From Symbiodinium natans (lineage: Eukaryota > Sar > Dinophyceae > Suessiales > Symbiodiniaceae): a stretch of DNA of 64,000 nucleotides. The stretch covers positions 62,001-126,000 of the forward strand of contig CAJNDS010001680.1 in assembly GCA_905221605.1 (NCBI GenBank), given 5' to 3'. Both the position numbers and the translations under genes were made by a program. Shown piece by piece: positions 1 through 64,000 of this stretch. Every line of letters begins with the position of its first letter. Position 1 is the first letter of the stretch. Below the pieces are notes generated by a model that saw only the letters and a list, made by a program, of their open reading frames with translations, was not told the origin of the DNA and made no database searches.

Positions 1-770
1 ATATATATAAAGCAACTCCCCGGCTGTAGCTGTCCTTTAGTTGGCACCAGCCGTAAACCAAAAGGTCAATTTCCAAACATGGGGGTTGTACAAGACACAA
101 GGGGGTCCCCCTAATATGCCCCGAAATAGTATAATTCTAAAAGGAACACCAAGTCGGGCACCCTTTAGTAACCCTATTTTCGGAAATCCCAAAGATGTCA
201 AAGAGCTCTACTTGAAGGTTCTCTTGGAGAGCAAGAAGCAGGCTCAAAGGTACACTAGCCTCATTCTAACCCTAGTTTTACCTAGCCATGAGCCTCCAGA
301 CCTGTTGCTGGCCCAACTTGAGCAAGGCTTCTCCACCCAACCTGTGTCAGACGACCAGGGATCGCCAGTTGCAGGATGCAAAAGAGTTGCTGGAATTTTC
401 GTGGTAACTTCCCACATAAGACTATACTCGAAGGTGAGAAGTAGATAATGAATGCTAAGGGCTGTGGTATTAGGCCTTTTTGTCTGCTCTTTGTGGTAAC
501 TTCCCATATATGTGGCACCGACGTCTGCTTGTCACGGTTTAGGGTATTGCTTGCTTCGGCAGGTTTTATAAGTCTGCAGCCACATGACCCACGGGATGCG
601 CTGCAGGAATCCCGTAAACCTTTGACTGTGTCTCTTCAAGCACTTCCGGTTTGCTCACATGACGCTGTAGGCCACCTCATCTGAGTGGCTGTGCAATCCT
701 AGCCACGTTATGCACGGGCGCACGACAGATATGCTGCTGTAAAGCGGCGGTTTTGGGCGGATTGTAGTGT
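1..770. other. Intergenic or intronic, little to name
   Basis: A hairpin-like element around 80-200 (GGGGGTCCCCCTAATATGCC ... TATTTTCGGAAATCCC) and a repeated GTGGTAACTTCCCAYATA at 401-418 and 493-510. An open frame at 41-448 is not protein-like. Confidence 0.4.
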
Positions 771-895
771 CTACTTGGGCGCTCATGTGTAGTTATAAGT
801 AGGATTATATGTACCCTAAGTCAGGTGATATGTATAGTTGCCCTACTTGCAACCCTACTTAAAACTACCCACGAACCTCCAAGTAGTAGTCGTGT
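771..895 (+). repeat. Hairpin element, family D
   Basis: CTACTTGGGCGCTCATGTGT ... CTACCCACGAACCTCCAAGTAG. Family D ends are CTACTTGGAGGTTCATGGGTAG and its complement, with inner TAGTTATAAGTAGGGTTATA. Weaker copies: 31285-31410, 46490-46530, 47637-47728, 60428-60530. Confidence 0.65.
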
Positions 896-1305
896 TAGAA
901 GTACCATGGACCTCCAAGTGAAAAATGGGAATCAGGAGCCCTATTCAAGAGAGGGTTTAACAAGGCGTTGAGAGAAACACTAGATTAAGGACTGTTCTTT
1001 TAGGAACATAAGGCTTCGCGTGGCCGGTGAAGCTTCGCATTCTAGGGTTTAGGGTTTACGGTTTAGGGTTTGCCGGCAGCCTCCAAAGTCCGTTGCCCAA
1101 AAAAAGGGCTTAGGGTTTAGGGTTTGAGTTTGAGGGCTCCGATGGCTGACAGAAACCTCAGCGCGCATTTTCCTGAAAGGGATTGGGGGCTGGATGGGAG
1201 TAGGGCTTAGGGCACCCAGAAAGGTCCGGATACCTGATCCTTTTCGGCTTGGGGACTCAAAAAAAAGCCCTCCAGGACTATGGTGTTTGGGACCTGAAAC
1301 CATAA

Positions 1306-1455
1306 CTGGGACCCAGAGTTACTAAGGCCCTTATTCTTTATTATTATTTTTTTTTTTTTTTTGGGGGGGGGGGGGGGGGTAGGTTCCCTTCTAAACCCCT
1401 TTAAACCAAACGAAGGGGTACCCTGTGTTATTGGGGGGGTTACTCTTGGGTCTAG
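1306..1455 (+). repeat. Hairpin element, family B
   Basis: CTGGGACCCAGAGT ... TTACTCTTGGGTCTAG, with a T16G17 run inside. Family B ends are CTAGGACCCAGAGTAGGCCC and GGCTACTCTTGGGTCTAG. Confidence 0.65.
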
Positions 1456-1569
1456 ATAAAGGTAAGGCTGTTCCCCCCCTATGATCATCCCTATAAAGGA
1501 CTGCTAGGAGAAGGGGAGACATCCCAAATAGGGGGCACTTGTTTTTTTCCTCCTACATGCCAGCAGCAG

Positions 1570-1627
1570 GCCTTCCGCAGTGACCCGCGGCTGTCCGAGC
1601 GCAACTTGTCCAACGAGCATGGAGGGC
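1570..1627 (+). CDS. Putative exon
   Basis: After CAGCAG, reads AFRSDPRLSERNLSNEHGG; followed by TTTAGGG repeats. No family recognised. Confidence 0.35.
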
Positions 1628-1933
1628 TCAGGGTTTAGGGGGTTAGGGTTGAATTATAGGGTTTAATTAGGGTTTAGGGTTTAGGGTTTAGGGGTTGTTA
1701 TACTTCTGGAAGTCTTCTAACTTTACGTTTTTTGTAGCAAATACTTTTGCGTGAGTAGATGCGGGACTCTATAAACCCTAAACCCTAAACCCTAAACCAC
1801 AGGTACCCTACACTTGGTTTCGGGTTTAGGGTTTAGGGTTTAGGGTTTCAACTCCATGGTTCAGCATGTTCTGGGATTCACAAGCCCAGACGGGAGTCGA
1901 AGTCGCCCAGGCCAACGCTCCTAATACAGGCGC

Positions 1934-2100
1934 CTACTTGAGGGTGTCATGGGTAGTTATTAGGGTTTAGGGTTTAGGGTTTAGAGTTTAGGGTTTATTA
2001 ATCCAGGGTTAGAAGTAGGGTAACTGTGCCTATGTTTGGTTATAAGCTTGCTTAGGGTACGTACAAGCCTACCTATAACTACCCGTGAACCTTCAAGTAA
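1934..2100 (+). repeat. Hairpin element, family D, with telomeric array inside
   Basis: CTACTTGAGGGTGTCATGGG ... CTACCCGTGAACCTTCAAGTA. Five TTTAGGG-type units interrupt the left arm. Confidence 0.6.
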
Positions 2101-2632
2101 GCAATTACTAGCATCATCCCTTTGTAGAAGCCGCGGCTTCTACAACTACAGCAAGCCCAAGTGGAATGAAGTTGTTTTTGCCGCTCAATGATGGTTGCCC
2201 TACTAACATCTTCCCCCCACAAAAAAAAGAACAAAGAATTAACTACTCATGTAATCATTCTAAACCCTAAGCCCATAGCTACCCATGTAGTTTCCGCAGC
2301 AACCTGTAAGGATCCCTGTAGATCGGCCCTGCGAACGGGTTTAGAGTTTTAGGATTTTAGGGTCTTAGAATTTTACGGCTTTGCGGTTTAGTTTTTTATG
2401 GTTTAGGGTTGTGTTTTCTTTGGCCTTCTGGCCCTGAATGCCCAACTGGCCGTAGAGATTCTTCAGAGGTCTTGAAGACGAAGACCAGTACCTTGGGAGC
2501 CTTGCCTGATATCACACCTCTTTTTTGGGCTTGTGTTGAGTTGCTGTGGCCACCCTAAACACACAACCGAACCTTAAACCCGAAACCCTAAACACACCAA
2601 GCCGACCTAGCCTCTGAACATCGAAGTGCTGA

Positions 2633-2731
2633 GTTTAGGGTTTAGGGTTTAGGGTTTAGGGTTTAGGGTTTAGGGTTTAGGGTTTAGGGTTTAGGGTTTA
2701 GGGTTTAGGGTTTAGGGTTTAGGGTTTAGGG
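2633..2731 (+). repeat. Telomeric array, G strand
   Basis: About 14 perfect TTTAGGG units. Confidence 0.97.
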
Positions 2732-2970
2732 GGTTACCCTACAGAACCCTGTCTACCCTGAACCCACGTCGAGTCGCAGGCTGCTGAAGGTGCATTCCGT
2801 CGACTCCCCTGTGAACAGGTGATGCGAATGGAACAGCAGCAGCCCCTAAGCCCTCCCCTCTACTCTACGTTTTAAAGACCACTAATACATTTTTTGCATC
2901 TCTCTCGTCACTGTCTGTATATACGTGTTTATGACCCTAAACCCTAAACCCCATTTAATTGGACTTGGGT

Positions 2971-3050
2971 CTTCGAGGCGCATCATCACGCAGATCGGTT
3001 CCCTCACAGATCCGGACCAGGCAGATTACGCCGCATCCTCAGCCAACGAT
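2971..3050 (+). CDS. Putative exon
   Basis: Reads RRIITQIGSLTDPDQADYAA then SSAND. CCCTAAA units lie upstream and TTTAGGG units directly downstream. Not recognised. Confidence 0.4.
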
Positions 3051-3150
3051 TAGGGTTTAGGGTGTAGGGTGTTTACGGTTTAGGGTTTAGGGTTTAGGGC
3101 TTAGGGTTTAAGGGCTCGGGCTGTAGGATCCAGAGTTTTTTAGGCTTCAG

Positions 3151-3262
3151 GACGACGCGCATTGTGAGTTACTTTCGGCCCAGCTACAAAATTCTTGAAA
3201 GAAGTGGACAGACGGCAAAGCCACAAGATGGTTTGCGAGTTGGCGGCTGCTTGGTCATATAG
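3151..3262 (+). CDS. Putative exon, 37 codons to TAG
   Basis: After GGCTTCAG, reads RTTRIVSYFRPSYKILERSG then QTAKPQDGLRVGG. A second frame (TKFLKEVDRRQSHKMVCEL) is also open, so frame choice is uncertain. Confidence 0.4.
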
Positions 3263-3519
3263 TTTGGGGGAGAGTCCTCTTGACAGCTGAAGCAAGACAG
3301 TGCCCGTATCCTCCTTTTCATGCGTTGGATTCCCCTTTCCAGCCGTTCACCAGAAAAGGTTGCTGCACCGCTGCACCTAGCCTTACACGAAGGAACCAGG
3401 ATCCGAACCCCCTACGGAGAATAGCCAGGTCCGGTACCTGCCAGCAGATCAGCACGGTTGCCTTCCGGACGGAGTGCCGCAGAGGACAATTCAGCAAGGC
3501 GTTGTGGGTGTTTAGCTGG

Positions 3520-3631
3520 CTAGGACCGAGAGTAGGCCCTTCTCCGATTTTTTGTCGTTTAGCTTCCCTTATAAGCCCCTTTAAACTCAAGAAAGGAAGC
3601 CGTTTTATTCTTGCGTTGCTCTGGGGTCTAG
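3520..3631 (+). repeat. Hairpin element, family B
   Basis: CTAGGACCGAGAGTAGGCCC ... GCTCTGGGGTCTAG, with the conserved interior TTCCCTTATAAGCCCCTTTA. Confidence 0.6.
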
Positions 3632-4301
3632 TTGGTGTTTATTGCTGCAAATTTCAGGTTGCTTGGTAAGGGTTTCTCCGATGTGCATTCTGCTTTGCAT
3701 GCTGCTTTTCAACCCCAAAACCTTGCAAACCCGAAATTTCAAATCCCACAACCCTATAAACCCTAAAGTTAAACTCCCTGCAGACCCTAAAGGGATGAAA
3801 CATTGCATTTATGTGACTGCGCCGGGGTGGACTGACGCTGGTCTTTTGCCTTCCACGCAGGAGGCTCCAGCCGGGGGCTCTCGTAGGGCTTGTTGGGGTT
3901 TAGGGTTTAGGGTTTAGAGTTTTGGGTTAAACTAGAACGATAAATTCTACGAATATACCAGCACAGAGACCCCTCGATTTACAGCAGACCCCCCCCCCCC
4001 CCTCCCCCCCATTGGTATGAAGCCAAGCCAGAAAGCTGAGCTTCGTCTCCCTAAACCCTAAACCTTAGCCCTAGGCCCGAATTCCTAGATCCTAAATCGC
4101 GGGTGGCAAAACAAATCGCGCGATGGCAGCCCTCACTCATCCCCAAGAGCATTCCAACGCCTACAAAAGCATTCCAAAGCCTAAACCACCCCCGCAGTAC
4201 TGTGTGAGGCTACTCGGCCCCTGAACCTTACACCCCCAACCCTGCACCCTACACCCTGCACCATGCACCCTACACCCTAAACCCTAAACACTAAGCCCTA
4301 A

Positions 4302-4392
4302 GCCCTAAACCCTAAACCCTAAACCCTAAACCCTAAACCCTAAACCCTAAACCCTAAACCCTAAACCCTAAACCCTAAACCCTAAACCCTAA
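4302..4392 (-). repeat. Telomeric array, C strand
   Basis: About 13 CCCTAAA units directly upstream of the exon-like island at 4405. Shorter degenerate units extend back to about 4246. Confidence 0.97.
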
Positions 4393-4404
4393 CCAAACCC
4401 AAAG

Positions 4405-4490
4405 GTCGACTTTCGGCGCAACATCATCACCTGCGAGGACGTCCTGAAGCAGATCATGTGCCATCAGGTCGCTGGCCTCCTAAGGTTGCC
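4405..4490 (+). CDS. Putative exon between inverted telomeric arrays
   Basis: Reads VDFRRNIITCEDVLKQIMCH then QVAGLL. CCCTAAA array ends 12 bp before, TTTAGGG array starts directly after. Helical and mixed-charge; family unknown. Confidence 0.45.
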
Positions 4491-4492
4491 TT

Positions 4493-4553
4493 TAGGGTTT
4501 AGGGTTTAGGGTTTAGGGTTTAGGGTTTAGGGTTTAGGGTTTAGGGTTTAGGG
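4493..4553 (+). repeat. Telomeric array, G strand
   Basis: About 8 TTTAGGG units directly downstream of the island at 4405-4490, inverted relative to 4302-4392. Confidence 0.97.
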
Positions 4554-4820
4554 TCTAAAGGAACCTAAGGCCCAGACGTTCTTCAAAGCCTGAATCCTTA
4601 AACCCGAACCCTTATGCCCCACACGGTGAACCCACACAACCCGTTTCAGGGCGAGGTCTCTTGGTAGCCTTATATGCTGCATACAGAAGCATTCTAGAAG
4701 GCAACCCTATCCACTCTGGTTGACCTCCCTGAAACTGTCACCCAAAACCCTAAGCCCACACCCTAGACTGTTTGGGGTTTAGGGTTTAGGGTTTAGGGTT
4801 TAGGGTTACGCAGTCTGCAG

Positions 4821-4884
4821 GTCTACCTGCAGAAGGACCTCGGCTCTCTCCGCCGCGTCCAGCGACTTCTTTCAGGCGGCCACA
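4821..4884 (+). CDS. Putative exon
   Basis: After GTCTGCAG, reads VYLQKDLGSLRRVQRLLSGG, a basic amphipathic segment. Confidence 0.38.
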
Positions 4885-5330
4885 TTTAGGGTTTAAGGGT
4901 CAAGAGTTATCGCGTCTGTGATAAGGGTGTCGTGTGAGGGCTATATTTTCCGGGGTCTGCGGGGCTTCGGGGGTTTCGGCTTTTTAGGGATTGTTGGGTT
5001 TGGGGTTGTTTTCGGTGTTCTACAGGGAAACTTTTTCTCCGACTCCCTGTACTCTCAAACAATAAAGGGACGTAGGTGAGGAAGAAACGGCGCGCAAGCC
5101 CATGGCAGAACAGACTCTGCAGCAAGAGTTTCAGAACCACACGCTGCTGAACACCCTAAACCCATCATCCTGAGACCCTAAGCGTTAAGACTCTCAAAGC
5201 CTTGCCATAAAACGTTCCTTCAACGCCCTGTCGAAGCCACTAGGTATGATCTCTTCAGCGCGGGACTCTGGAGATCTGTCGGCTGTGCAGAAGGCACCGT
5301 TTTTGGTTTGACATGATGGGGTTTCAGGCT

Positions 5331-5436
5331 CGGTAGCCCAGTGGGTACCCTTTACCCTTTTTTTGGTTTTGGGTTCCCTTAGAAAGTAACCAACTTTAAA
5401 AGGGTCTTATTATAATATGGTTCCTGGGCTACTAAG
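5331..5436 (+). mobile_element. Hairpin element, family A
   Basis: CGGTAGCCCAGTGGGTACCC ... CCTGGGCTACTAAG, the same ends as the copies at 25-26 kb but with a mutated right end. No target duplication found. Confidence 0.6.
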
Positions 5437-5439
5437 TGG

Positions 5440-6720
5440 GACATAATGATGGGGTTTAAGGTTTAGGGACCCCACATGAAACAGACTGCTGGGCGAGACG
5501 GTCGGCCCAAATCACTTTTGCTATTCCTATGTCCTTGTGTTTTAACAGTGCTCGGTCAGATCCTGCAATAAGAGCCCTCTACGACTCTACTACCTTATTT
5601 GGAGTATCTGTCCTGTGCGTGGGGTTTATTTTTTGGCGCCGTTGTGTAAAGTGTTGGGTGATTACCTTGCTTTCAGACCCAATCAAGCTGCACATGTGTC
5701 TGATAACCTGCATGTGTCTGAGACTCCGTGCTCTTGCCACAGCAACAAGCACCGGCATAAAACCCAGCGGCTCCAATATGTATGCGAGTCATCTAAGTTG
5801 TAGTGTGCTTCGGCAGAGGTTCACCGCTCTATCGTGGAGTCAGGCGTGAACCTCAGGTCTTCAACGACCCGGCACTTTTGGGGAATAATATAGGCGCCTC
5901 AAGGATTGGAATACAGTTTTGGGGGGGTCTTTCTTATAATTGACAGGGACCATAAGGGAATACTTTTACTGAAAAATTTCGACCTCTACATTGCCGCATA
6001 CCTGTTGTGACAGGTCACCTTCCTTTCTGTTCTGGACTTAAGCGAATTGGGGGTAGGGCCTCCGGGTTCAGGGTATAAACCCCAAAAGTCTAAAGCAGCT
6101 GAAGCAGCATCCAGGGATCGCATGTTCAAAGGAGTGAGGAAGGCACTTGAAGGCTACCAGGGTACTTAGCGTGGGGACCCGACGTATGAAGATGCTGTAT
6201 GACTTGGAGGGCTGAGGGATGAGGGATGCGGGTTGCAAGTAACCCGTTTTACATAGAAGTAGCTTTGCGTGGGTCGTTTGAGGCCGTTCTTGCTATGAGG
6301 TATTGCTGCCCACTCCTCGGCTAGAATATTAGCACCGCTGTTGAATCTATCCACCCCGCGTTGCTAAGTGAGGCTTTGCTTTCGGGGCCAACTATACTGG
6401 GAGTTGATAAAGCGGAGACCGTGCTGAATCCTCGCGCGACTCTCTTCTGCTGTAGGGCACGCAAGATCTGCCCCGTGATGTGTGTCGGCATGGAGAAGTC
6501 CCAAATCCTAATTCCGCCCACAGTTCTAAAGGCTTGCAACGAGTTGGAGCAAGTCACAAAAAGGAAAGTCTGGGCGGCAGAGCCCGGGCACGCACATAAA
6601 GGCTGCTCAGCCACGTATTCCCCAGGCATCACGCAGCTGATTGTGCAAATGTTGGACGACCAAGTCTTTGTGGGAGCGCCAGTCTCTCGGCAGTGAGACG
6701 TCTTTCGGAAACATCTTGGG
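5440..6720. other. Unique stretch with few repeats
   Basis: Free of telomeric repeats. A small island at 6115-6160 reads RDRMFKGVRKALEGYQ after CATCCAG. Open frames of 111 (+, 6361-6696) and 103 codons (-, 6321-6632) overlap on opposite strands; I cannot support either as a gene. Confidence 0.35.
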
Positions 6721-7113
6721 GGGGGGGGGGGGGGGTATAGGTATGCCTTCGTAGGGTTTAAGGTTTAGGGTTTAGGGTTTAGGCTTTAGGGTTTAGGGTT
6801 TAGGGTTTAGGGTTTAGGTTCATGGCCCGGCCACCTCGATGAACTCTACATGCAGGTAGACCCCTCCAGTGGCACGACGCACTTACCTGGACCCTCATTC
6901 GTTCACTTTGTAAGGGGACGCTCATGGCAGCGTTTTTAATTCAACACACACAAAATATTCTGCTTTGCAAGGCTAGCAGTATTGCCTTTCAAGAATTTGG
7001 GGTTCTCAAACAAATAGTGGCTTTCAGTGCGCCGTGGCTCACCTCCATCCCGAAAGTCTACTTTCATGCATCCGCAGCTCCTGATGTGAGGCTTCATTCA
7101 TCGGGAGTCAGAA

Positions 7114-7240
7114 GCTAGGACCCAGAGTAGGCCTTTATTCCCCTTTGTTAAGGTGGTTTACGGTTTAGGGCTAGGTTCCCTTATGAGCCCACACCAAAGC
7201 GGGGCACCCTTTCAAATTCCTTGGTTACACTTGGGTCTAG
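7114..7240 (+). repeat. Hairpin element, family B
   Basis: CTAGGACCCAGAGTAGGCC ... GTTACACTTGGGTCTAG. A short GGTTTAGGG stretch sits in the loop. Confidence 0.65.
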
Positions 7241-7521
7241 GGATAGAGTTGTTACAAGGTGAGTGCGCGAGTTCTGATTTTAGCTTCTCTTTCTTGCAAG
7301 ACACCTGACTGAATCTCGCGCAGCTTGTCCTGGTCAAATGTCAAAAAGCGCGATTGCAGCCAGATAGGCAGCAATAGTTTGTGGCCGCTGTAGACTGAGA
7401 ATCCCCATGCTGTTTGTTGCATTGTGCATTACAACGAAGATGTGGAGTGCGCTTTATATATATATATGTATTATGTATATATTCATATTTTTCTCAAGGG
7501 ACCCAACGCTCAATGCCCAAG

Positions 7522-7614
7522 GAAGACGTCACTGATGCCGCTTGGCAACTCCTTATCGACGTCCTTTGCGAGAAGAGGAGTGCCCACCATAGATTGGAAT
7601 CCTGGAGCAAATAA
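7522..7614 (+). CDS. Putative exon
   Basis: After CCCAAG, reads EDVTDAAWQLLIDVLCEKRS then a less convincing tail to TAA. Confidence 0.38.
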   Translation, partial: EDVTDAAWQLLIDVLCEKRSAHHRLESWSK

Positions 7615-8023
7615 TGGGGTTTAGGGCTTATAGGGTTAAGGGTCTAGCGTTTAGGGTTTAGAGGGGAAACCGCATGGCCTGAACATGGCCGGGCGTACCC
7701 TTCCAAGCCTGCTGCACCTTGATTTAGGATGTGCTTCTTGTTATTGCAGTTCGCACCTTCATAGCGTTAAGGGTTTTAGGATGGTTTTAGGGCTCCACTG
7801 GGTTTAAGGAACCCTGTTGAAGACCCATGCTCTAAGCCGGCCGAGCTAGCCGCGAATCCTCCTCCCTCAACACGCGTAGAAAAAGTAGATGCAGCATATT
7901 ATGTAGTAACGAAGCAGTACGAGTGCCCATTTTTTTAATTAAGAAGGTCCCTACCAGGGCTTTTGAACTCACATCACGGGGTGTGGATTACTCTGCCCCT
8001 GGAGGAGCGCCTCGGGCGTGCAG

Positions 8024-8090
8024 TCCGTGAGCAAAGCGGTGCAGCAAAGCATCTTGCAGGTGTGCAAGACAGGCGTCGACACGGAAACGG
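8024..8090 (+). CDS. Putative exon
   Basis: After CGTGCAG, reads SVSKAVQQSILQVCKTGVDT. The following intron starts TTTAGGG and carries the head-to-head junction TTTAGGGTACCCTAAA before its CTCCAG end at 8182. Confidence 0.42.
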
Positions 8091-8835
8091 TTTGGGGTTT
8101 AGGGTTCAGGGTTCAGGGTTTAGGGTTTAGGGTTTAGGGTACCCTAAACCAAAATAAAATTAGACCTCCCCCTTGTCTCCAGATGCAAAAGAGGGCGTAC
8201 CTGTCTCACAGAGGTTCCGAAGCCGCCAGTTGCCAAAGGTCCCCCAAAGTACTTTGGGTCCTTCACATTCTGTTTGGTTCCTGGGGAGGCCTAGCAGGGT
8301 TTAGGGTTTCGGGTTTAGGGTTTGGCGAAGAAAGTTTGGTTTAGGGTTTGTAGTTACAAGTCATTGCAATCGACCCTAAGAGCCCAAACTGCCCAACTCA
8401 CGCAAAATTTCCTCCCCTCCCCCCAGCATACCCTGAAGTCGCTGGGGAGCTTATATAGTCCTGACATGAACCCTCAGTTAGGGCTCAGGGTTTCAAATGA
8501 AAAGGAGTGAGTAGTTGGGGTCTAGAGCTTTGTATGTACAGGGTTCATAGGGCCAGAGTTCCGAAGTTGAATGCCACCAAGCTGCAGAGGTGAAGTGCCA
8601 GAGAATGTCGGGTTTAGGGTTTAGGGTTTAGGGTTTAGTGTCAAGCTCAACGAACCCCTAAACTTCTAAGACCTGAGAGCCTCAACACAGCCAACAAGAA
8701 CAGAACCCCCTGGCAGATAACAGGATTTGGTACAGTTCCCCAAAAGCGGCTTCAACCTTAAAACCCTAAGCCCTAAACAAGAATGGCCTAAACCTGAAAC
8801 CCTAAACCCAAAAACTCCCTCAAATCAACTTCCAG

Positions 8836-8903
8836 GTGTGGATGCTGGCATGTTTGAGTCCTTTCGGGAGATACTCGGCATGGTCATCAGCGGCTCGGCT
8901 TAA
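8836..8903 (+). CDS. Putative exon
   Basis: After CTTCCAG, reads VDAGMFESFREILGMVISGS to TAA. C-strand repeats precede; 8945-8995 (ALAPNRVAEVLLQTAI) follows as a second island. Confidence 0.4.
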
Positions 8904-9131
8904 ATCGAGCGCCTGAAGACCCAAAATCTGCATCGCTAGGGCAGGCCCTGGCCCCTAATCGAGTTGCAGAGGTGCTCTTGCAAACTGCCATTTGAAGTTT
9001 AGGGTTTAGGGTTGATATAGGGTTTGGGGTTTGGGGTTTAAGGTTTTACGGTTTTAGGGTTTTAGGGTTAGGGTTCAGTAGGGTTTAGGGCCGAGGGTTT
9101 GAGCACCGACCCCCCCACCCCCCTCCTGCAG

Positions 9132-9178
9132 GTGTATCCAGAGACTGGCAACCCCAAGTCTCAGATGATAAGAACCGT
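9132..9178 (+). CDS. Putative exon
   Basis: After the pyrimidine-rich CCCCCTCCTGCAG, reads VYPETGNPKSQMIRT. Confidence 0.38.
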
Positions 9179-9310
9179 ATTTACTTAGAAGCTTAGGCTC
9201 TGTAAATGCTCCAGGGTTTAGGGTTTAGGGTTCGGGCGGACTGCGAAACGCCGGGGGCGCTGGCCGCTGCGTTCCTTCCTGCTTGACTGTGTGTGTGTGC
9301 TCCCGCACAG

Positions 9311-9387
9311 AGAAGCAAAACAAACGCATGCCAATCAAAAGCAACCCTGGTCTGCGTGGCATAGCATTTGGCGCCGACTTTCTTCAT
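9311..9387 (+). CDS. Putative exon
   Basis: After CCGCACAG, reads EKQNKRMPIKSNPGLRGIAF then GADFLH. One of the better islands by composition; directly followed by a long CCCTAAA array. Confidence 0.45.
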
Positions 9388-9481
9388 AAACCCTAAACCC
9401 TAAACCCTAAACCCTAAACCCTAAACCCTAAACCCTAAACCCTAAACCCTAAACCCTAAACCCTAAACCCTAAACCCTAAG
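9388..9481 (-). repeat. Telomeric array, C strand
   Basis: About 13 CCCTAAA units between two strong exon-like islands (9311-9387 and 9494-9573). Confidence 0.97.
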
Positions 9482-9493
9482 TCAAGGGTTTAA

Positions 9494-9573
9494 GGGATGA
9501 GCGCATGAGGCAAGTCCAAGGCCGTGCGCAGCTTGACTCTTGGCTGATCAATGGAGCCCGAAACCTGGAACCC
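9494..9573 (+). CDS. Putative exon
   Basis: Reads DERMRQVQGRAQLDSWLING then ARNLEP. CCCTAAA array upstream, TTTAGGG array downstream (9604). Confidence 0.42.
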
Positions 9574-9906
9574 TAAGTTCGACCCCATGAGCCCGAACGA
9601 GCTTGAGTTTAGAGTTTAGGGTTTAGGGTTTAGGGTTTAGGGTTGTTCAGGGTTTAGGGTGTTTAGGGTGTTTAGGGTTTAGGGTTTTGGATGACACTTG
9701 GCTCCTAGGGCTTTGGTGTTATGCAGCTCGGTTTAGGGGTGAGGAGATTAGGGCTGCGGAAGAATCAGGGCATAGGGCATCACGATAGGTGAGCTCGCTA
9801 TGCTTATAGGCCTTACTGCGGAAGGTTCTTTGCTCCTCGAGGCTGGATGGTTGTAATATTGCTAAGATGCTAGGATCAGGGCTTAGATGGTTTTACGGCT
9901 TAAAGG

Positions 9907-10019
9907 CTAGGACCTAGAGTAGGCCCTTTTTTACCTTTTTTGGGGTTTAGGTTCCCTTACCAGCCCCTCTCAGACCAAAAAGAGTACTTTTTTTTCTCCT
10001 AGGCTACTCTTGGGTCTAG
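9907..10019 (+). repeat. Hairpin element, family B
   Basis: CTAGGACCTAGAGTAGGCCC ... GGCTACTCTTGGGTCTAG, a well-preserved inverted pair. Confidence 0.65.
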
Positions 10020-10123
10020 AAGTTCTTAGGGCCTCTACGATGCGCGTGGGCTTTATGGCTTTTGCTGCAACACAAGCTCGGTGAAACCCTAAACCCTATA
10101 AACCCGATGAACCCTCATCAAAG

Positions 10124-10184
10124 TCACTCCCGCATGCGCTCGAGGAAGTTGCTCGCCAAGCTGAACCCGGAGGAGCCAATGCCT
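10124..10184 (+). CDS. Putative exon
   Basis: After CATCAAAG, reads SRMRSRKLLAKLNPEEP. Degenerate C-strand repeats on both sides. Confidence 0.35.
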
Positions 10185-10529
10185 AAACCCTGGACCCTAA
10201 ACCCTTAAACCCTGAACCCTGAACCCTGATGCCTTGCCGGCCTTGTGCGAGTGTGAGAGTCGAAGCCCTAAGCTAGACCCCAAACCTCCTGCAGGAAACC
10301 CTGCCTGTAGACCCGAAACTTGTCCACAATATGTGTTCTTTGAGAAGTTCTTAGCTCGACAACCATATGGCTAAGTTAGAAAGATTCGCAACCAGCCTTT
10401 CGTACCGGATGGTCGTCCTACTTCAACTTCAGGGCCCCGTTTTACGCAGTCTTTCTTTAATAAGGAGTGCCACCAGAAACGGTAGCGCAAGTTGTTGCTA
10501 GACTAGGACAAAGCGCGTCTCTGTTCCAG

Positions 10530-10625
10530 CGCGCGTTTCTTGGATTTGTTTATGCCATTGGGGTCTGGACGCTGGGATTCGGACTCAGCCAGAGAGTGGC
10601 AAGGAGCAGCGCCAGATTGATGACC
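10530..10625 (+). CDS. Putative exon with membrane segment
   Basis: After CTGTTCCAG, reads RAFLGFVYAIGVWTLGFGLS then QRVARSSARLM to TGA: one likely transmembrane helix followed by a basic segment. Confidence 0.42.
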
Positions 10626-10680
10626 TGAAGGCACCCGCTGTAAGGGTTCGGTCCGGCGTTAAGGGGACCTTATCGACCCT

Positions 10681-10807
10681 GCTTGGAGGTTCATATGGGT
10701 ACTAGTAAGTAGGGTTATAAGTAGGCGAGCTATAGAGATAACCTAACTTAGGGGGGGGGGGGGTACTTATATCCCTACTTGCAACGACCGGTGAGCCTTC
10801 GAGCAAA
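10681..10807 (+). repeat. Hairpin element, family D
   Basis: CTTGGAGGTTCATATGGGTA ... ACGACCGGTGAGCCTTCGAG, with a G13 run in the middle. Confidence 0.55.
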
Positions 10808-11233
10808 GCCTTTGGATTGGGATGTTCCCGGCATTTTAGTACCACCGAATTATATATCATCCCCATGAAGGACTGTTAGTATAAGGGGGCACATCCCAAC
10901 CAATTTACGCTCAACGATTGCAAGGCTTCGGGAGCTGTAGGCCAAAGGTCTACTTAACTTCCACCCATGAAGAAGGACCCGGAGTGGGCCCTTATTCCCC
11001 TTTTTGTTTTGCTTTGGGGGGGGGGGGGGGGGGGGGGGGTTAGGTTCCCTAGAAGCCCAAAACCCCAAAATCCTAAACCCCCTAAACCCTAAACCCTAAA
11101 CCCTAAACCCTAAACCCTAAACCCTAAACCAAAACGGGACATATTTTTATTCCTGGCTCCATGATTTTAACATGTTTGAGGCCTCAGCCGCATCTGCGGC
11201 TTTCTGGGCTTCGGGGGTTAGAGTTTACCACTT

Positions 11234-11345
11234 GTACTAGTTGCTTAAGAACCCCAAAACAGTAAATGACAATAATCCCTACATTGCCGTTATAAGGAAG
11301 AACAGTTTTTTTTGTGTTTTTTGGGGGGTTCTTAAGCAAATAGTC
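11234..11345 (+). repeat. Hairpin element, family E
   Basis: CTAGTTGCTTAAGAACCCC ... GGGGGGTTCTTAAGCAAATAG. Family E ends are CTACTATTTGCTTAAGAACC and its complement. Confidence 0.65.
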
Positions 11346-11564
11346 ATGGTACCGGTTGGGCTTCTCCTAAACATGGTTTTCTCTGCCATCGTAGAGTCCA
11401 GGGCTCTTTGTTCCCTTCAGGCCGCTAAAGCCTCAAACTCGGACGACCCAGTTTGTCGGTTGTAGGGCAGAAAGGGCCTTGCGTCCTTCAAAGCTTTCAC
11501 AAGGGTGTACAGGTACTTTCTTCTGCTCCCTAAACCCTAAACCCTAAACCCTTAACGGTAAAAG

Positions 11565-11617
11565 GCCAGCATGAAGGATGCCGTACGGGCCATGGAGGCC
11601 GGATGCTCAGGGGAGTC
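11565..11617 (+). CDS. Putative exon between inverted telomeric repeats
   Basis: Reads ASMKDAVRAMEAGCSGES. CCCTAAA units at 11527-11552 upstream, TTTAGGG at 11618 downstream. Confidence 0.38.
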
Positions 11618-11733
11618 TTTAGGGTTTAGGGTTTAGGGACCAGAGGCTTTTCAAAGGGCCCACTTTTTTCCCCTTGTCGTGGGTTGAGGGCACTTTTCCC
11701 CTTGTCGTGGGGTTTAGGGTTCAGGGTTTAGGG

Positions 11734-11822
11734 CTAGGATCCAGAGTGGGCCCTTGTTCCCCGTATAAGCCTCTTTAAACCAAAATGGGTATCTTCTTAA
11801 TTGCTAGGCTAATCTTGGGTCG
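11734..11822 (+). repeat. Hairpin element, family B
   Basis: CTAGGATCCAGAGTGGGCCC ... AGGCTAATCTTGGGTCG, a short copy. Similar pieces lie at 10974-11055 and 27503-27610. Confidence 0.55.
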
Positions 11823-11886
11823 ATTTTTTTTTGGTGGCTCGCTCTTGGGTCGAAAGGGTTTAAGGTTTTTGCATCTTGGCTGGCAG

Positions 11887-11943
11887 TAAAGCTGCATGTG
11901 TCGAATGGCGAACTTCGGGCGAAGTGGCAAGCCTGTTGCACAG
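11887..11943 (+). CDS. Putative exon
   Basis: After TTGGCTGGCAG, reads KLHVSNGELRAKWQACCTG and ends CACAG. Confidence 0.38.
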
Positions 11944-12079
11944 GGGTTCCGGTGGGTCCATCGCTGTCGGAGTTAGTGTTGAGGTTCAGCGGTCGCTAGA
12001 CCCTAAATCCTGCAGTGCCTGGGGAGTCGACCTGCACAACGGTGCTTGATAACTCTAAACCATGAGGATCATACCTATA

Positions 12080-12170
12080 CTAGGAGATTCATGAGTAGTT
12101 TTAACTGGGGTCGTACCTCAGGGTACTTTTATAACCCTACTCATATCTACCCATGAACCATCAAGTAATA
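12080..12170 (+). repeat. Hairpin element, family D
   Basis: CTAGGAGATTCATGAGTAG ... CTACCCATGAACCATCAAGTA. Confidence 0.55.
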
Positions 12171-12678
12171 AACATAAAAAGGCGAACGGCTCTTCCCAGA
12201 CACTCCATTATAACTTTCAACCAGAGTCTTTAACCCTAAATCCTAAACCCTGCAAGGAAGATCGAATAGTCCGATCATATTCGGGTCTTTATAGAAATTG
12301 AACGAGTATGCAGCTCTCTTGGCCCGTGGGCTGATTGTAGGGGCTGGGTTAAAGGGTTTAGGGTTTAGGATCGTATCGTAGTAGGCAGTTGGGTTCGTAC
12401 TCGTCGTGGTCGTGGTTGCAGTTGTGGTGGTGGTGGTGGTGGCGGCTGAATTTCAAGAGATGTTGTTGAGGCCCCCCAGACCCGAAAGCTCGCGATCAGG
12501 ACTCCATACTCGGCACTCACAGCCCTAAACACGCCAAGCCACACATCCCCAAACCCCAAGCCCCGAGCCCCAAGCCGCAAAAACCCAACTCAAAAGATCC
12601 CAAGCCCAAAGGCATGTAATGTCCAAGCCTGAGATTTCCCCGTAGCCACAAGAACCATTGGAGCCCAGCTTTTGCAAG

Positions 12679-12747
12679 AAGGCCATGCGACTCATGGTGG
12701 AAGGGCACTACTTTCCCATGCAGCAGTCGCTGGGCTTCAGCAGGGCC
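12679..12747 (+). CDS. Putative exon
   Basis: Reads KKAMRLMVEGHYFPMQQSLG then FSRA. Confidence 0.38.
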
Positions 12748-13429
12748 TAGGGTTTTGCCGGTGTGTAGGAGGCTCGTTGAGGGCGCTTAGTAGCTGAGTG
12801 AGTACACTTTACACTTTTTGGGATACTAGAACCCCCCTGTAAAGCTGAAGGTGTACACTTTTGGGGCTTATGAACCCAGCAACCAAGGGCGCGAGACATG
12901 TTTTTCTCGGTATCGTTGCAGTAGATAAGCTAGCTTAACGGGCGCGGGGTTGCTGGCAAAGCTGATGTGCAGCTGGCCCCTAAACCCTAAACCCTAAACC
13001 CTAAACCCTAAACCCTAAACCCTAAACCCCTTCAGAGGCTCTAGCTTGGACCCCTAGGATGGTACCCTTGGGTTTCGGGGGACCCTGTTTACAGATCCCT
13101 CAGGTAGTAGAAGGGCCATACTAGGAGTAGATTAAGGCTAATCCTCAGGGGTACAGCCTTAGGGGTACGAGTCTCAGTCCCTTGACCCCTGTCTAGTCTA
13201 GCTTCCGCTGCGCTCGGCGGCTTACAGAGTTTAACTCCCCTACAAGGAAGGGCACCCCCTTATGAGTTAGAGTCAGCAACTTAGGGTTCTTGCAACTCTG
13301 CAACTATGCCCAGGCGAGCCCTTGTAATCCCTAAGCCCCTAAACCCTAAGCCCTCAACCCCTAAACCTTAAACCCTAAGCCCCAAGCCCTAAACCCTAAA
13401 CCCCCTAAGCCCCAAACCCTAAACCCCAG

Positions 13430-13531
13430 CTCCTCGTGAGGCACCTGCACTCCCAGTCGGGCTCGAATCGCTCCTGTGACGTCTTGGAGCAGACGTCGCG
13501 GCTCTTGATCCAGCTGGCAAAGGCGCTTTAG
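13430..13531 (+). CDS. Putative exon, 33 codons between inverted telomeric repeats
   Basis: After ACCCCAG, reads LLVRHLHSQSGSNRSCDVLE then QTSRLLIQLAKAL. C-strand repeats upstream, TTTAGGG directly downstream. Confidence 0.45.
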   Translation, partial: LLVRHLHSQSGSNRSCDVLEQTSRLLIQLAKAL

Positions 13532-13642
13532 GGGTTTAGGGTTTAGGGTTAGGGTTCAGGGCTTAGGGTTTAGGGCTTCAGGGTTTACATCTGGATGCCC
13601 TTCTTCCCGCTTTTGCTCAGTGCTTAGGGCTCCCTTGTGCAG

Positions 13643-13703
13643 CGCTGCAAGCAAAGAACAGGGCACCTTTCTGTTCTTAGAATACTGGGCAACCGAGATC
13701 TGA
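13643..13703 (+). CDS. Putative exon
   Basis: After TTGTGCAG, reads AASKEQGTFLFLEYWATEI to TGA. An antisense frame over 13556-13897 is also open. Downstream, 13844-14218 holds a 124-codon + frame (SNGLQFEWLFVNHGVV ...) that I cannot assign. Confidence 0.35.
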
Positions 13704-14466
13704 GGGCATGAATATAAGCCTACTTTAACCAAGGCACGGTACATGTAGTCATGGGTCATAATCTTATGACAGTTATGAAACTTCAAGTGTAGGGGGTTGA
13801 GGAGAGTTGTGAGACCACAGGCGAAGCTTTTCAAGGCCAAGAAGTGTCGAATGGGCTGCAATTTGAATGGCTCTTTGTAAACCACGGCGTGGTACATGTC
13901 ACGCTGGCCCTGGGCTACGCATTGTCAGATGACTTCTCCTCAATCAAGTCTAGTCTTCGATGCATGACGTGGGCTTACTTCGCTTTTCATCAGCATGCAG
14001 TCTTCTGCTCACGCCGTAGCAATGAGCCGGTATACCGTCCGCATCCCGACGGAACCCCACCAAAACCCACGAGTTTCCCCAATCCACTGCTTGGAAAGGC
14101 CTCTATAGTGATACGCCCGAGACCCACATGCCATATGAAACTGTCCCCTCCCAATGACAAACGAGCACTCGGCCCTGAACGCCCGCAAACGCGTGGGAAG
14201 CCTGAAGCCCAACCTTAAACCCTAAGCCTTGGAGATACCAGCAGTCCTTATTAAGGATTATAATAGCTTACTGGCTCAAAACCCAACTTTTCAACTTTTG
14301 GGCTTCTTATAAGGTAGTTTATTCTGAAAGTTTCAACTTGTATTTCCTTGGGTTTTGGGCCAGTAAGATAGGGGGGGTACTATAGTTGCTAGTAAGCACT
14401 GCTAGGAGAAAAAGGGGGAACTTCCCAACCTAAACCTCCGAAACCCTTCTCAGAGAGTACCCTGAC

Positions 14467-14589
14467 CTACTCTTTGCTTAAGAACCAAACCCCCCCCCAA
14501 AAAAAAAAATAATAATAATAATAAAGAAAACCTTATAAGGACAATATAGGGAGTAGTATTTCATGTTTGTTGGGGGCTCTTAAGCAAAG
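14467..14589 (+). mobile_element. Hairpin element, family E, with 11-bp flanking duplication
   Basis: CTACTCTTTGCTTAAGAACC ... GGCTCTTAAGCAAAG. AGTACCCTGAC stands immediately before (14456-14466) and after (14590-14600) the element, which is direct evidence of insertion. Confidence 0.75.
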
Positions 14590-14943
14590 AGTACCCTGAC
14601 AGGATCCCAAGGGTGGCGACACCATGATGGCTGAAGAAATCGAGTGCCTGAGTCCGGCTCTCAAGGGGTTGTGTTGTTAGGTTCTTCGTAGGGAATGAGG
14701 GAATTCAGGCCCTATAGAATCCCTTAAAGGGTATACATAGATATTTAGGGCCCTCATATGTAGGGCCCTATATAATCCCTTTAAAGGGTATTTATTTATA
14801 TATATATATAGGGCCCTCATCCTAAGAACCAGGTTTTTTTTTGGTTTTGCCTGGGCTCCCATCCTCCTGCTCACGTCATGTCATGTCCGAACTGAAGGAG
14901 GGTTCCGACGTCTACTTTGGGAATGTAGGGTTTAGGGTTTAGG

Positions 14944-15014
14944 CTTCCCCTCCTATACTAACAGCTCCTTGATATGGGTTATAGGGACTGTTTGCCAAAG
15001 GGGGAGCATCCCAA
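14944..15014 (+). repeat. Hairpin element, family C
   Basis: CTTCCCCTCCTATACTAACA ... GGGGGAGCATCCCAAG, followed by an exon-like GTTCCGACATCTACCGG. Confidence 0.5.
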
Positions 15015-15100
15015 GGTTCCGACATCTACCGGCTGAAGTTGGGTTTGGGGTTTAGGGTTTAGGGTTTAGGGTTTAGGGTTTAGGGTTTAGGGTTTTTCAG

Positions 15101-15265
15101 ATCTTGGGGCGGAGAGCTGAGGAAGCTGAGGAAGCTGAGGGGGGAAACCAATCCTCGAACCCTTTGGGAAGCATGCCGGTTTTACCACTGCCAGACTTAC
15201 CATCCAAGTTTACGACAGCCTTCCGGAACTTCTGTGTCTCATTTCTGCTGCTCTCGGGTCGATAG
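15101..15265 (+). CDS. Putative exon, 54 codons
   Basis: After GGTTTTTCAG, reads ILGRRAEEAEEAEGGNQSSN, then LPLPDLPSKFTTAFRNFCVS and FLLLSGR to TAG. An acidic repeat AEEAEEAE is followed by a Pro-rich and then hydrophobic stretch. Among the longest + strand islands. Confidence 0.48.
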   Translation: MLGRRAEEAEEAEGGNQSSNPLGSMPVLPLPDLPSKFTTAFRNFCVSFLLLSGR

Positions 15266-15424
15266 CTGGGCCATTGTTGAAAACCATTCTACATGTTCTC
15301 GATTCCTTCAACCCAACAAGGAACAAAAATGATCTTGAAAAAACATACTACCCAACATAAACCCCAAGAAGAAACGATAATGATCATGTTTAGATAGTAC
15401 CCAACAATGGTGCAGAGAGGGATC

Positions 15425-15499
15425 TTTCGGGTGCTGAGAGCGGCCCCGACAACTGAAGACCTGCCTGGCCTGTTCGAGCGTGCCAAGGTCAAGCGCTGA
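15425..15499 (+). CDS. Putative exon
   Basis: Reads FRVLRAAPTTEDLPGLFERA then KVKR and TGA. Possible last exon, but the stop may lie in intron. Confidence 0.38.
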   Translation, partial: FRVLRAAPTTEDLPGLFERAKVKR

Positions 15500-15551
15500 C
15501 TCTGCTCATCGAGTTGTGTCAGGGGCCAAACCTTCAGAACCAGGCAGGGGG

Positions 15552-15642
15552 GTTAGGGTTTAGGGTTTAGGGTTTAGGGTTTAGGGTTTAGGGTTTAGGG
15601 TTTAGGGTTTAGGGTTTAGGGTTTAGGGTTTAGGGTTTAGGG
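15552..15642 (+). repeat. Telomeric array, G strand
   Basis: About 13 TTTAGGG units. Facing CCCTAAA units lie at 15728-15757, so the space between reads as one intron with telomeric ends. Confidence 0.97.
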
Positions 15643-15772
15643 GGTTGTGTGGCTTCGGGGAGGGCCGAGTTGTTGTCTTTGATAAGGCATATTCCCGTCT
15701 ACGATCCTCGTTTCAGGAAACCCTCTCAAAACCCTAAACCCTAAACCCTAAACCCTCTAACCCTACCCCAAG

Positions 15773-15853
15773 ATCTGCCAAGATTTGCAGACCTTGGGCA
15801 AACGGAAGGCAAGCCCAAGCCTTCCCCAATAAAGAAGCCAAAGCCTCAACAGT
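15773..15853 (+). CDS. Putative exon between inverted telomeric repeats
   Basis: After CCCCAAG, reads DLPRFADLGQTEGKPKPSPI then KKPKPQQL, a basic Pro-rich linker. CCCTAAA upstream, TTTAGGG directly downstream. Confidence 0.42.
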
Positions 15854-15878
15854 TGGTTTAGGGTTTAGGGTTTAGGGG

Positions 15879-16005
15879 CTACTTGGAGGTTCAAAGGTTG
15901 TTCGAGGTAGGGCTGAAATAAGGTTATAACCAGTTATAGCTATAGTTACCCTCATGCTATTTCACTGACGACCCTACGTACACTTGCCCATGCACCTCCA
16001 AGTAT
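15879..16005 (+). repeat. Hairpin element, family D
   Basis: CTACTTGGAGGTTCAAAGG ... TTGCCCATGCACCTCCAAGTA. Confidence 0.6.
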
Positions 16006-16508
16006 AGTCTCGGTAGGGGTTTTCTGCATGGTTTTAGTATAAATACCAAGCAGTTTTTTTTTGTTCTCGCTTCTAAGGGGGGAAAAGCCTTAAACTCCAA
16101 ACCGCGGTATAGATCAGGGACAACCATTTTGGCTAGTCATCGCTGCAAGGGTGAAGGAAGCAATGTGGGAATCTCAACGAGGGAACCCTACGCAACAGTA
16201 GGTAGCTTATAAAAATCTGAAGAAAAGTGATTCACAATCATATGCAACAAAACAACACCGATTATGTTCCCGACAGCTGCGGTAAAAGAGGGGGGGGGGG
16301 GGGCGCGTTCTGCAATCATGATAACCAGGGACCCCCTAATATAGACCCCAAATAGTAGGGTCCCCAAGAAGGTACCCCTAGTTCCGGAAACCCCCCAAAA
16401 TCATAGGGACCCCGAATATAGACCCCCAAATAGCAGGATCCCCAGATTATAATAAGGACCCCCCCATAAGGTACCCCTAACTTCGTAAGCCCCCACATCT
16501 GGTGCCAG

Positions 16509-16573
16509 GAGTTTGTGAGCACCCTGGGACTCGTCGAAGCCAGCTCCCGCAGCCGTGGCCGCACTTCCACACC
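16509..16573 (+). CDS. Putative exon
   Basis: After GGTGCCAG, reads EFVSTLGLVEASSRSRGRTS. A TTTAGGG/CTTAGGG array follows directly. Confidence 0.42.
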
Positions 16574-17244
16574 GGTTTAGGGTTTAGGGTTTAGGGCTTA
16601 GGGCTTAGGGCTTAGGGCTTAGGGCTTAGGGCTTCCCACTTCTGTGGATGTGTGTGTGTGTGTGTGTGCGTGTGCGCATGAGTCTCTATTCTCTTTGAAG
16701 TTCTAAGGAATTCTGTTCTAGTCGATTCTAAGTTGTTGCAACTCAAGTCAAGATTCTAATCCCCAATTCTAGAGCTCGTCTCATTGTATTCTTTTGTGTT
16801 GTTGTTGTTGTTGCTTTTTGGTTTATATTCTAAATCGGTTTTATGGTAATGGCCCACCCATTTGTGCTGTGAACGGCGCCCTTTTGCAAGCTCATGTTTC
16901 TATGAACCTACGAAGGTCGTTTGCAAGCCTGCTAGTAGCTCTAGGGCCCAAGTTTTTACTAGGTAGGTTTATGGACCCTTAGGGCCTACCCGTGTTAACC
17001 TTCAAGTATCTAAGTGTAGCTTTAGGGGCCCTTAACACGATCAATTACCCTCTTGAAAGGGTTCGGAAGTATGGGCCCCTTGGTTTCACGGGAGCATATA
17101 AGGGGTCCCCTGATAAGGGCCCACACTAAGAGACCATGTAACTACCGTTAGATTTAAGGGTAACCCTAAACCCTAAACCCTAAACCCTTAGAAAGTACAC
17201 CGCGCTTGTTCATACCTACCAAGCACACTTCAGGGCTCTTGCAG

Positions 17245-17299
17245 CCCAACTACGAGTTGATCTGCCGACTGGAAGGCCTCTTTCTGGCGGTTTTCATGG
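17245..17299 (+). CDS. Putative exon
   Basis: After GGCTCTTGCAG, reads PNYELICRLEGLFLAVFM. Confidence 0.4.
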
Positions 17300-17988
17300 G
17301 GGGGCCCTAAACCCTAAACCCTAAACCCTAAACCCTAAACCCTAAACCCACGCACCCCTAGTTGGGGTCATTCAAGCAGAGAGTCCCTGGCTGTACTAGC
17401 TATAGTTAAGAGACTTCTAGCCGAAGTGACGCACCCTTATACCTCTGCTTGTCTTGCCCTTGCCGGTAACTTGATATGTAAATTTACCTACCGTTTTTTG
17501 AAGTGTTATTTATTGTTATTGGTAGGGATAGCCCATAAAACTGTGGGCAAGAAGCGCCCGAGGTATACCTAGTATAGCTCTTTGGGGTTGGTTGCATTTG
17601 GGGCGCTTGGGAATGTCTTTGTTGCATTTGGGGCGCTTGGGATTTTAAGCCTAGAAATACCGGCCCATCGTAAAAGGCGATGTCTACCCGCCAACGGTGC
17701 GCAGGCTGCACCTTGGCAGAGGCACCTATTGAAACTCACTGTGTTACGTCCTTTAGGCCTTAGGGCTTTGGGTTTAGGGTTTTGGGTTTCGGGTTTAAAG
17801 TTTAAGGCATCATGGCCCGGATGCAAAAGGGGTAGGCCATGCAGTTTCTGCTCTTTTTTTCCTCATCTACCTCATGCACTGTACAAGCTCTCAAGGCAGA
17901 AGAAATGCCGATCTCCCGCGTCATTATCCGGATCTGTCATGTCTTGCTTTCGCATTGAGGGGGAGGATGGCTATCTTGGGTCTACCTC

Positions 17989-18095
17989 GGGATGTTCCCC
18001 CCCCTTATAATATACTTGCAGTCCTTAGTCGGGGCTATAAGAAGGTGTACTATCATCCTTATTAAGTACTGTTAGTATAAGGAGAAACATCCAAA
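17989..18095 (+). repeat. Hairpin element, family C
   Basis: GGGATGTTCCCCCCCCTTAT ... AGTATAAGGAGAAACATCC. Family C ends are CTTGGGATGTTCCCCCTTAT and ATAAGGGGGAACATCCCAAG. Partial or rearranged copies: 1469-1530, 10820-10893, 42862-43095, 47446-47500. Confidence 0.6.
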
Positions 18096-18434
18096 GGTCT
18101 ACATTGTTGCACTTAAGGTAGGCCGTTATTCCATTTTTTCAGGGCTTAGGCTCCCTTGTAAACCCCTTTAAGCAAAAACGGCAACCTTTGTTGATCCGGG
18201 TTGCTGTGCAAAGCCCAATTCAAGACCCATATCAAGGGACCTGTCACTACCTTAAGATAAAGGGGTTTCTAGGGTATTTAAGGTTCAACAAGGACCTGCT
18301 ATCTAGGATGCTGGTAGGGACCAACAAGAGGGCACCCTTGTGACTGGGGGGCAACCTTGAAATCGTCTCCTTGAAACTAGTTTTCATGTATAATAAAGTT
18401 TAAGCACCCAAGAGAATACTATCCGTAGTATCCG

Positions 18435-18493
18435 AGGAAAGCGCTGCTACGGCACCCAAAACCCTAAACCCTAAACCCTAGGAAAGCGCTGCT
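18435..18493 (+). repeat. 14-bp duplication flanking a telomeric stretch at an exon start
   Basis: AGGAAAGCGCTGCT at 18435-18448 and 18480-18493; between them CCCTAAA units. Comparable cases: GGGCCAGATGTATC at 22400-22413 and 22454-22467, TTGTGTTTTATC at 61282-61293 and 61318-61329. Confidence 0.8.
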
Positions 18494-18586
18494 GCTGGAT
18501 GCCATGTTGGCCTTGGTTGAGGGTCGCCTGGATAGCCGTATCCATGCCACTGGGAGCTGCAATTCTTGGGACTTCCCAAGGGAGGG
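18482..18586 (+). CDS. Putative exon, 35 codons
   Basis: After CCCTAG, reads KALLLDAMLALVEGRLDSRI then HATGSCNSWDFPRE. Its first 14 bases are duplicated upstream of the C-strand stretch; TTTAGGG follows directly. Confidence 0.48.
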
Positions 18587-18940
18587 TTTAGGGTTTAGGG
18601 TTTTTGTACCTCCAGTAAGTAACGATTATACCACTTCGGGGGGTTTAATAAAGCCAGAGGGCTGAGAGTTAGGCGCGCGGCTTTGCCTCGGCTCTATGTA
18701 GGGTTGTAAGTAGAGCTACAACCCGTTCTATGCTTGCCCCCATGAGCATTCAAAATAGGGGGGTTCCACGGGCGTTTTACCCAGCCTATGCCTGAAACCT
18801 GAAATCTCTGGCACCTGCCAGGGATGTGAGGTTTAGGGTTTAGTTTCAAGGCGATTTATCGGTTGGAGCTCGCGTGCTGTTAAAGCTAGAGCCCGAAACC
18901 CTAAACCCTAAACCCTGATACTTAGGTGACCATCCCACAG

Positions 18941-18978
18941 CGTTTGGACCCTTCCGTGCTGAAGGCCGTTGTGTTTCG
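18941..18978 (+). CDS. Putative small exon
   Basis: After ATCCCACAG, reads RLDPSVLKAVVF, then a T17G13 run. Confidence 0.3.
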
Positions 18979-19636
18979 TTTTTTTTTTTTTTTTGGGGGG
19001 GGGGGGGGTCCAGGCTGTAGGGTTTATCCTTGTCTAGAGTTTGGGGTGGGTTTATGGTCTCAGCTAGCTTGTCCGAGACTGGGTTCAAAAGGATTTCTGG
19101 TTTAGGGCACATGGGTCAAAACGATTGGGGTGTTGCCAGTAGCAAAAGGGCTTTAGCTACACTACACAAAGACCTACCCATATAGGTCAGAGTCTTTGAC
19201 TTTCGAAGTCGCGGTCCCCATCCTGTGATAAGACGCAGGCCTATATGTAGAGTACCCAAGCAGGGACCATGATTTCGAGAATTGCCCCTATGCTACTGTA
19301 AGTAAGGGTTTGCGGAATGTTGAGGCCAAGAGACGGCAATGAGGGTTACAGGGACCCCCAAAGTAAACAGAACATGCCTCGCATAGGGAGTAACATCCAT
19401 TTCCCCCAGTTGAAGAAAGAAAGGTCACGCAGGGATAAACCAACTCCTCCTCCTCTTTCAGGGGATTTCCGGGCGAGAGAGGGTGTGACTCCGCCATATA
19501 GGTTTCGGCTCTGCGAATTATAGGGTTTCGGGTATTCGGGAAACCGCATGGCACCACAATTAGCCCCTTTTTTTTGGGGGGGGGGGGCGGGGGGGTGGGG
19601 GTGTCGCCACAACAGAAGTCGCCAGTGCCTGCACAG

Positions 19637-19718
19637 GAGCGCATCGAGTTTGTCTACGGCTACTTTGTCTTCGGCATGGTCGGCGCTTCCGTGGCATACT
19701 TGAGACGGGGCTGCGCGT
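19637..19718 (+). CDS. Putative exon with membrane segment
   Basis: After CTGCACAG, reads ERIEFVYGYFVFGMVGASVA then YLRRGCA: one likely transmembrane helix. Confidence 0.45.
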
Positions 19719-19760
19719 TCCCTAAACCCTAAAACCCTAAACCCTTTTATGCTTTCCCAG

Positions 19761-19872
19761 CAAGTCTGAAGCCCTCAGCCTTGCAGCCTCAACTCAGGTC
19801 ACGTGCCTCACGCAATGTGTGGGTTTCGGGAGCTTGTCGGGAGAAGTCGCAGAGAAGGCCCAAGGCAAAAGG
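19761..19872 (+). CDS. Putative exon, 37 codons
   Basis: After the good acceptor GCTTTCCCAG, reads KSEALSLAASTQVTCLTQCV then GFGSLSGEVAEKAQG. Confidence 0.48.
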
Positions 19873-19947
19873 GGTCTAGGGTAGCCTAAGCCCTATACCC
19901 TAGACCCTAAACCCTCCCGTGTGTGCAAGTGGGAGAGTCGAAGCCCC

Positions 19948-20015
19948 CGAGGTGTGGCCATGCGCACCGTGCAAAGTGAGACGGTAGCCGCCATACCGCT
20001 GGAGGCACACTTTGA
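19948..20015 (+). CDS. Putative exon
   Basis: Reads RGVAMRTVQSETVAAIPLEA then HFE; TTTAGGG repeats follow the last base. Confidence 0.42.
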
Positions 20016-20202
20016 GGTTTAGGGTTTAGGGTTCAGAGTTTGGGTGTGTAGGGTTTTAGGGTTTGGGGTTTTAGGGGTTTGGGGGTTTAGGGTTTAGGGT
20101 ATAGGCAACTGGATGCAAGAAATAGGGTTTAGGGTTTAAGGCTAAGGGCTCCAGGGACATTCAGTCATCTAGCCTTCTAGCAGTAAGGTGTCGAGGTGAG
20201 GA

Positions 20203-20320
20203 CCCAAAAAGCACAATACCCCTTAATTAGGGCATATTCCTCAAATCATAATAATAGGGATCCCTTTACAATTTAAGGTATATTCCTTAATTAAGGGGTA
20301 TTTGGGCTCTCTGGGAAGTC
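20203..20320 (+). repeat. Hairpin element, family F
   Basis: AATACCCCTTAATTAGGGCAT ... TTAATTAAGGGGTATTTGGG, the same inner palindrome type as 63622-63733. Confidence 0.65.
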
Positions 20321-20362
20321 CCTCGATGTTTCGGAGCGCTTGTAGAGTCCAGTGCTTCTTTC

Positions 20363-20690
20363 GTGCTCGGGACTGTCGAGTTGCTGAGCTTCCTTTCGGA
20401 AGCAGCGGCGAAGTTGGGGAATATCCCTCCTAACCCTAAACCCAGGCACCCCCAAGTCCCCAGAAGTGCTCCGCAGGGGGAACTTGTTGGGGCTCTGGAT
20501 CTCTGGGCAGTTCATGGTTCGGGCGTCCCTGGTACAGTGGGAGAGATTGAGCACATTGACCTTGAACACTTATCGAAGCCAGTTGGGGCAATTGGGCTCC
20601 CCAAGAGCCGGAGCCCCAAACGGCTAAAGTGTGAAGCGAAAATAGGTTCAGAGTTGAACAGAGCCGAAACCCTAAACCCTAAACCCTAAA
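20363..20690 (+). CDS. Open island, possibly exon(s)
   Basis: A 108-codon + frame. The first part LLGTVELLSFLSEAAAKLGN is convincing; the middle may contain intron. Family unknown. Confidence 0.32.
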
Positions 20691-20695
20691 CTCGT

Positions 20696-20854
20696 GAGCT
20701 TAGCCGGGCCCCACTTCTAAAAAGGCAGTTGAGAACACGGCTTGACCAGGGCAACATGCGGGCGCTGCTGATGCCTTCGGCCGACCCTACCGAGGCCGAG
20801 ACGGGCACAGGATTTCGGCTGGATGAGATGGCTCCTTACTTATGGTACTCCTAA
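20696..20854 (+). CDS. Putative exon, 52 codons
   Basis: Reads ELSRAPLLKRQLRTRLDQGN, MRALLMPSADPTEAETGTGF, then RLDEMAPYLWYS to TAA. Directly preceded by a CCCTAAA array. Possibly a last coding exon. Confidence 0.5.
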   Translation, partial: ELSRAPLLKRQLRTRLDQGNMRALLMPSADPTEAETGTGFRLDEMAPYLWYS

Positions 20855-20859
20855 CTGAC

Positions 20860-21741
20860 AAGTACCCATGAACCTCCAAATAAGTCTTTCACCGTACCAG
20901 TATTCCAGGGCCAGAAATCTGCAACGAGCCAGAGGGAGAGAGAGAGAGAGAGAGACATCACTTTGAATACCGGGGCAGGCGCACAGCCAAGGGGTTCGCC
21001 CCCACGCCCAAAAAAAAGGAAAGACATCATGTTGGCTCAAGTCGGAACCTGCCCCCGGCTTGAGCCAGTGAACAGCTGTTTTCAGTATCCAGGGCACTCA
21101 AAGGTGAGCCGAGCCGGGGGAGCTGCAATAGAGGGGGCTCTGGGGTACAACTGTCACTGGGGGCCTGGCTATGTGATTGGTTTAGGCGCCCAGCTCCTGC
21201 CTGTGAAGCGATCCGTGCCGAAAACATGCACAGAAGTCAGGGGTGAGAAGGGGTGCTCAGGCTTGCAAGTCGTTGCCAGGACACGCAGTGCATGGGTATG
21301 TTGTATGTGGCCACTTTAGCTGTTAGACTGCTAAAGCGCAGCCTGGTCACGGCCGCTCCTTCAAGACAGGTGTTCGGGCAGCGACAGGGAGGACACTTTC
21401 TTGGCGGGGTGTCGTGCACGGGCGCGCCCTAAAGTCCCAGCCCACCATAACTCCCGCTAACGCGGGGGTGAAGGGGGTTGGGGGCGGCGGGGTTTGCGTA
21501 GCCGGCCCACTCCCGGGAACAAGGATGCCATCATACTCCCGGTAGTTAGAAGACAGCTCGATTAGGGGTGGGCCCCTGACTCAGGGCAGAGACCAGGGGG
21601 GTGCATGCTACCAACAAACCACCCAGAGGTGTGCAACCTGCGTGCAACAGATATGCGGAGGCCGTTAACTCAAGCACGTTTTTGTTTGCCACAGAACTTT
21701 TCTCATCAGACAGATTGGGACATTCACTCAGAAGGTTCACT

Positions 21742-21790
<49 letters not shown>

Positions 21791-22215
21791 AGAGAGAGAG
21801 AGAACAAGAGAGAGAGGGAGGGAGGGAGGGAGGGAGGGAGGGAAAGAGAGAGAGAGAGAGGGAGAGTACCTGGGGACAACTGGTATTCCCTTTCTGGTCC
21901 CTATATAGTATAATAAGCCCCCAAAACCCGATTTAAATTATTCAAGCCCCTATAGTGTTAGTGTGTGTGTGTGTGCGCGTGCGTGCGTGCGTGTGTGCGT
22001 GCGTGCGTGCGCGCGTGCGTGCGTGCGTGCGTGTGCGTGCCATGCTGCTGCCTTATGTTGCCTCTCCGGCCTTGGCTTACAGCCTATAGGTAGGCCCTTG
22101 GGAGATTTTATATTTTCCCTTACTAGGCTTGAGAGGATCATATTTAGGAAACCCTAACCCCAAACCCGAAACCTTAGACCTATTTTTCCGAGGGTTTTAA
22201 CAGCCATCCGAGCAA
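20860..22215. other. Microsatellite-rich stretch
   Basis: GA, GGGA and GT/GC tracts. 20963-21319 is an open + frame of 118 codons; at 21028-21041 it contains CATGTTGGCTCAAG, one mismatch from the spliced-leader 3' end. No supported gene. Confidence 0.4.
21739..22045. repeat. Microsatellite block (GA)n, (GGGA)n, (GT/GC)n
   Basis: AG repeats 21739-21867 with six GGGA units inside, then GTGT/GCGT repeats 21958-22040. A smaller GA tract lies at 20931-20955. No coding signal is credible in 21320-22150. Confidence 0.93.
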
Positions 22216-22224
22216 CAGAGACAG

Positions 22225-22285
22225 GTCTACAGGGCGCTCTTGGATGCCAGCGTGCTGGCCGAGGCTGCCCGCCAGGGCTGCGTAG
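22225..22285 (+). CDS. Putative exon between inverted telomeric repeats
   Basis: After GAGACAG, reads VYRALLDASVLAEAARQGC. A TTTAGGG/TTGAGGG array follows. Confidence 0.45.
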
Positions 22286-22330
22286 GGTTTTGGGTTTAGG
22301 GTTAGGGGTTAGGGGTTAGGGGTTGAGGGA

Positions 22331-22361
<31 letters not shown>

Positions 22362-22469
22362 ACAGTGGGTTTAGGGCCTTTAGGGTTTAGGAGCTAAAAG
22401 GGCCAGATGTATCTAAAAGGGCCTAGGGTTTAGGGTTAAGGGTTTGGTGTTTAGGGCCAGATGTATCAG

Positions 22470-22571
22470 TATGGTCTCTTCGTCAGTCAAGTTAGAGAAG
22501 AGTGGGCTCGTCCTAACATGGTAACACCGGCCCGTCGGGTCTCGAGGACCGCAGCAAGCCTGATGCACAAA
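22470..22571 (+). CDS. Putative exon, 34 codons
   Basis: After GTATCAG, reads YGLFVSQVREEWARPNMVTP then ARRVSRTAASLMHK. The preceding telomeric stretch is flanked by a 14-bp duplication. Confidence 0.48.
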
Positions 22572-22856
22572 GGGTTTACTGTTTAGGGTTAGGGCTCAAG
22601 GTTTAGGGTCTTAGGGTTTCGGGTTTAAGGTCTTAGGGTCTTAGGGTCTAGGGTTTAGGGTTTAGGGTTTAGGGTGGGTTTAGGATCATCCCAAACCTTA
22701 CCCTCTTCAATGACTAAAATCTACGGCCCCAGTCATGGGCTGCTCTAGGTAGGTGTCTAAGTACCCTAGAAAACATGTCACCCTGGGTTACTGTGCTTAA
22801 AGCCACAGCTACTCAAAACTCGAACCCATGAAGCCCCAAGAAGCGGCTTAACCAAG

Positions 22857-22920
22857 GAACTCCTAGAGGACTTGTCCGACGCGGACATTCGGAACTTCTT
22901 CAGTGCCTTGACAGTGCTAG
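22857..22920 (+). CDS. Putative exon
   Basis: After AACCAAG, reads ELLEDLSDADIRNFFSALTV. TTTAGGG follows directly. Confidence 0.45.
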
Positions 22921-23246
22921 GGTTTAGGGTTTAGGTTTAGGGAGTACTCAAACAACTCCGAAACTTGGGTTCTGCACCCATCTGGAAAAGTAACCACAAG
23001 AGGCCATTTGAGCTTAAGACTACGCAGAAACTGTTGCTTTGAAGGGGAATGGTAGTGCGAAATCAGGCCTTACTGAGGCTTCCTTTGGCCGTTTCAATCC
23101 GGAGGTTGCTTTTGAGGGGAATCCTTGCTAAAATCTCAGAAAGACAGGCACATAACGTATACACGGTGAGATGAGTGTGAGTATCTTGGCTTCGGAACTA
23201 GGACCAGGAGCCCGAGACCTCAAACCCCAAAACAAATCGGGGATCA

Positions 23247-23303
23247 GGGTTTAGGGTTTAGGGGGCCCTAAACCCTAAACTCTAAACCCTAAACCCTAAA
23301 CCG
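23247..23303. repeat. Head-to-head telomeric junction
   Basis: GGGTTTAGGGTTTAGGGG abuts GCCCTAAACCCTAAAC: G strand then C strand with no spacer. A similar abutment (TTTAGGGTACCCTAAA) lies at 8138-8153. Confidence 0.85.
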
Positions 23304-23371
23304 GTAGCACGACTTGTCAAGAGAGGAGTCGCGCCCCAGGCCCGTAGGTTTTCGTTTCAAGGTGAAGGGTT
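23303..23371 (+). CDS. Putative exon
   Basis: Reads VARLVKRGVAPQARRFSFQG. It starts at the end of the head-to-head telomeric junction and ends at a family D element. Confidence 0.35.
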
Positions 23372-23497
23372 CTACTTGAAGGTTCATGGGAAGTTGTAAG
23401 TGGAGTTATATGTACCCCAAGTAAGATTATAGCCAGTTAAAAGTATAATTACCCTACAAATCACCCCACTTGTAACTATCCATGAACCTCCAGGTAC
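23372..23497 (+). repeat. Hairpin element, family D
   Basis: CTACTTGAAGGTTCATGGG ... ATCCATGAACCTCCAGGTA, well preserved. Confidence 0.65.
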
Positions 23498-23587
23498 AGG
23501 GTTAGGGTTTAGGGTTTAGGGTTCAGGGTTCAGGGTTTAGGGTTTAGGGTTTAGGGTTTAGTCAAAGGGTTTAGGGTTTAGACCCAG

Positions 23588-23712
23588 AAAACCCAGAGTG
23601 TCCCTGGAGTCCCCAACCCCAGAGTGTCCCTAAAGTGCCTCGCCCAGGGTGTCCCTGGAGTGCCCAACCGCAGAGTGTCCCTTGAGTGCCCAACCCCAAA
23701 GTATCTCTGCCC
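23588..23712 (+). repeat. 26-bp minisatellite, about 5 copies
   Basis: The unit CAGAGTGTCCCTGGAGTGCC plus CAACCC recurs with substitutions. Confidence 0.88.
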
Positions 23713-23869
23713 AGAGAGGGTGGGTGTTTTGTATGTATATCTATACATAGCATTGTATGTACATGTGCATATGGCCCATTCTGAAAATGATGGTCCTTTT
23801 TGGGGGTACCCTAAATATTATGGGTCGCCTTGCAATAGTAACCCCAAAACGGACCAGAGATTAGAACAT

Positions 23870-23924
23870 TGACCACATGAACTTGCATGTGCCCCTGCGC
23901 TTCAAAAAGTGTGCTGGTGACGAG
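23870..23924 (+). CDS. Putative exon with GT donor
   Basis: Reads HMNLHVPLRFKKCAGDE and ends GACGAG|GTGAGG, a canonical donor. A second island (DSGPSARSLPLMRAAFE) lies at 23948-24000. Confidence 0.42.
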
Positions 23925-24245
23925 GTGAGGGGCTGAAGATGGTGCAGCTGATTCTGGTCCCTCGGCTCGGAGTTTGCCTTTGATGCGCGCCGCTTTTGAG
24001 GTTTAGGGTTTGGGGATTAGGGTTTTGCAAAGGAGGGGCCCCCTCGTTATGGGTAGGGATATTCGTAAGAGCCTTGTATTGGTTTGTAGGTCGCAAGTAT
24101 TGTAGATCTTAGGCGCTTCCCTGAATTCCAGGTTAGTTAGCTTTGTGAGGGAGACACTCCTTTGTAGTTGTAGGGTTTGAATTTGTGTGGTGTTGTTCTG
24201 AGCACAGCGGCATAACACTTTGGATCAAGTAATTGTTTAGTCCAG

Positions 24246-24453
24246 GACGCAGTAGGCCTGATGCACTGTTTGTTTACCGATGGGTGTGGCGCTCCCACAG
24301 CCGCGAAGCCGCACCATGAAGAAGTCACACCAGTGGCGGTTCTTCGTGATGAAAGCGAAATAGCAAGCTCTCCGACAGAGCTGGTTTTCAGTGCAGACCC
24401 TGCCCTACCGGTAGCATTTTTGACATTCAGCAGGCCGAATGGAGGTTCTGACG
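24246..24453 (+). CDS. PDZ-like gene, exon a
   Basis: Open after GTCCAG at 24240-24245. It reads DAVGLMHCLFTD, then PHHEEVTPVAVLRDESE and FSADPALPVAFLTFSRPNGG, ending ...GGT TCT GAC. The exon is followed by GTTC and a family A element whose right end is also followed by GTTC. Cutting at GAC|GTTC and resuming at AAG|GTTC keeps the frame into the PDZ-like exon. The upstream border is less certain. Confidence 0.6.
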
Positions 24454-24643
24454 TTCCTTGGGTCGCCCAGTGGTACCCTTTTTGCCTTTTGGTTGGTTCA
24501 AAGCTCCCTTTTCCAGAAACCAGCGCAAATGAGGAGCCCTAAACCCTAAACAATAACCCGAAACACTAAGCCCTTAACCCTTAACCCTTAACCCTTAACC
24601 CTTAACCCTACCCTTATCACAATATGGTGACCGGGCGACCAAG
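24454..24643 (+). mobile_element. Introner, family A, intron 1 of the PDZ-like gene
   Basis: Ends are CTTGGGTCGCCCAGTGG and GACCGGGCGACCAAG, an inverted pair (GGTCGCCC/GGGCGACC). GTTC occurs directly before and directly after it. Splicing GT...AG from the first GTTC to CCAAG removes the element plus one GTTC and leaves a continuous frame. A C-strand telomeric stretch (24538-24608) lies inside it. Confidence 0.75.
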
Positions 24644-24763
24644 GTTCTGGAGTTCACGTCACGGCCCTTAGGTTTCCGCATCTCCCAGACCTATCCCTAT
24701 ACGGTCACGGACGTTGCAGCCGGGCCCGGTAGATCTGCCCAGCCAGGATGGGTGCTGACACAT
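24644..24763 (+). CDS. PDZ-like gene, exon b
   Basis: Reads VLEFTSRPLGFRISQ, then TVTDVAAGPGRSAQPGWVLT, ending ACA CAT. PLGFRI, VTDVAAG and PGWVLTHV-NGEEL (continued in exon c) match the layout of PDZ domains: carboxylate-loop strand, then V-x-x-V, then G-W-V-x-x-V-N-G. PDZ-like proteins of this form are common in dinoflagellate proteomes. A GT (GTCTCT) follows at 24764. This is the most family-like host coding sequence in the window. Confidence 0.7.
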
Positions 24764-24830
24764 GTCTCTTAGGTATACCTTGGGAATGTTTTTTCCATTT
24801 TGGGTGTACTAGAATTCCTAAGAAACAGCT

Positions 24831-24916
24831 CCCTAAACCCTAAACCCTAAACCCTAAACCCTAAACCCTAAACCCTAAACCCTAAACCCTAAACCCTAAA
24901 CCCTAAACCCTAAACC
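24831..24916 (-). repeat. Telomeric array, C strand
   Basis: About 12 CCCTAAA units inside intron 2 of the PDZ-like gene. Confidence 0.97.
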
Positions 24917-24947
24917 CAAAAGAAACGGGTCCCCAAGTCCAGTGTAG

Positions 24948-25040
24948 GTCAATGGTGAGGAGCTGCCGGCTTTTTGGGACCAAGCCGCGCCTTTGCTCCG
25001 GAAGGCCACCCAGACCCTCCCTCAGATCTCTCGGAGTGAT
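24948..25040 (+). CDS. PDZ-like gene, exon c
   Basis: Follows AGTGTAG and starts GTC AAT GGT GAG GAG CTG, completing the PDZ-like WVLTH-VNGEEL. It continues FWDQAAPLLRKATQTLPQIS to AGT. Phase 0 with exon b. The preceding intron (24764-24947) carries a 12-unit CCCTAAA array. It is followed by GATCCTTGG and a TTTAGGG array; GATCCT recurs at the start of exon d. Confidence 0.7.
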
Positions 25041-25448
25041 CCTTGGTTTAGGGTTTAGGGTTTAGGGTTTAGGGTTTAGGGTTTATGGGGATTAGTTACT
25101 TAGTTTAGGAGACAAATAAGATTATGTAATTATAAGGGTCCCTTCTATACCTCCCTATACCCCCTTAATAGGTGCTTCTGCCCAGTGTTATCCCTTTTTG
25201 CTTTTTTTTTTCTTTTGGGGGGGGGGGGTCCAAAGAGTTCCTGATAAAGTAACCATCCCCACAAAGGGAACCCTTATTGTAGTGTGGCGGTTGCCCTAAA
25301 CGCTATGCCCCCAAAGAAGGGTGCCCTTGTCGTAAACCCTAAACCCTCAACCCTCAACCCTCAACCCTAAACCCTAAACCCCAAACCCTAAACCCTAAAC
25401 CCTAAACCCTAAACCCTGCCCTTACCACAATATGGTTCCGGAGCCACC
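25041..25448 (+). mobile_element. Introner-like intron 3 of the PDZ-like gene, with telomeric arrays
   Basis: Left end GATCCTTGG runs into TTTAGGG repeats; the right end is GGAGCCACCAAG followed by GATCCT. The 6-bp duplication GATCCT flanks the intron, and removing one copy keeps the frame (RS-DPAPAP). If the cut is at AGT|GATCCT the intron is GA...AG, a donor class reported for dinoflagellates. It contains a CCCTAAA array at 25336-25419 and a G12 run. Confidence 0.6.
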
Positions 25449-25509
25449 AAGGATCCTGCGCCGGCGCCGCGCCAAGGCAGGAAGCCTGCAGCCAAGGGGA
25501 AATCCAACC
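25449..25509 (+). CDS. PDZ-like gene, exon d
   Basis: Starts GAT CCT GCG CCG after CCACCAAG and reads DPAPAPRQGRKPAAKGKSNL, a basic Pro/Ala-rich linker, in frame with exon c. It ends before GTTGC; the same GTTGC starts exon e after the next family A element. Confidence 0.6.
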
Positions 25510-25699
25510 TGGTTGCTAATATGTGTTTAGGGGTTAGGGTTTTAGGGTTTAGGGTTTAGGGTTTAGGGTTTAGGGTTTAGGGTTCCTGGTAGCCCAGTGG
25601 TACTCTTTTGCCCCTTTGTTTTTGGTTATGGGCCCCCGTTATAAAATGACCAACCCAAAAAAGGGTGCCCTTATGATATGATGGTTACGGGCTACCAAG
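25510..25699 (+). mobile_element. Introner, family A, intron 4 of the PDZ-like gene
   Basis: Starts GTTGCTAATATG, then a TTTAGGG array, then CCTGGTAGCCCAGTGG ... GGGCTACCAAG, followed by GTTGC again. GT...AG splicing across the duplicated GTTGC joins AAC CTG to GTT GCA in frame. The inverted ends are GGTAGCCC/GGGCTACC. Confidence 0.7.
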
Positions 25700-25775
25700 G
25701 TTGCAAGCTTCACGCCGTGGGCGTGGACGTCCAAGGCATCCCTGGAGAATCACATCATGCGCTACCAACGTCCTT
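25700..25775 (+). CDS. PDZ-like gene, exon e (3' end uncertain)
   Basis: Reads VASFTPWAWTSKASLENHIM in the frame set by exon d, then RYQRPLV, and stops at TAG 25808-25810 if unspliced. The other frame over 25678-26055 is also open for 125 codons, so where this exon ends is unresolved. Confidence 0.5.
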
Positions 25776-25995
25776 TAGTCCAGATGCCGACTGTACAGAA
25801 CTCCGGGTAGACCCATGGATATTTGTAGACCCCTATGGGATAGTTCAGATTTCGCCTTCTTGGGTGGGTTTAAGAGGATCATATCTTGGAACATGTTCAG
25901 AGAGTTGGACGGGTCAACCTAGCATTGCGGCAGCCAGTTTATCTGCGCTAGATCTGGAACTAAGCCTCGTCGTGATTGCTGACCAGGCTATTAGA

Positions 25996-26113
25996 CTTGG
26001 TAGCCCAGTGGTACCCTGTTCCCTTTTTTTGGTTCAAGGTTCCCTTCTAAAGTAATTAACCACACCAAAAAAAGGTGCCCTGATGATTATTATATGGCTA
26101 CTGGGCTACCAAG
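25996..26113 (+). mobile_element. Hairpin element, family A
   Basis: CTTGGTAGCCCAGTGGTACC ... TACTGGGCTACCAAG. Flanked on both sides by TATTAGA (25989-25995 and 26114-26120), a clean target duplication. Confidence 0.75.
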
Positions 26114-26237
26114 TATTAGATGCTTTCCCATCTCGCCCACACCCATAGAGCGAAGAGAATCCAAGAGCTCCGCGATGGGTTCCTGAACGACGGATTAAAG
26201 CAAGCCTCCAGGTCCATCTTCAGAAATCTTGCTAGGT
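26114..26237 (+). CDS. Putative exon after a family A element
   Basis: Best frame reads MLSHLAHTHRAKRIQELRDG then FLNDGLKQASRSIFRNLA, a basic helical segment to TAG. Starts at the right-hand target duplication. Confidence 0.42.
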
Positions 26238-26790
26238 AGGCTCTTGGGGTTATATATATATATATATTATATTATTTATTTATTTCGTTTTATTCATTTT
26301 TTGTTTTTGTTAATCCCTTATTGGGTTTATATCAGGATCATGTGTTACGAACGTTTTTCAGAGGGCTTCAAAGATCATGCTAGCTTGGTCTTGAGAAGCT
26401 CTGGGATTCTCTGAATCCATAGGGTGCCCTCTTCGCTCAATGCGTACAAGGCCCTCTTACCCGGGCAGCCGGCCTCGATCACCAGATGGCGATGTGCGGG
26501 AAAAATGCATGCACGTCTGATACGAGCTCCGAATAGAATAGTCTTTCTTCAGTAATATTCCCCAATGGTCCCTCTCTCTCTATATATATACATATATATA
26601 CACATATATATATATATAATTATACAATAATGACCCCCAAACACCCTATTCCAATTGTTAAGGCCCCGTCAAGTTGGTTGGGGGGGAATTGAGGCCTGGG
26701 GAGCGGGTCTGCTTCTGATATCGGGTTCTGAGTGGAGGTAGATGTGTCAAGAGTGTCTTAGGCCTAGGCGTTGGCTCGTTTTATGGTTTA

Positions 26791-26896
26791 GGGAAGTGTG
26801 CGGCAATTCTCTTCCGAGATCGTTACCCTGCAGTGCGTGTCCAGGCGGGTGACAAAAACAAACCATTCGGCTCAGATCGGTGTTGGCTGAAATGGG
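26791..26896 (+). CDS. Putative exon, 35 codons
   Basis: Reads GKCAAILFRDRYPAVRVQAG then DKNKPFGSDRCWLKWG. Confidence 0.42.
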
Positions 26897-27048
26897 GTTT
26901 ACGAAAATAGCCCCGATAGACCCCCAAATAGTCGGATCCCTTATAAGAAGGGCCCCAGTAAGGCACCCCTAATTTCGGAAAGCCCCAAGTGGCGGCTTCG
27001 GGGACGATCTAGATTTGGAAAAGGGGACCTAATTGAAACACAGGAGCC

Positions 27049-27193
27049 TAACTACTGTTCTTAACCCCTAGAAACCCTGACTACTGTTCTTAACCCCTAA
27101 AAACCCTGACTACTGTTCTTAACCCCTAGAAACCCTGACTACTGTTCTTAACCCCTAGAAACCCTGACTACTGTTCTTAACCCCTAGAAAACC
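27049..27193 (+). repeat. 29-bp minisatellite, 5 copies
   Basis: The unit CTGACTACTGTTCTTAACCC continues CTAGAAACC. Copies differ by one or two bases. Confidence 0.92.
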
Positions 27194-27238
27194 TCATGTA
27201 GTCATGCGTAGGCCCCTTCTAGTCTCACGGGGTACCAG

Positions 27239-27317
27239 ATGGCTTCGCCAACGTCGAATACCTTGTGCATTCACGGCCACAGCTGGGGCAAGAATAGCCT
27301 TGGTTTTTGCATCAAGG
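27239..27317 (+). CDS. Putative exon, frame ambiguous
   Basis: After GGTACCAG, two frames are open: DGFANVEYLVHSRPQLGQE and MASPTSNTLCIHGHSWGKN. TTTAGGG follows. Confidence 0.35.
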
Positions 27318-27377
27318 TTTAGGGTTTAGGGTTTAGGGTCTCAAAGTCCGTTGCTCAAAAGGGTTTAGGGTTACATC

Positions 27378-27500
27378 ATGTCAGCACGCGAGCGTTGTCC
27401 TCACAAAGCCCAGGAAATCTCCCCGTACTCCAGCACGTTCGAGAAGATCGTGAAGCCAGTGAAGGCGCCAGCGCCGGGGGCTTTCTCAAAGAACCGAACT
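27378..27500 (+). CDS. Putative exon, strand ambiguous
   Basis: Plus frames read HHVSTRALSSQSPGNLPVLQ and MSARERCPHKAQEISPYSST; the minus strand also reads well (KAPGAGAFTGFTIFSNVLEY). I cannot choose. Confidence 0.3.
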
Positions 27501-27836
27501 ACTTGGACCCGGAGTGGGCCCCTTATTCCCTTTTTCTCAGGGCTTAAGTTCCCTTATCAGCCCCTTTAAACCAAAAAAAGGGCGTACCCTATTTATTCCT
27601 ATTCCGGGATATAGACTGCGTAACTGTCGATTTTGTTTCTTTGCCCGCCCTTCCGGTTTTTCCTGGTTCGTTTTGCCCAGAGCGTCCCTAGGTCTTTAAG
27701 GGCCCGCCGCCAACGTTTGCCCACCTTTTGCAGAGGCAAGCGTGACTGGACCCATTGCACTTAGTTTAGGGGTTTAGGGGTTTAGGGGTTTAGGGGTTTA
27801 GGGGTTAGGGGTTAGGGGTTAGGGTTTAGGGTTTAG

Positions 27837-27943
27837 AAGCTGCGAACCTGATTATTGGCAAGCGTAGCAGAATCGGCCATACAGAATTCCTCATTCTCAC
27901 GCCGCGCTCAGGAAGAGAATTGTTCCCGCGCATCTTTGGGTGA
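27837..27943 (+). CDS. Putative exon, 34 codons
   Basis: Reads ANLIIGKRSRIGHTEFLILT then PRSGRELFPRIFG to TGA. A second island, 27951-28139, reads GHGNVLKREDYHDHAGMGAL in one frame and NMDAVEGHRCKDALAMGRRQ in another. Confidence 0.42.
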
Positions 27944-28210
27944 AACAATGTCACGGACGAGTTCTGAAACGGTCACGGAAACGTTCTGAAACGAGAAGAC
28001 TACCATGATCATGCGGGCATGGGTGCGCTGGCCATTCGCACTCACGGCTAACATGGATGCCGTCGAAGGGCATAGATGCAAGGACGCTCTGGCCATGGGA
28101 AGGAGGCAGGTAGTACACAGCAAACACTCAAATGTGTGAACCCTAAACCCTAAACCCTAAACCCTGAACCAGTCCGTTTGACATTCTAGGAAAAATGACA
28201 CTCAAACCTG

Positions 28211-28272
28211 ATTCGTTGTTTTTTGCCATCGAACAAAAGCACACGACGTACAAGAAGGTGTGGGCAAACGTT
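28211..28272 (+). CDS. Putative exon
   Basis: Reads SLFFAIEQKHTTYKKVWANV; CCCTAAA repeats follow. Confidence 0.4.
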
Positions 28273-28352
28273 CCCTAAACCCTAAACCCTAGACCCTAGA
28301 CCATAGACGACCCTAGACCCTAAACCCTAAACCCTAAACCTAAACAGATTTA

Positions 28353-28424
28353 GGCCAAATGTGAGGCTGGTCGGGACTGATCCGAGCTTCGCAATGTTTC
28401 GGGGTTTGAGGGCTACGGTTCAGT
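28353..28424 (+). CDS. Putative exon between inverted telomeric arrays
   Basis: Reads RPNVRLVGTDPSFAMFRGL. CCCTAAA array upstream, 13-unit TTTAGGG array downstream. Confidence 0.45.
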
Positions 28425-28425
28425 C

Positions 28426-28520
28426 AGGGTTTAGGGTTTAGGGTCTAGGGTCTAGGGTTTAGGGTTTAGGGTTTAGGGTTTAGGGTTTAGGGTTTAGGGT
28501 TTAGGGTTTAGGGTTTAGGG
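28426..28520 (+). repeat. Telomeric array, G strand
   Basis: About 13 units, two of them TCTAGGG. Confidence 0.95.
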
Positions 28521-28638
28521 TGGGAGCCTGCACTTGACGATCTTTCTCCGGATTGTTTACGCTTTCAGCTTTTTAGGGTTTAGGGTTTAGGGTTTAGGGT
28601 TTAGGGTTTAGGGTTAAAACAAATCCTCCTTTGCGCAG

Positions 28639-28701
28639 GCAGAGGACGAAGACTTTGTGGACGACGTTTCGCAGTATCTCTCAGAGAAGCACTTCGTGCA
28701 G
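28639..28701 (+). CDS. Putative exon before a 33-nt intron
   Basis: After TTTGCGCAG, reads AEDEDFVDDVSQYLSEKHFV then Q. The next bases GAATTTTTTCACTAACTCAG form a possible 33-nt GA...AG intron with a CACTAAC branch-like motif, ending CAAAG at 28734. Confidence 0.48.
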
Positions 28702-28734
28702 GAATTTTTTCACTAACTCAGGAGTAGCTCAAAG

Positions 28735-28794
28735 TGGGAGTTCAATAAGAGGATCCTCACCTACCGCATGGTGCTTTGCACGACACGCAGCTAG
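28735..28794 (+). CDS. Putative exon after the 33-nt intron
   Basis: Reads WEFNKRILTYRMVLCTTRS to TAG, in phase 0 with the preceding exon. Confidence 0.45.
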   Translation, partial: WEFNKRILTYRMVLCTTRS

Positions 28795-28888
28795 CCCATG
28801 TAGAGGCAGTGGACCGCCAAACCCATGAAAAACGTTTTCGGCCAGTCCAGCAGGCACTCTTCCAGTGTAAGCCGTACGGCACTCTATC

Positions 28889-29078
28889 TACTATTTGCCC
28901 AAGAACCCCCAAAAAGATAAAATATTTCCGCCTCATAAGGGTGTAGTATGTATTGTTTTCTTGCTTGCTTAAGAACCCCCCAAAGAATGAGATATGTTCT
29001 TCCTTATGCGGGCAAGATAGGGATTACCGTGTTTTTTTTTTTGGGGGGGGGGGGGGGGGGTTCTTATGCAAATAGTAG
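28889..29078 (+). repeat. Hairpin element, family E, nested double copy
   Basis: CTACTATTTGCCCAAGAACC, then a second left arm CTTGCTTAAGAACCCCCC, then one right arm TTCTTATGCAAATAGTAG after a T12G20 run. One copy appears inserted in another. Confidence 0.55.
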
Positions 29079-29188
29079 AGCAATGTACCTGAGCTCCAGA
29101 CCCCCCCCCCCCCCCCCCCCCACCCTAAACCCTAAACCCTAAACCCTAAACTCTAAACCCTAAACCCTAAACCCTAAACCCTAACCAG

Positions 29189-29266
29189 GAGCGGCAGAAG
29201 TTCCACATGCGATCCAAGCCTCTCGGCTGCAAGACCCTGGTTGCGTCACAGCTCACTGGTTTCTAA
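29189..29266 (+). CDS. Putative exon between inverted telomeric arrays
   Basis: After CTAACCAG, reads ERQKFHMRSKPLGCKTLVAS then QLTGF to TAA. CCCTAAA directly before, TTTAGGG directly after. Confidence 0.48.
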   Translation, partial: ERQKFHMRSKPLGCKTLVASQLTGF

Positions 29267-29322
29267 GGTTTAGGGTTTAGGGTTTAGGGTTTAGGGTTTA
29301 GGGTTTAGGGTTTAGGGTTTTG

Positions 29323-29417
29323 GAGGTTTCCCTTATACTGACAGCCCTTAATAGGGATCACAGTACCCCCTATGATAATCCCTTTTAAGGACTGTCCGTA
29401 TGAGGGGGAACATCCCA
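29323..29417 (+). repeat. Hairpin element, family C
   Basis: GGAGGTTTCCCTTATACTGA ... GAGGGGGAACATCCCAAG, with inner complementary TTAATAGGGAT / ATAATCCCTTTTAA. Confidence 0.6.
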
Positions 29418-29629
29418 AGCTTGGGTTTTAGGGCGGGTTTAGAAAGTGCAGGGCCATGTATTGCATACATGGTAGCGCGAGACTCCCCTACACACGTACG
29501 AGAAGCTCACATTTTGGGCGGTGTCCTGCAGTGGCGTTGGCCCACGCCGTTGTCATTATTCGCTTGGCCTTGTAATAGTTTAAAATTGGGCCTGACGCTA
29601 CTTTACAGGAACCGGTTTAAGACCCAAGT

Positions 29630-29872
29630 ATGGGCACATGGACCGTTTGGGTAATGCCAGTTCTGATCATGAATGCTTTGAAGGTTTTTGAGAGCGGAGG
29701 GCTGAGACATTGCGCAAAGATCCAGTTTGCGCAGCCGCCATCGACGGCTAAGCTTTGCAGGTACCGCTTGGCCTACTACTTCCTCTCTCGCTTTGTGCGC
29801 ACGATCGAGGTCATGACCGATGGTACCTTGAAGTTGTTTGAAGCCCTGAGCTCCAAACCCAAAACCCTGCAA
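29630..29872 (+). CDS. Putative exon(s), 80 open codons with membrane-like segments
   Basis: Reads MGTWTVWVMPVLIMNALKVF, then RLAYYFLSRFVRTIEVMTDG and TLKLFEALS. TTTGCAG at 29754-29760 could split it in two. No family recognised. A minus frame is open too but less protein-like. Confidence 0.48.
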
Positions 29873-30307
29873 GCAAGTGGTATATATCCATCTAGCTCGA
29901 TACTGAGTATACCCGCCGCCATTTCCCTACCATTGGGGGACCTACCATTGGGGGACCCAACTGGAACGCCTGCAGACGCAACCCGAACTAGACGGTCTTC
30001 GAGTACTTAGGGGCAGCAGCCCGTTGAGTCGTGAGGATGGCTGTGGGCTTGAGGTAGGCCCTGTGGATATTTTACATTTTTCCCTTATTCGGTTTCAGAG
30101 GATCATATTGAGAATATTTTTCAGAGGGGTTTCTAACGGCCATCTTAGATTCACAAGCCGTGGCAGCGATGCTACAGCTGTCTTTGACCGTGAAGATGCG
30201 CCTAGCATGTCAGAGCTGCGAGCGATTGAACTCTTTAGGTTTAGGGTTTGGGATTAGTTTAGGGTTTAGGGTTTAGGGTTTTGAAACCTCTTCAAGGTGT
30301 GCAGAAG

Positions 30308-30399
30308 CCTGGTAGTCCAGTGGTACCCTGATACCCTTTTCCCTTTTTAGGGTTCAGGGCTCCCCCTTATTATGATAATACGTTTACTGGGCTACCAAG
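30308..30399 (+). mobile_element. Hairpin element, family A
   Basis: CCTGGTAGTCCAGTGGTACC ... TACTGGGCTACCAAG. AAGC precedes and follows the element, a 4-bp target duplication. Confidence 0.65.
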
Positions 30400-30911
30400 A
30401 AGCCTAAGCAATCATGCAGTATCACCACCGAAGAACGCCAACACAACTGCAAGACACAGGACCCATCTTTTCATTCTAATTGCAAAGGGCCCTCGTTGCA
30501 TTGGGTGCCTATGCTCAGTGTTAAGTTGATGTGGGTTCTGCTTTGTTTTGGGTGTATCTTGTGGGCGCCCTGTTGAGGATACAAATACAATGAAGATCCT
30601 ACCTCATGTAGGGTTCCTTCCCAGAGACTCCCACATCCCTGAGTTGGCTTAAATGCAATAGGGATCCCAATAGGAATGCTTCTTTACGAGATGTTCAACA
30701 TGAAATAAGAATGCCCCTTAAGTAGAACGACGCTGGAGTCTTTGGCTTAATGTGTATTCCTCTATTGCGGCTACTGGATGTTCAAGCGGGCCTAGTGACC
30801 AGTGTTGAGGCAAAGAGGGTTTAGTTTAGGGTTAGGGTCCCTGCATGAAACATCTGCAAGGGTTGCTTCTCCAGGCACGTCAGAGAGCTTCTGGGTGACC
30901 CTAAACCCCAG

Positions 30912-31018
30912 TGTTCCGAATGGGCAAAGAAGGTTTAAGCTTCAGAGGCCTGTAAGTCGACAACCCAGGGCCGTACATGTTGTAAGGCCTGAGGTGCAAG
31001 AGCTTCTTGTCATGAAGG
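30912..31018 (+). CDS. Putative exon, 35 codons
   Basis: After AACCCCAG, reads PNGQRRFKLQRPVSRQPRAV then HVVRPEVQELLVMK, basic. Confidence 0.42.
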
Positions 31019-31086
31019 GTTTCGGGTTTTAGGGTTGAAGGGTTTCGGTTTTTGGTTTAGTTTAGGGTTAGGGTTTGGGGTTCCAA

Positions 31087-31232
31087 GATCTAACCGACAG
31101 AGCATGCAAGGCAACCTGCACTACCTGCACTTCTGTCTGCCGGTGACCGCCATGTGGTATGTGTACGGCGAAGCGAAGCAAAACATTCTGGACTCCTGCG
31201 GGTGCATCTGGCTGAGGGCCCATAAAGCCTAA
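31087..31232 (+). CDS. Putative exon, 48 codons
   Basis: Reads RSNRQSMQGNLHYLHFCLPV, TAMWYVYGEAKQNILDSCGC, then IWLRAHKA to TAA. Distinctly protein-like; family unknown. Confidence 0.48.
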
Positions 31233-31753
31233 CTTCGGGCCTGAGGGTTGAGGTTTAGCGAGCGAAGGTTTTAGACTTGAGGATCTACAGGGGAGGGGGC
31301 ACGCCGAGTCATAAGTAGAGTTATGAGAATTATGAGGACCCTGAATTGCGTTATAAGGCTCCTCGCTTAGGTTAGAATCCCTGACTACAGTTAGTATACT
31401 AAGAGGGGTCCTGCTTGTAGAGCTTGTAGCTCCCATCCTTCTGAGGCATCGTGTGGGACAGATTGTCGCCCAGTTGGCTTGGGGTTTAGGGTTTAGGGTT
31501 TAGGGTTTAGGGTTTAGGGTTTAGGGTTTAGGGCCGTGTTTCTTCTTCAGGCCTGGGGGCCCGATGGAGTTCAGGGTAGGTAGCTCTGAACTCTACGTAT
31601 AGCTTGTGAGACACTACCTGAAGGCTCCAATGTAGTTCCTTTTCGGGCTGGATGTAGGGGATTCTGGGATTCTAGTATACTACCCCAAAAAGGTACTAGA
31701 AAGGAGCCCGTGGGTAAACCCTAAACCCAGGTAGCAGGGGGTCGGCAGTGCAG

Positions 31754-31870
31754 GACACCGTTCCCTTCAACTCACCTGACATCAAAGCCCGCTACTTCAT
31801 CCGAATGTGTCCCTTGGCTTGTCCTGTTCAGCAACTTGGTTGGGAGCTCAGTTCTATTCGTGTAGCGTGA
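31754..31870 (+). CDS. Putative exon, 38 codons
   Basis: After GCAGTGCAG, reads DTVPFNSPDIKARYFIRMCP then LACPVQQLGWELSSIRV to TGA. Confidence 0.48.
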   Translation, partial: DTVPFNSPDIKARYFIRMCPLACPVQQLGWELSSIRVA

Positions 31871-31919
31871 GGTCTGGAGTGCAAGGACTTACTAAGTGTG
31901 GCGGGGGAGGGGGGTGCAG

Positions 31920-32140
31920 CGCCGAGTATCCACCTGGCAGAGGTTTTGTCGAGGGCGCCGGCCATTGCAAGAGCTTACTCTTCATGTCTAAGCGTTTGAC
32001 CCACAAGAACCATCAGCCCAACCCCTCCTACCTGTTCTCCTACATACGAAGGGCCCCTCGATATCATTTGGTCCTTGATGCACTTGTTGCCACATGTGAG
32101 TGTGGATATGTGCACATACGTTCTCGTCCCCTAAGCCCGA
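31920..32140 (+). CDS. Putative exon, about 70 open codons
   Basis: After GGGTGCAG, reads SAEYPPGRGFVEGAGHCKSL, LFMSKRLTHKNHQPNPSYLF, then SYIRRAPRYHLVLDALVATC. The longest host-type island before the retrotransposon. Confidence 0.48.
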
Positions 32141-32598
32141 ACCCCTCAACCCTGCCCTCGGTGGTGTTGGTGGCCAGCAGTTTTCCCAGACCCCTGGCCA
32201 AATCCAAAAAATAGAACCAGCAAATAGTACCCTATGCGACTATTTGGTCATTCTTAGGCATCCTTTAAGGGAATCTGCTTTTTGAATCCTCCCAGGGGTC
32301 CGGGTTTTGGGGGGTTTCTGTGCTGGTACCCGTCCAGGTTCAAGGGATGAAGACTCGTACCCCTAAGGTTGTGCCCCTAACAGTTCCCCGTTTTTATACT
32401 CCCAAGATGGCCCTTATACTACCTCAAGGATCTTCAAAACGGGTCCCCAAAACCCAAGGGGGCTTAGGGTTTAGGGTTTAGGGTTTAGGGTTTAGGGTTT
32501 AGGGTTTAGGGCAGCTTCCAGGTTCAAAAGGGTTTAGGGTTTAGGGTTTAGGGTTTAGGGTGACATCCTGAAGGGTCCAAGGTAAAGCCCTTGGACAG

Positions 32599-32660
32599 GT
32601 GTCGATCTCCACCGCGAGTCCAAGCTGATCAAAGACTTGTCCCGTTTCTCGGCGGCCACC
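32599..32660 (+). CDS. Putative exon upstream of the retrotransposon
   Basis: After TTGGACAG, reads GVDLHRESKLIKDLSRFSAA. The next island is on the far side of the element at 42544. Confidence 0.42.
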
Positions 32661-32663
32661 CTA

Positions 32664-32740
32664 AACCTATGGCCTCCTTAGGAAGTTTCATTTATGAAAG
32701 CTCAAAGAAACATGAAACATAATATCCTTTTCTTTCTAGT
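32664..32740 (+). repeat. Intact tandem-repeat copy preserving the empty insertion site
   Basis: This copy begins CCTATGGC, then GGAAGTTTCATTTATGAAAG, CTCAAAGAAACATGAAAC and so on. The next copy starts about 128 bp downstream (near 32794), is interrupted by the retrotransposon at 32823 and resumes at 42461 with TTATGAAAACTCAAAGAAAC. The uninterrupted copy is an internal control for the pre-insertion sequence. Between the two copies lies a hairpin-like stretch (ACCTTTTTGGGG ... CCAAAAAGGT, 32739-32791), also seen inverted at 31655-31715. Confidence 0.85.
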
Positions 32741-32818
32741 ACCTTTTTGGGGTAGTATACTAGAATCCCCTATATCTAACCCAAAAAGGTAGACCTATGG
32801 CGCCCCTAATTAGGAAGT

Positions 32819-32823
32819 TCTAT
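32819..32823. repeat. Target-site duplication, left copy (TCTAT)
   Basis: TCTAT abuts the left LTR and recurs at 42461-42465 directly after the right LTR. Five bases is the usual Copia target duplication. Confidence 0.93.
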
Positions 32824-33069
32824 AGATGAAACTGGCAGAGCAAAGAGGTTATGGCGTGCACTAAAGCAACGCACAACTTTTACTTGAGCCAAATGGTCAG
32901 TTTCGTTCGAGGTTTGTGAAACATGTTGCTGCTGAGCACTCCTGCAAATTATGTTGAGGGTGCTTTAAAGATGGTTCCTATTCTGCCCTTGGCTTCCTCC
33001 CATGCGTTGCCGCATTGGAATTCGGCCAGCTGTACTTGGGCAGGCCTTTTTAAGCCTATACCATCTACT
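32824..33069 (-). repeat. 3' LTR of the Copia element
   Basis: Identical as read to the 5' LTR. It is preceded on the sense strand by the purine tract and followed by the TCTAT target duplication. It carries the same GCAA hairpin (33002-33015) and the same spliced-leader-like motif (32883-32896). Confidence 0.96.
32883..32896 (-). other. Spliced-leader-like motif in 3' LTR
   Basis: Same CCATTTGGCTCAAG as at 42274-42287, as expected for identical LTRs. Confidence 0.5.
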
Positions 33070-33078
33070 CCCCCTTCA
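33070..33078 (-). promoter_or_regulatory. Polypurine tract
   Basis: On the sense strand GAAGGGGG ends exactly at the 3' LTR start. This is the expected plus-strand primer and confirms the LTR border. Confidence 0.85.
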
Positions 33079-33231
33079 CTCGTGCAGAGTTTGCAGGCCT
33101 AAGCAGTTTCTGCTTGAGACTCGTGAGCGTTGCCGCTTCCCGAGAGACAGTGCCTATTTGCACCAGGCTGCTGCGTGCAAGAACTTGGGCGGCATTGCTG
33201 CCTTGCCAAGCGTAAGCAAAAGTGCAAAGCA
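33079..33231 (-). other. 3' untranslated region of the retrotransposon
   Basis: About 150 bp between the ORF3 stop and the polypurine tract. It holds two of the GCAA mini-hairpins and no other feature I can name. Confidence 0.6.
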
Positions 33232-36200
33232 TCACTCCATTTGGAGTAGCTGGAGTGCCGCAGGAAACTTTGCTGGAGCCAGAGCCTTCGTAAAAATATC
33301 GGCGCGCTGCTTATCTGTGTTTATGTACGTCAAGCGCACATACGGGTCCTCATAGACTTCATACAGGGATGAAAGATCAATCCTGTGAGTCTTACTCACG
33401 TGCCGAAGCTTTGGGCTGTAGCCTGCGTGGACTATCTGTATGACTGCCGAGTTATCCTGATGACACTGCAATAGCACCTCTCGGCCAAAGACCTTTTCCA
33501 TGAACTGTTGCATGGGTAGTGCTTCCCCGAACACTCCAGAGCTCAGTGAAATGATCTCGGCCTCAGTGGTTGATCTGCTGGTCGCCGTCTGCTTTTTGCT
33601 GGCCCAGCACAGTGGCCAGAAGGAGTGTTCCCCTTCTATACAGAGTACCATCCCGGACGTGCTGTGAGCATGCTCTACATCAGAAGCGTGGTCTGCGTCC
33701 GTGTACAAGCTAAGTTTGAGGCTTTCTGGCTCATCTCCCATGGTGTGAGTGATAGAGAGCTCTGGTGTTGAGTGTAGGAAACACATTAAACGGAAGAGAC
33801 GTTTGTCGTCCGCAATGCTCCAGCAAGTGACTCGACGGGTAAGGTCTGACAGAGGTTTCATCACGTCAGGGCGTGATAAGCGTGCGAGCCACAGGCTTTT
33901 CATCAACACTCTGCTGGCAGCATCTGATAGCTGCCCCCTTGTTTCCCAGTCGCTTGTAAGCAGAGAACCTTCAGCAACAAAGGGCGTTGCCGCCTCTTTG
34001 AGCTTCCGGCCCGACAGTTGCTCATATAAGTCACAAGCATTTCGGCAGTAGTCAGACATGTCATATGTCATGACTGTGTTGCCTTCGCGCTGGTAGACGT
34101 GCTTCCGCCCTAACACCCTGTCTACTTCACTTGGCGGTTCAATTTCTAGGTGCTTTTGGAGCTCTTCCCAGAATGCAGCTTGAGTATCTTTGGGACCACT
34201 TAAGACTATGTCGTCAACGTACAGCGTTAGTAGCTGCCTAGTCTTGGGGAACCAGAATGACGATTGGAACAGTTCAGAGTGTTCACCTCCCATCAAACTC
34301 ATTACCTGCTTGAACCTTTCGTGCCAATGAAATCCAGATTCTGGGTGCCCGTAAAGGGACTTCCAGAGTCTGACGCAGGGGCGCTCTATTCCTCGGAACT
34401 CCGGCGGTGTAAGCTCTCGCGGGAGTTCGACCCACGTGGGAACTTTCGTGTTTAAATCGGATTGTGTGTAGGCCTTAACCACATCAGATTGTGACGAACA
34501 GTGACCTTTGATGGCTCCGTAAGCAAGGCTGAAGTTAATACCTACTATTCCAGTGGGATTCACTTTTAGTTCTTGCAGGATTGCCAGGTTGTTCGCTTCA
34601 TCTCTAATGTCGTCGCCTCTGAAAACGATTCGAGCCTTTAGCTTTCGCAACTCTGGCGTTTCAAAGTGCTTTATGCTCAAGATAGTCATGAGTCGGCCAA
34701 TATTGAGGGGTTCTTTTCTAGCCAACAAATCCCTGCGTGAAACTACTTCCTTGTAGTCCCAAGTGCCGTTGGATATCAAACCCTTGGCCTCTCCGTCTAT
34801 GCATTCCTGAGCGCCTGCGTGTTTGCCCCAATCCTTTCTATCTATCAAGTGGTGGATGCCAGCGTAAATCATCTCTTGGTCCTTCGGGGGAGTCCTAGGG
34901 ACATGGCAGTGTGGAGAAGACGGCATGACGGGCATTGCTGCCACTTGTGAGGAGAGGTGCGGGTACAAGCTGTGCACAATGGTTGTGGCCATAGACCTGG
35001 TGTATTTGGCAGTTTTTGCAGTTTTGCTTCCCTCAATGGTGCTGTGCTGAAAGCCCGGCGGGTGTTGACAGCGCTTGGTGTTCAAGTTGTCGGCAAGTTT
35101 CCAGCAGGAGGTAACAATCCTCCAGGGCTTCTTGTGCGGCGTCCCTTCATCATCCATCAGGCCATGAGCGCATCCATGCGTTACCGCAGTGAACAAGCCA
35201 TGCTTCTGGATGAACTGGGTAAGCTCAGGTAGAGCCCAACCGCTGCAGCCTTGAGGCCACTCGAAACTCACATGCCCCCCTTGAGCTAAGACAACTTCCG
35301 CGACGCTTATGAAGTTCTTCAAGATTCTCCTTGAGCGTTGCCGCTTCTTTCGGAGTTTCTCTCGGAAGCCATTTCCCAAGCGTGCGATGTTGAGGTGCTG
35401 CAGTTGACTCCATGGGCCGCAAGGTATGCTGCCCCATAAGTCACAACCAGGAAAGAGCTGGACAAGCTTCTTTAAAGACTCCGTTTGCTTTGGACACGAC
35501 ATGTCCGAGCTGCTTTCTGTCAAACGGAAGTGGTTGATTTCGTTCTCCTCATTCACCTGGCCTAACATTGAATCAGGCTCGCAGCAAAACTCAAACAAAG
35601 TGGCATCCTCGGCACGTCTGTTGCGTTTGACCTTGGTCTGAGAACTCGCGCTGGTAGGGGCAGAGTCCCCAGTCAAAGTTGAGCCACAGCTTGGGACTGC
35701 TTTTGGGTCTAAGGCTTCTAGATCGTGGAGGATTGCTGCTACCGCTTCCGCACCTTTGAGGGGTGAGCGTTTGAGTTGCTCTTCTGCGTTGGCCTTCATC
35801 GTGTCAAGCTTGGCTTGGTTTGGGTCAATCTCCTTCTTTGGGAAAAACCATGTGGCCCCTACCCAACTTTTAGAGGAAATGCGTCTATTCGGACTCTTGT
35901 CTTGCCAGTCGTCGGAGAAAGTAGACAATTTGCCGCGGCATTTCCACTCTGTCTCTCGGGCAGAAGACAAAAGATGGAAATCAAAAGGACAATGTCGGCC
36001 CACAGGTGTGTACAAACGTTTTCGGGGCTTGACATGCACTCGTTTCCACGCCATGCGCTTGGAATCAAAATCCCAGTTGTCCAGATCAGCCCCCTTGACG
36101 CCTTGCTTCGTCTCATCTGGGCGAGTCGCCTCATGAGATGGTTGCAGCGGCGCGGCTGGGGCAACACTATCAGAAGCAGGACGCGCGGCGTCGGCCTTTG

Positions 36201-39200
36201 CTTTGGCCTTAGCCTTCAGTGCAGCGGCCTCGTCTTCTAAAAGCTTCCTAAACCGTTCATGGCACGCATCATTGTGTGGCACGCCTTCTGCTATCCTATC
36301 ACAGCCCTTGCACCCAAGAGTTATGCCGAAACGAAGGGCCCTTTCCAATGTCACATATGTTTTGCGTTTGCGAACTTTGGGTTCCGGGGCTCCTTTCTCG
36401 AAAGGCAAAGCTTCTCGAGTGTCAAGCGTGGGCATTGCTGCCTCTGACTTGAAAAGGGAAAGTTTCTCAACCTGAGCCTCGTGCAATGGAAACACAAAAG
36501 AATCAGGCACGACCAACTCTGACGCGTACACTTGGATTGGTCTTCCGCAGCCCCTTTCATCTTTGCGAAGTGAGTCGTAGTCAAGCACCAAGTGAACTCC
36601 ACGAAACTTGTAGCCTGCATCCAAACGCCATCCGCAAAAGATCCCAGGGAACGTCCTAGGGTCAAAAGCTGGCAAATCGCGGTGTTGAGGAGGCTTGTAG
36701 TACACTAAGGCCCCTAAAGGGATTCTATGGCCCTCAAAAGGTTCACCTTTGTTGGCCACCTCATAGCACGTTTTACCCTCCTTGAACTCCTTGGAGGCTT
36801 CTGTTTCGTTTGGGTGCACTGGCGCGAGGGTTGTAAACGACCTAGCGACGCAAAAATATTCTATCGATCGCGGCCATAGGTTGTGTCCGAAGCCAGCCTT
36901 CAGGTGGACGGCTCTGGTACCCTCTTTTATTGTCCTGATGGCTCGCTCGAGTTGTGAGTTGTGAAAAATATCATGGGGTACGCCTGGATCCGGCAGCCAG
37001 TTCAAAGCCTTCACTGCGTCGACGAGCTCGGAAGCTGCATCCGACTTGACCACGCATAGTGCTTTTCCATGGGCCCTGGTGCCACCAAATTTTTGTAACA
37101 CTGAGACATTCTGATCTGTGCTTCTATTGGTTTGTGGAAAAGCCCCATAGCAACCGCTATAGTCGTCATAAGCAATCAAGCAGGCCTGCTCTCCTTCCGA
37201 GCCTTTTGTTAAATCTTGACCGAGAATAATGTGGTCCGCCCGGAGCCTGTGCCCATAGTGCAAGGGAGGAGTGTCATCAGGGTCGGGCCCTTCGTCCTTC
37301 CTACTTCTATGGACTTTAGCAGTCATTTTGGCACGCTTGCAAATGTCACAGTACCGGTTTTTGGGATAATGTGTCAATTGATGCGCTAAGCTCTTTGATG
37401 CTGCTATGAGCCTCTCTCGCAGGGAAGGGGTCCATTCAGGGTGCTCTTCGGCATCTTCCTCATCCAACGGTTCATCTCCTTCACCCGGGATTGGCTCAGC
37501 ACAGGCTGTGAGTTCATCCTCTTCCCCAAAACGCGGCAGGGAGCTATCCGGTTTCAACCTTAAGCATTCCACATCTGCCTTGCCAGACTCTACAGGCTTA
37601 TCCCGTGTAGGCGCCTTGGGCCCGGAGGCCTCATCAGGCATTCTTGTGGGGAATTCAGGACGTGATTCTTTCGCCGCTACTCTCCTAAGATGGCGCGGGG
37701 CTAAATCACTCGATGAACTGGCCGGTTCTGATGGAGCAGCCATGAGCGTTTCCGCTTCTGGCTTGACAGCGCGTCCACAAGCGGGTAAGGCAGAACACGA
37801 GACGGATTCTCTCAGGACGGGCACGTTTTCTTCAATGCGATCTGCATAGATCTTTGCTGATTCAGGGCAGACAAAGGTGACATCCTGGACTCTGTCAGCT
37901 TTCACGAAGAAAGGGAGTTGGTCAGGAAACCATATCCACGGGCGCTTGTGTTCATTTACCTGGATGCCTACACTCAGAGCTGGAGGACAATCCTTTAGGG
38001 AGTAGAACACATTGTCACCTGAAAGGTCTCCTTTCATCCTCACTGCTTGGGAGCCTGTACGGGTGCGCCCTCCAGTTGAGAACTGCAACTTTTCCGGTGC
38101 CTTGGAAAACATCTCATGGGTCTCTTCAGGCAAATGTTTCTTGGAAATGAGATTCCTACCGGCGCCGCTATCTAAGAGAAAGTCCATGTTTAGGGGCTTA
38201 GTCTGGTTCATGGTGCACACGCCTGCCATTCCAGTGGCATTCCCACCTGGGTCAAGGCACGCCATAGCCGTCATGACTGTCGTGAACGCCCTAGCAAAGA
38301 AGCTGCCTTTTGGGAGCACACTGCCGTTGAGCTTGACGTTCCGGCCTGACTTGAGCAACTTGTTGCCTAGACCCTTCACCCTGCCAGCTAAACCCTGAAC
38401 GCGCTTCGGGGACTCCTGCTCTGAAGGGCATGCGTTGCCGCATTGCCTCTCTTCTACGCAAGAACCCTTAGCGGTTGGAAGCGCGCTTGCCATGGAAACA
38501 CCTGCCGCGACTGTTGCTGCACCTGCAGAAGCCTTGATGCCCCTGGGCTTAGGCCCTTTGTACAGGTTGTTCTTATCGTGGATATACTCACACGCATTTC
38601 CATGAGTGCAACAGTCATACGCAAAGAACATGCATGGCAACTTGGCTTTTTCCTCTTTTGTGCGTGGCGACTTTGGCTTGTCCTTTCCTTTGCCTTTGCC
38701 TTTTGCAGGAGCGGCGGGAGCAGGCGTTGCCGCCTCGCTCGTTGCCACTGTTGCTGCTGCTCGTGCTTTCTCCTTCGTTTCTTTTTCCTTCTCCTTCTTC
38801 TTCGCTTTCTCCCGCTCCTTCTTTTCTTTTGCTTTGTCTTGTTCGCTCTTATCCCCATTGTTTGGTTTCGCTTTTTCTTTCGCCTGGGCTTTTGGCGCCG
38901 CATTTGCTGCAACACGGTTGTTACCTCCTGCTAGGGCCTTACTAATGGACGCCGTGTTTTCCTCTAACTGGGCAATGTCGACAACATCCACCATCTTACC
39001 GTATAACCACTCCCACGTCCTCTTGCTAGAGGAACTGCTCGAGTTGCGGAAACGGTCGATGTGAAGGCTCATCAGGGGGTGCCCTTTGAGGTTTTCAAAC
39101 AAAAGGGACCGAACAGCATTGTCACTGGGCCTCTCTGATGGCTCCAACGCTTCCCATACAAAGTCAAAACGTTGCCTGAACTCTATCAGACCCTTGACCT

Positions 39201-39960
39201 CCGAACCCTGCACTGTAAGCGACAACAGGTGATGTTGCGTGAGGGCGGTACCACGATCCTTTTCCAAACGAAACCGCTGGAACACAACCCACAAAAGCAA
39301 CCTCCCTTTGGGCTGTTTGCCGTGCTTCTGGGCTTTCTCTTGAAGGGACTGAAACTCCATAGAGAACTTGGTGCCCCGAGCATGTTCCAACATACGGTGG
39401 CCAAGGATTCGATCAAGTAGAGGATAATGTCCGGAGTCATCAAACGAGGATGCGCATGTTGCATCATTGCATTTGGAAATCCAAGCCAACAAAGGGGTTT
39501 CATTACCTTTGGCTAGCTTCGTCACTGCGCTATACAGGTGATTCCTAAACCCCCTAAATTCAGATGCGGACTTCGGGAGCGCCGCAATCTTCAGTGAGTC
39601 GTACTGCTTGGTTCTCATAAGCTTTCGTTCCTTCTTGTATGCCCCATCTGAGCCCGAGCTAGACGACGATGAGCTGGAACTTTTGCTGGTTTCCGAGGCG
39701 TTGCCGCCTTTCCTCCCTTTACCCGAACCTGATCCACTCGAGTCTGAGCCTGACGAGTCCGAGGGGGGGCCTGGAGGCTTTGCAATCGCTGATCCCGGAT
39801 CCGAACCCGCAACACTACTTGACCTCAAATACCCCCTTGATGTGGCGCCTGCACCCTTGAGGCTTGCCGGAGGGGCGTTGCCGCCGCCAGCCGGGCTACC
39901 TCCAGAGATTGAAGCGACAACGTTGGCAAGGGAGGTGATTTGTGCCGTGATCACGTCCAA
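33232..39960 (-). CDS. Retrotransposon ORF3: Copia gag-pol polyprotein, 2242 codons
   Basis: Domains by residue, counted from the TTG at 39960: Ser/Gly-rich linker about 68-105; gag-like helical region about 115-340; Lys/Glu/Ala-rich tract about 360-430; CCCH zinc finger C-X7-C-X5-C-X3-H at 443-461 in place of the usual CCHC knuckle; aspartic protease LLDSGAGRNLIS near 596; integrase HHCC finger (H-X3-H, C-X2-C) about 860-878; integrase core with Asp near 908 and 971 and Glu near 1003 (D-X30-E); methyltransferase-like domain about 1450-1660 with SIPCGPWS and FEWP; reverse transcriptase with QSDVVKAY near 1823 and YVDD near 1915; RNase H with TDAD, TEAEI and DNSAV near 2087, 2133 and 2169. All polymerase and RNase H acidic residues are present. 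The frame is open upstream to the TAA of ORF2 without any ATG, so it is probably made by readthrough. Ends TGA at 33232-33234. Confidence 0.95.
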   Translation of the reverse strand: MDVITAQITSLANVVASISGGSPAGGGNAPPASLKGAGATSRGYLRSSSVAGSDPGSAIAKPPGPPSDSSGSDSSGSGSGKGRKGGNASETSKSSSSSSSSSGSDGAYKKERKLMRTKQYDSLKIAALPKSASEFRGFRNHLYSAVTKLAKGNETPLLAWISKCNDATCASSFDDSGHYPLLDRILGHRMLEHARGTKFSMEFQSLQEKAQKHGKQPKGRLLLWVVFQRFRLEKDRGTALTQHHLLSLTVQGSEVKGLIEFRQRFDFVWEALEPSERPSDNAVRSLLFENLKGHPLMSLHIDRFRNSSSSSSKRTWEWLYGKMVDVVDIAQLEENTASISKALAGGNNRVAANAAPKAQAKEKAKPNNGDKSEQDKAKEKKEREKAKKKEKEKETKEKARAAATVATSEAATPAPAAPAKGKGKGKDKPKSPRTKEEKAKLPCMFFAYDCCTHGNACEYIHDKNNLYKGPKPRGIKASAGAATVAAGVSMASALPTAKGSCVEERQCGNACPSEQESPKRVQGLAGRVKGLGNKLLKSGRNVKLNGSVLPKGSFFARAFTTVMTAMACLDPGGNATGMAGVCTMNQTKPLNMDFLLDSGAGRNLISKKHLPEETHEMFSKAPEKLQFSTGGRTRTGSQAVRMKGDLSGDNVFYSLKDCPPALSVGIQVNEHKRPWIWFPDQLPFFVKADRVQDVTFVCPESAKIYADRIEENVPVLRESVSCSALPACGRAVKPEAETLMAAPSEPASSSSDLAPRHLRRVAAKESRPEFPTRMPDEASGPKAPTRDKPVESGKADVECLRLKPDSSLPRFGEEDELTACAEPIPGEGDEPLDEEDAEEHPEWTPSLRERLIAASKSLAHQLTHYPKNRYCDICKRAKMTAKVHRSRKDEGPDPDDTPPLHYGHRLRADHIILGQDLTKGSEGEQACLIAYDDYSGCYGAFPQTNRSTDQNVSVLQKFGGTRAHGKALCVVKSDAASELVDAVKALNWLPDPGVPHDIFHNSQLERAIRTIKEGTRAVHLKAGFGHNLWPRSIEYFCVARSFTTLAPVHPNETEASKEFKEGKTCYEVANKGEPFEGHRIPLGALVYYKPPQHRDLPAFDPRTFPGIFCGWRLDAGYKFRGVHLVLDYDSLRKDERGCGRPIQVYASELVVPDSFVFPLHEAQVEKLSLFKSEAAMPTLDTREALPFEKGAPEPKVRKRKTYVTLERALRFGITLGCKGCDRIAEGVPHNDACHERFRKLLEDEAAALKAKAKAKADAARPASDSVAPAAPLQPSHEATRPDETKQGVKGADLDNWDFDSKRMAWKRVHVKPRKRLYTPVGRHCPFDFHLLSSARETEWKCRGKLSTFSDDWQDKSPNRRISSKSWVGATWFFPKKEIDPNQAKLDTMKANAEEQLKRSPLKGAEAVAAILHDLEALDPKAVPSCGSTLTGDSAPTSASSQTKVKRNRRAEDATLFEFCCEPDSMLGQVNEENEINHFRLTESSSDMSCPKQTESLKKLVQLFPGCDLWGSIPCGPWSQLQHLNIARLGNGFREKLRKKRQRSRRILKNFISVAEVVLAQGGHVSFEWPQGCSGWALPELTQFIQKHGLFTAVTHGCAHGLMDDEGTPHKKPWRIVTSCWKLADNLNTKRCQHPPGFQHSTIEGSKTAKTAKYTRSMATTIVHSLYPHLSSQVAAMPVMPSSPHCHVPRTPPKDQEMIYAGIHHLIDRKDWGKHAGAQECIDGEAKGLISNGTWDYKEVVSRRDLLARKEPLNIGRLMTILSIKHFETPELRKLKARIVFRGDDIRDEANNLAILQELKVNPTGIVGINFSLAYGAIKGHCSSQSDVVKAYTQSDLNTKVPTWVELPRELTPPEFRGIERPCVRLWKSLYGHPESGFHWHERFKQVMSLMGGEHSELFQSSFWFPKTRQLLTLYVDDIVLSGPKDTQAAFWEELQKHLEIEPPSEVDRVLGRKHVYQREGNTVMTYDMSDYCRNACDLYEQLSGRKLKEAATPFVAEGSLLTSDWETRGQLSDAASRVLMKSLWLARLSRPDVMKPLSDLTRRVTCWSIADDKRLFRLMCFLHSTPELSITHTMGDEPESLKLSLYTDADHASDVEHAHSTSGMVLCIEGEHSFWPLCWASKKQTATSRSTTEAEIISLSSGVFGEALPMQQFMEKVFGREVLLQCHQDNSAVIQIVHAGYSPKLRHVSKTHRIDLSSLYEVYEDPYVRLTYINTDKQRADIFTKALAPAKFPAALQLLQME

Positions 39961-40008
39961 TTGCCCCTGAATCCCTGGGTCTATTTGGGCCCTGGGAGTG
40001 CTGATGGC

Positions 40009-40011
40009 TTA
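40009..40011 (-). other. Single in-frame TAA between ORF2 and ORF3
   Basis: The distance from the ORF2 ATG to the ORF3 first codon is 1092, a multiple of 3. The context is GAC ATT TAA GCC ATC, followed by 16 open codons to the TTG. Removing this stop would give one frame of about 2606 codons. Because the LTRs are identical there has been little time for decay, so a programmed readthrough stop is as likely as a fresh nonsense mutation. Confidence 0.85.
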
Positions 40012-41052
40012 AATGTCGGGCACTGGAGGTAAAGTGCCACAACTGGTTTTGGTTTCGGGGCCACCTGTGCCCTCGTTTGGGGGCCTCTTCGGGGGGTCAA
40101 AGGTGGTGCTAAAAGCAAAACCACCGGGCGTCTTAGGAACCTCAGGGCTACCAAGGGGCATCAACGAGGTTGCGACCGCTGTTGGAAGGATCTGTTGAGC
40201 TTCAACCCCGGAGCCCGGAGGCTTCACTAAGGGAATTGCGTTGGTTGATGACGTGGCCTCAGTCCCTTGATGTTTCCCTGGGGCCATTCCCGCGCCATTA
40301 CTAGGGCTCATAGCTTGCGACCTTTCGCTCTCCAATCTGTTGATAACACATTTCTGCTTTTCAACCACCTCAATCAACCCTTGAATTTGAAGCTGCATTC
40401 TCTCAAAGTCACTCTGAGCAAAGGTAAGCATGTGTTCGCTTTGTTCTTGGGACCTTCTAGCCTCTGCTGCTATTTGCCTAGCCCTTTCAACCTCCCTTTC
40501 AGCTGACGCCCTTGATTGATCAACCTCCTGAGAGGCTCGCTGCAACACTTCAAAGGTATGCCTACGGACCTCTTCTTGGGCTGAGGCTCGGGTAGCTTCA
40601 ATCTCACGGGATGCTTGATTGTAGACTTCTTGAGTTTGTCTACGGGCGAGGTCTACTTCAACAGCAGCTTGAGCGACTACCAACGGGTCAGCAGTGACGC
40701 TTAGGTTGGCTTGGTTGAATTGGAGGTGTTGGTGAATACTCCGATGATCTTGCAAGTCTTGTCTCACAAAAGTACTTTCAACATTCTCATGACGATGAAG
40801 GTGCAGTGTTTGGCTTACGACTTCAGTGACCGGTTGCATCACGGAATCGCTGGAGGATGATTCGGGAATAGGGGTTGATTCGGGAGGCGATCCCAGGAAA
40901 CTGCTGAGATGCATGGGGGAAGGCGTTGCCGCCATACCCTGAGGTGCCACAATCGTATGCGCAGCTGGAACCAATGCTTGACTGAATCCACTATCCCCTG
41001 GAGAAACCGAGCCAGAATTCCCTGAACGACTTCTCGCATCAAACTCTGTCAT
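40009..41052 (-). CDS. Retrotransposon ORF2: coiled-coil gag-like protein, 347 codons
   Basis: Starts with ATG at 41052 inside the end of ORF1 and stops at TAA 40009-40011. Residues about 120-260 are Ala/Glu/Arg/Gln-rich with heptad character (EVDLARRQTQEVYNQAS, EVERARQIAAEARRSQEQ), predicting a long coiled coil. The ends are Pro/Ser/Gly-rich and disordered-looking. It is in the same frame as ORF3, so stop readthrough would fuse it to gag-pol. I infer a structural assembly role; no enzymatic motif is visible. Confidence 0.8.
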   Translation of the reverse strand: MTEFDARSRSGNSGSVSPGDSGFSQALVPAAHTIVAPQGMAATPSPMHLSSFLGSPPESTPIPESSSSDSVMQPVTEVVSQTLHLHRHENVESTFVRQDLQDHRSIHQHLQFNQANLSVTADPLVVAQAAVEVDLARRQTQEVYNQASREIEATRASAQEEVRRHTFEVLQRASQEVDQSRASAEREVERARQIAAEARRSQEQSEHMLTFAQSDFERMQLQIQGLIEVVEKQKCVINRLESERSQAMSPSNGAGMAPGKHQGTEATSSTNAIPLVKPPGSGVEAQQILPTAVATSLMPLGSPEVPKTPGGFAFSTTFDPPKRPPNEGTGGPETKTSCGTLPPVPDI

Positions 41053-42151
41053 ACTCTGCTATTTCCGCAATCCACCCTCGCACGTATGGGCCAAAGTCCT
41101 CTAAGAACTCCTCCCAGTGAACGTTCAAGACCTCCTGTACCCAATCACGCTTCGGCAGAGCAATGTGGGCAGCAGCGATGTTGGATGTAACCACCTCCTC
41201 TACGATTTCGGCGTTATCGTCCAGGAGGAGTCTGTGCCCTCTAAAGGCTTCCAACACTCCCTTCTTGCCCAGTGATCCGGTCTTGCTTGTGGTGGCAATA
41301 AACGCTGCAAAAAGACTGGATGCGCCCGGAGTCGATTCCAAGGTACGCAAAGCGTCCTGCAACTTTTGCTGGTCCACCACGTAGGATAAAACAAAGATCT
41401 CAGCACCTGCTGCCTTGATATCTCTGAGAAAATCCAATGTGGGAGCGCAAAGGCCGCCGTTCGGAGTGGATCTTAGCCAACGCCCTGATGGGCCCCTGCA
41501 CCTGTTGAGAACCTGGTGCCAATCCAAGAAGACCTGGGCAACTGTGCGATCACCTGACCTCCGCAGAATACGCGCTTCCTGTAAGCTGTCCCCTTGCCAC
41601 AACCAAAATCGGGTCGTATCCGGCAACAATACAGAGTACGGCGCGTTCACGATTACACGCTGCAATGGCCTGGCTTTCGACTTAACTGCAGTTTGCCTGG
41701 GCGATCTCTCCCGGGATGCAACGGAAATTGTCTCCAAAGAGTCGGGAACGACACCTGAGGAACTCGCCTGCTCAGGCTCTGCCTCTGATTCGAGTTCAAC
41801 GTCAGCAGAAGGCTCTGCGCTGGAAGCAATGTCCTGCACCGAGAATGGTTCGAGCAACGACGGATCGTGTAGCAACTCAACGCTGCGCTTGCCGTACGCT
41901 TTTAGCGCCTCTGCAAGGGAGTCGCGACTGACCTGGCCCGAATCCAAAAACTTTTGGAACTCCTTGGCAATTTTGGTCTTCACCTGTAAGCCACTCTGTC
42001 CTCCACGTTTCACGCTGAGGTTATTCCAAATGCAATCGTCAATATCCAAACCAGCCGGCTTGGCCCAGCGCCCTTCCTCGTTGAGGCGTCCAGCCGTGTT
42101 GGGCAAAAGACGCTGAAGACAAAGCGCGGGGTGCAGAAAGCAGGGGAACAA
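41039..42151 (-). CDS. Retrotransposon ORF1: HAD-like domain protein, 370 codons, no ATG
   Basis: First ORF of the Copia element. The C-terminal half reads like a haloacid-dehalogenase fold: motif I VFLDWHQVLNR (second Asp of DxD replaced by His), motif II FVLSYV with the Ser, a Lys in KKGVLEAF and motif IV LLLDDNAEIVEEV. The N-terminal part holds LDIDDCIWNNLSVKRGG and an acidic Ser-rich linker. The role in the element is unknown; the altered motif I may mean binding and not catalysis. The frame is open from just after TAG at 42200-42202 and has no ATG anywhere; the first start-like codon is TTG at 42151. It overlaps ORF2 by 14 bases (ATGACAGAGTTTGA) in another frame. How it is translated is unclear: non-AUG start, splicing or a lost start are all possible. 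Confidence 0.8.
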   Translation of the reverse strand: MFPCFLHPALCLQRLLPNTAGRLNEEGRWAKPAGLDIDDCIWNNLSVKRGGQSGLQVKTKIAKEFQKFLDSGQVSRDSLAEALKAYGKRSVELLHDPSLLEPFSVQDIASSAEPSADVELESEAEPEQASSSGVVPDSLETISVASRERSPRQTAVKSKARPLQRVIVNAPYSVLLPDTTRFWLWQGDSLQEARILRRSGDRTVAQVFLDWHQVLNRCRGPSGRWLRSTPNGGLCAPTLDFLRDIKAAGAEIFVLSYVVDQQKLQDALRTLESTPGASSLFAAFIATTSKTGSLGKKGVLEAFRGHRLLLDDNAEIVEEVVTSNIAAAHIALPKRDWVQEVLNVHWEEFLEDFGPYVRGWIAEIAEYDRV

Positions 42152-42197
42152 GTGGTCAAACTTGGTGGGGTTTGATTGGGAGCTAAGCCGCAGGCGA

Positions 42198-42215
42198 ACC
42201 TACGGCTGATAACCA
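42198..42215 (-). promoter_or_regulatory. Primer-binding site
   Basis: Directly inside the 5' LTR the sense strand reads TGGTTATCAGCCGTAGG, the first T being the last LTR base. A TGG start complementary to the CCA end of a tRNA is expected here. It resembles but does not equal the initiator-Met site of plant Copia elements (TGGTATCAGAGC), so the primer tRNA is not identified. Confidence 0.75.
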
Positions 42216-42460
42216 GATGAAACTGGCAGAGCAAAGAGGTTATGGCGTGCACTAAAGCAACGCACAACTTTTACTTGAGCCAAATGGTCAGTTTCGTTCG
42301 AGGTTTGTGAAACATGTTGCTGCTGAGCACTCCTGCAAATTATGTTGAGGGTGCTTTAAAGATGGTTCCTATTCTGCCCTTGGCTTCCTCCCATGCGTTG
42401 CCGCATTGGAATTCGGCCAGCTGTACTTGGGCAGGCCTTTTTAAGCCTATACCATCTACT
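42215..42460 (-). repeat. 5' LTR of the Copia element
   Basis: This is a 246-bp direct repeat of 32824-33069, offset 9391, with no difference seen. On the sense strand it starts AGTAGATGG and ends TTTCATCT. It contains a TTAAAAAGG stretch near its start, two short upstream ORFs that close before the internal region, a hairpin-forming ATGCG-GCAA-CGCAT at 42393-42406 and a spliced-leader-like motif at 42274-42287. Confidence 0.96.
42274..42287 (-). other. Spliced-leader-like motif in 5' LTR
   Basis: The sense strand reads CCATTTGGCTCAAG. The known dinoflagellate spliced leader ends CCATTTTGGCTCAAG, so this is that 15-mer with one T missing; the bases further 5' do not match. The identical motif is in the 3' LTR. 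It could be a relict of a trans-spliced transcript copied into the LTR, or chance. Confidence 0.5.
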
Positions 42461-42465
42461 TCTAT
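42461..42465. repeat. Target-site duplication, right copy (TCTAT)
   Basis: Partner of 32819-32823. Removing the element and one TCTAT gives a sequence that matches the intact neighbouring repeat copy at 32664-32740. Confidence 0.93.
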
Positions 42466-42543
42466 TTATGAAAACTCAAAGAAACATGAAACATAATATC
42501 TTGTTATCAAGGTTCTAAGGGGAGTATAGAAACCCTAAACCCT

Positions 42544-42600
42544 GCATTGGGGCGCGTGGGCCGCGAAAGAATCTAGGCGCGAGATGATCCGGGATGTTCT
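42544..42600 (+). CDS. Putative exon downstream of the retrotransposon
   Basis: Reads LHWGAWAAKESRREMIRDV directly after CCCTAAACCCTGCAT. Confidence 0.38.
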
Positions 42601-43131
42601 AATACTGACGGCCCTGATGCGGCTGGCTTAAAAAGAGAAGTTAAAACGCCCCCAAAATGTTTCGTTGAAGAATGAGAATTATACTTAAGCCCTACTACGA
42701 CACCTTATCTGCAGTGACTTTTGTTGGCAGGGGTGGGGTATCCATTTTTGTCGGGTGGGACAGACTGAACCCTGGACCCTTTGTTTCTAAGGATCCTAAA
42801 GAAAACCCCAAGAGTATCGTAGGAAATACAAGGTCCAAGGTAAATTTCTACTGCATTTTGGGATGTTCCCCCTTATACTGTTCATAAGAAACCCAAACAG
42901 GGAATCCCAAGAGTATAGTAGGAATACAAGGTCCTTGGTAGGTAAACTCCTATTACATTTTTGGGATGTTCCCCCTTATACGAACAGTTGCTAACAGACC
43001 ATAACAGAGATTGTAGCAGCCCCTCTTACAATTCCTATGAAGGACTGCCAGTATAAACCCTAAACCTTACACCCTAAACCCGGGAACATCCCTTTCCGTT
43101 CCTACTGTGTTCTTGGGGTTTCCTGCTACAG

Positions 43132-43179
43132 GTTCCCTCAGGTTCTCCGGGTGATCGACGTCCGGGCTGAACGCTGTGG
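43132..43179 (+). CDS. Putative exon
   Basis: After CTGCTACAG, reads FPQVLRVIDVRAERCG; a TTTAGGG array follows directly. Confidence 0.4.
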
Positions 43180-43292
43180 GTTTAGGGTTTAGGGTTTAGG
43201 GTTTAGGGTTTAGGGTTTAGGGTGTTCGCTGCAATACGGAACGTTGAGGGCTGTTGGCTGTGAGAGAACCGCCTGTGCCCTGCACATAGCAG

Positions 43293-43352
43293 CTGAGGCT
43301 TTTCCATCGTGCCAAAGCGCTCTTTGGCATCAAGCTTGCCTGGCCTTCATAA
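43293..43352 (+). CDS. Putative exon
   Basis: After CATAGCAG, reads LRLFHRAKALFGIKLAWPS to TAA. Confidence 0.4.
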   Translation: MRLFHRAKALFGIKLAWPS

Positions 43353-43520
43353 AGCAAGTACCCTAAACCCCAAGCTTGAAGACCTTGCAATCGTAAGGGT
43401 TGAGAATTGAGTGTTTCGGTCCTACGCCCCTAAAAGCCTGACCTTGGGATGTTCCCCCCGAAACTGACAGTCCGTAGTTAATTCGCCCACATGAACTTTC
43501 ACGCACTTGTGTGCGGCACT

Positions 43521-43622
43521 TTGGGATGTTGCCCCTTGTACGAACATCCCTTAATAGGGATGATCATCTGGGGGACTATAATCCTTACTAAGGCCGGTTA
43601 GTATAAGGGGGAACATCCCAAA
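43521..43622 (+). repeat. Hairpin element, family C
   Basis: TTGGGATGTTGCCCCTTGTA ... AGTATAAGGGGGAACATCCC, a near-complete palindrome. Confidence 0.65.
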
Positions 43623-43679
43623 TCTGAACTCTAAGCCCTCAAACCGTAAGACCTGGTCTTTTGGGCTTGGCTTCTGCAG

Positions 43680-43733
43680 ATTCCGATGGGAAGCTGCGTA
43701 GCAGAGAACAGGGGGCCGTGGGCAAGAACTGCA
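43680..43733 (+). CDS. Putative exon before a family B element
   Basis: After GGCTTCTGCAG, reads DSDGKLRSREQGAVGKNC. Confidence 0.38.
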
Positions 43734-43844
43734 CCAGGACCCAGACTGGGCCCTTGTTCCAGTTTTCAGGGCTCAGGTGCCCTTGAAAGCCCCTTGAAAC
43801 CAAAAAGGGTGCCCTGTTTCTTCCGCGGCTACTCTTGGGTCTAG
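43734..43844 (+). repeat. Hairpin element, family B
   Basis: CCAGGACCCAGACTGGGCCC ... GGCTACTCTTGGGTCTAG. Just downstream a piece ending CTCTTGGGTCTAG is repeated at 43904-43916 between two copies of AACGGAGGGTGAAAGC. Confidence 0.6.
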
Positions 43845-44289
43845 ACTTCTAAACCCTAAACCCTAAACCCTAGCGCAACGGAGGGTGAAAGCCTCGGGTA
43901 CTCTTGGGTCTAGTGAGTCCAGTGAAACGGAGGGTGAAAGCGTAACGAGAAATGGACCCCCCAAGTAGCAAAAGCTTGGAGGATGTGATTTCGACAACCT
44001 TGGCATGGAACGGTATAGGGTTTAGGGTTTAGGGTTTAGGGTTTAGGGTTAGGGGATTCAAACACAGCTTCATCCTTCCTCTTGTTCGGGAGACTTTGCA
44101 AAGAAGTTCCCACTACCCGCCAGTACCCTCAGTACCCATGACAGCATCAGTACAGCCCCCCACAGCGTAAGCAGTTCATGCTTCAATCTTTGTTGGGGTT
44201 TACCATTCAGTGCTGCGGGCTTCGGGGTCTTAAGGGTTTTGGGCATCAGTTTCAATTTGTAGCATTTTGCTTTCGGGCGGTACCAAACA

Positions 44290-44532
44290 ACGAAGCATGC
44301 TGGAACGATCCGAGATTTCCCCTTTTCGGCCATGCAAGTCACTTGTTTGAGGCTTGCTGAAAGTGGCGCAGAGGAACATCCCAGATTGGATGCACCGACC
44401 GTCACTCAACTGACAAGGGGGTCAGGGGCACTCACCCTTTCCGAACTGCAACATGAGGAGTTAGGCTTTTGCCTCGTTCACCGGCATCAAGGGAGTTTTT
44501 GCTGCAATGAAAGCCAGACGTCGCAGTTGTGA
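44290..44532 (+). CDS. Putative exon, about 80 open codons
   Basis: Reads KHAGTIRDFPFSAMQVTCLR, LAESGAEEHPRLDAPTVTQL, then TLSELQHEELGFCLVHRHQG to TGA. Confidence 0.42.
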   Translation, partial: TKHAGTIRDFPFSAMQVTCLRLAESGAEEHPRLDAPTVTQLTRGSGALTLSELQHEELGFCLVHRHQGSFCCNESQTSQL

Positions 44533-44650
44533 GCCCTTGTTAGTGGTGAGTTTTGTGAGGCTTTGGTTGTTGCTAGCAATCCTGCTGCTGCTGCTGCTAG
44601 GCCAAGAAGATCCATCATCTTACAAATGCACCAAAGTTCAGAGAACTCAT
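44507..44650 (+). CDS. Open frame with signal-anchor-like start
   Basis: ATG followed by KARRRSCEPLLVVSFVRLWL then LLAILLLLLLGQED. It overlaps the previous island in another frame, and the leucines come from a CTG repeat, so this may be chance. Confidence 0.25.
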
Positions 44651-44781
44651 CCTCCTGGCACGGACCAAACCCTGAACCGCAAACCGCCAAAGCTCCTGTC
44701 TGCTTCTCTGAAGTATTTAAACCCTAAACCCCAAACCCGAAACCCTAAACCCTGAAGCCTAAACCCTAAACCCTACACCGT

Positions 44782-44872
44782 GTCGGCACTGTCCGCCCCT
44801 TGCTCCCGTCGTGGGACTGCTTGAGGTTCCAGATCTTCCTCTGCGATGATGCCAAGACGCTCGGCGCAAGGG
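44782..44872 (+). CDS. Putative exon between inverted telomeric repeats
   Basis: Reads GTVRPLLPSWDCLRFQIFLC then DDAKTLGARG. Confidence 0.42.
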
Positions 44873-45389
44873 GGCTAGGGTTAGGGTTTAGGGTTTGGGG
44901 TTACATGCCTGTTTCCCAGCTGATAGTGCAGAGCCTGGGTTCAAAAAAAAGGGTTTAGGGTTTTAGGGCTTAGGGTTTAACTAGGTTTCGGGTAAAAAGG
45001 TGATTCAGAGCTCAGGCGCAGGGTCGGGGCCTGATAAGGCCTGCAGTGTTGCGAGAGGCAGGCTTGGGACATGATGTGGCCTAGGGTTGCACCGCGGCTT
45101 GATGCAAAGGGTTTAGGGTTTAGGGTACTGCCCGCTTCAGAACCTCCCTCTAAGGGCAGTATTCTTCTTGAACTTTACCTCACCCAGCGGTTCAGGGATA
45201 AGGGTTTAGGGTTTACACCCTTGTGGTTCTTGCTGGTAGGGCTCCTGAAACCACCAAGCTGCACTCCAAGAGGCCCAATTCTTTGAATTTCCGTAGGGAA
45301 AGAAACCCCTTAAACCGTGTCGAGGTTGCTCCTCAGAAAGGGCCATGGGTCTAAACCCTAAAACTTAAACCCTAAACCCTAAACAGTGT

Positions 45390-45496
45390 TCTCACCAAAG
45401 CGGCCCAAGAGGAACATGACGCGCCTGCTGCGCGGTGCGCTTTACCTGGGTCTGGCCCTGGCGGCGCACACGGGCATGCCTCCTCGGCCCAGACAG
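45390..45496 (+). CDS. Putative exon with hydrophobic segment
   Basis: Reads PKRPKRNMTRLLRGALYLGL then ALAAHTGMPPRPR. Ends at a family D element. Inverted telomeric repeats on both sides. Confidence 0.42.
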
Positions 45497-45497
45497 G

Positions 45498-45625
45498 TAC
45501 TTGGAGGTTTAGGGTTTAGGGTTTAGGGTTTAGGGTTTGGGGACTTCTTATCCAACTATAACTGTACTTACAACCCACTTACAAGCCTCTCAAGTGCCCG
45601 AATATGGTTGTGAACCTCCAAGTAG
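45498..45625 (+). repeat. Hairpin element, family D, array inserted in its terminal repeat
   Basis: TACTTGGAGG runs straight into TTTAGGG repeats; the right end GTGAACCTCCAAGTAG is intact. The array replaces or splits the left arm. Confidence 0.55.
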
Positions 45626-46035
45626 TGGGTTCCTGCAGTTGCCCTTCGGAGCAGTTGAGTTGGGGCAACGAGAGCCATAAGAGGGCCATAACCGTGTTTC
45701 GGATACTTATAACCCGACTTTCACAAGCCTGAGCTTTCCGGAAGGGATTGAGGAAGAGGCTCAGGCCTTAAGCGTATGTAAGCCCTCCGACGGTGTTTCT
45801 TGGCTCGGCAGAAGGAACAGGTGCATCTAAAGCCTGTGCGCTGGCAACAAACAAGTGTCTCCCAGTCGTCCCGAAGTTGTTATGTTGGCGGGTGGCTAAA
45901 AACAAGTGAAACAAGTAAGCACATCAAATGCCCAGTTGTGCTGCGGGATTTGTTTTTACGTTTCCATTCTTTCCTTATAAGGGAACCTCTTCGTAAGTAA
46001 GTTTCAAAGGGTTTAAGACAGAACTCATAATGTCC

Positions 46036-46128
46036 CAGAGGGCTCATCATTGGCAACATTTGACAGAGAGAACATGTCCAAGAAAATCTCCATTGGCACC
46101 ATTTTGAGGAAAGAGTCCGAGGGTTTAA
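46036..46128 (+). CDS. Putative exon
   Basis: Reads EGSSLATFDRENMSKKISIG then TILRKESEG; the longest CCCTAAA array follows. Confidence 0.42.
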
Positions 46129-46265
46129 GCCCTAAACCCTAAACCCTAAACCCTAAACCCTAAGCCCTAAACCCTAAACCCTAAACCCTAAACCCTAAAC
46201 CCTAAACCCTAAACCCTAAACCCTAAACCCTAAACCCTAAACCCTAGCCCTAAACCCTAAACCCT
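46128..46265 (-). repeat. Longest telomeric array, C strand
   Basis: About 19 CCCTAAA units with two single-base variants. Confidence 0.97.
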
Positions 46266-46291
46266 TTTCGGGCTAACTCGGCGAAGCCCAG

Positions 46292-46377
46292 CCTTGAGGT
46301 TCCTGGTTCCGACTGATGATGACTCGGAGGATGGGACAGGGCTTCAGGGGCCTGCTTCAGCGAGGGCCGAGAGGGTT
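46292..46377 (+). CDS. Putative exon between inverted telomeric arrays
   Basis: After AAGCCCAG, reads LRFLVPTDDDSEDGTGLQGP then ASARAER. TTTAGGG follows. Confidence 0.42.
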
Positions 46378-46682
46378 CAGGGTTTAGGGTTTAGGGTTTT
46401 AGGGTTTGGGGTTTGGGAGATACTTGAATCAAAGAGAAACCTTTCGGATCCCTAGTTTTTGTTCCCCAGGTTTGCTAGCTTCTGCAACCTTCCTTGAAGG
46501 TTCATGGGTAGTGCTAAGTAGGGTTAATCCCTTCCCCCTAATATTAAACGGACGGTCCGCCCCCCCCCCCGCCCCTTTAAAAGTTCGAAATGTGCTTTTA
46601 TCATTTGGGGGGTGTTCTCATCGAAATGTCGCAATATTAGACTTCAGGGTTACTCAAGTAATGAAGTACTTAATTGTGCTGT

Positions 46683-46868
46683 ACAGAGAGAGACAGGAGA
46701 CAGAGAGAAGGGGAGAGCTCAACTCTCGCAGCACAGCGAGGCTCAGACAGAGCTACTGAGACACACACACACACACACTCACTCACTCACTCGCTCAGTC
46801 ACTCTGTCTCTCACTCGCACACACACACACACACACACTCACTCTTTCACCCACCCAGACCACTCAGA
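46683..46868 (+). repeat. Microsatellite block (AG)n, (AC)n, (ACTC)n
   Basis: AGAGAGACAGGAGACAGAGA then ACACACACAC and CACTCACTCACTC stretches. The open frames over it are low-complexity. Confidence 0.93.
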
Positions 46869-46929
46869 CAGACAGAAGACTGCCACACAGGTAAGTAGCC
46901 TAGAGACTGAACCACCCCCCCCCCCCCCC

Positions 46930-47950
46930 CCCCTAATTCGGAATAGGGTTTAAACGGCGGAGTCGGTTTCGGCAGGATTTTCCGGAAAGTGTTTTTATTG
47001 TTAGGGGGGTCTTTAATAAAAGGGGGAAGGGATCATAAGAGCCCTGATTAAATAAGACTGGAGCCGGACATATCCCACGAACCTCCAAGCAGCCGTAAAC
47101 CCTAAACCCTAAACGCCATAAACCTTCAAGTAGAGTCCAAGGAATTAGCGCTCAAGAGTCTAGATGCAAAGAAGCGTTCAAGCGCTTTTGTTTTTTCGGT
47201 TTGGGGTTCCAGGGTCTCTTAGTTGAAGGTTGAAAAGGTTTGGGGCTTTTGGATTTCGCGTTTAAGGGAATGGGCTTTTGCACAAAATGTTTGGGGGTTA
47301 GGGATTTTGGGGTTTCCGAAAGTAGGGGTACCTTTTTGGGGTCCTTATTATAGAATCCGACTATTTGGGGGTCGATTTTAGGAGTCCCTCATTTTCGTAA
47401 ACCCCTATTTGGGGGGTCTGGATTTATGGTTTAAGGGTTTAAGCTTATACTAACAGTCCTTAATAGGGATTATAATTGGGGGTACGATAGCCCAGGCTGG
47501 ATGCAAAAGGGGTGGCATGGGGTGATCACAAGTAGTTGGGGGTGTTCCCCTTTAACTAGCAGTCCTTAATAGGTGTTAAGAAAGGGGTGCTGTAATCCCT
47601 ATTAGGGACTGTTAGTATCAGGGGGAACATCCCAAAGTAGGGTAATGTTAGTCATGATTGGTTATACCGTGCTTTCAGGGCGCTTTTCACCCTACTTATA
47701 TTATAATTACCCCTGAAGTTCAAGTAGAGTTCAATGGTTTTTGTTGCACTTGCGATAGGGCCGGCATGGGAGCAGGGCGCTGCTGCATCTTAATACTTCC
47801 TGCCCTAAAACCTAAAACTTAAACTCGTAAACTCCACAAAGCCCTAAAACCCAAAGGGTTTCGGGTTTACCCTAAACCCTAAACCCTAAACCCTAAACCC
47901 TCTCTACCTATGTATATTTAAACCTTAATGGGGTCGTGCTCCCGGTTTGG
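46930..47950. other. Intron-like stretch of stacked hairpin elements
   Basis: Holds pieces of families C and D and a GGGGTACCTTTTTGGGG-type element; no convincing exon apart from a weak AGMGAGRCCILILPA near 47760. Confidence 0.4.
47537..47636 (+). repeat. Hairpin element, family C
   Basis: GGGGGTGTTCCCCTTTAACT ... AGTATCAGGGGGAACATCCC. Confidence 0.6.
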
Positions 47951-47954
47951 TCGT

Positions 47955-48076
47955 TTAGGATTTAGGATTTAGGATTTAGGGTTTAGGGTTTAGGGTTTAG
48001 GATTTAGGTTTTAGGATTTAGGATTTAGGATTTAGGTTTTTGGATTTAGGATTTAGGAGGTTAGGATTTAGGATTT
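47955..48076 (+). repeat. Telomere-variant array TTTAGGA
   Basis: About 15 units, mainly TTTAGGA with a few TTTAGGG and TTTAGGT. Other variant blocks: TTGAGGG at 22322-22357, TTTAGGGG at 27763-27812, TTTAAGGG at 62775-62850. Confidence 0.9.
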
Positions 48077-48084
48077 GCTTCCCA

Positions 48085-48390
48085 GCCAGGTCTCAGGGTT
48101 TTCCAGGGGCCTCCCAGGGACCTCCCAGGCGCCTCCCAGTCAGAGGTGAAGTTTCAGACCCTCCCAACAGCCTCCCAGACGGGGCCTCGAGGCCCAGGGG
48201 CCTCCCAGGGGCCGCGCGTCACGCGCGTCACGCGCGTCACGCGCGCTGGGGTTCCGGGGGGTCCCCGGGGGCCGGCGTCACGCGCGTCACGGGCGTCACG
48301 CGTCCTCGCGTGACGGATTTTCGGGCCCAGCGCGCGTGACGTTTGTCACGCGTGCGCGCGTGACGCGCGTGACGCGCGTGACGGTGGATA
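48085..48390. repeat. GC-rich minisatellite cluster with inverted CGCGCGTCA blocks
   Basis: CCTCCCAGG-type units (48100-48210), then CGCGCGTCA repeats on + (48213-48303), then the complementary TGACGCGCG repeats (48334-48384). The two halves can fold on each other. No gene is supported here although a frame is open. Confidence 0.85.
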
Positions 48391-48404
48391 GGGCTTTTTT
48401 TCTG

Positions 48405-48600
48405 GGATTTTTCGTGTTCGTGCCCGGCGAAATTGGGGTGACCATGCTTGTCTTTTTAGCCACGTCGAAATTTTAGGGGACGTGTTTTTCATGATTTTGC
48501 CGGGTCCCGCCGGGCGATTTTCCGATTTTTCGTGTTTCTGCCCCCGTGAAATCGGGGTGACCGCGCTTGTCTTTTGAAGCACGTTGATTTTTTTTGGGTT
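48405..48600 (+). repeat. Two diverged copies of a ~115-bp direct repeat
   Basis: GATTTTTCGTGTTCGTGCCC ... GGGGTGACCATGCTTGTC and GATTTTTCGTGTTTCTGCCC ... GGGGTGACCGCGCTTGTC. Confidence 0.8.
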
Positions 48601-48870
48601 GCTTTTTGGGTCAAATCAAGATCACAAGAATTGGAAAACTAGCCCTGTGCCACCCCCACACTGTGTGCATTATCCGTGGGCCGAAATGACTATAGACGGT
48701 GCCGAATCGAGAAAGAATGTTGCGAGCTAAATGATATAAGTGGGTTGATCACGAATAACTAACGTAAGAAAGAAGATATGTAATTCAGATGAAGAGGGAT
48801 CTGGGAGGGAGGGGTGATGCCAAACACGTGAGGTGATGACAAAAACCCTTAGTGAATGCACCAGAGATGC
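48600..48870. other. Unique AT-richer stretch, nothing recognised
   Basis: No repeat unit, no long frame and no RNA gene seen. Confidence 0.4.
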
Positions 48871-49193
48871 TGAACCCTAAACCCTAAACCCTAAACCCTA
48901 AACCCTGGTGTTTAGGGTGATGTCGAACTCACAGTGCCCTGAGTCTCAGCCCCTGCCTGACGACTGTCCAGGAGTCCTGCAAGCTCACCTTAGGCCCTGA
49001 CACCTGAAACCGGTTTAGGGTTTAGGGTTTAGGATTTAGGGTTGAGGGAAACAGATCCTAGCCTCATAAGTCCAGCGACCTTTTGGGGAAACTTCTGTCT
49101 AGCCGAGATCGGGCGGCGGGCGGACTTTGCCCTAAACCTGAAACCCTGAACCCTAGAGAGCATGCGCAACTGTGAATCTGTTTGCCCGCGCAG

Positions 49194-49264
49194 GATGTGG
49201 CGACACGTTGGGTTTCCACCCGTGCAGCAATCGTCGCTTACACGCTCGGCCACGAGACCGGAAA
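49194..49264 (+). CDS. Putative exon with GTAAGT donor
   Basis: After GCCCGCGCAG, reads DVATRWVSTRAAIVAYTLGH then ETG, ending GGAAA|GTAAGT, the best canonical donor in the window. Confidence 0.48.
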
Positions 49265-49549
49265 GTAAGTGTTCAGGGTTGAAGCGCTTGACCTTCTGAC
49301 ATAGCCCTAAACGCTACAGACGCCACGCCACTAGGGCTTCTGCCTTGAAGAAGCTACCCCGTTGAACCATCGTTTTTTGTCAGTTTTGCAGATTCGCCTG
49401 AACCATTTCTGCAAGGATTGGAAAGCACCCTAAAACCTAAACCCCATACCCTAAACCCATAATCCTAAAACCCGAGGCCCGAAACCCGAAACTCCTCTTG
49501 GGTTTGCCAACCCTAAACCTTAACTCTAAACTTTAAACCCTAAACCCTA

Positions 49550-49645
49550 CTGGAGGTGGGCTCTACTTCCTGTGCACGGCCACGTGGCTACTGCTGACCA
49601 TTGCAATTAAGCCTCCTGGCTTGCAACAGTGGCTTTTCTGGTGAC
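49550..49645 (+). CDS. Putative exon with membrane segment
   Basis: Reads TGGGLYFLCTATWLLLTIAI then KPPGLQQWLFW to TGA. CCCTAAA upstream, TTTAGGG downstream. Confidence 0.45.
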
Positions 49646-50176
49646 CAGGGTTTAGGGTTTAGGAATTAGGGTTTAAGGTTTAGGTAGTACCCTTCTTCCA
49701 GTTGTTAAGGCAGAGGAGAGTGGTGGCCCAGTCGTGCCCTTTTGCCCTCTTTTTTGGTTCTAGGCACCCTTCCAAACCCTAGCCTAAACCGTAACCAAAA
49801 AACACCCTAAACCCCTACAAAGGCCAAAAGGCACCCTAAACCCTATGAAGGCCGATAAACACCCTAAACCCCTATGAAGGCCAAAAGACACCCTAAACCC
49901 CAAACTCTAAACCCTAAACCCCTACCCCAAACCCCCAAACCTGAAGGGCTACTATTGCGAAGAGTCTTGCCAGGTTCCCAATTGCGCGGCACGAAGTGCG
50001 CGGCGGGGACTCTTGCCTTTGCTCGACCGTGCTTTTTGGGGGACTCGAAGAATTCGGGTGTAGGGTTTAGGGCTAGGGTTTGGGGTTCAGGGTTTAAGGT
50101 TTAGGGTGTAGGGTTTTTGGGGCTATAGGGTTTATGGGGTGTAGGGTTTAAGGTTCTAGCTCTTGAAAGCTTCTCA

Positions 50177-50298
50177 GGGACAGCGCATCTTCAGGGCCTT
50201 TAGGGTGTGCGTACTGGGATTGTCATCCAGGCGATTGCTCTCCCAAACCAAGAGTAAGGCCCTAAAAACACTCACGCTACAGCCAAGAGTTTGGTCCT
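50177..50298 (+). CDS. Putative exon, 40 codons
   Basis: Reads RIFRAFRVCVLGLSSRRLLS then QTKSKALKTLTLQPRVWS to TGA. A minus frame is also open. 50396-50474 (SYPSLQVGALDPALWGIFDK, after TTGCAG) is a further island. Confidence 0.4.
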
Positions 50299-50593
50299 GA
50301 GCTTTGCGCGGGCTGATGGTGAAGGCTTCGGCATGGCTGGGGTTCGCATTGCGTTTGAATGGGGTTTGGCTTGAAAGGCTTCTTTGGGCTTGCAGGGAGC
50401 TACCCCTCGCTACAAGTAGGTGCATTGGACCCCGCCCTGTGGGGCATTTTTGACAAAGCAAAGTCCCAAAAACCCTAAACCCTAAACCCTTAACCCTAAA
50501 CCCTAAACCCTCCTCAGACCCTAGACCCTAGACCCTAGACCCTAAACCCTAAACCCTAAACCCGCACCCTATACCCTAAACCCTAAACGGAGC

Positions 50594-50678
50594 CCAGGAG
50601 ACCATGCCCGAGTTGTTTTACAGCATTTGGGCGCCGCCTGGGCTGCACAGAGCTTCTCCGCACTGGCTTCAGGATTGA
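50594..50678 (+). CDS. Putative exon between inverted telomeric repeats
   Basis: Reads ETMPELFYSIWAPPGLHRAS then PHWLQD. Confidence 0.42.
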
Positions 50679-51199
50679 AACAGCAGCTTAGGGTTTAGGT
50701 TTAGGGTTTCGGGCTAGGAGTCAACACCCCTTTCTAGATATTCAGGCCCCTATCTTAGTGTAGGGTCTTGTTGTTATGTAATGAATCAGTACATGATAGA
50801 GCTAAATAGATTCTGTATATACATGTAATATATGGATATTCTTTAATTCCTTGGTATATTTTTACGCATACATACTCGTGCATGTACATACATGAGCTTG
50901 AGATGGAGTTTCCGTTTTCCCAAAATGCCGGACACGGGTATTGCTTTGTGTTTGATAGCGTTGGACGTGTCGTATATGAGCAATTCTCTTCATTAGGGTC
51001 CTGTATATATAGGACCCTAAAAGGGATCCACATTTAGAGAGCGGCTCATGTAATAAGGCGGCGAACTTCAAAGACACTCCATAGTTTGGGGGCCATCAGA
51101 CAGGAGCTTTAAAACACCTCACAAAGGAAGAGCCCAAGACTACCCTGCAGGCCACTAGCCCAAGACTCCAACCCCACCCCCACCCCCACCCCCCCACCG

Positions 51200-51242
<43 letters not shown>
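51200..51242. repeat. C43 homopolymer
   Basis: 43 uninterrupted C preceded by CACCCC units. Runs of 12-22 G or C occur elsewhere in the window (for example 11018-11039, 29101-29121), mostly inside hairpin elements. Confidence 0.9.
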
Positions 51243-51657
51243 TTCCCCGCCAACACCTAACTTGCATCCTTTGACCCCACGACGCCATGACACCGTGGCT
51301 CCCCAAATCCTGAACCCTAAACCCTCAACCCTCTAACCCTAAACAATCCCTAACCCTGAACAACCCTATACCATCCGAGAACACTTGCGTCCCAGAGACC
51401 TGGGAGGATCCACAAAGAAGATCCCCTTTCAGGGAATAGTAGCAAAGAGTATCCTGAACCCCAAACCCCCAAACCCTAAACCGCGACTTAGGGGCTCTAC
51501 TACAGGGAACGTCCCAGGGGTCTGGGAGAGTTCTTGAACCCAAAGACGACTCTAACCCCAAAAAACCCTAAACCCTAAACCCTAAACCCTAAACAATCCT
51601 AAGTCCTAAACCCTAAACCCTAAACCCATGAGAACACTTGCATAGTTCTTGGGCCCA

Positions 51658-51737
51658 AGCTTGAGATGAAAGGCTTTGGAAGCTGCTCTCCGAAGGCCAC
51701 GTGGCCTGGAGGTGCCTTGAGAAAAGCATTGAAAAAG
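51658..51737 (+). CDS. Putative exon between inverted telomeric repeats
   Basis: Reads KLEMKGFGSCSPKATWPGGA then LRKALKK to TAG. Confidence 0.42.
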
Positions 51738-51812
51738 TAGGGTTTAGGGTTTAGGGTTTACTGTAGGGTTTAGGGTTTAGGGTTTAGGGTTTAGGGTTTA
51801 GGAGGTTTCTCA

Positions 51813-51950
51813 GGTTAAGACTGTAGCCCTCAAGGCTTCCAGGGTTGAAGGGTTTAGCCGTGCTCAGGGCTTGCAGGACCATCTTGGGTGGGGCGCGCTA
51901 ACCCCAACCCCTAGAGACCATGAGACATACTGTGCCTGGCCTGTCCGAGT
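51813..51950 (+). CDS. Putative exon, 45 codons
   Basis: Reads VKTVALKASRVEGFSRAQGL, then QDHLGWGALTPTPRDHETYC to TGA. Confidence 0.42.
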
Positions 51951-52172
51951 GTGAGCGATTAAACCCCAAAGCCTAAACCCTAAAGAATCAAATGCAGTCT
52001 TCTGGCTCCCAGGCTCACCAGCCCCTTCCCAACACGGGTTTGGGGTTTAGAGGGTCCGGGCAGTAGGGTTTTGGGGTTCAGGGGGCTCATTGTTGCTCTT
52101 TGTAGGGTTTAGGGCTAGGCGTCCGGCCAGAGTCTGTTGCACAAGGGATCTTAGAATTTAGTGCCCTGGTAG

Positions 52173-52281
52173 ACTAGGACCCGGAGTAGGCCCTTATGTC
52201 CTTTTTGTAGGGTTGAGGTCCCCTTAAAACCCAAAACCAAACAGGGCGCCCTGTTTATTCCTAGGCTACTTCTGGGTCCTG
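52173..52281 (+). repeat. Hairpin element, family B
   Basis: CTAGGACCCGGAGTAGGCCC ... AGGCTACTTCTGGGTCCTGG. Confidence 0.6.
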
Positions 52282-52380
52282 GTCGAAGAGGGGTTTTGGG
52301 CTCCAGGAAGGGGCGCATGGTTGCAGAGTTCCTTTTTCCTGTTGGGCTTCGGCGCTTCTGGCTCAGGGCTTTGCCCAAGT

Positions 52381-52497
52381 GTACTACCCCCCCCCTCTAC
52401 CCCCTTACATAAACCTGAATTAGGCTTAAGTATCCCTATCTAGGCCGAATTCTGGGGCGAACCTAGGGGGGTAGCATCGAGGAGGGGTAGTAGTGCC
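52381..52497 (+). repeat. Hairpin element of another family
   Basis: GTACTACCCCCCCCCTC ... GAGGAGGGGTAGTAGTGCC, inverted ends around an AT-rich loop. A further family with ends CAGGGACCCCCTAATATAG / TTTCGGAAACCCCC occurs at 16321-16490, 26895-26985, 47290-47400 and 60010-60120. Confidence 0.5.
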
Positions 52498-52499
52498 CC

Positions 52500-53080
52500 C
52501 TCTTAGATAGCTAATTAGGGAACCTAAGGAGGATAGTATAGAGGGGTCATATAGGTGCCTGAATGATTACTAATAGAATTTTCCCTGAGGGCCCCTTTGT
52601 ACTTATACTGTTACCCTAAACCCTACACCCTGCAGGCCCCTATACTAGTCGGGGAACCCAGGAAAGTAGTTAGGCCATTTTCGAAGGCAAACGCTGTACA
52701 CCCTTTGTGAGGCCTACACTGCGCTGGGTTTAGGCTTTAGGGTTTAGGGTTTAGGGTTTAGGGTTTAGGGCTATCGCTTCCCTGGCTTCGACTCCTGGAG
52801 CCGGCTTGCGCCAGGTTCCTGTTGCTCTGCTGCTGCGTTTTCGCCTTCCTCCTCCGGCCTCCTGACATGATTTTGCTGAGGAATTTGTTTTTTTTTAATG
52901 TTTTTTTTGTTTTGGGTACTTTTGGGCGCTATAATAGATAAGAAACAGCTAGAATTCAAAATGTTTGGTAGGGTTTCAATTTCAGTCAAGTTTGGGGTGC
53001 CCATAGGGTTGTCTTACTGGTTCTTCGTGCGGTCTCAAGGTGAAATGTCTAGGGTTTAGGGTTTAGGGTTTAGGGACATT
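52500..53080. other. Intron-like stretch with one ambiguous island
   Basis: 52771-52860 reads well on the minus strand (RRPEEEGENAAAEQQEPGAS) and tolerably on plus; strand unresolved. Confidence 0.35.
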
Positions 53081-53085
53081 TCCCC

Positions 53086-53167
53086 TGAACACACGGAACC
53101 TCGGATCCGTAAGGAGCTTTTGCAGAACCAGCTAGTTCAGAGTATCTTTCGTAACCAGCTGCCCTAG
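53086..53167 (+). CDS. Putative exon
   Basis: Reads TEPRIRKELLQNQLVQSIFR then NQLP to TAG, helical and Gln/Leu-rich. Confidence 0.42.
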
Positions 53168-53377
53168 CTATCTAGAAGAAACTAGCAAGCTTAGGGTGTT
53201 TGGGAGAGCGCAGCAAAGAGTCTGAAATGCACTGCACTGATCTCCGGAATCGGAGCCAAAATATGTAAGATTGGAACCAGTCCTTGTCACCAAGCATCCA
53301 GCACCACAGGAATCGGCCTAGAGTAATATCTGGCTTCGCAAATGAGATGTGACGTGTTGCGTTTTCTGAACCACTTT

Positions 53378-53512
53378 ACTACGAATTGCTAAAGAACCCC
53401 CCCCCCAAAAAAATATCATAATAATTAATAATAATAATAAAACTATTCTTCCTTATTAAGGGTAATATAGGGATCATTATTTGTCATTCTTTTGGGGTTC
53501 TTAAGCAAATAA
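53378..53512 (+). repeat. Hairpin element, family E
   Basis: TACTACGAATTGCTAAAGAAC ... GGGGTTCTTAAGCAAAT with an AAT-rich loop. A right half only lies near 61995-62030. Confidence 0.6.
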
Positions 53513-53770
53513 GAGTTTAGGAGGGGAGGCCATAGAACGGCGCAATATCCCCGCTAAAGGCCGGTCGATCAGGAGACGCACGGATGTGGGGTGTGACCAC
53601 CTGTGTACGTACTTGTTATTCATACCTGCTGCAAGTCGATGATAGACCCCAAACCCCCCCAAACCCTAAACTACCCTAAGTCCTAAACCCCTAAACCCAA
53701 AACCCCTAAACCCAAAACCCCCTAAACCCCTAAACCCCAAACGCGTGACACGCGCGCAAAAGCTTGGCAG

Positions 53771-53875
53771 ACCCGCGAGGCGCTACTGGCTCCTCTGCTT
53801 CATCCTGATGGATTTCTGGTGTCAAAGCTCAGTGCTGGCGACGGCGCCTGGGACAAGAGACCATACTTAGGGAGT
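53771..53875 (+). CDS. Putative exon, 34 codons
   Basis: After CTTGGCAG, reads TREALLAPLLHPDGFLVSKL then SAGDGAWDKRPYLGS. Confidence 0.45.
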
Positions 53876-54027
53876 ACACCTTCATCTCTATCTACAGGTT
53901 GTTTTTGAATACGATATCTCTATAGAAAGTTTCTTCGTGTGTTGGCATACTTAGCACCTGCTTGGCACGAAAAGAAGATTGTCTATTACTATCTTAAACC
54001 CTAAACGCCCTGTAGGGCTGAGTGCTT

Positions 54028-54168
54028 CAAGTTCACGAACAGTCCTTAACTGAGATTATAGTACCCCCTAAACCCTAAACCCTAAACCCTAGACCCTAAA
54101 CCCTAAACTCTACACCCCCTACTAGAATCCCTATTAAGGGCTGTTCGTGGAAGGGGGAACATCCCAAG
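54028..54168 (+). repeat. Hairpin element, family C, with telomeric array in its loop
   Basis: Arms ACGAACAGTCCTTAA ... TTAAGGGCTGTTCGT and a GGGGGAACATCCCAAG right end. CCCTAAA repeats (54068-54115) sit exactly between the arms, where other copies have only AT-rich loop. Confidence 0.65.
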
Positions 54169-54255
54169 TGTCGAGGTTGCTGCGAGGAAGGCTTCCGGAG
54201 TAGGAACTCAGGCCGCCGAAGCCTGGAAGACCAACGAAAACTCGAACCCCTCCAG
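54169..54255 (+). CDS. Putative exon after a family C element
   Basis: After CATCCCAAG, reads VEVAARKASGVGTQAAEAWK then TNENSNPS; TTTAGGG follows directly. Confidence 0.48.
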
Positions 54256-54295
54256 GGTTTAGGGTTTAGGGTTTAGGGTTTAGGGTTTAGGGTTC

Positions 54296-54538
54296 AATCC
54301 CTGTAACACCCCAGCCCCAGCCCTAAACCCAAAACCTCAGAACCTAAACCCCTTTAACCCTGAACCCTACAACCCAAAGCCTCAAAACCTAAACCCCTTT
54401 AACCCTAAACCCTAAAACCCAAACATCAACACCCAAACCCCTTGAGCCCAAAACCCTAAACCCTAAGCCCGAAACACCCCTAAACCCTAAACCCTAAACC
54501 CTAAACCCTAAACCCTAAACCCTAAACCCTAAACCCTA
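54296..54538 (-). repeat. Telomeric array, C strand, mostly degenerate
   Basis: Degenerate units with an AACCCCTTT variant, followed by about 8 perfect CCCTAAA units (54480-54537). Confidence 0.9.
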
Positions 54539-54560
54539 TAGGCTCGGCAATCCTAAGCCT

Positions 54561-54654
54561 TTCGTGAGGTCTTCCGCGCGATTTGCGCCCCACTGCGGTC
54601 CCTGGCCATGACCTTCCTCGGGCGCCTTGGATTCAGAGCCAGGCTTGTGTTTCA
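54561..54654 (+). CDS. Putative exon between inverted telomeric arrays
   Basis: Reads AFREVFRAICAPLRSLAMTF then LGRLGFRARLVF. Confidence 0.48.
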
Positions 54655-54866
54655 GGGTTTAGGGTTTTGGGGGTTTAGGGTGTTAGGGATTTAGGGTGTA
54701 AGGGTTTTAGGGTTTTAGGGCCAGGGTTTTAGGGTTTTAGGGTTTAGGGTTTAGGGTTTTAGATTCTGAACTCTTATTCCTCAGTGAATCAGGCGGTTGC
54801 GGGCACTCCCATTTACACTTTCATGGGGTGGCCAAAGGTCCCTCGCAGGCTTGACGTTTCGATGCC

Positions 54867-54914
54867 TAAAGAAAGAAAGAAACAAAGAAAGAAAGAAAGA
54901 GAGAGAGAGAGAGT
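54867..54914 (+). repeat. (GAAA)n/(GA)n microsatellite
   Basis: AAAGAAAGAAAC units then GAGAGAGA. A similar GA block lies at 57651-57706. Confidence 0.92.
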
Positions 54915-55560
54915 GAGCCAGGATTTAGGGTTTAGGGTTTTAGGGTCTTAGGGTTCAGAGTGTGAGGTTTAGGGTCCGGCCTCAGTTCCGGGTTCAGAGG
55001 GGTTTAGGGTTTAGAACGGTTTTTGGATGGGGTGAACAGGGTGGAAAGGGTGTAGGGCAGCTGAGTTTGCAGTAGAGAGGGACAGGGAGGCAGAAGGAGA
55101 AATGGAGAGGGTTTAGGGCTTGGAGTTTAGGGTGCTAAGCTGCAAATCTTACTCAGCAAGCTGAACCAATATATATTTTGAACAGACAGTTTCGCAGAAA
55201 TAGCTAAAACATCAGTAAGTTGGGGGAAAATTTTGGGCCAGTGACATGTACGTTCATTTGTAGGATGTTGGGTAACATTTTTTACATCTTTAAGGGTACT
55301 TTTAATCCAATAAGGAGTAATGTAAATTTAAAAGTTTAATATCATCCGAACCATGAACTAGCTAACCCGAAACCCTAAATACACAAGAGGAACGTCATTG
55401 AAGTGAACTAGTATACGCACCTCTTCAATCCGGCGCCTGCTTGGATCCTCTAGTACCACGCGCGTGTGAATGTATCAGTTGAGAAGAAGCAATAACCCAA
55501 TCGAATGCACAGGTCGCTAGAGGAGCTGCGAAGAAGGGTTTAGGGTTTAGGGTTTAGGGG
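54900..55560. other. Intron-like stretch
   Basis: Degenerate TTTAGGG units, then an AT-rich block (55160-55370). A small island at 55503-55540 reads RMHRSLEELRRR before TTTAGGG. Confidence 0.35.
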
Positions 55561-55667
55561 AGATCTGGGGATGGTGGGCTGGGGATTGAAGCATTTCTGA
55601 AAGGGATAAGTCTTGTCTTTGTAGTTTGTTTTGATAGAATTTTGCGTTGTGCAACATCTGAATCTTT

Positions 55668-55935
55668 TCCAAACCCATCATACAAGCATTGTGTTTTCTA
55701 ACCCCTCCGCGATGTTTTCAGCCGCACAAGCTAGCTGGAAGCATACGAAACCTTTCCAAACCCCATCATGCGAGCATTGTGTTCGCAAATGGAGTGGGGG
55801 GGGGCTGCAGCCCCCCCTGCCCCCCCGCAAATGGGGCAAGCGGCAAGCCACCCCTCGCTTTTCCAGCCGTGCAAGCTTGCTTCAAAACATATGAAACACA
55901 TGGAACCCCATCATGCGAGCATGAGCCCCCCCATC
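55668..55935 (+). repeat. Three diverged tandem copies around CCATCATGCGAGCAT
   Basis: CCAAACCCATCATACAAGCA, CCAAACCCCATCATGCGAGC and GGAACCCCATCATGCGAGCA, linked by CAGCCGTGCAAGCT-type spacers. 55980-56260 continues with a different local repeat around GGAGTCAGAAA. The overlapping open frames are probably not genes. Confidence 0.75.
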
Positions 55936-56377
55936 AGCTGGCAGAGAAATGTGCGTCTGCAATAGCTTGAAGTGCCCTTAACTTCTGAGCTGTGAGAAAT
56001 GCTCTCGTTCACAGCTTCTGCAGCGTAGGTGGAGTCAGAAAGACTGTATTTTGCTGCAGTTTGGAGCTTGGCAGGTGGCAGCAATGCTGTCCTTTGCAGC
56101 AGTTGCAACTTGTGAGCTGTTACAATTTGCGGTATTTCAACAAGCAACTGCAGCGCATGAGGAATCAGAAATGCAGTATTTTGCCGCAACTGACGCTAGT
56201 ATGTTTTTTTCAACGCATCTTTTGCATATGAGGAGTCAGAAATTCATGTATCTGGCTGCATGACGACCACATTTATTTTGTTGAGAGCTCTTAATGTATT
56301 TGGATTTCCACTCCTGTTTGGTTTGTGGAATCAGATTGAAGTGTTAAGTTTCTTCTGACAGACATGTATGTCGTTAA

Positions 56378-56496
56378 CCGGAATCCTTGCGGAGTGGTTC
56401 ATCCAGCTATGCGGGCGCCAAAAAACTCTGTCTGCACCTCAAGCCAGTACCCGTGAGTGCGAGGATGACGCAGCCGCAGTAGCTTGCTTTTGACAT
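56378..56496 (+). CDS. Putative exon, 38 codons
   Basis: Reads TGILAEWFIQLCGRQKTLSA then PQASTRECEDDAAAVACF to TGA. Confidence 0.42.
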
Positions 56497-56612
56497 TGGG
56501 GTTTAGGGTTTAGTGTGACGAACCAAGCCCGGATGCAAATGGGTTGAGTGTTTAGGGTTTAGGGCTACGGTTTAGATGCAGGGTGGAAGGTTTAGAGCTT
56601 ATAGAATCCACT

Positions 56613-56695
56613 TAGGCTGGTGATCATCACCTTTGTCTATGCGGGCATCGGCTTTCGCATCTTGACAGGGTTTGCCTGGCTTTCCTCGCCCAACC
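56613..56695 (+). CDS. Putative exon with membrane segment
   Basis: Reads RLVIITFVYAGIGFRILTGF then AWLSSP. With 58876 and 59344 it may belong to a membrane-protein gene. Confidence 0.42.
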
Positions 56696-57132
56696 ACCGT
56701 AAACAGGGGTAGACGCGCTATTTCTTAGATTTTCTTACCGCTATGTCAATCCCCTATAAAAGTCCTTAATAGGCCATCAAATGTAATTTTTGCTCCCAAA
56801 CCTGCCCCGGCAAACCCGCCCCGGCAAACCCTAAACCCTAAGCCCGGAATCTTGAGCCTGCTTCGACGCAGCCTTGCAGATCCCTTTTTGAGGGATTGGT
56901 GGCTGAAAACCCTGAACCAACCCTAAACCCTAAACCCTAAACCCTAAATTGAGGTTCTGTTGTGAGCACGGCTTCGCGATTCAGGCTTGATTCACGGCTT
57001 TGTGCATGGTTTAGATTCAGGGTGTGGCAGGGTGTTGGTACCGTAGTTGGGCTGGGCCGGGCAGTCTCCCAGTCTCGCATGGCGTTTTCGCATTGAGAGT
57101 TTAGGGCATGTTCATGCTGTGAATGTTTCAAG

Positions 57133-57221
57133 GATACTTCCGAGATGACTTTCACCACTTCTGCGACGAGAACATTGTGACGTGCACAGAGACACCAGTG
57201 TGCACTGCAGCAGCTTGTTAG
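57133..57221 (+). CDS. Putative exon
   Basis: After TTTCAAG, reads GYFRDDFHHFCDENIVTCTE then TPVCTAAAC to TAG. His/Cys-rich; no family assigned. Confidence 0.45.
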
Positions 57222-57732
57222 TCGTGCCGGGTTTGTCGGGGTTCATGTTTGGTGTGTTCTAGTAGCTGAGTGGATAGCCTTTAACCTTTTGGGGTCGGCA
57301 ACGGGGGTGCGGCGTCAAATACGCAAGATTTTGTTGAACTCCGCCAGTTGTGTGGTCCCTCTTGGCGGGCAAAAGAAGGCTTAGGGTTCTTGTGGTCAGA
57401 AAACGCGAAACCCGAAGCCGGGTGGGTAGACATCTGTGGTTCAGTTTTTTGGCGTAGGGATGTTTAGAGGTTTGGGGCTTGGGGCTTAGGGCTCTTCACG
57501 TCGCCCTCGAAAGCTCCGAACCCCAAACTCCACACCCTAGAGGCCTAGTGGGGCCACGACATCAGCACATTGTTGAAGTTCTTTTGGGGTTTAGGGTTTA
57601 GGATTTGAGAACTGGTTGCAAGGGTTTAGGGTTTGGGGTTTCAATGCCTGAGAGAGAGAGGGAGAGAGAAAGAGAGAGAGAGAGAGAGGGGGGAGAGAGT
57701 CAGAGGGTGTAGGGTTTAGGGTAAATGTCTGC

Positions 57733-57848
57733 TACACCTCAGAAAGCCCTAAAGCAACGAGGAACATCCTATACCAGGGCACGCGCGCCGGCATCGCCTC
57801 TTGACTCAGACTCCCAGTGCAGGATGTCAAGCGGGGTTCCATTCCCTT
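57733..57848 (+). CDS. Putative exon, 38 codons
   Basis: Reads TPQKALKQRGTSYTRARAPA then SPLDSDSQCRMSSGVPF to TAA. Confidence 0.4.
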
Positions 57849-57971
57849 AACCCCAAACCCCAAGCTCCCAACCTTGCACCCTTTGTGATGCTGTGTAGGG
57901 CTTTGGGTCACTGATAAGCTTGTCAGCTTTTTCAAGAGGCTACTTTCCTGATAACTTCAGTTTGCCACCAG

Positions 57972-58050
57972 GTCGCCAAGCAAACAAACTGGGGCTCCCC
58001 AAGCCGAAGCAGTGGATTAGAAAACAAGTTTTGAAGTTTCGGGTACTTAG
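57972..58050 (+). CDS. Putative exon
   Basis: After GCCACCAG, reads GRQANKLGLPKPKQWIRKQV then LKFRVLSG, basic. Confidence 0.42.
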
Positions 58051-58076
58051 CGGGTTTTTAAGGGACCCACAACCCT

Positions 58077-58250
58077 AACCCTAAACTCCCTAAACGCTCT
58101 AAACTCCCTAAACTCCCTAAACTCCCTAAACTCCCTAAACTACCTAAACTCCCTAAACTCCCTAAACTCCCTAAACTCCCTGAACTCCCTAAACTCCCTA
58201 AACCCTAAACTCCTAAACCCTAAACGCCTAAACTCCTAAACCCTAAACAG
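58077..58250 (-). repeat. Telomere-derived satellite, 9-bp unit CTCCCTAAA
   Basis: About 12 copies of CTCCCTAAA, a two-base-longer derivative of CCCTAAA, expanded as its own tandem array. Confidence 0.9.
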
Positions 58251-58265
58251 ATTTTAGGGCATCAG

Positions 58266-58357
58266 GTCGGCCTCAGCCTGATGCTGAGCTCCACGAAGCC
58301 CGGGAATCCAGATTGGACGGAGCGGATGATGTACGCCCGGGGGCCCAGCACAGAGGG
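58266..58357 (+). CDS. Putative exon between inverted telomeric arrays
   Basis: After GGCATCAG, reads VGLSLMLSSTKPGNPDWTER then MMYARGPSTE. Confidence 0.48.
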
Positions 58358-58359
58358 GT

Positions 58360-58456
58360 TGGGGTTTAGGGTTTAGGGTTTAGGGTTTAGGGTTTAGGGT
58401 TTAGGGTTTAGGGTTTAGGGTTTAGGGTCTAGGGTTTAGGGTTTAGGGTTTAGGGT
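58360..58456 (+). repeat. Telomeric array, G strand
   Basis: About 13 TTTAGGG units after the island at 58266-58357. Confidence 0.96.
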
Positions 58457-58560
58457 TACTTGGAAGTTCATGGGTAGTTGGGTCATAAGTAGCAGGTTCA
58501 TATATTTCGAGTCACCCTGCTTGCATCCTGCACATAAGTACCAATGAACCTTCAGGTAGT
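58457..58560 (+). repeat. Hairpin element, family D
   Basis: TACTTGGAAGTTCATGGGTA ... TACCAATGAACCTTCAGGTA, directly after a long TTTAGGG array. Confidence 0.6.
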
Positions 58561-58587
58561 ATCTTGTATAGGGAGTACACTCCTGAA

Positions 58588-58711
58588 ACTCTGCTCGGGA
58601 TCCTTGAGTTTCTGATTCTTGTGTCGTGCTCGGACACCCCGCGTGCCCCTTGTTCCCTGTCTGATACCTTACGAGGCCCCGTCACGCAAGAACAGCGAGC
58701 TAGTTGCTAGT
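58588..58711 (+). CDS. Putative exon, 40 codons
   Basis: Reads LGILEFLILVSCSDTPRAPC then SLSDTLRGPVTQEQRASC to TAG. Confidence 0.38.
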
Positions 58712-58875
58712 CCTGTCTAGGGTTGACAGAAGGACATCCAGTCTTCAGTTGAGGTTTAGGTTTAGGGTTTAGGGTAGGTTCGTCGGAGGTCCAGGGCAGG
58801 TGGGCTTAGGGTTTGGGCGGGGTGAGTTCTTCGGTTGTTTTGTCGAGATCACGGTCTGTAAGACGGCCCTTGCAG

Positions 58876-58943
58876 GACATGAGCTACTTCATCATCTTCG
58901 GCGTCATCGTGTTGAACACCATTGCCGCCCGGATGCACGATGG
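58876..58943 (+). CDS. Putative exon with membrane segment and GT donor
   Basis: After CCCTTGCAG, reads DMSYFIIFGVIVLNTIAARM then HDG, followed by GTAGCC. Confidence 0.48.
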
Positions 58944-59343
58944 GTAGCCCTGTAACCCTAAGTCCAAAGCCATAAACCCTTGAAGGAGCATCTTAAGGGA
59001 GGTTATGGGCCCCTTGGGTTCTATGGGGTATATATATATATATATATGAATATAGAGGCGTATAGAAGGGTTCCCCAATCAAGGACCCATGTCACAAGGG
59101 AAGCTACATGGCCCCTTAAGATGGTCCCTTACCTCCTTAAAGGGTTCTGAAGGATGGTCCCTTGGGTTTTACAGGAGGGTTCCCCATTAAGGGCCCCTGT
59201 TAAGGGACCATGGTTAGAGAACAGCTTCGCGACGGGACTGTAGGTGCTGGGGGCTGTAGGGTTTAGGGTGAAGGGTGGGAGCTCCGTACCGGGTTAGGTT
59301 CTTTCAAGACGTTGTGCTGTCCTCTGAAACTTGTTCCCCGCAG

Positions 59344-59407
59344 TGCGGTTCTTGCTGCTTGGCGGGTGGCAACAACATCCGTATACTTGGTGTCAGCTTG
59401 GGGTAGC
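59344..59407 (+). CDS. Putative exon
   Basis: After TTGTTCCCCGCAG, reads CGSCCLAGGNNIRILGVSLG. A second frame stays open to 59570. Confidence 0.42.
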
Positions 59408-59695
59408 TGTTAGTTCCCTAATTGGTTTGATTAGAGACCTATTGGTAAATCTTTTTTTGGTGGCACCTTTAAACCTACCACCTGGTTACAAATCCTATTC
59501 CAGAACAAAGGCGGGAAGTCTGAACTTTTCAGAGGTCAGCCATCCTAAGCATACTTTAGGAGGATTCTGAGCCTAGCTCTTCTTTGACTCCCTAAACCCT
59601 AAACCCTAAACCCAAAACCCTAAACCCCCCTAAACCCTCCATTTGTTAAAAGCATACTTAAGAAAGGCCTTTCCCGACCTGTGGGCCCCCAAGAA

Positions 59696-59840
59696 CTTGG
59701 TAGCCCAGTGGTACCCTTTACCGGGTTTAGGGTTTAGGGTTTAGGGTTTAGGGTTTAGGGTTTAGGGTTCTGGGTTCCCTTATAAAGTAGCCAACCAAAA
59801 AGGGCACCCTCATTAGCATTTTCGCTTCTGGGCCACGAAG
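59696..59840 (+). mobile_element. Hairpin element, family A, with telomeric array inside
   Basis: CTTGGTAGCCCAGTGGTACC ... TCTGGGCCACGAAG, flanked by AGAA on both sides. Removing the element and one AGAA joins GCCTTTCCCGACCTGTGG to AAGATGCGAAGCCAG without a stop. Six TTTAGGG units replace part of the loop, so telomeric repeat was added inside an existing element. Confidence 0.65.
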
Positions 59841-60243
59841 AGAAGATGCGAAGCCAGAACCCGAACCCTAGGTTCAAAGACCCCCGAACACACCAAGGCC
59901 CTCAGACCCTCAACGCTTAGGGTTTAGGGTTTAGGGTTTAGGGTTTAGGGCTACACCTCAGACCAGTGGCAAAAAGGGTTTAGGGTTTAGGGTTTAGGGT
60001 TTAGGGTTTAGGGTCATTTCCCAAAGTAGGGGTACCCTGATATACCCCCAAATACGATAGTCCTTATCCTGGGACGGGCCCCACCCCCCTCAAAGGGTAC
60101 CCCTGTCTTCGGAAACCCCCATAGGCCTTAAAACCTAAACCTTACACCTAAACCCTGAACCCCAAACCCCAAACCCCAAACCCTGAACCCTGAACCCTGA
60201 ACCCTAAACCCTAAACCCTACCTTAAAACCTTTGACCTTACAC

Positions 60244-60319
60244 CGAGCTGTGAGGTGGGTCTAATCGTGGACTCCTTTGGTGCCCTACGCCCCTTGGATC
60301 GAAGAACTCGGTGGAGGGT
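60244..60319 (+). CDS. Putative exon between inverted telomeric arrays
   Basis: Reads CEVGLIVDSFGALRPLDRRT. Confidence 0.45.
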
Positions 60320-60579
60320 TCAGGGCTAGGGTTTAGGGTTTAGGGTTTAGGGTTTAGGGTTTAGGGTTTAGGGTTTAGGGTTTAGGGCTTCGGGTTTAGG
60401 GTTGAGGGTTTAGGGCTTAAAAGGTCTCCGATAGCTTGGAGGTTCGTGCGTGCTTGTAACTGCGGGTGCTACGCAATAAGTAGGGCAAACAAATTTCTTG
60501 GGTACTTTTGTAGGGTACTCAAAACCCTCAAGGTTTACAGGGCTTATGCCCCCTAAACCCGAAACCACAAGAAGAGGTT

Positions 60580-60662
60580 AAACCCTAAACCCTAAACCCT
60601 AAATCCTAACCCTAAACCCTAAACCCTAAACCCTAAACCCTAAACCCTAAACCCTAAACCCC
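60580..60662 (-). repeat. Telomeric array, C strand
   Basis: About 11 CCCTAAA units with one deletion variant. Confidence 0.95.
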
Positions 60663-61051
60663 AATCCGAAAGGGAGCTTATGCCCCCTAAAGCCTAACAA
60701 GCCGGAAGCCTCCCGAGCTGCTTTGAGTCTACGGGGGCCTCACCTAGACAGCGCTATATAACACTTTGCACCCTAAACTCAAAAGCCCTGAATCCCAAAA
60801 TCCCAAATCCTGAAACCACGAAACCCTAAAACCCTGAAACCCTGAAGCTGCAGGCCTCAAATGCTAGGGTTCAGGGTGGTCTCGCGAAAAGCCTTCCTGG
60901 TAGATTAGGGATCTGGGTTTAAGATTCTTTAGGTGCCACCTGAAACCCTACACCCTAAGGCCTAAAACCTAACCCTAAACCCCAAACCCTAAACCGTAAA
61001 CCCCAAATTTTTAAACCCCAAACCCTAAACCCGAAACCCCAATCCCCAGGC

Positions 61052-61131
61052 TTGGACATGGAAGCACGGGAAAATGACCATCGGACGCAGACCTTCATTT
61101 CCTGCACCCTGCCCTGCACAGCGGTGCGGGC
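61052..61131 (+). CDS. Putative exon
   Basis: Reads DMEARENDHRTQTFISCTLP then CTAVR. Confidence 0.4.
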
Positions 61132-61331
61132 TTAGGGTTGGGGATGTGTTGCGGAAGCTTCGTAAGCCGAGGGAGGGACCTTAGGGGTCTTTGGGGGGCC
61201 ATTTCGGGGCTACTTAGGTATATAGGGACTATATAAGGCACATATAGCATAGAATTGGGACCCTTATCTGACTCGTAATGCTTGTGTTTTATCGGTTTAG
61301 GGTTTAGGGTTTAGGGTTTGTGTTTTATCAG

Positions 61332-61411
61332 GGGCCATGGTGGGGTGGAGCAATGGGAACATCACCTGGGGTCCCGTCTTCATCATGGAGACCTACGCGC
61401 GATGGGCCTGA
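61332..61411 (+). CDS. Putative exon
   Basis: After TTTTATCAG, reads AMVGWSNGNITWGPVFIMET then YARWA. The preceding TTTAGGG stretch is flanked by duplicated TTGTGTTTTATC. Confidence 0.45.
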
Positions 61412-62090
61412 ACCCTCTATACACCTAGTAGAGTAGGGAACCTTTTACCTTTTTGGGGTAGTAGAATCCCCTTATAATCCCAAAGGTTAACCTTTAATTC
61501 CCCCAGGTTACTGGACAACTAAGTTTGCAGCTCAAAATCGTTTTTTGCTTTAGGGTGTAGGGTTTTTGGGCAGTCTCCAATTCCAGCTTCAAAAACTTAC
61601 GCGTATTTGGTGGGCTTGGGCATGTAGGTTCGATGTGTAGCGACACGCGCTTGCCTGGGATGCCCCCCCCCCCCCCCGATTCTTCACATCTGTCCTCCAA
61701 AGGGTGCGGATAAACGTCACGCGAGCCAGACAATGACAACTCATGACAAATGCCCCAAACCATACATCCTCTAAACCCTAAACCCTAAACTCTGAATTCC
61801 CTAAACCATGATGATGCGCAGCTGGTCTAAACATCACGACACAGTTCGAGCGTGTAGGTCCACCGCAATCAGGACGCTCTGAGAGCCTGCACCATTGGTC
61901 TGCGTGTATGTGTTGGATTTTTATGTCTACAGATGTTCGTCATCTCTCTCGCATCTCGCTCTTAAGGGCAACATGGGATTATTATCTTTTATTCTTTGGG
62001 GAAGGGGGGGGGGTTCTGAAGCAAATAGTACATTAATTAGGGCACCCGTTTTTTGGAGCATCCCAGAGTACGACCATACTTCTTCCTCAG

Positions 62091-62165
62091 GCATCGACAG
62101 GCGAAACGTGGAGCAAGTGGCGCAGACGCGGGGCACCGCGGCCACGCGATGGGTTGGCCCTGGCC
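62091..62165 (+). CDS. Putative exon
   Basis: After the strong acceptor ACTTCTTCCTCAG, reads GIDRRNVEQVAQTRGTAATR then WVGP. Confidence 0.42.
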
Positions 62166-62442
62166 CTTGCTGTAGGGCACCCTAAACCTGATCGAAAACC
62201 CACCCCCCTAAACCCGAATCCCTACACCCTCAACCCGAAAAACCTTAAAGTTTTGTTCAGCCTTGCTCTTGCGTGTGCGAGAGTTTAAACCCCTCAGAAG
62301 GGTTGAGCTTGGGCGGGTTTAGGGTTGAGGGTTTAGGGTAATTCTGCGACTAGTCAAAGGCTTGGGGGTGTAGTTGTTTTGTGGGGAGGGGGCTGAGATC
62401 CAGGCGGGTCTCAACATTGCAGCACATTTCTTTTTTGGGCAG

Positions 62443-62583
62443 GCCGCATATAAGCTCCATCTGGGATGGGGTCGAGGTATCGCCGACGGCTTTGACTACC
62501 ATGAAACGCAGCGACAGAACAAGTGGGCTGCCTGGCGGCAAGCAGCCAGCAGCGAAAGCATGTCTGGAGAGCTATACAGCTGA
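62443..62583 (+). CDS. Putative last exon, 46 codons to TGA
   Basis: After TTCTTTTTTGGGCAG, reads AAYKLHLGWGRGIADGFDYH, ETQRQNKWAAWRQAASSESM, then SGELYS and TGA. Strong polypyrimidine acceptor and protein-like composition. Confidence 0.52.
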   Translation, partial: AAYKLHLGWGRGIADGFDYHETQRQNKWAAWRQAASSESMSGELYS

Positions 62584-62687
62584 TTTGTGACACGTGCGCA
62601 TGACAAGCAGATCCACCCTAAACCCTAAACCCTAAACCCTAAACCCTAAACCCCTATAGCACGAAACCAAGTGCAGGATGCAGAATG

Positions 62688-62771
62688 TTGTGGCTCGAGG
62701 GTTCGAAAAACCTGCAGGACTACATGGCTTTCATCTTCCACCTCTGCGAGACAGAGCTGGAGGTGCAACTG
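62688..62771 (+). CDS. Putative exon between inverted telomeric repeats
   Basis: Reads LWLEGSKNLQDYMAFIFHLC then ETELEVQ; it may start only after AACCTGCAG at 62717. Confidence 0.45.
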
Positions 62772-63008
62772 TTTAGGGTTTAAGGGTTTAAGGGTTTAAG
62801 GGTTTAGGGGTTTAAGGGTTTAAGGGTTTAAGGGTTTAGGGTTTAAGGGTTTAGGGTTGAGGGTTGAGGGTTTGGGCTAAGGGTTTAGGGTTTAGGGCAG
62901 TTTAGGGTTTATGGTTTATGGGCTGCAGATGGTAGATAGTCCTGGCTCACCAACTGGAGACCCCAAGGTCTCAAAGCATCTTCAGCTCCCCAATACCAAA
63001 AAGCACAG

Positions 63009-63080
63009 GAGCTGACGGGACCTGAGCATTACATCCGAACCTTGATGGACCGGGGCGACGCTGCTCTGCTGCAGAGGCTT
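63009..63080 (+). CDS. Putative exon
   Basis: After AAAGCACAG, reads ELTGPEHYIRTLMDRGDAAL then LQRL; ends at a family E element. Confidence 0.45.
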
Positions 63081-63204
63081 TACTACGATTTTACGACCCC
63101 CCCCCCCCCCCCAAACAAAAAGAAAACTACAACTAAAATAATCCCTATAATACGCTTGTAAGGAAGCTTTGGTGAAATTTCTGGGGGTTCTTAAGCAAGT
63201 AGTA
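63081..63204 (+). repeat. Hairpin element, family E
   Basis: TACTACGATTTTACGACCCC ... GGGGGTTCTTAAGCAAGTAG. Confidence 0.55.
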
Positions 63205-63621
63205 GTTGAGGGATCAGGCTTAGTGACCCTTTTAAACAGTGCAGCTTAGTGATTGGGAAATATACCCTTTGTTAAGGTACAAGGTTACGCTATGTAAATC
63301 CTAAACACCCTGTACTCCTTAAACTCCCTCTAAGTAGACCTTAAGCCTTTTTTTTTTGGGGGGGGGGGGGGGTTAATATCCCTACATAATCCCAAAGGTT
63401 AACCTCTAGGCCCCCGCGGGTACTGGACAACTAGGTGAATGTTGAGGTTAGAGCTATTCTGGGTCGTGCTTTGTGAAAATTTTGAGTTTGCCTGCTTTCC
63501 TTGACAAGAGAACCTACTCACAAATATGTTTGATTCGGTAACTGATGCTTATGTGCCTAGGGCTTGCCTTTTCTTTATGTAGAGGGCTGGAGTTTAGCGA
63601 CTGTTGGCAGGGCATGGGTTT

Positions 63622-63733
63622 CCCAGAGAGCCCGATACCCCTCAAACAAGGAATATGCCTTAAATCATATTCAGGATCCCCATATGATTTAAGGTCTATT
63701 CCTTGTTTAAGAGGTATCGGGCTCTTTGGGTTC
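63622..63733 (+). repeat. Hairpin element, family F
   Basis: CCAGAGAGCCCGATACCCCT ... AGAGGTATCGGGCTCTTTGG, a near-perfect palindrome with inner AACAAGGAATA / TATTCCTTGTT. Confidence 0.7.
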
Positions 63734-64000
63734 TTCCTTGTTGTCCAATACTGTCTTTGAATTTCGAACTGCACGAGAGGGGGGCAAGGCACAGGAGACC
63801 CACCGTTGCTTGTTGAGTAATATAGGGGTCGGAATCGTTACTGATAGCATTCCCTTATGGTCCCTTCATAGTTAGACTCTAGTGGCCCCCAAAACCATAT
63901 TATTCCGGCCCCTGCATTAGGGTTTTGGGTTTTGGGACTTGCGGGGTGTTGCCGAGACTGTGTCGATGTTTGGGTTGCAAAACAGGGCGTGCTTGAAGGT

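Follow-up and report, generated by a model that had tools for sequence, protein, structure and literature searches.

Orientation of interstitial telomeric repeat arrays around exon-sized islands in the dinoflagellate Symbiodinium natans

Telomeric repeat arrays beside exon-sized islands in the Symbiodinium natans genome were oriented, with CCCTAAA (C-strand) arrays before the island and TTTAGGG (G-strand) arrays after it, at about 3:1 on each side. The window analysed, a stretch of 64,000 nucleotides (positions 62,001-126,000 of a 763,484-base contig), contained 369 TTTAGGG and 296 CCCTAAA units, perfect arrays of at least two units accounting for 5.03% of its sequence. The arrays thus lay away from chromosome ends and are interstitial telomeric sequences (ITS); TTTAGGG, reported for dinoflagellate telomeres (PMC11453091), is the putative telomeric unit of S. 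natans itself.

Array polarity in the window and across the genome

The first-pass annotation had described a fixed C-before, G-after polarity. Of the 20 islands it listed, 18 had as nearest neighbours C-strand sequence (a unit or an array) no more than 120 nt upstream and G-strand sequence no more than 200 nt downstream, while "fixed" overstated an actual bias of about 3:1 per intron end. Island 22225 had no C array nearby (closest unit 791 nt off), and island 58266 had a 14-unit C array upstream with a single TTTAGGG unit in between. C-to-G islands other than those listed with the receptor exons below were as follows.

2949..3055, exon candidate
4387..4490, exon candidate; 14 C units ahead, 9 G units behind
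9475..9614, exon candidate
11549..11617, exon candidate
13424..13526, exon candidate
15753..15856, exon candidate
18476..18586, exon candidate; C array up to CCCTAG, G array from GGGTTTAGGG
24915..25046, exon candidate
25414..25525, exon candidate
28339..28429, exon candidate
29179..29268, exon candidate; 7 C and 7 G units
43079..43180, exon candidate
45384..45507, exon candidate
46262..46382, exon candidate; 17 C units ahead
49545..49650, exon candidate; frame membrane-helix-like
50588..50699, exon candidate
51625..51742, exon candidate
54108..54257, C array within a hairpin-like repeat
54534..54657, exon candidate; 9 C and 9 G units
59635..59725, probably no exon, one end of an intron-recurring repeat lying inside

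Among window arrays of at least three units separated by 60-160 nt, 19 pairs were C-to-G, against 3 G-to-C, 2 CC and 3 GG, and orientation shuffling gave a mean of 6.6 C-to-G pairs and a maximum of 16 (20,000 shuffles). With arrays of at least two units and gaps of 90-134 nt, the counts were CG 21, GG 4, CC 2 and GC 1. C-to-G gaps were tight around a median of 118 nt, the G-to-C median being 591 nt. The special feature of the window is the short C-to-G gap only and not a general alternation, which was unremarkable (CG 24, GC 24, GG 26, CC 13).

The polarity extended to other contigs, where at least one unit was found in 12 of 15 samples and arrays of at least two units in 11. Across 15 loci on other contigs, 28 C-to-G pairs were separated by 101-160 nt (shuffle mean 18.65; 8 of 2000 shuffles equally high), and the C-to-G gap distribution displayed a sharp peak at 90-134 nt. 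Array length had no effect on the orientation bias. Over the whole genome, whose size of 759 Mb suits a dinoflagellate, matches to three units amounted to 2.37 million, and a C array followed by a G array after 90-120 nt gave 134,342 matches against 47,188 for the G-then-C order, these being matches rather than loci, in which long arrays are counted repeatedly; the same two patterns read backwards gave 0 matches each. Random orientation genome-wide, which would have told against the first-pass annotation, was thus not seen, although orientation was counted by spacing and not against annotated exon borders. By extrapolation, exon-adjacent arrays of the preferred orientation would number tens of thousands per genome.

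Coding content of the islands

Some islands are exons as judged by homology, two in the window, both belonging to one gene, and one elsewhere in the same arrangement, which bears out their earlier description as exon-like. A splice-aware profile alignment placed an inositol trisphosphate (IP3)/ryanodine-receptor-like (IP3R/RyR) channel domain, from S5 to the C-terminus, on the plus strand at 54-64 kb (score 34.3). Block-permuted profiles scored less (300 profiles; mean 19.9, sd 2.7, maximum 30.1), as did the 13 other chunk and strand combinations (14.3-23.5) and 40 shuffled sequences (maximum 25.0). The aligned exons were collinear on one strand, and two of them fell in islands 60244 and 62688. 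The predicted exons and neighbouring arrays are given below (strand stated for exons).

56616..56656, plus strand, exon LVIITFVYAGIGF, pore helix S5, from alignment; a 2-unit G array 51 nt upstream runs against the rule
57133..57220, plus strand, exon YFRDDFHHFCDENIVTC.., after S5, from alignment
58079..58247, C-strand array, 14 units, ahead of island 58266, with a lone G unit following at 58253-58259
58264..58349, plus strand, exon candidate VGLSLMLSSTKPGNPDWTERMMYARG.. (island 58266), seen by eye and not picked by alignment
58365..58455, G-strand array, 12 units, after the preceding exon candidate
58810..58923, plus strand, exon with DMSYFIIFGVIVLNTI, pore helix S6; start 58810 from alignment, 58876 from gene finder
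60202..60215, C-strand array, 2 perfect units with degenerate units upstream, preceding the exon of island 60244
60255..60288, plus strand, exon VGLIVDSFGAL.., end of S6 of IP3R/RyR, in island 60244, from splice-aware profile alignment; donor end uncertain
60332..60415, G-strand array, 10 units, behind the exon of island 60244
61050..61123, plus strand, exon candidate LDMEAR..TFISCTLPC, from alignment; C array at 60973-61029 ahead
62477..62526, plus strand, exon part RIADGFDYHETQRQNKW, from alignment
62616..62650, C-strand array, 5 units, ahead of the exon of island 62688
62684..62762, plus strand, exon ..NLQDYMAFIFHLCETELE, C-terminal domain of IP3R/RyR; alignment covers 62718-62762, the longer form comes from the gene finder
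62772..62907, G-strand array, 7 units, starting 9 nt past the exon of island 62688
63009..63035, plus strand, exon ELTGPEHYI.., in frame after the 62684..62762 exon, from alignment

Arrays did not accompany every receptor exon in the preferred way. On neither side of the S6 part of the 58810..58923 exon did an array of at least two units come within 90 nt, and G arrays lay 50-105 nt upstream of some exons (56551-56564, 58761-58774, 62318-62338).

Alignment of the receptor to the whole window exceeded permuted profiles at an intron penalty of 5 (80.1; maximum of 30 permuted, 76.1) and was unsupported at a penalty of 8 (21.9; permuted mean 19.4). The S1-S4 segments scored 31.1 and 21.1, values reached by 38 and 28 of 40 permuted profiles, and six segments covering the N-terminal ligand-binding and ARM domains at 1-50 kb were equalled by 4 to 16 of 16 permuted profiles; these N-terminal domains may have diverged too far or be located beyond the window. 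An exon for the GGGIGD/GGGVGD selectivity filter was not found, the candidate at 58264-58349 fitting the position without the motif. A C-terminus stitched by eye matched a small receptor profile in hmmsearch (E 1.5e-4 among 2,880 sequences), a value not relied on since the joins were hand-chosen. Pfam searches of stops-as-X plus-strand translations of 42.3-52.3, 54-64 and 24-33 kb returned nothing usable (best E 0.19), those of the stitched C-terminus returned a family of unknown function at best (E 0.097), and phmmer of the stitched exons against PDB found no receptor, only two designed repeat proteins falling below E 0.001.

The third homology-supported exon, on another contig, encodes part of a dynein AAA_9 domain (C96:68531-68617; Pfam E 5.3e-5). 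On the gene strand, 7 C units ended 5 nt before the exon, with 4 G units starting 25 nt after it, leaving a gap of 117 nt. Eight of the nine dynein exons read had flanks of at least 286 nt devoid of arrays of at least two units, and splicing therefore does not depend on arrays.

Three-base periodicity was found in C-to-G segments and absent from other orientations (0.0129 ± 0.0033, n=104, permutation p 0.0002; p 0.004 with 15 nt cut from each end). Random array-free segments were also periodic (0.0086 ± 0.0018), and the 33 islands of the window alone gave no significant signal (0.0061 ± 0.0062). Coding scores of the islands were nearly the same on both strands (3.38 and 3.27, with shuffled sequence at 2.90, sd 0.15), and open GT-AG exons were available in 25 of 34 window islands on the plus strand and 29 of 34 on the minus strand; codon-usage gene finding was too permissive and was kept out of the counts. 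A GT fell where the G array begins in 28 of 34 islands, partly inherently to the repeat, and in 31 of 34 on the mirrored strand, so splice signals could not be distinguished from the repeat. Rfam and tRNA searches found none, and, even allowing up to 3 mismatches, no spliced-leader sequence was present in the window.

Independence of intron ends and the source of polarity

Independence was assessed on the window and 21 loci chosen without regard to arrays, with introns inferred from exon-like gaps. At 90-134 nt, exon flanks were unlinked (CG 71, CC 23, GG 22, GC 11; expected if independent 68.8, 25.2, 24.2, 8.8; odds ratio 1.54, p 0.36). The first and last arrays of an intron were likewise uncoupled (GC 39, CC 14, GG 12, CG 3; expected 39.8, 13.2, 11.2, 3.8; odds ratio 0.70, p 0.74, n=68). 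Flanks and intron ends thus look independent, which disfavours both explanations proposed in the first-pass annotation, paired intron ends and capped fragments.

Pairing of intron-start G arrays with intron-end C arrays in pre-mRNA, bringing splice sites together and kept for that purpose, seems quite improbable. Intron ends can indeed pair, with a median duplex energy of -61.7 kcal/mol where random pairs of 80 nt reached -33.7, and inverted repeats of Amoebophrya introners have been proposed to play the same role (PMC7789003). However, matched ends were no commoner than chance, and the two flanks of one exon paired as strongly (median -59.8 kcal/mol, across about 118 nt) and were paired with each other in 33 of the 34 folded islands, a structure in which the exon would be looped out.

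Telomerase capping of both sides of breaks within genes followed by rejoining, or insertion of telomere-capped DNA pieces as islands, should leave linked flanks and G-to-C joints that abut. A capped fragment would show the same C-island-G order, break repair is reported to insert ITS in primates and rodents (PMC7215372), and flanks were linked once the bin was widened to 75-150 nt (odds ratio 2.80 with p 0.01, and odds ratio 15 for the window alone). Array gaps below 15 nt were G-to-C in 4 cases and never C-to-G, yet only 1 G-to-C joint strictly abutted in 247,362 bases; flanks were unlinked at 90-134 nt, one-sided and same-orientation flanks were common, and the receptor exons were ordered on one strand, making this origin a very doubtful one. 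An introner-type transposon with arrays as its terminal inverted repeats is hardly credible. Introners of this kind have been described, Symbiodinium microadriaticum being among their hosts (PMC9860276), but the uncoupled intron ends do not qualify as such repeats, unit number varied among arrays, and no mutual similarity was found among the 34 islands.

A bias of insertion or growth without selection, through telomerase or slippage acting on GGTTTAG- or CTAAAC-like splice-site motifs or through a transcription-coupled process, is a serious if unlikely contender. It agrees with the independence of the ends, with arrays lying at unit-like points inside hairpin-like intron repeats (54040-54165 and 59690-59850, by eye), and with GGG as the three nucleotides ahead of the first TTTAGGG in 18 of 34 islands (26 of 34 on the mirror side). 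On the other hand, P(up=C) dropped to 0.33-0.42 outside exon-sized gaps, as expected of introns bounded by G then C arrays, so a separate growth bias would be unneeded.

The explanation we favour, with a little less than even confidence, is that the orientation bias arises at each splice site, splicing accepting one array orientation beside an exon. A G-strand array directly after an exon would supply GGTTTAG donors, and a C-strand array directly before it would offer a branch-point-like CTAAA motif and pyrimidines free of AG, so that the first AG past the array would be the acceptor. A G-strand array before an exon would present a decoy TTTAG acceptor in each unit. Wrong-way arrays could have been lost to selection, or never grown because splice-site motifs seed the right orientation, complementary intron ends then being a by-product. 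A bolder proposal, which we regard as rather unlikely, is that telomeric repeats act as genome-wide orientation-coded splice brackets, the C strand signifying "exon follows" and the G strand "exon ended", with intron ends resupplied by telomerase-type growth.

Telomeric DNA inside genes is usually regarded as a repair scar. The extrapolated abundance of oriented exon-adjacent arrays would show that the telomeric unit is viable as splice-compatible intron sequence, and such a genome is a natural setting in which to test the influence of repeat orientation on splicing. The arrangement also predicts circular RNAs, because an exon between complementary repeats is a known back-splicing setting in animals.

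Comparison with known repeat systems

Viral and GTDB collections yielded no C array followed by a G array after 70-100 nt, and scans for an intron-repeat pattern and for the retroelement protein gave nothing. In the literature covered, mostly outside subscription journals, no account turned up of telomeric arrays whose orientation follows exon borders, and the ITS literature covered gave no exon-related orientation rule. Mammalian ITS resemble the S. natans arrays as telomeric units inside chromosomes, but the latter hug exon-sized islands, with side-specific orientation and in very large numbers. In yeast, a telomeric tract in the artificial intron of a reporter was used to follow orientation effects on instability (PMC6410037).

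Eimeria chromosomes also carry spread TTTAGGG repeats, as telomere-like bands in another alveolate, but there they accompany CAG repeats coding for amino-acid runs, and the available text describes no exon-flank polarity (PMC9131526). Plant telo boxes likewise place telomeric motifs within genes, in 5' UTRs and first introns, but they are short and promoter-type, with a density in Arabidopsis introns of about 150 per Mb, and the words orientation and strand are absent from the main text (PMC3022908). Complementary intron ends are shared with introners of Amoebophrya and other dinoflagellates (PMC7789003, PMC9860276). In Amoebophrya, inverted repeats of 8-20 nt at both intron ends are paired within one intron, in a proposed hairpin joining exon borders (PMC7789003), whereas the S. 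natans ends are telomeric, often 3-14 units long, and vary independently.

Telomeric arrays and their orientation

Three-unit telomeric matches numbered 1,185,204 forward and 1,184,385 reverse over the whole assembly (759,417,921 bases, 2,543 contigs), while the same pattern read backwards, used as a control, gave 41 and 33. Arrays of at least two perfect units made up 6.01% of 297,362 bases, a sample consisting of the window plus 24 loci, of which three had been chosen because they carry arrays. Unit counts varied among loci, 5 of 15 samples from other contigs containing at most 15 units and three of these none. Stretches of 10 kb without any telomeric unit occurred at L018, L022 and L024 (G000:C40, C200 and C400), the last with a 999-aa open frame; they reflect either patchy arrays along the assembly or some contigs from another organism.

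The window, G000:C1680:62001-126000, contained 369 TTTAGGG and 296 CCCTAAA units. Neighbouring arrays of at least three units at gaps of 60-160 nt were mostly ordered CCCTAAA (C array) then TTTAGGG (G array) (C-then-G 19, G-then-C 3, CC 2, GG 3). Over 20,000 orientation shuffles, C-then-G pairs averaged 6.6 and never exceeded 16. The median gap was 118 nt for C-to-G vs 591 nt for G-to-C, and the polarity effect in the window was limited to the 60-160 nt range. The first-pass annotation had listed 20 exon-like islands with C arrays upstream and G arrays downstream, and 18 of them matched this description. Over the whole assembly, C-N90-120-G gave 134,342 matches vs 47,188 for G-N90-120-C; these are matches, not loci, so long arrays were counted repeatedly, in both patterns alike. 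The same patterns gave 61 and 15 in unpicked sequence.

The window also harbored a Copia-like retroelement (33232-42199, - strand). One of its open frames spans 2,258 aa and matches RVT_2 (E 3.6e-7, slightly below the Pfam cut-off); two more frames are present. A short frame repeated identically on either side (32839-32895 and 42230-42286) suggests long terminal repeats, and the element contained only four telomeric units, all single. A single head-to-head junction, where a TTTAGGG array runs almost directly into a CCCTAAA array, was located at 23250-23300. Genome size, telomere unit and intron style would suit a dinoflagellate, a tentative assignment; the window yielded no spliced-leader sequence. 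Two hairpin-like repeat families were recognized by eye; some copies of the first contained telomeric arrays, and a C array split one copy of the second.

Hairpin-like repeats in the window (by eye)
25600-25700, 26000-26120, 30300-30400, 59690-59850 (examples): recurrent repeats, ends like TGGTAGCCCAGTGGTACCCT / ACTGGGCTACCA
10810-10900, 14940-15010, 47440-47640, 54040-54165: second family, GGGATGTTCCCCCTTATAC..AACAGTCCTTAATAGGGAT

Coding signal and candidate exons between arrays

Three-base autocorrelation, a coding measure requiring no choice of frame, reached 0.0129 +- 0.0033 in the 104 C-to-G segments with gaps of 70-160 nt, compared to 0.0005 for G-to-C, 0.0007 for CC and -0.0076 for GG (permutation p 0.0002 for C-to-G vs other orientations; 0.004 after more trimming). 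It was 0.0061 +- 0.0062 in the window's own 33 C-to-G segments, 0.0005 in C-to-G gaps of 161-320 nt, 0.0086 in random array-free stretches and 0.0161 in the retroelement frame. Codon scores of the islands did not distinguish the strands.

A channel-domain profile, built from the stretches of IP3R1-3 and RyR1 matching PDB chains and aligned with introns allowed, scored 34.3 on the + strand at 54-64 kb. Block permutation of the profile, repeated 300 times, gave a mean of 19.9 (sd 2.7) and no score above 30.1; the best of 40 dinucleotide-shuffled sequences reached 25.0, the opposite strand 16.4, and another 12 combinations of chunk and strand fell between 14.3 and 23.5. With the penalty at its lowest, one in 40 permuted profiles equalled or exceeded the real score over 42.3-64 kb; the whole window gave 80.1 at penalty 5 (maximum 76.1 among 30 permuted) and 21.9 at penalty 8 (permuted mean 19.4, maximum 26.8 of 40). 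The profile alignment gave no support for S1-S4 or six N-terminal segments, and direct phmmer and Pfam searches for the gene found nothing; the gene call thus rests on the channel domain. The aligned exons, collinear from S5 through 63009, include a few tiny pieces that are surely spurious.

Exons of the receptor-like gene (+ strand; profile alignment unless noted)
56616: S5 exon
57133: aligned exon
58264-58349: candidate exon, island 58266 (fit by eye only)
58810-58923: S6 exon
60255: VGLIVDSFGAL exon, island 60244
61050: aligned exon
62477: aligned exon
62718: aligned exon, island 62688
63009: aligned exon

Wherever checked, arrays of at least two units lying no more than 50 nt from an exon followed the polarity, with C arrays before exons 60255, 61050, 62684 and candidate 58264, and G arrays after exon ends 60288 and 62762 and candidate 58264-58349. 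Two-unit G arrays also occurred on the upstream side of 56616, 58876 and 62443, at distances of 50-105 nt.

Pfam AAA_9 (dynein) had 20 matches in the genome, of which nine were examined for flanks (L033 two, L034, L035, L036, L037, L038, L039 two). At L038 (C96:68531-68617), read along the gene strand, the match is preceded at 5 nt by the end of a 7-unit C array and followed at 25 nt by the start of a 4-unit G array, which leaves a C-to-G gap of 117 nt; an additional 7-unit G array lay further upstream, beyond the C array. None of the remaining eight showed an array of at least two units within flanks of at least 286 nt per side, so the C-to-G arrangement occurs around a true exon, yet is optional. 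One AAA_9 match (G000:C2492:213153-213818) lies within a 3,242-aa open frame, apparently an intronless dynein copy beside multi-exon ones.

Independence of array ends and proposed mechanism

At gaps of 90-134 nt, the histogram peak and a range picked after the histogram was seen, exon-flank pairs in unpicked sequence (window and 21 loci, 267,362 bases) were CG 71, CC 23, GG 22 and GC 11. The upstream array was C in 74% and the downstream array G in 73%, a bias instead of the fixed polarity initially proposed. The two flanks showed little association (odds ratio 1.54, p 0.36). The 75-150 nt range gave an odds ratio of 2.80 (p 0.01; window alone 15), a linkage that admixed non-exon G-to-C gaps may have caused.

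Pairing of complementary intron ends in RNA, serving intron removal, would be physically easy, with predicted energies of -61.7 kcal/mol for intron ends vs -33.7 for random sequence (exon flanks -59.8; an exon's own flanks paired in 33 of 34 island folds). Such pairing should enrich matched intron ends, but no excess was seen in first and last arrays between two 90-134 nt gaps at most 2,500 nt apart (GC 39, CC 14, GG 12, CG 3; odds ratio 0.70, p 0.74), which disfavours it. An origin of islands as telomere-capped fragments joined head to head is likewise disfavoured, since it should link exon flanks, which at 90-134 nt were not significantly associated; it also expects close G-to-C joints, and gaps below 15 nt in 247,362 bases comprised four G-to-C and no C-to-G. 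The reading left over is an effect acting at each splice site.

Under such a splice-site effect, G arrays would supply GGTTTAG at the intron start, possibly used as donor, and C arrays close to the acceptor would bring in CTAAA-like sequence free of AG, with CTAAA as putative branch point; G arrays in that position would put in TTTAG decoys. Wrong orientations may be selected against, or splice motifs may seed the right ones; either would fit the data.

Comparison with known systems

The portions of the literature searched contained no description of telomeric-array orientation specific to the exon side. They report telomere-like bands in Eimeria (PMC9131526), telo boxes in plants (PMC3022908), introners with terminal inverted repeats in several lineages (PMC9860276) and, in Amoebophrya, introns with complementary ends for which a hairpin was proposed (PMC7789003).
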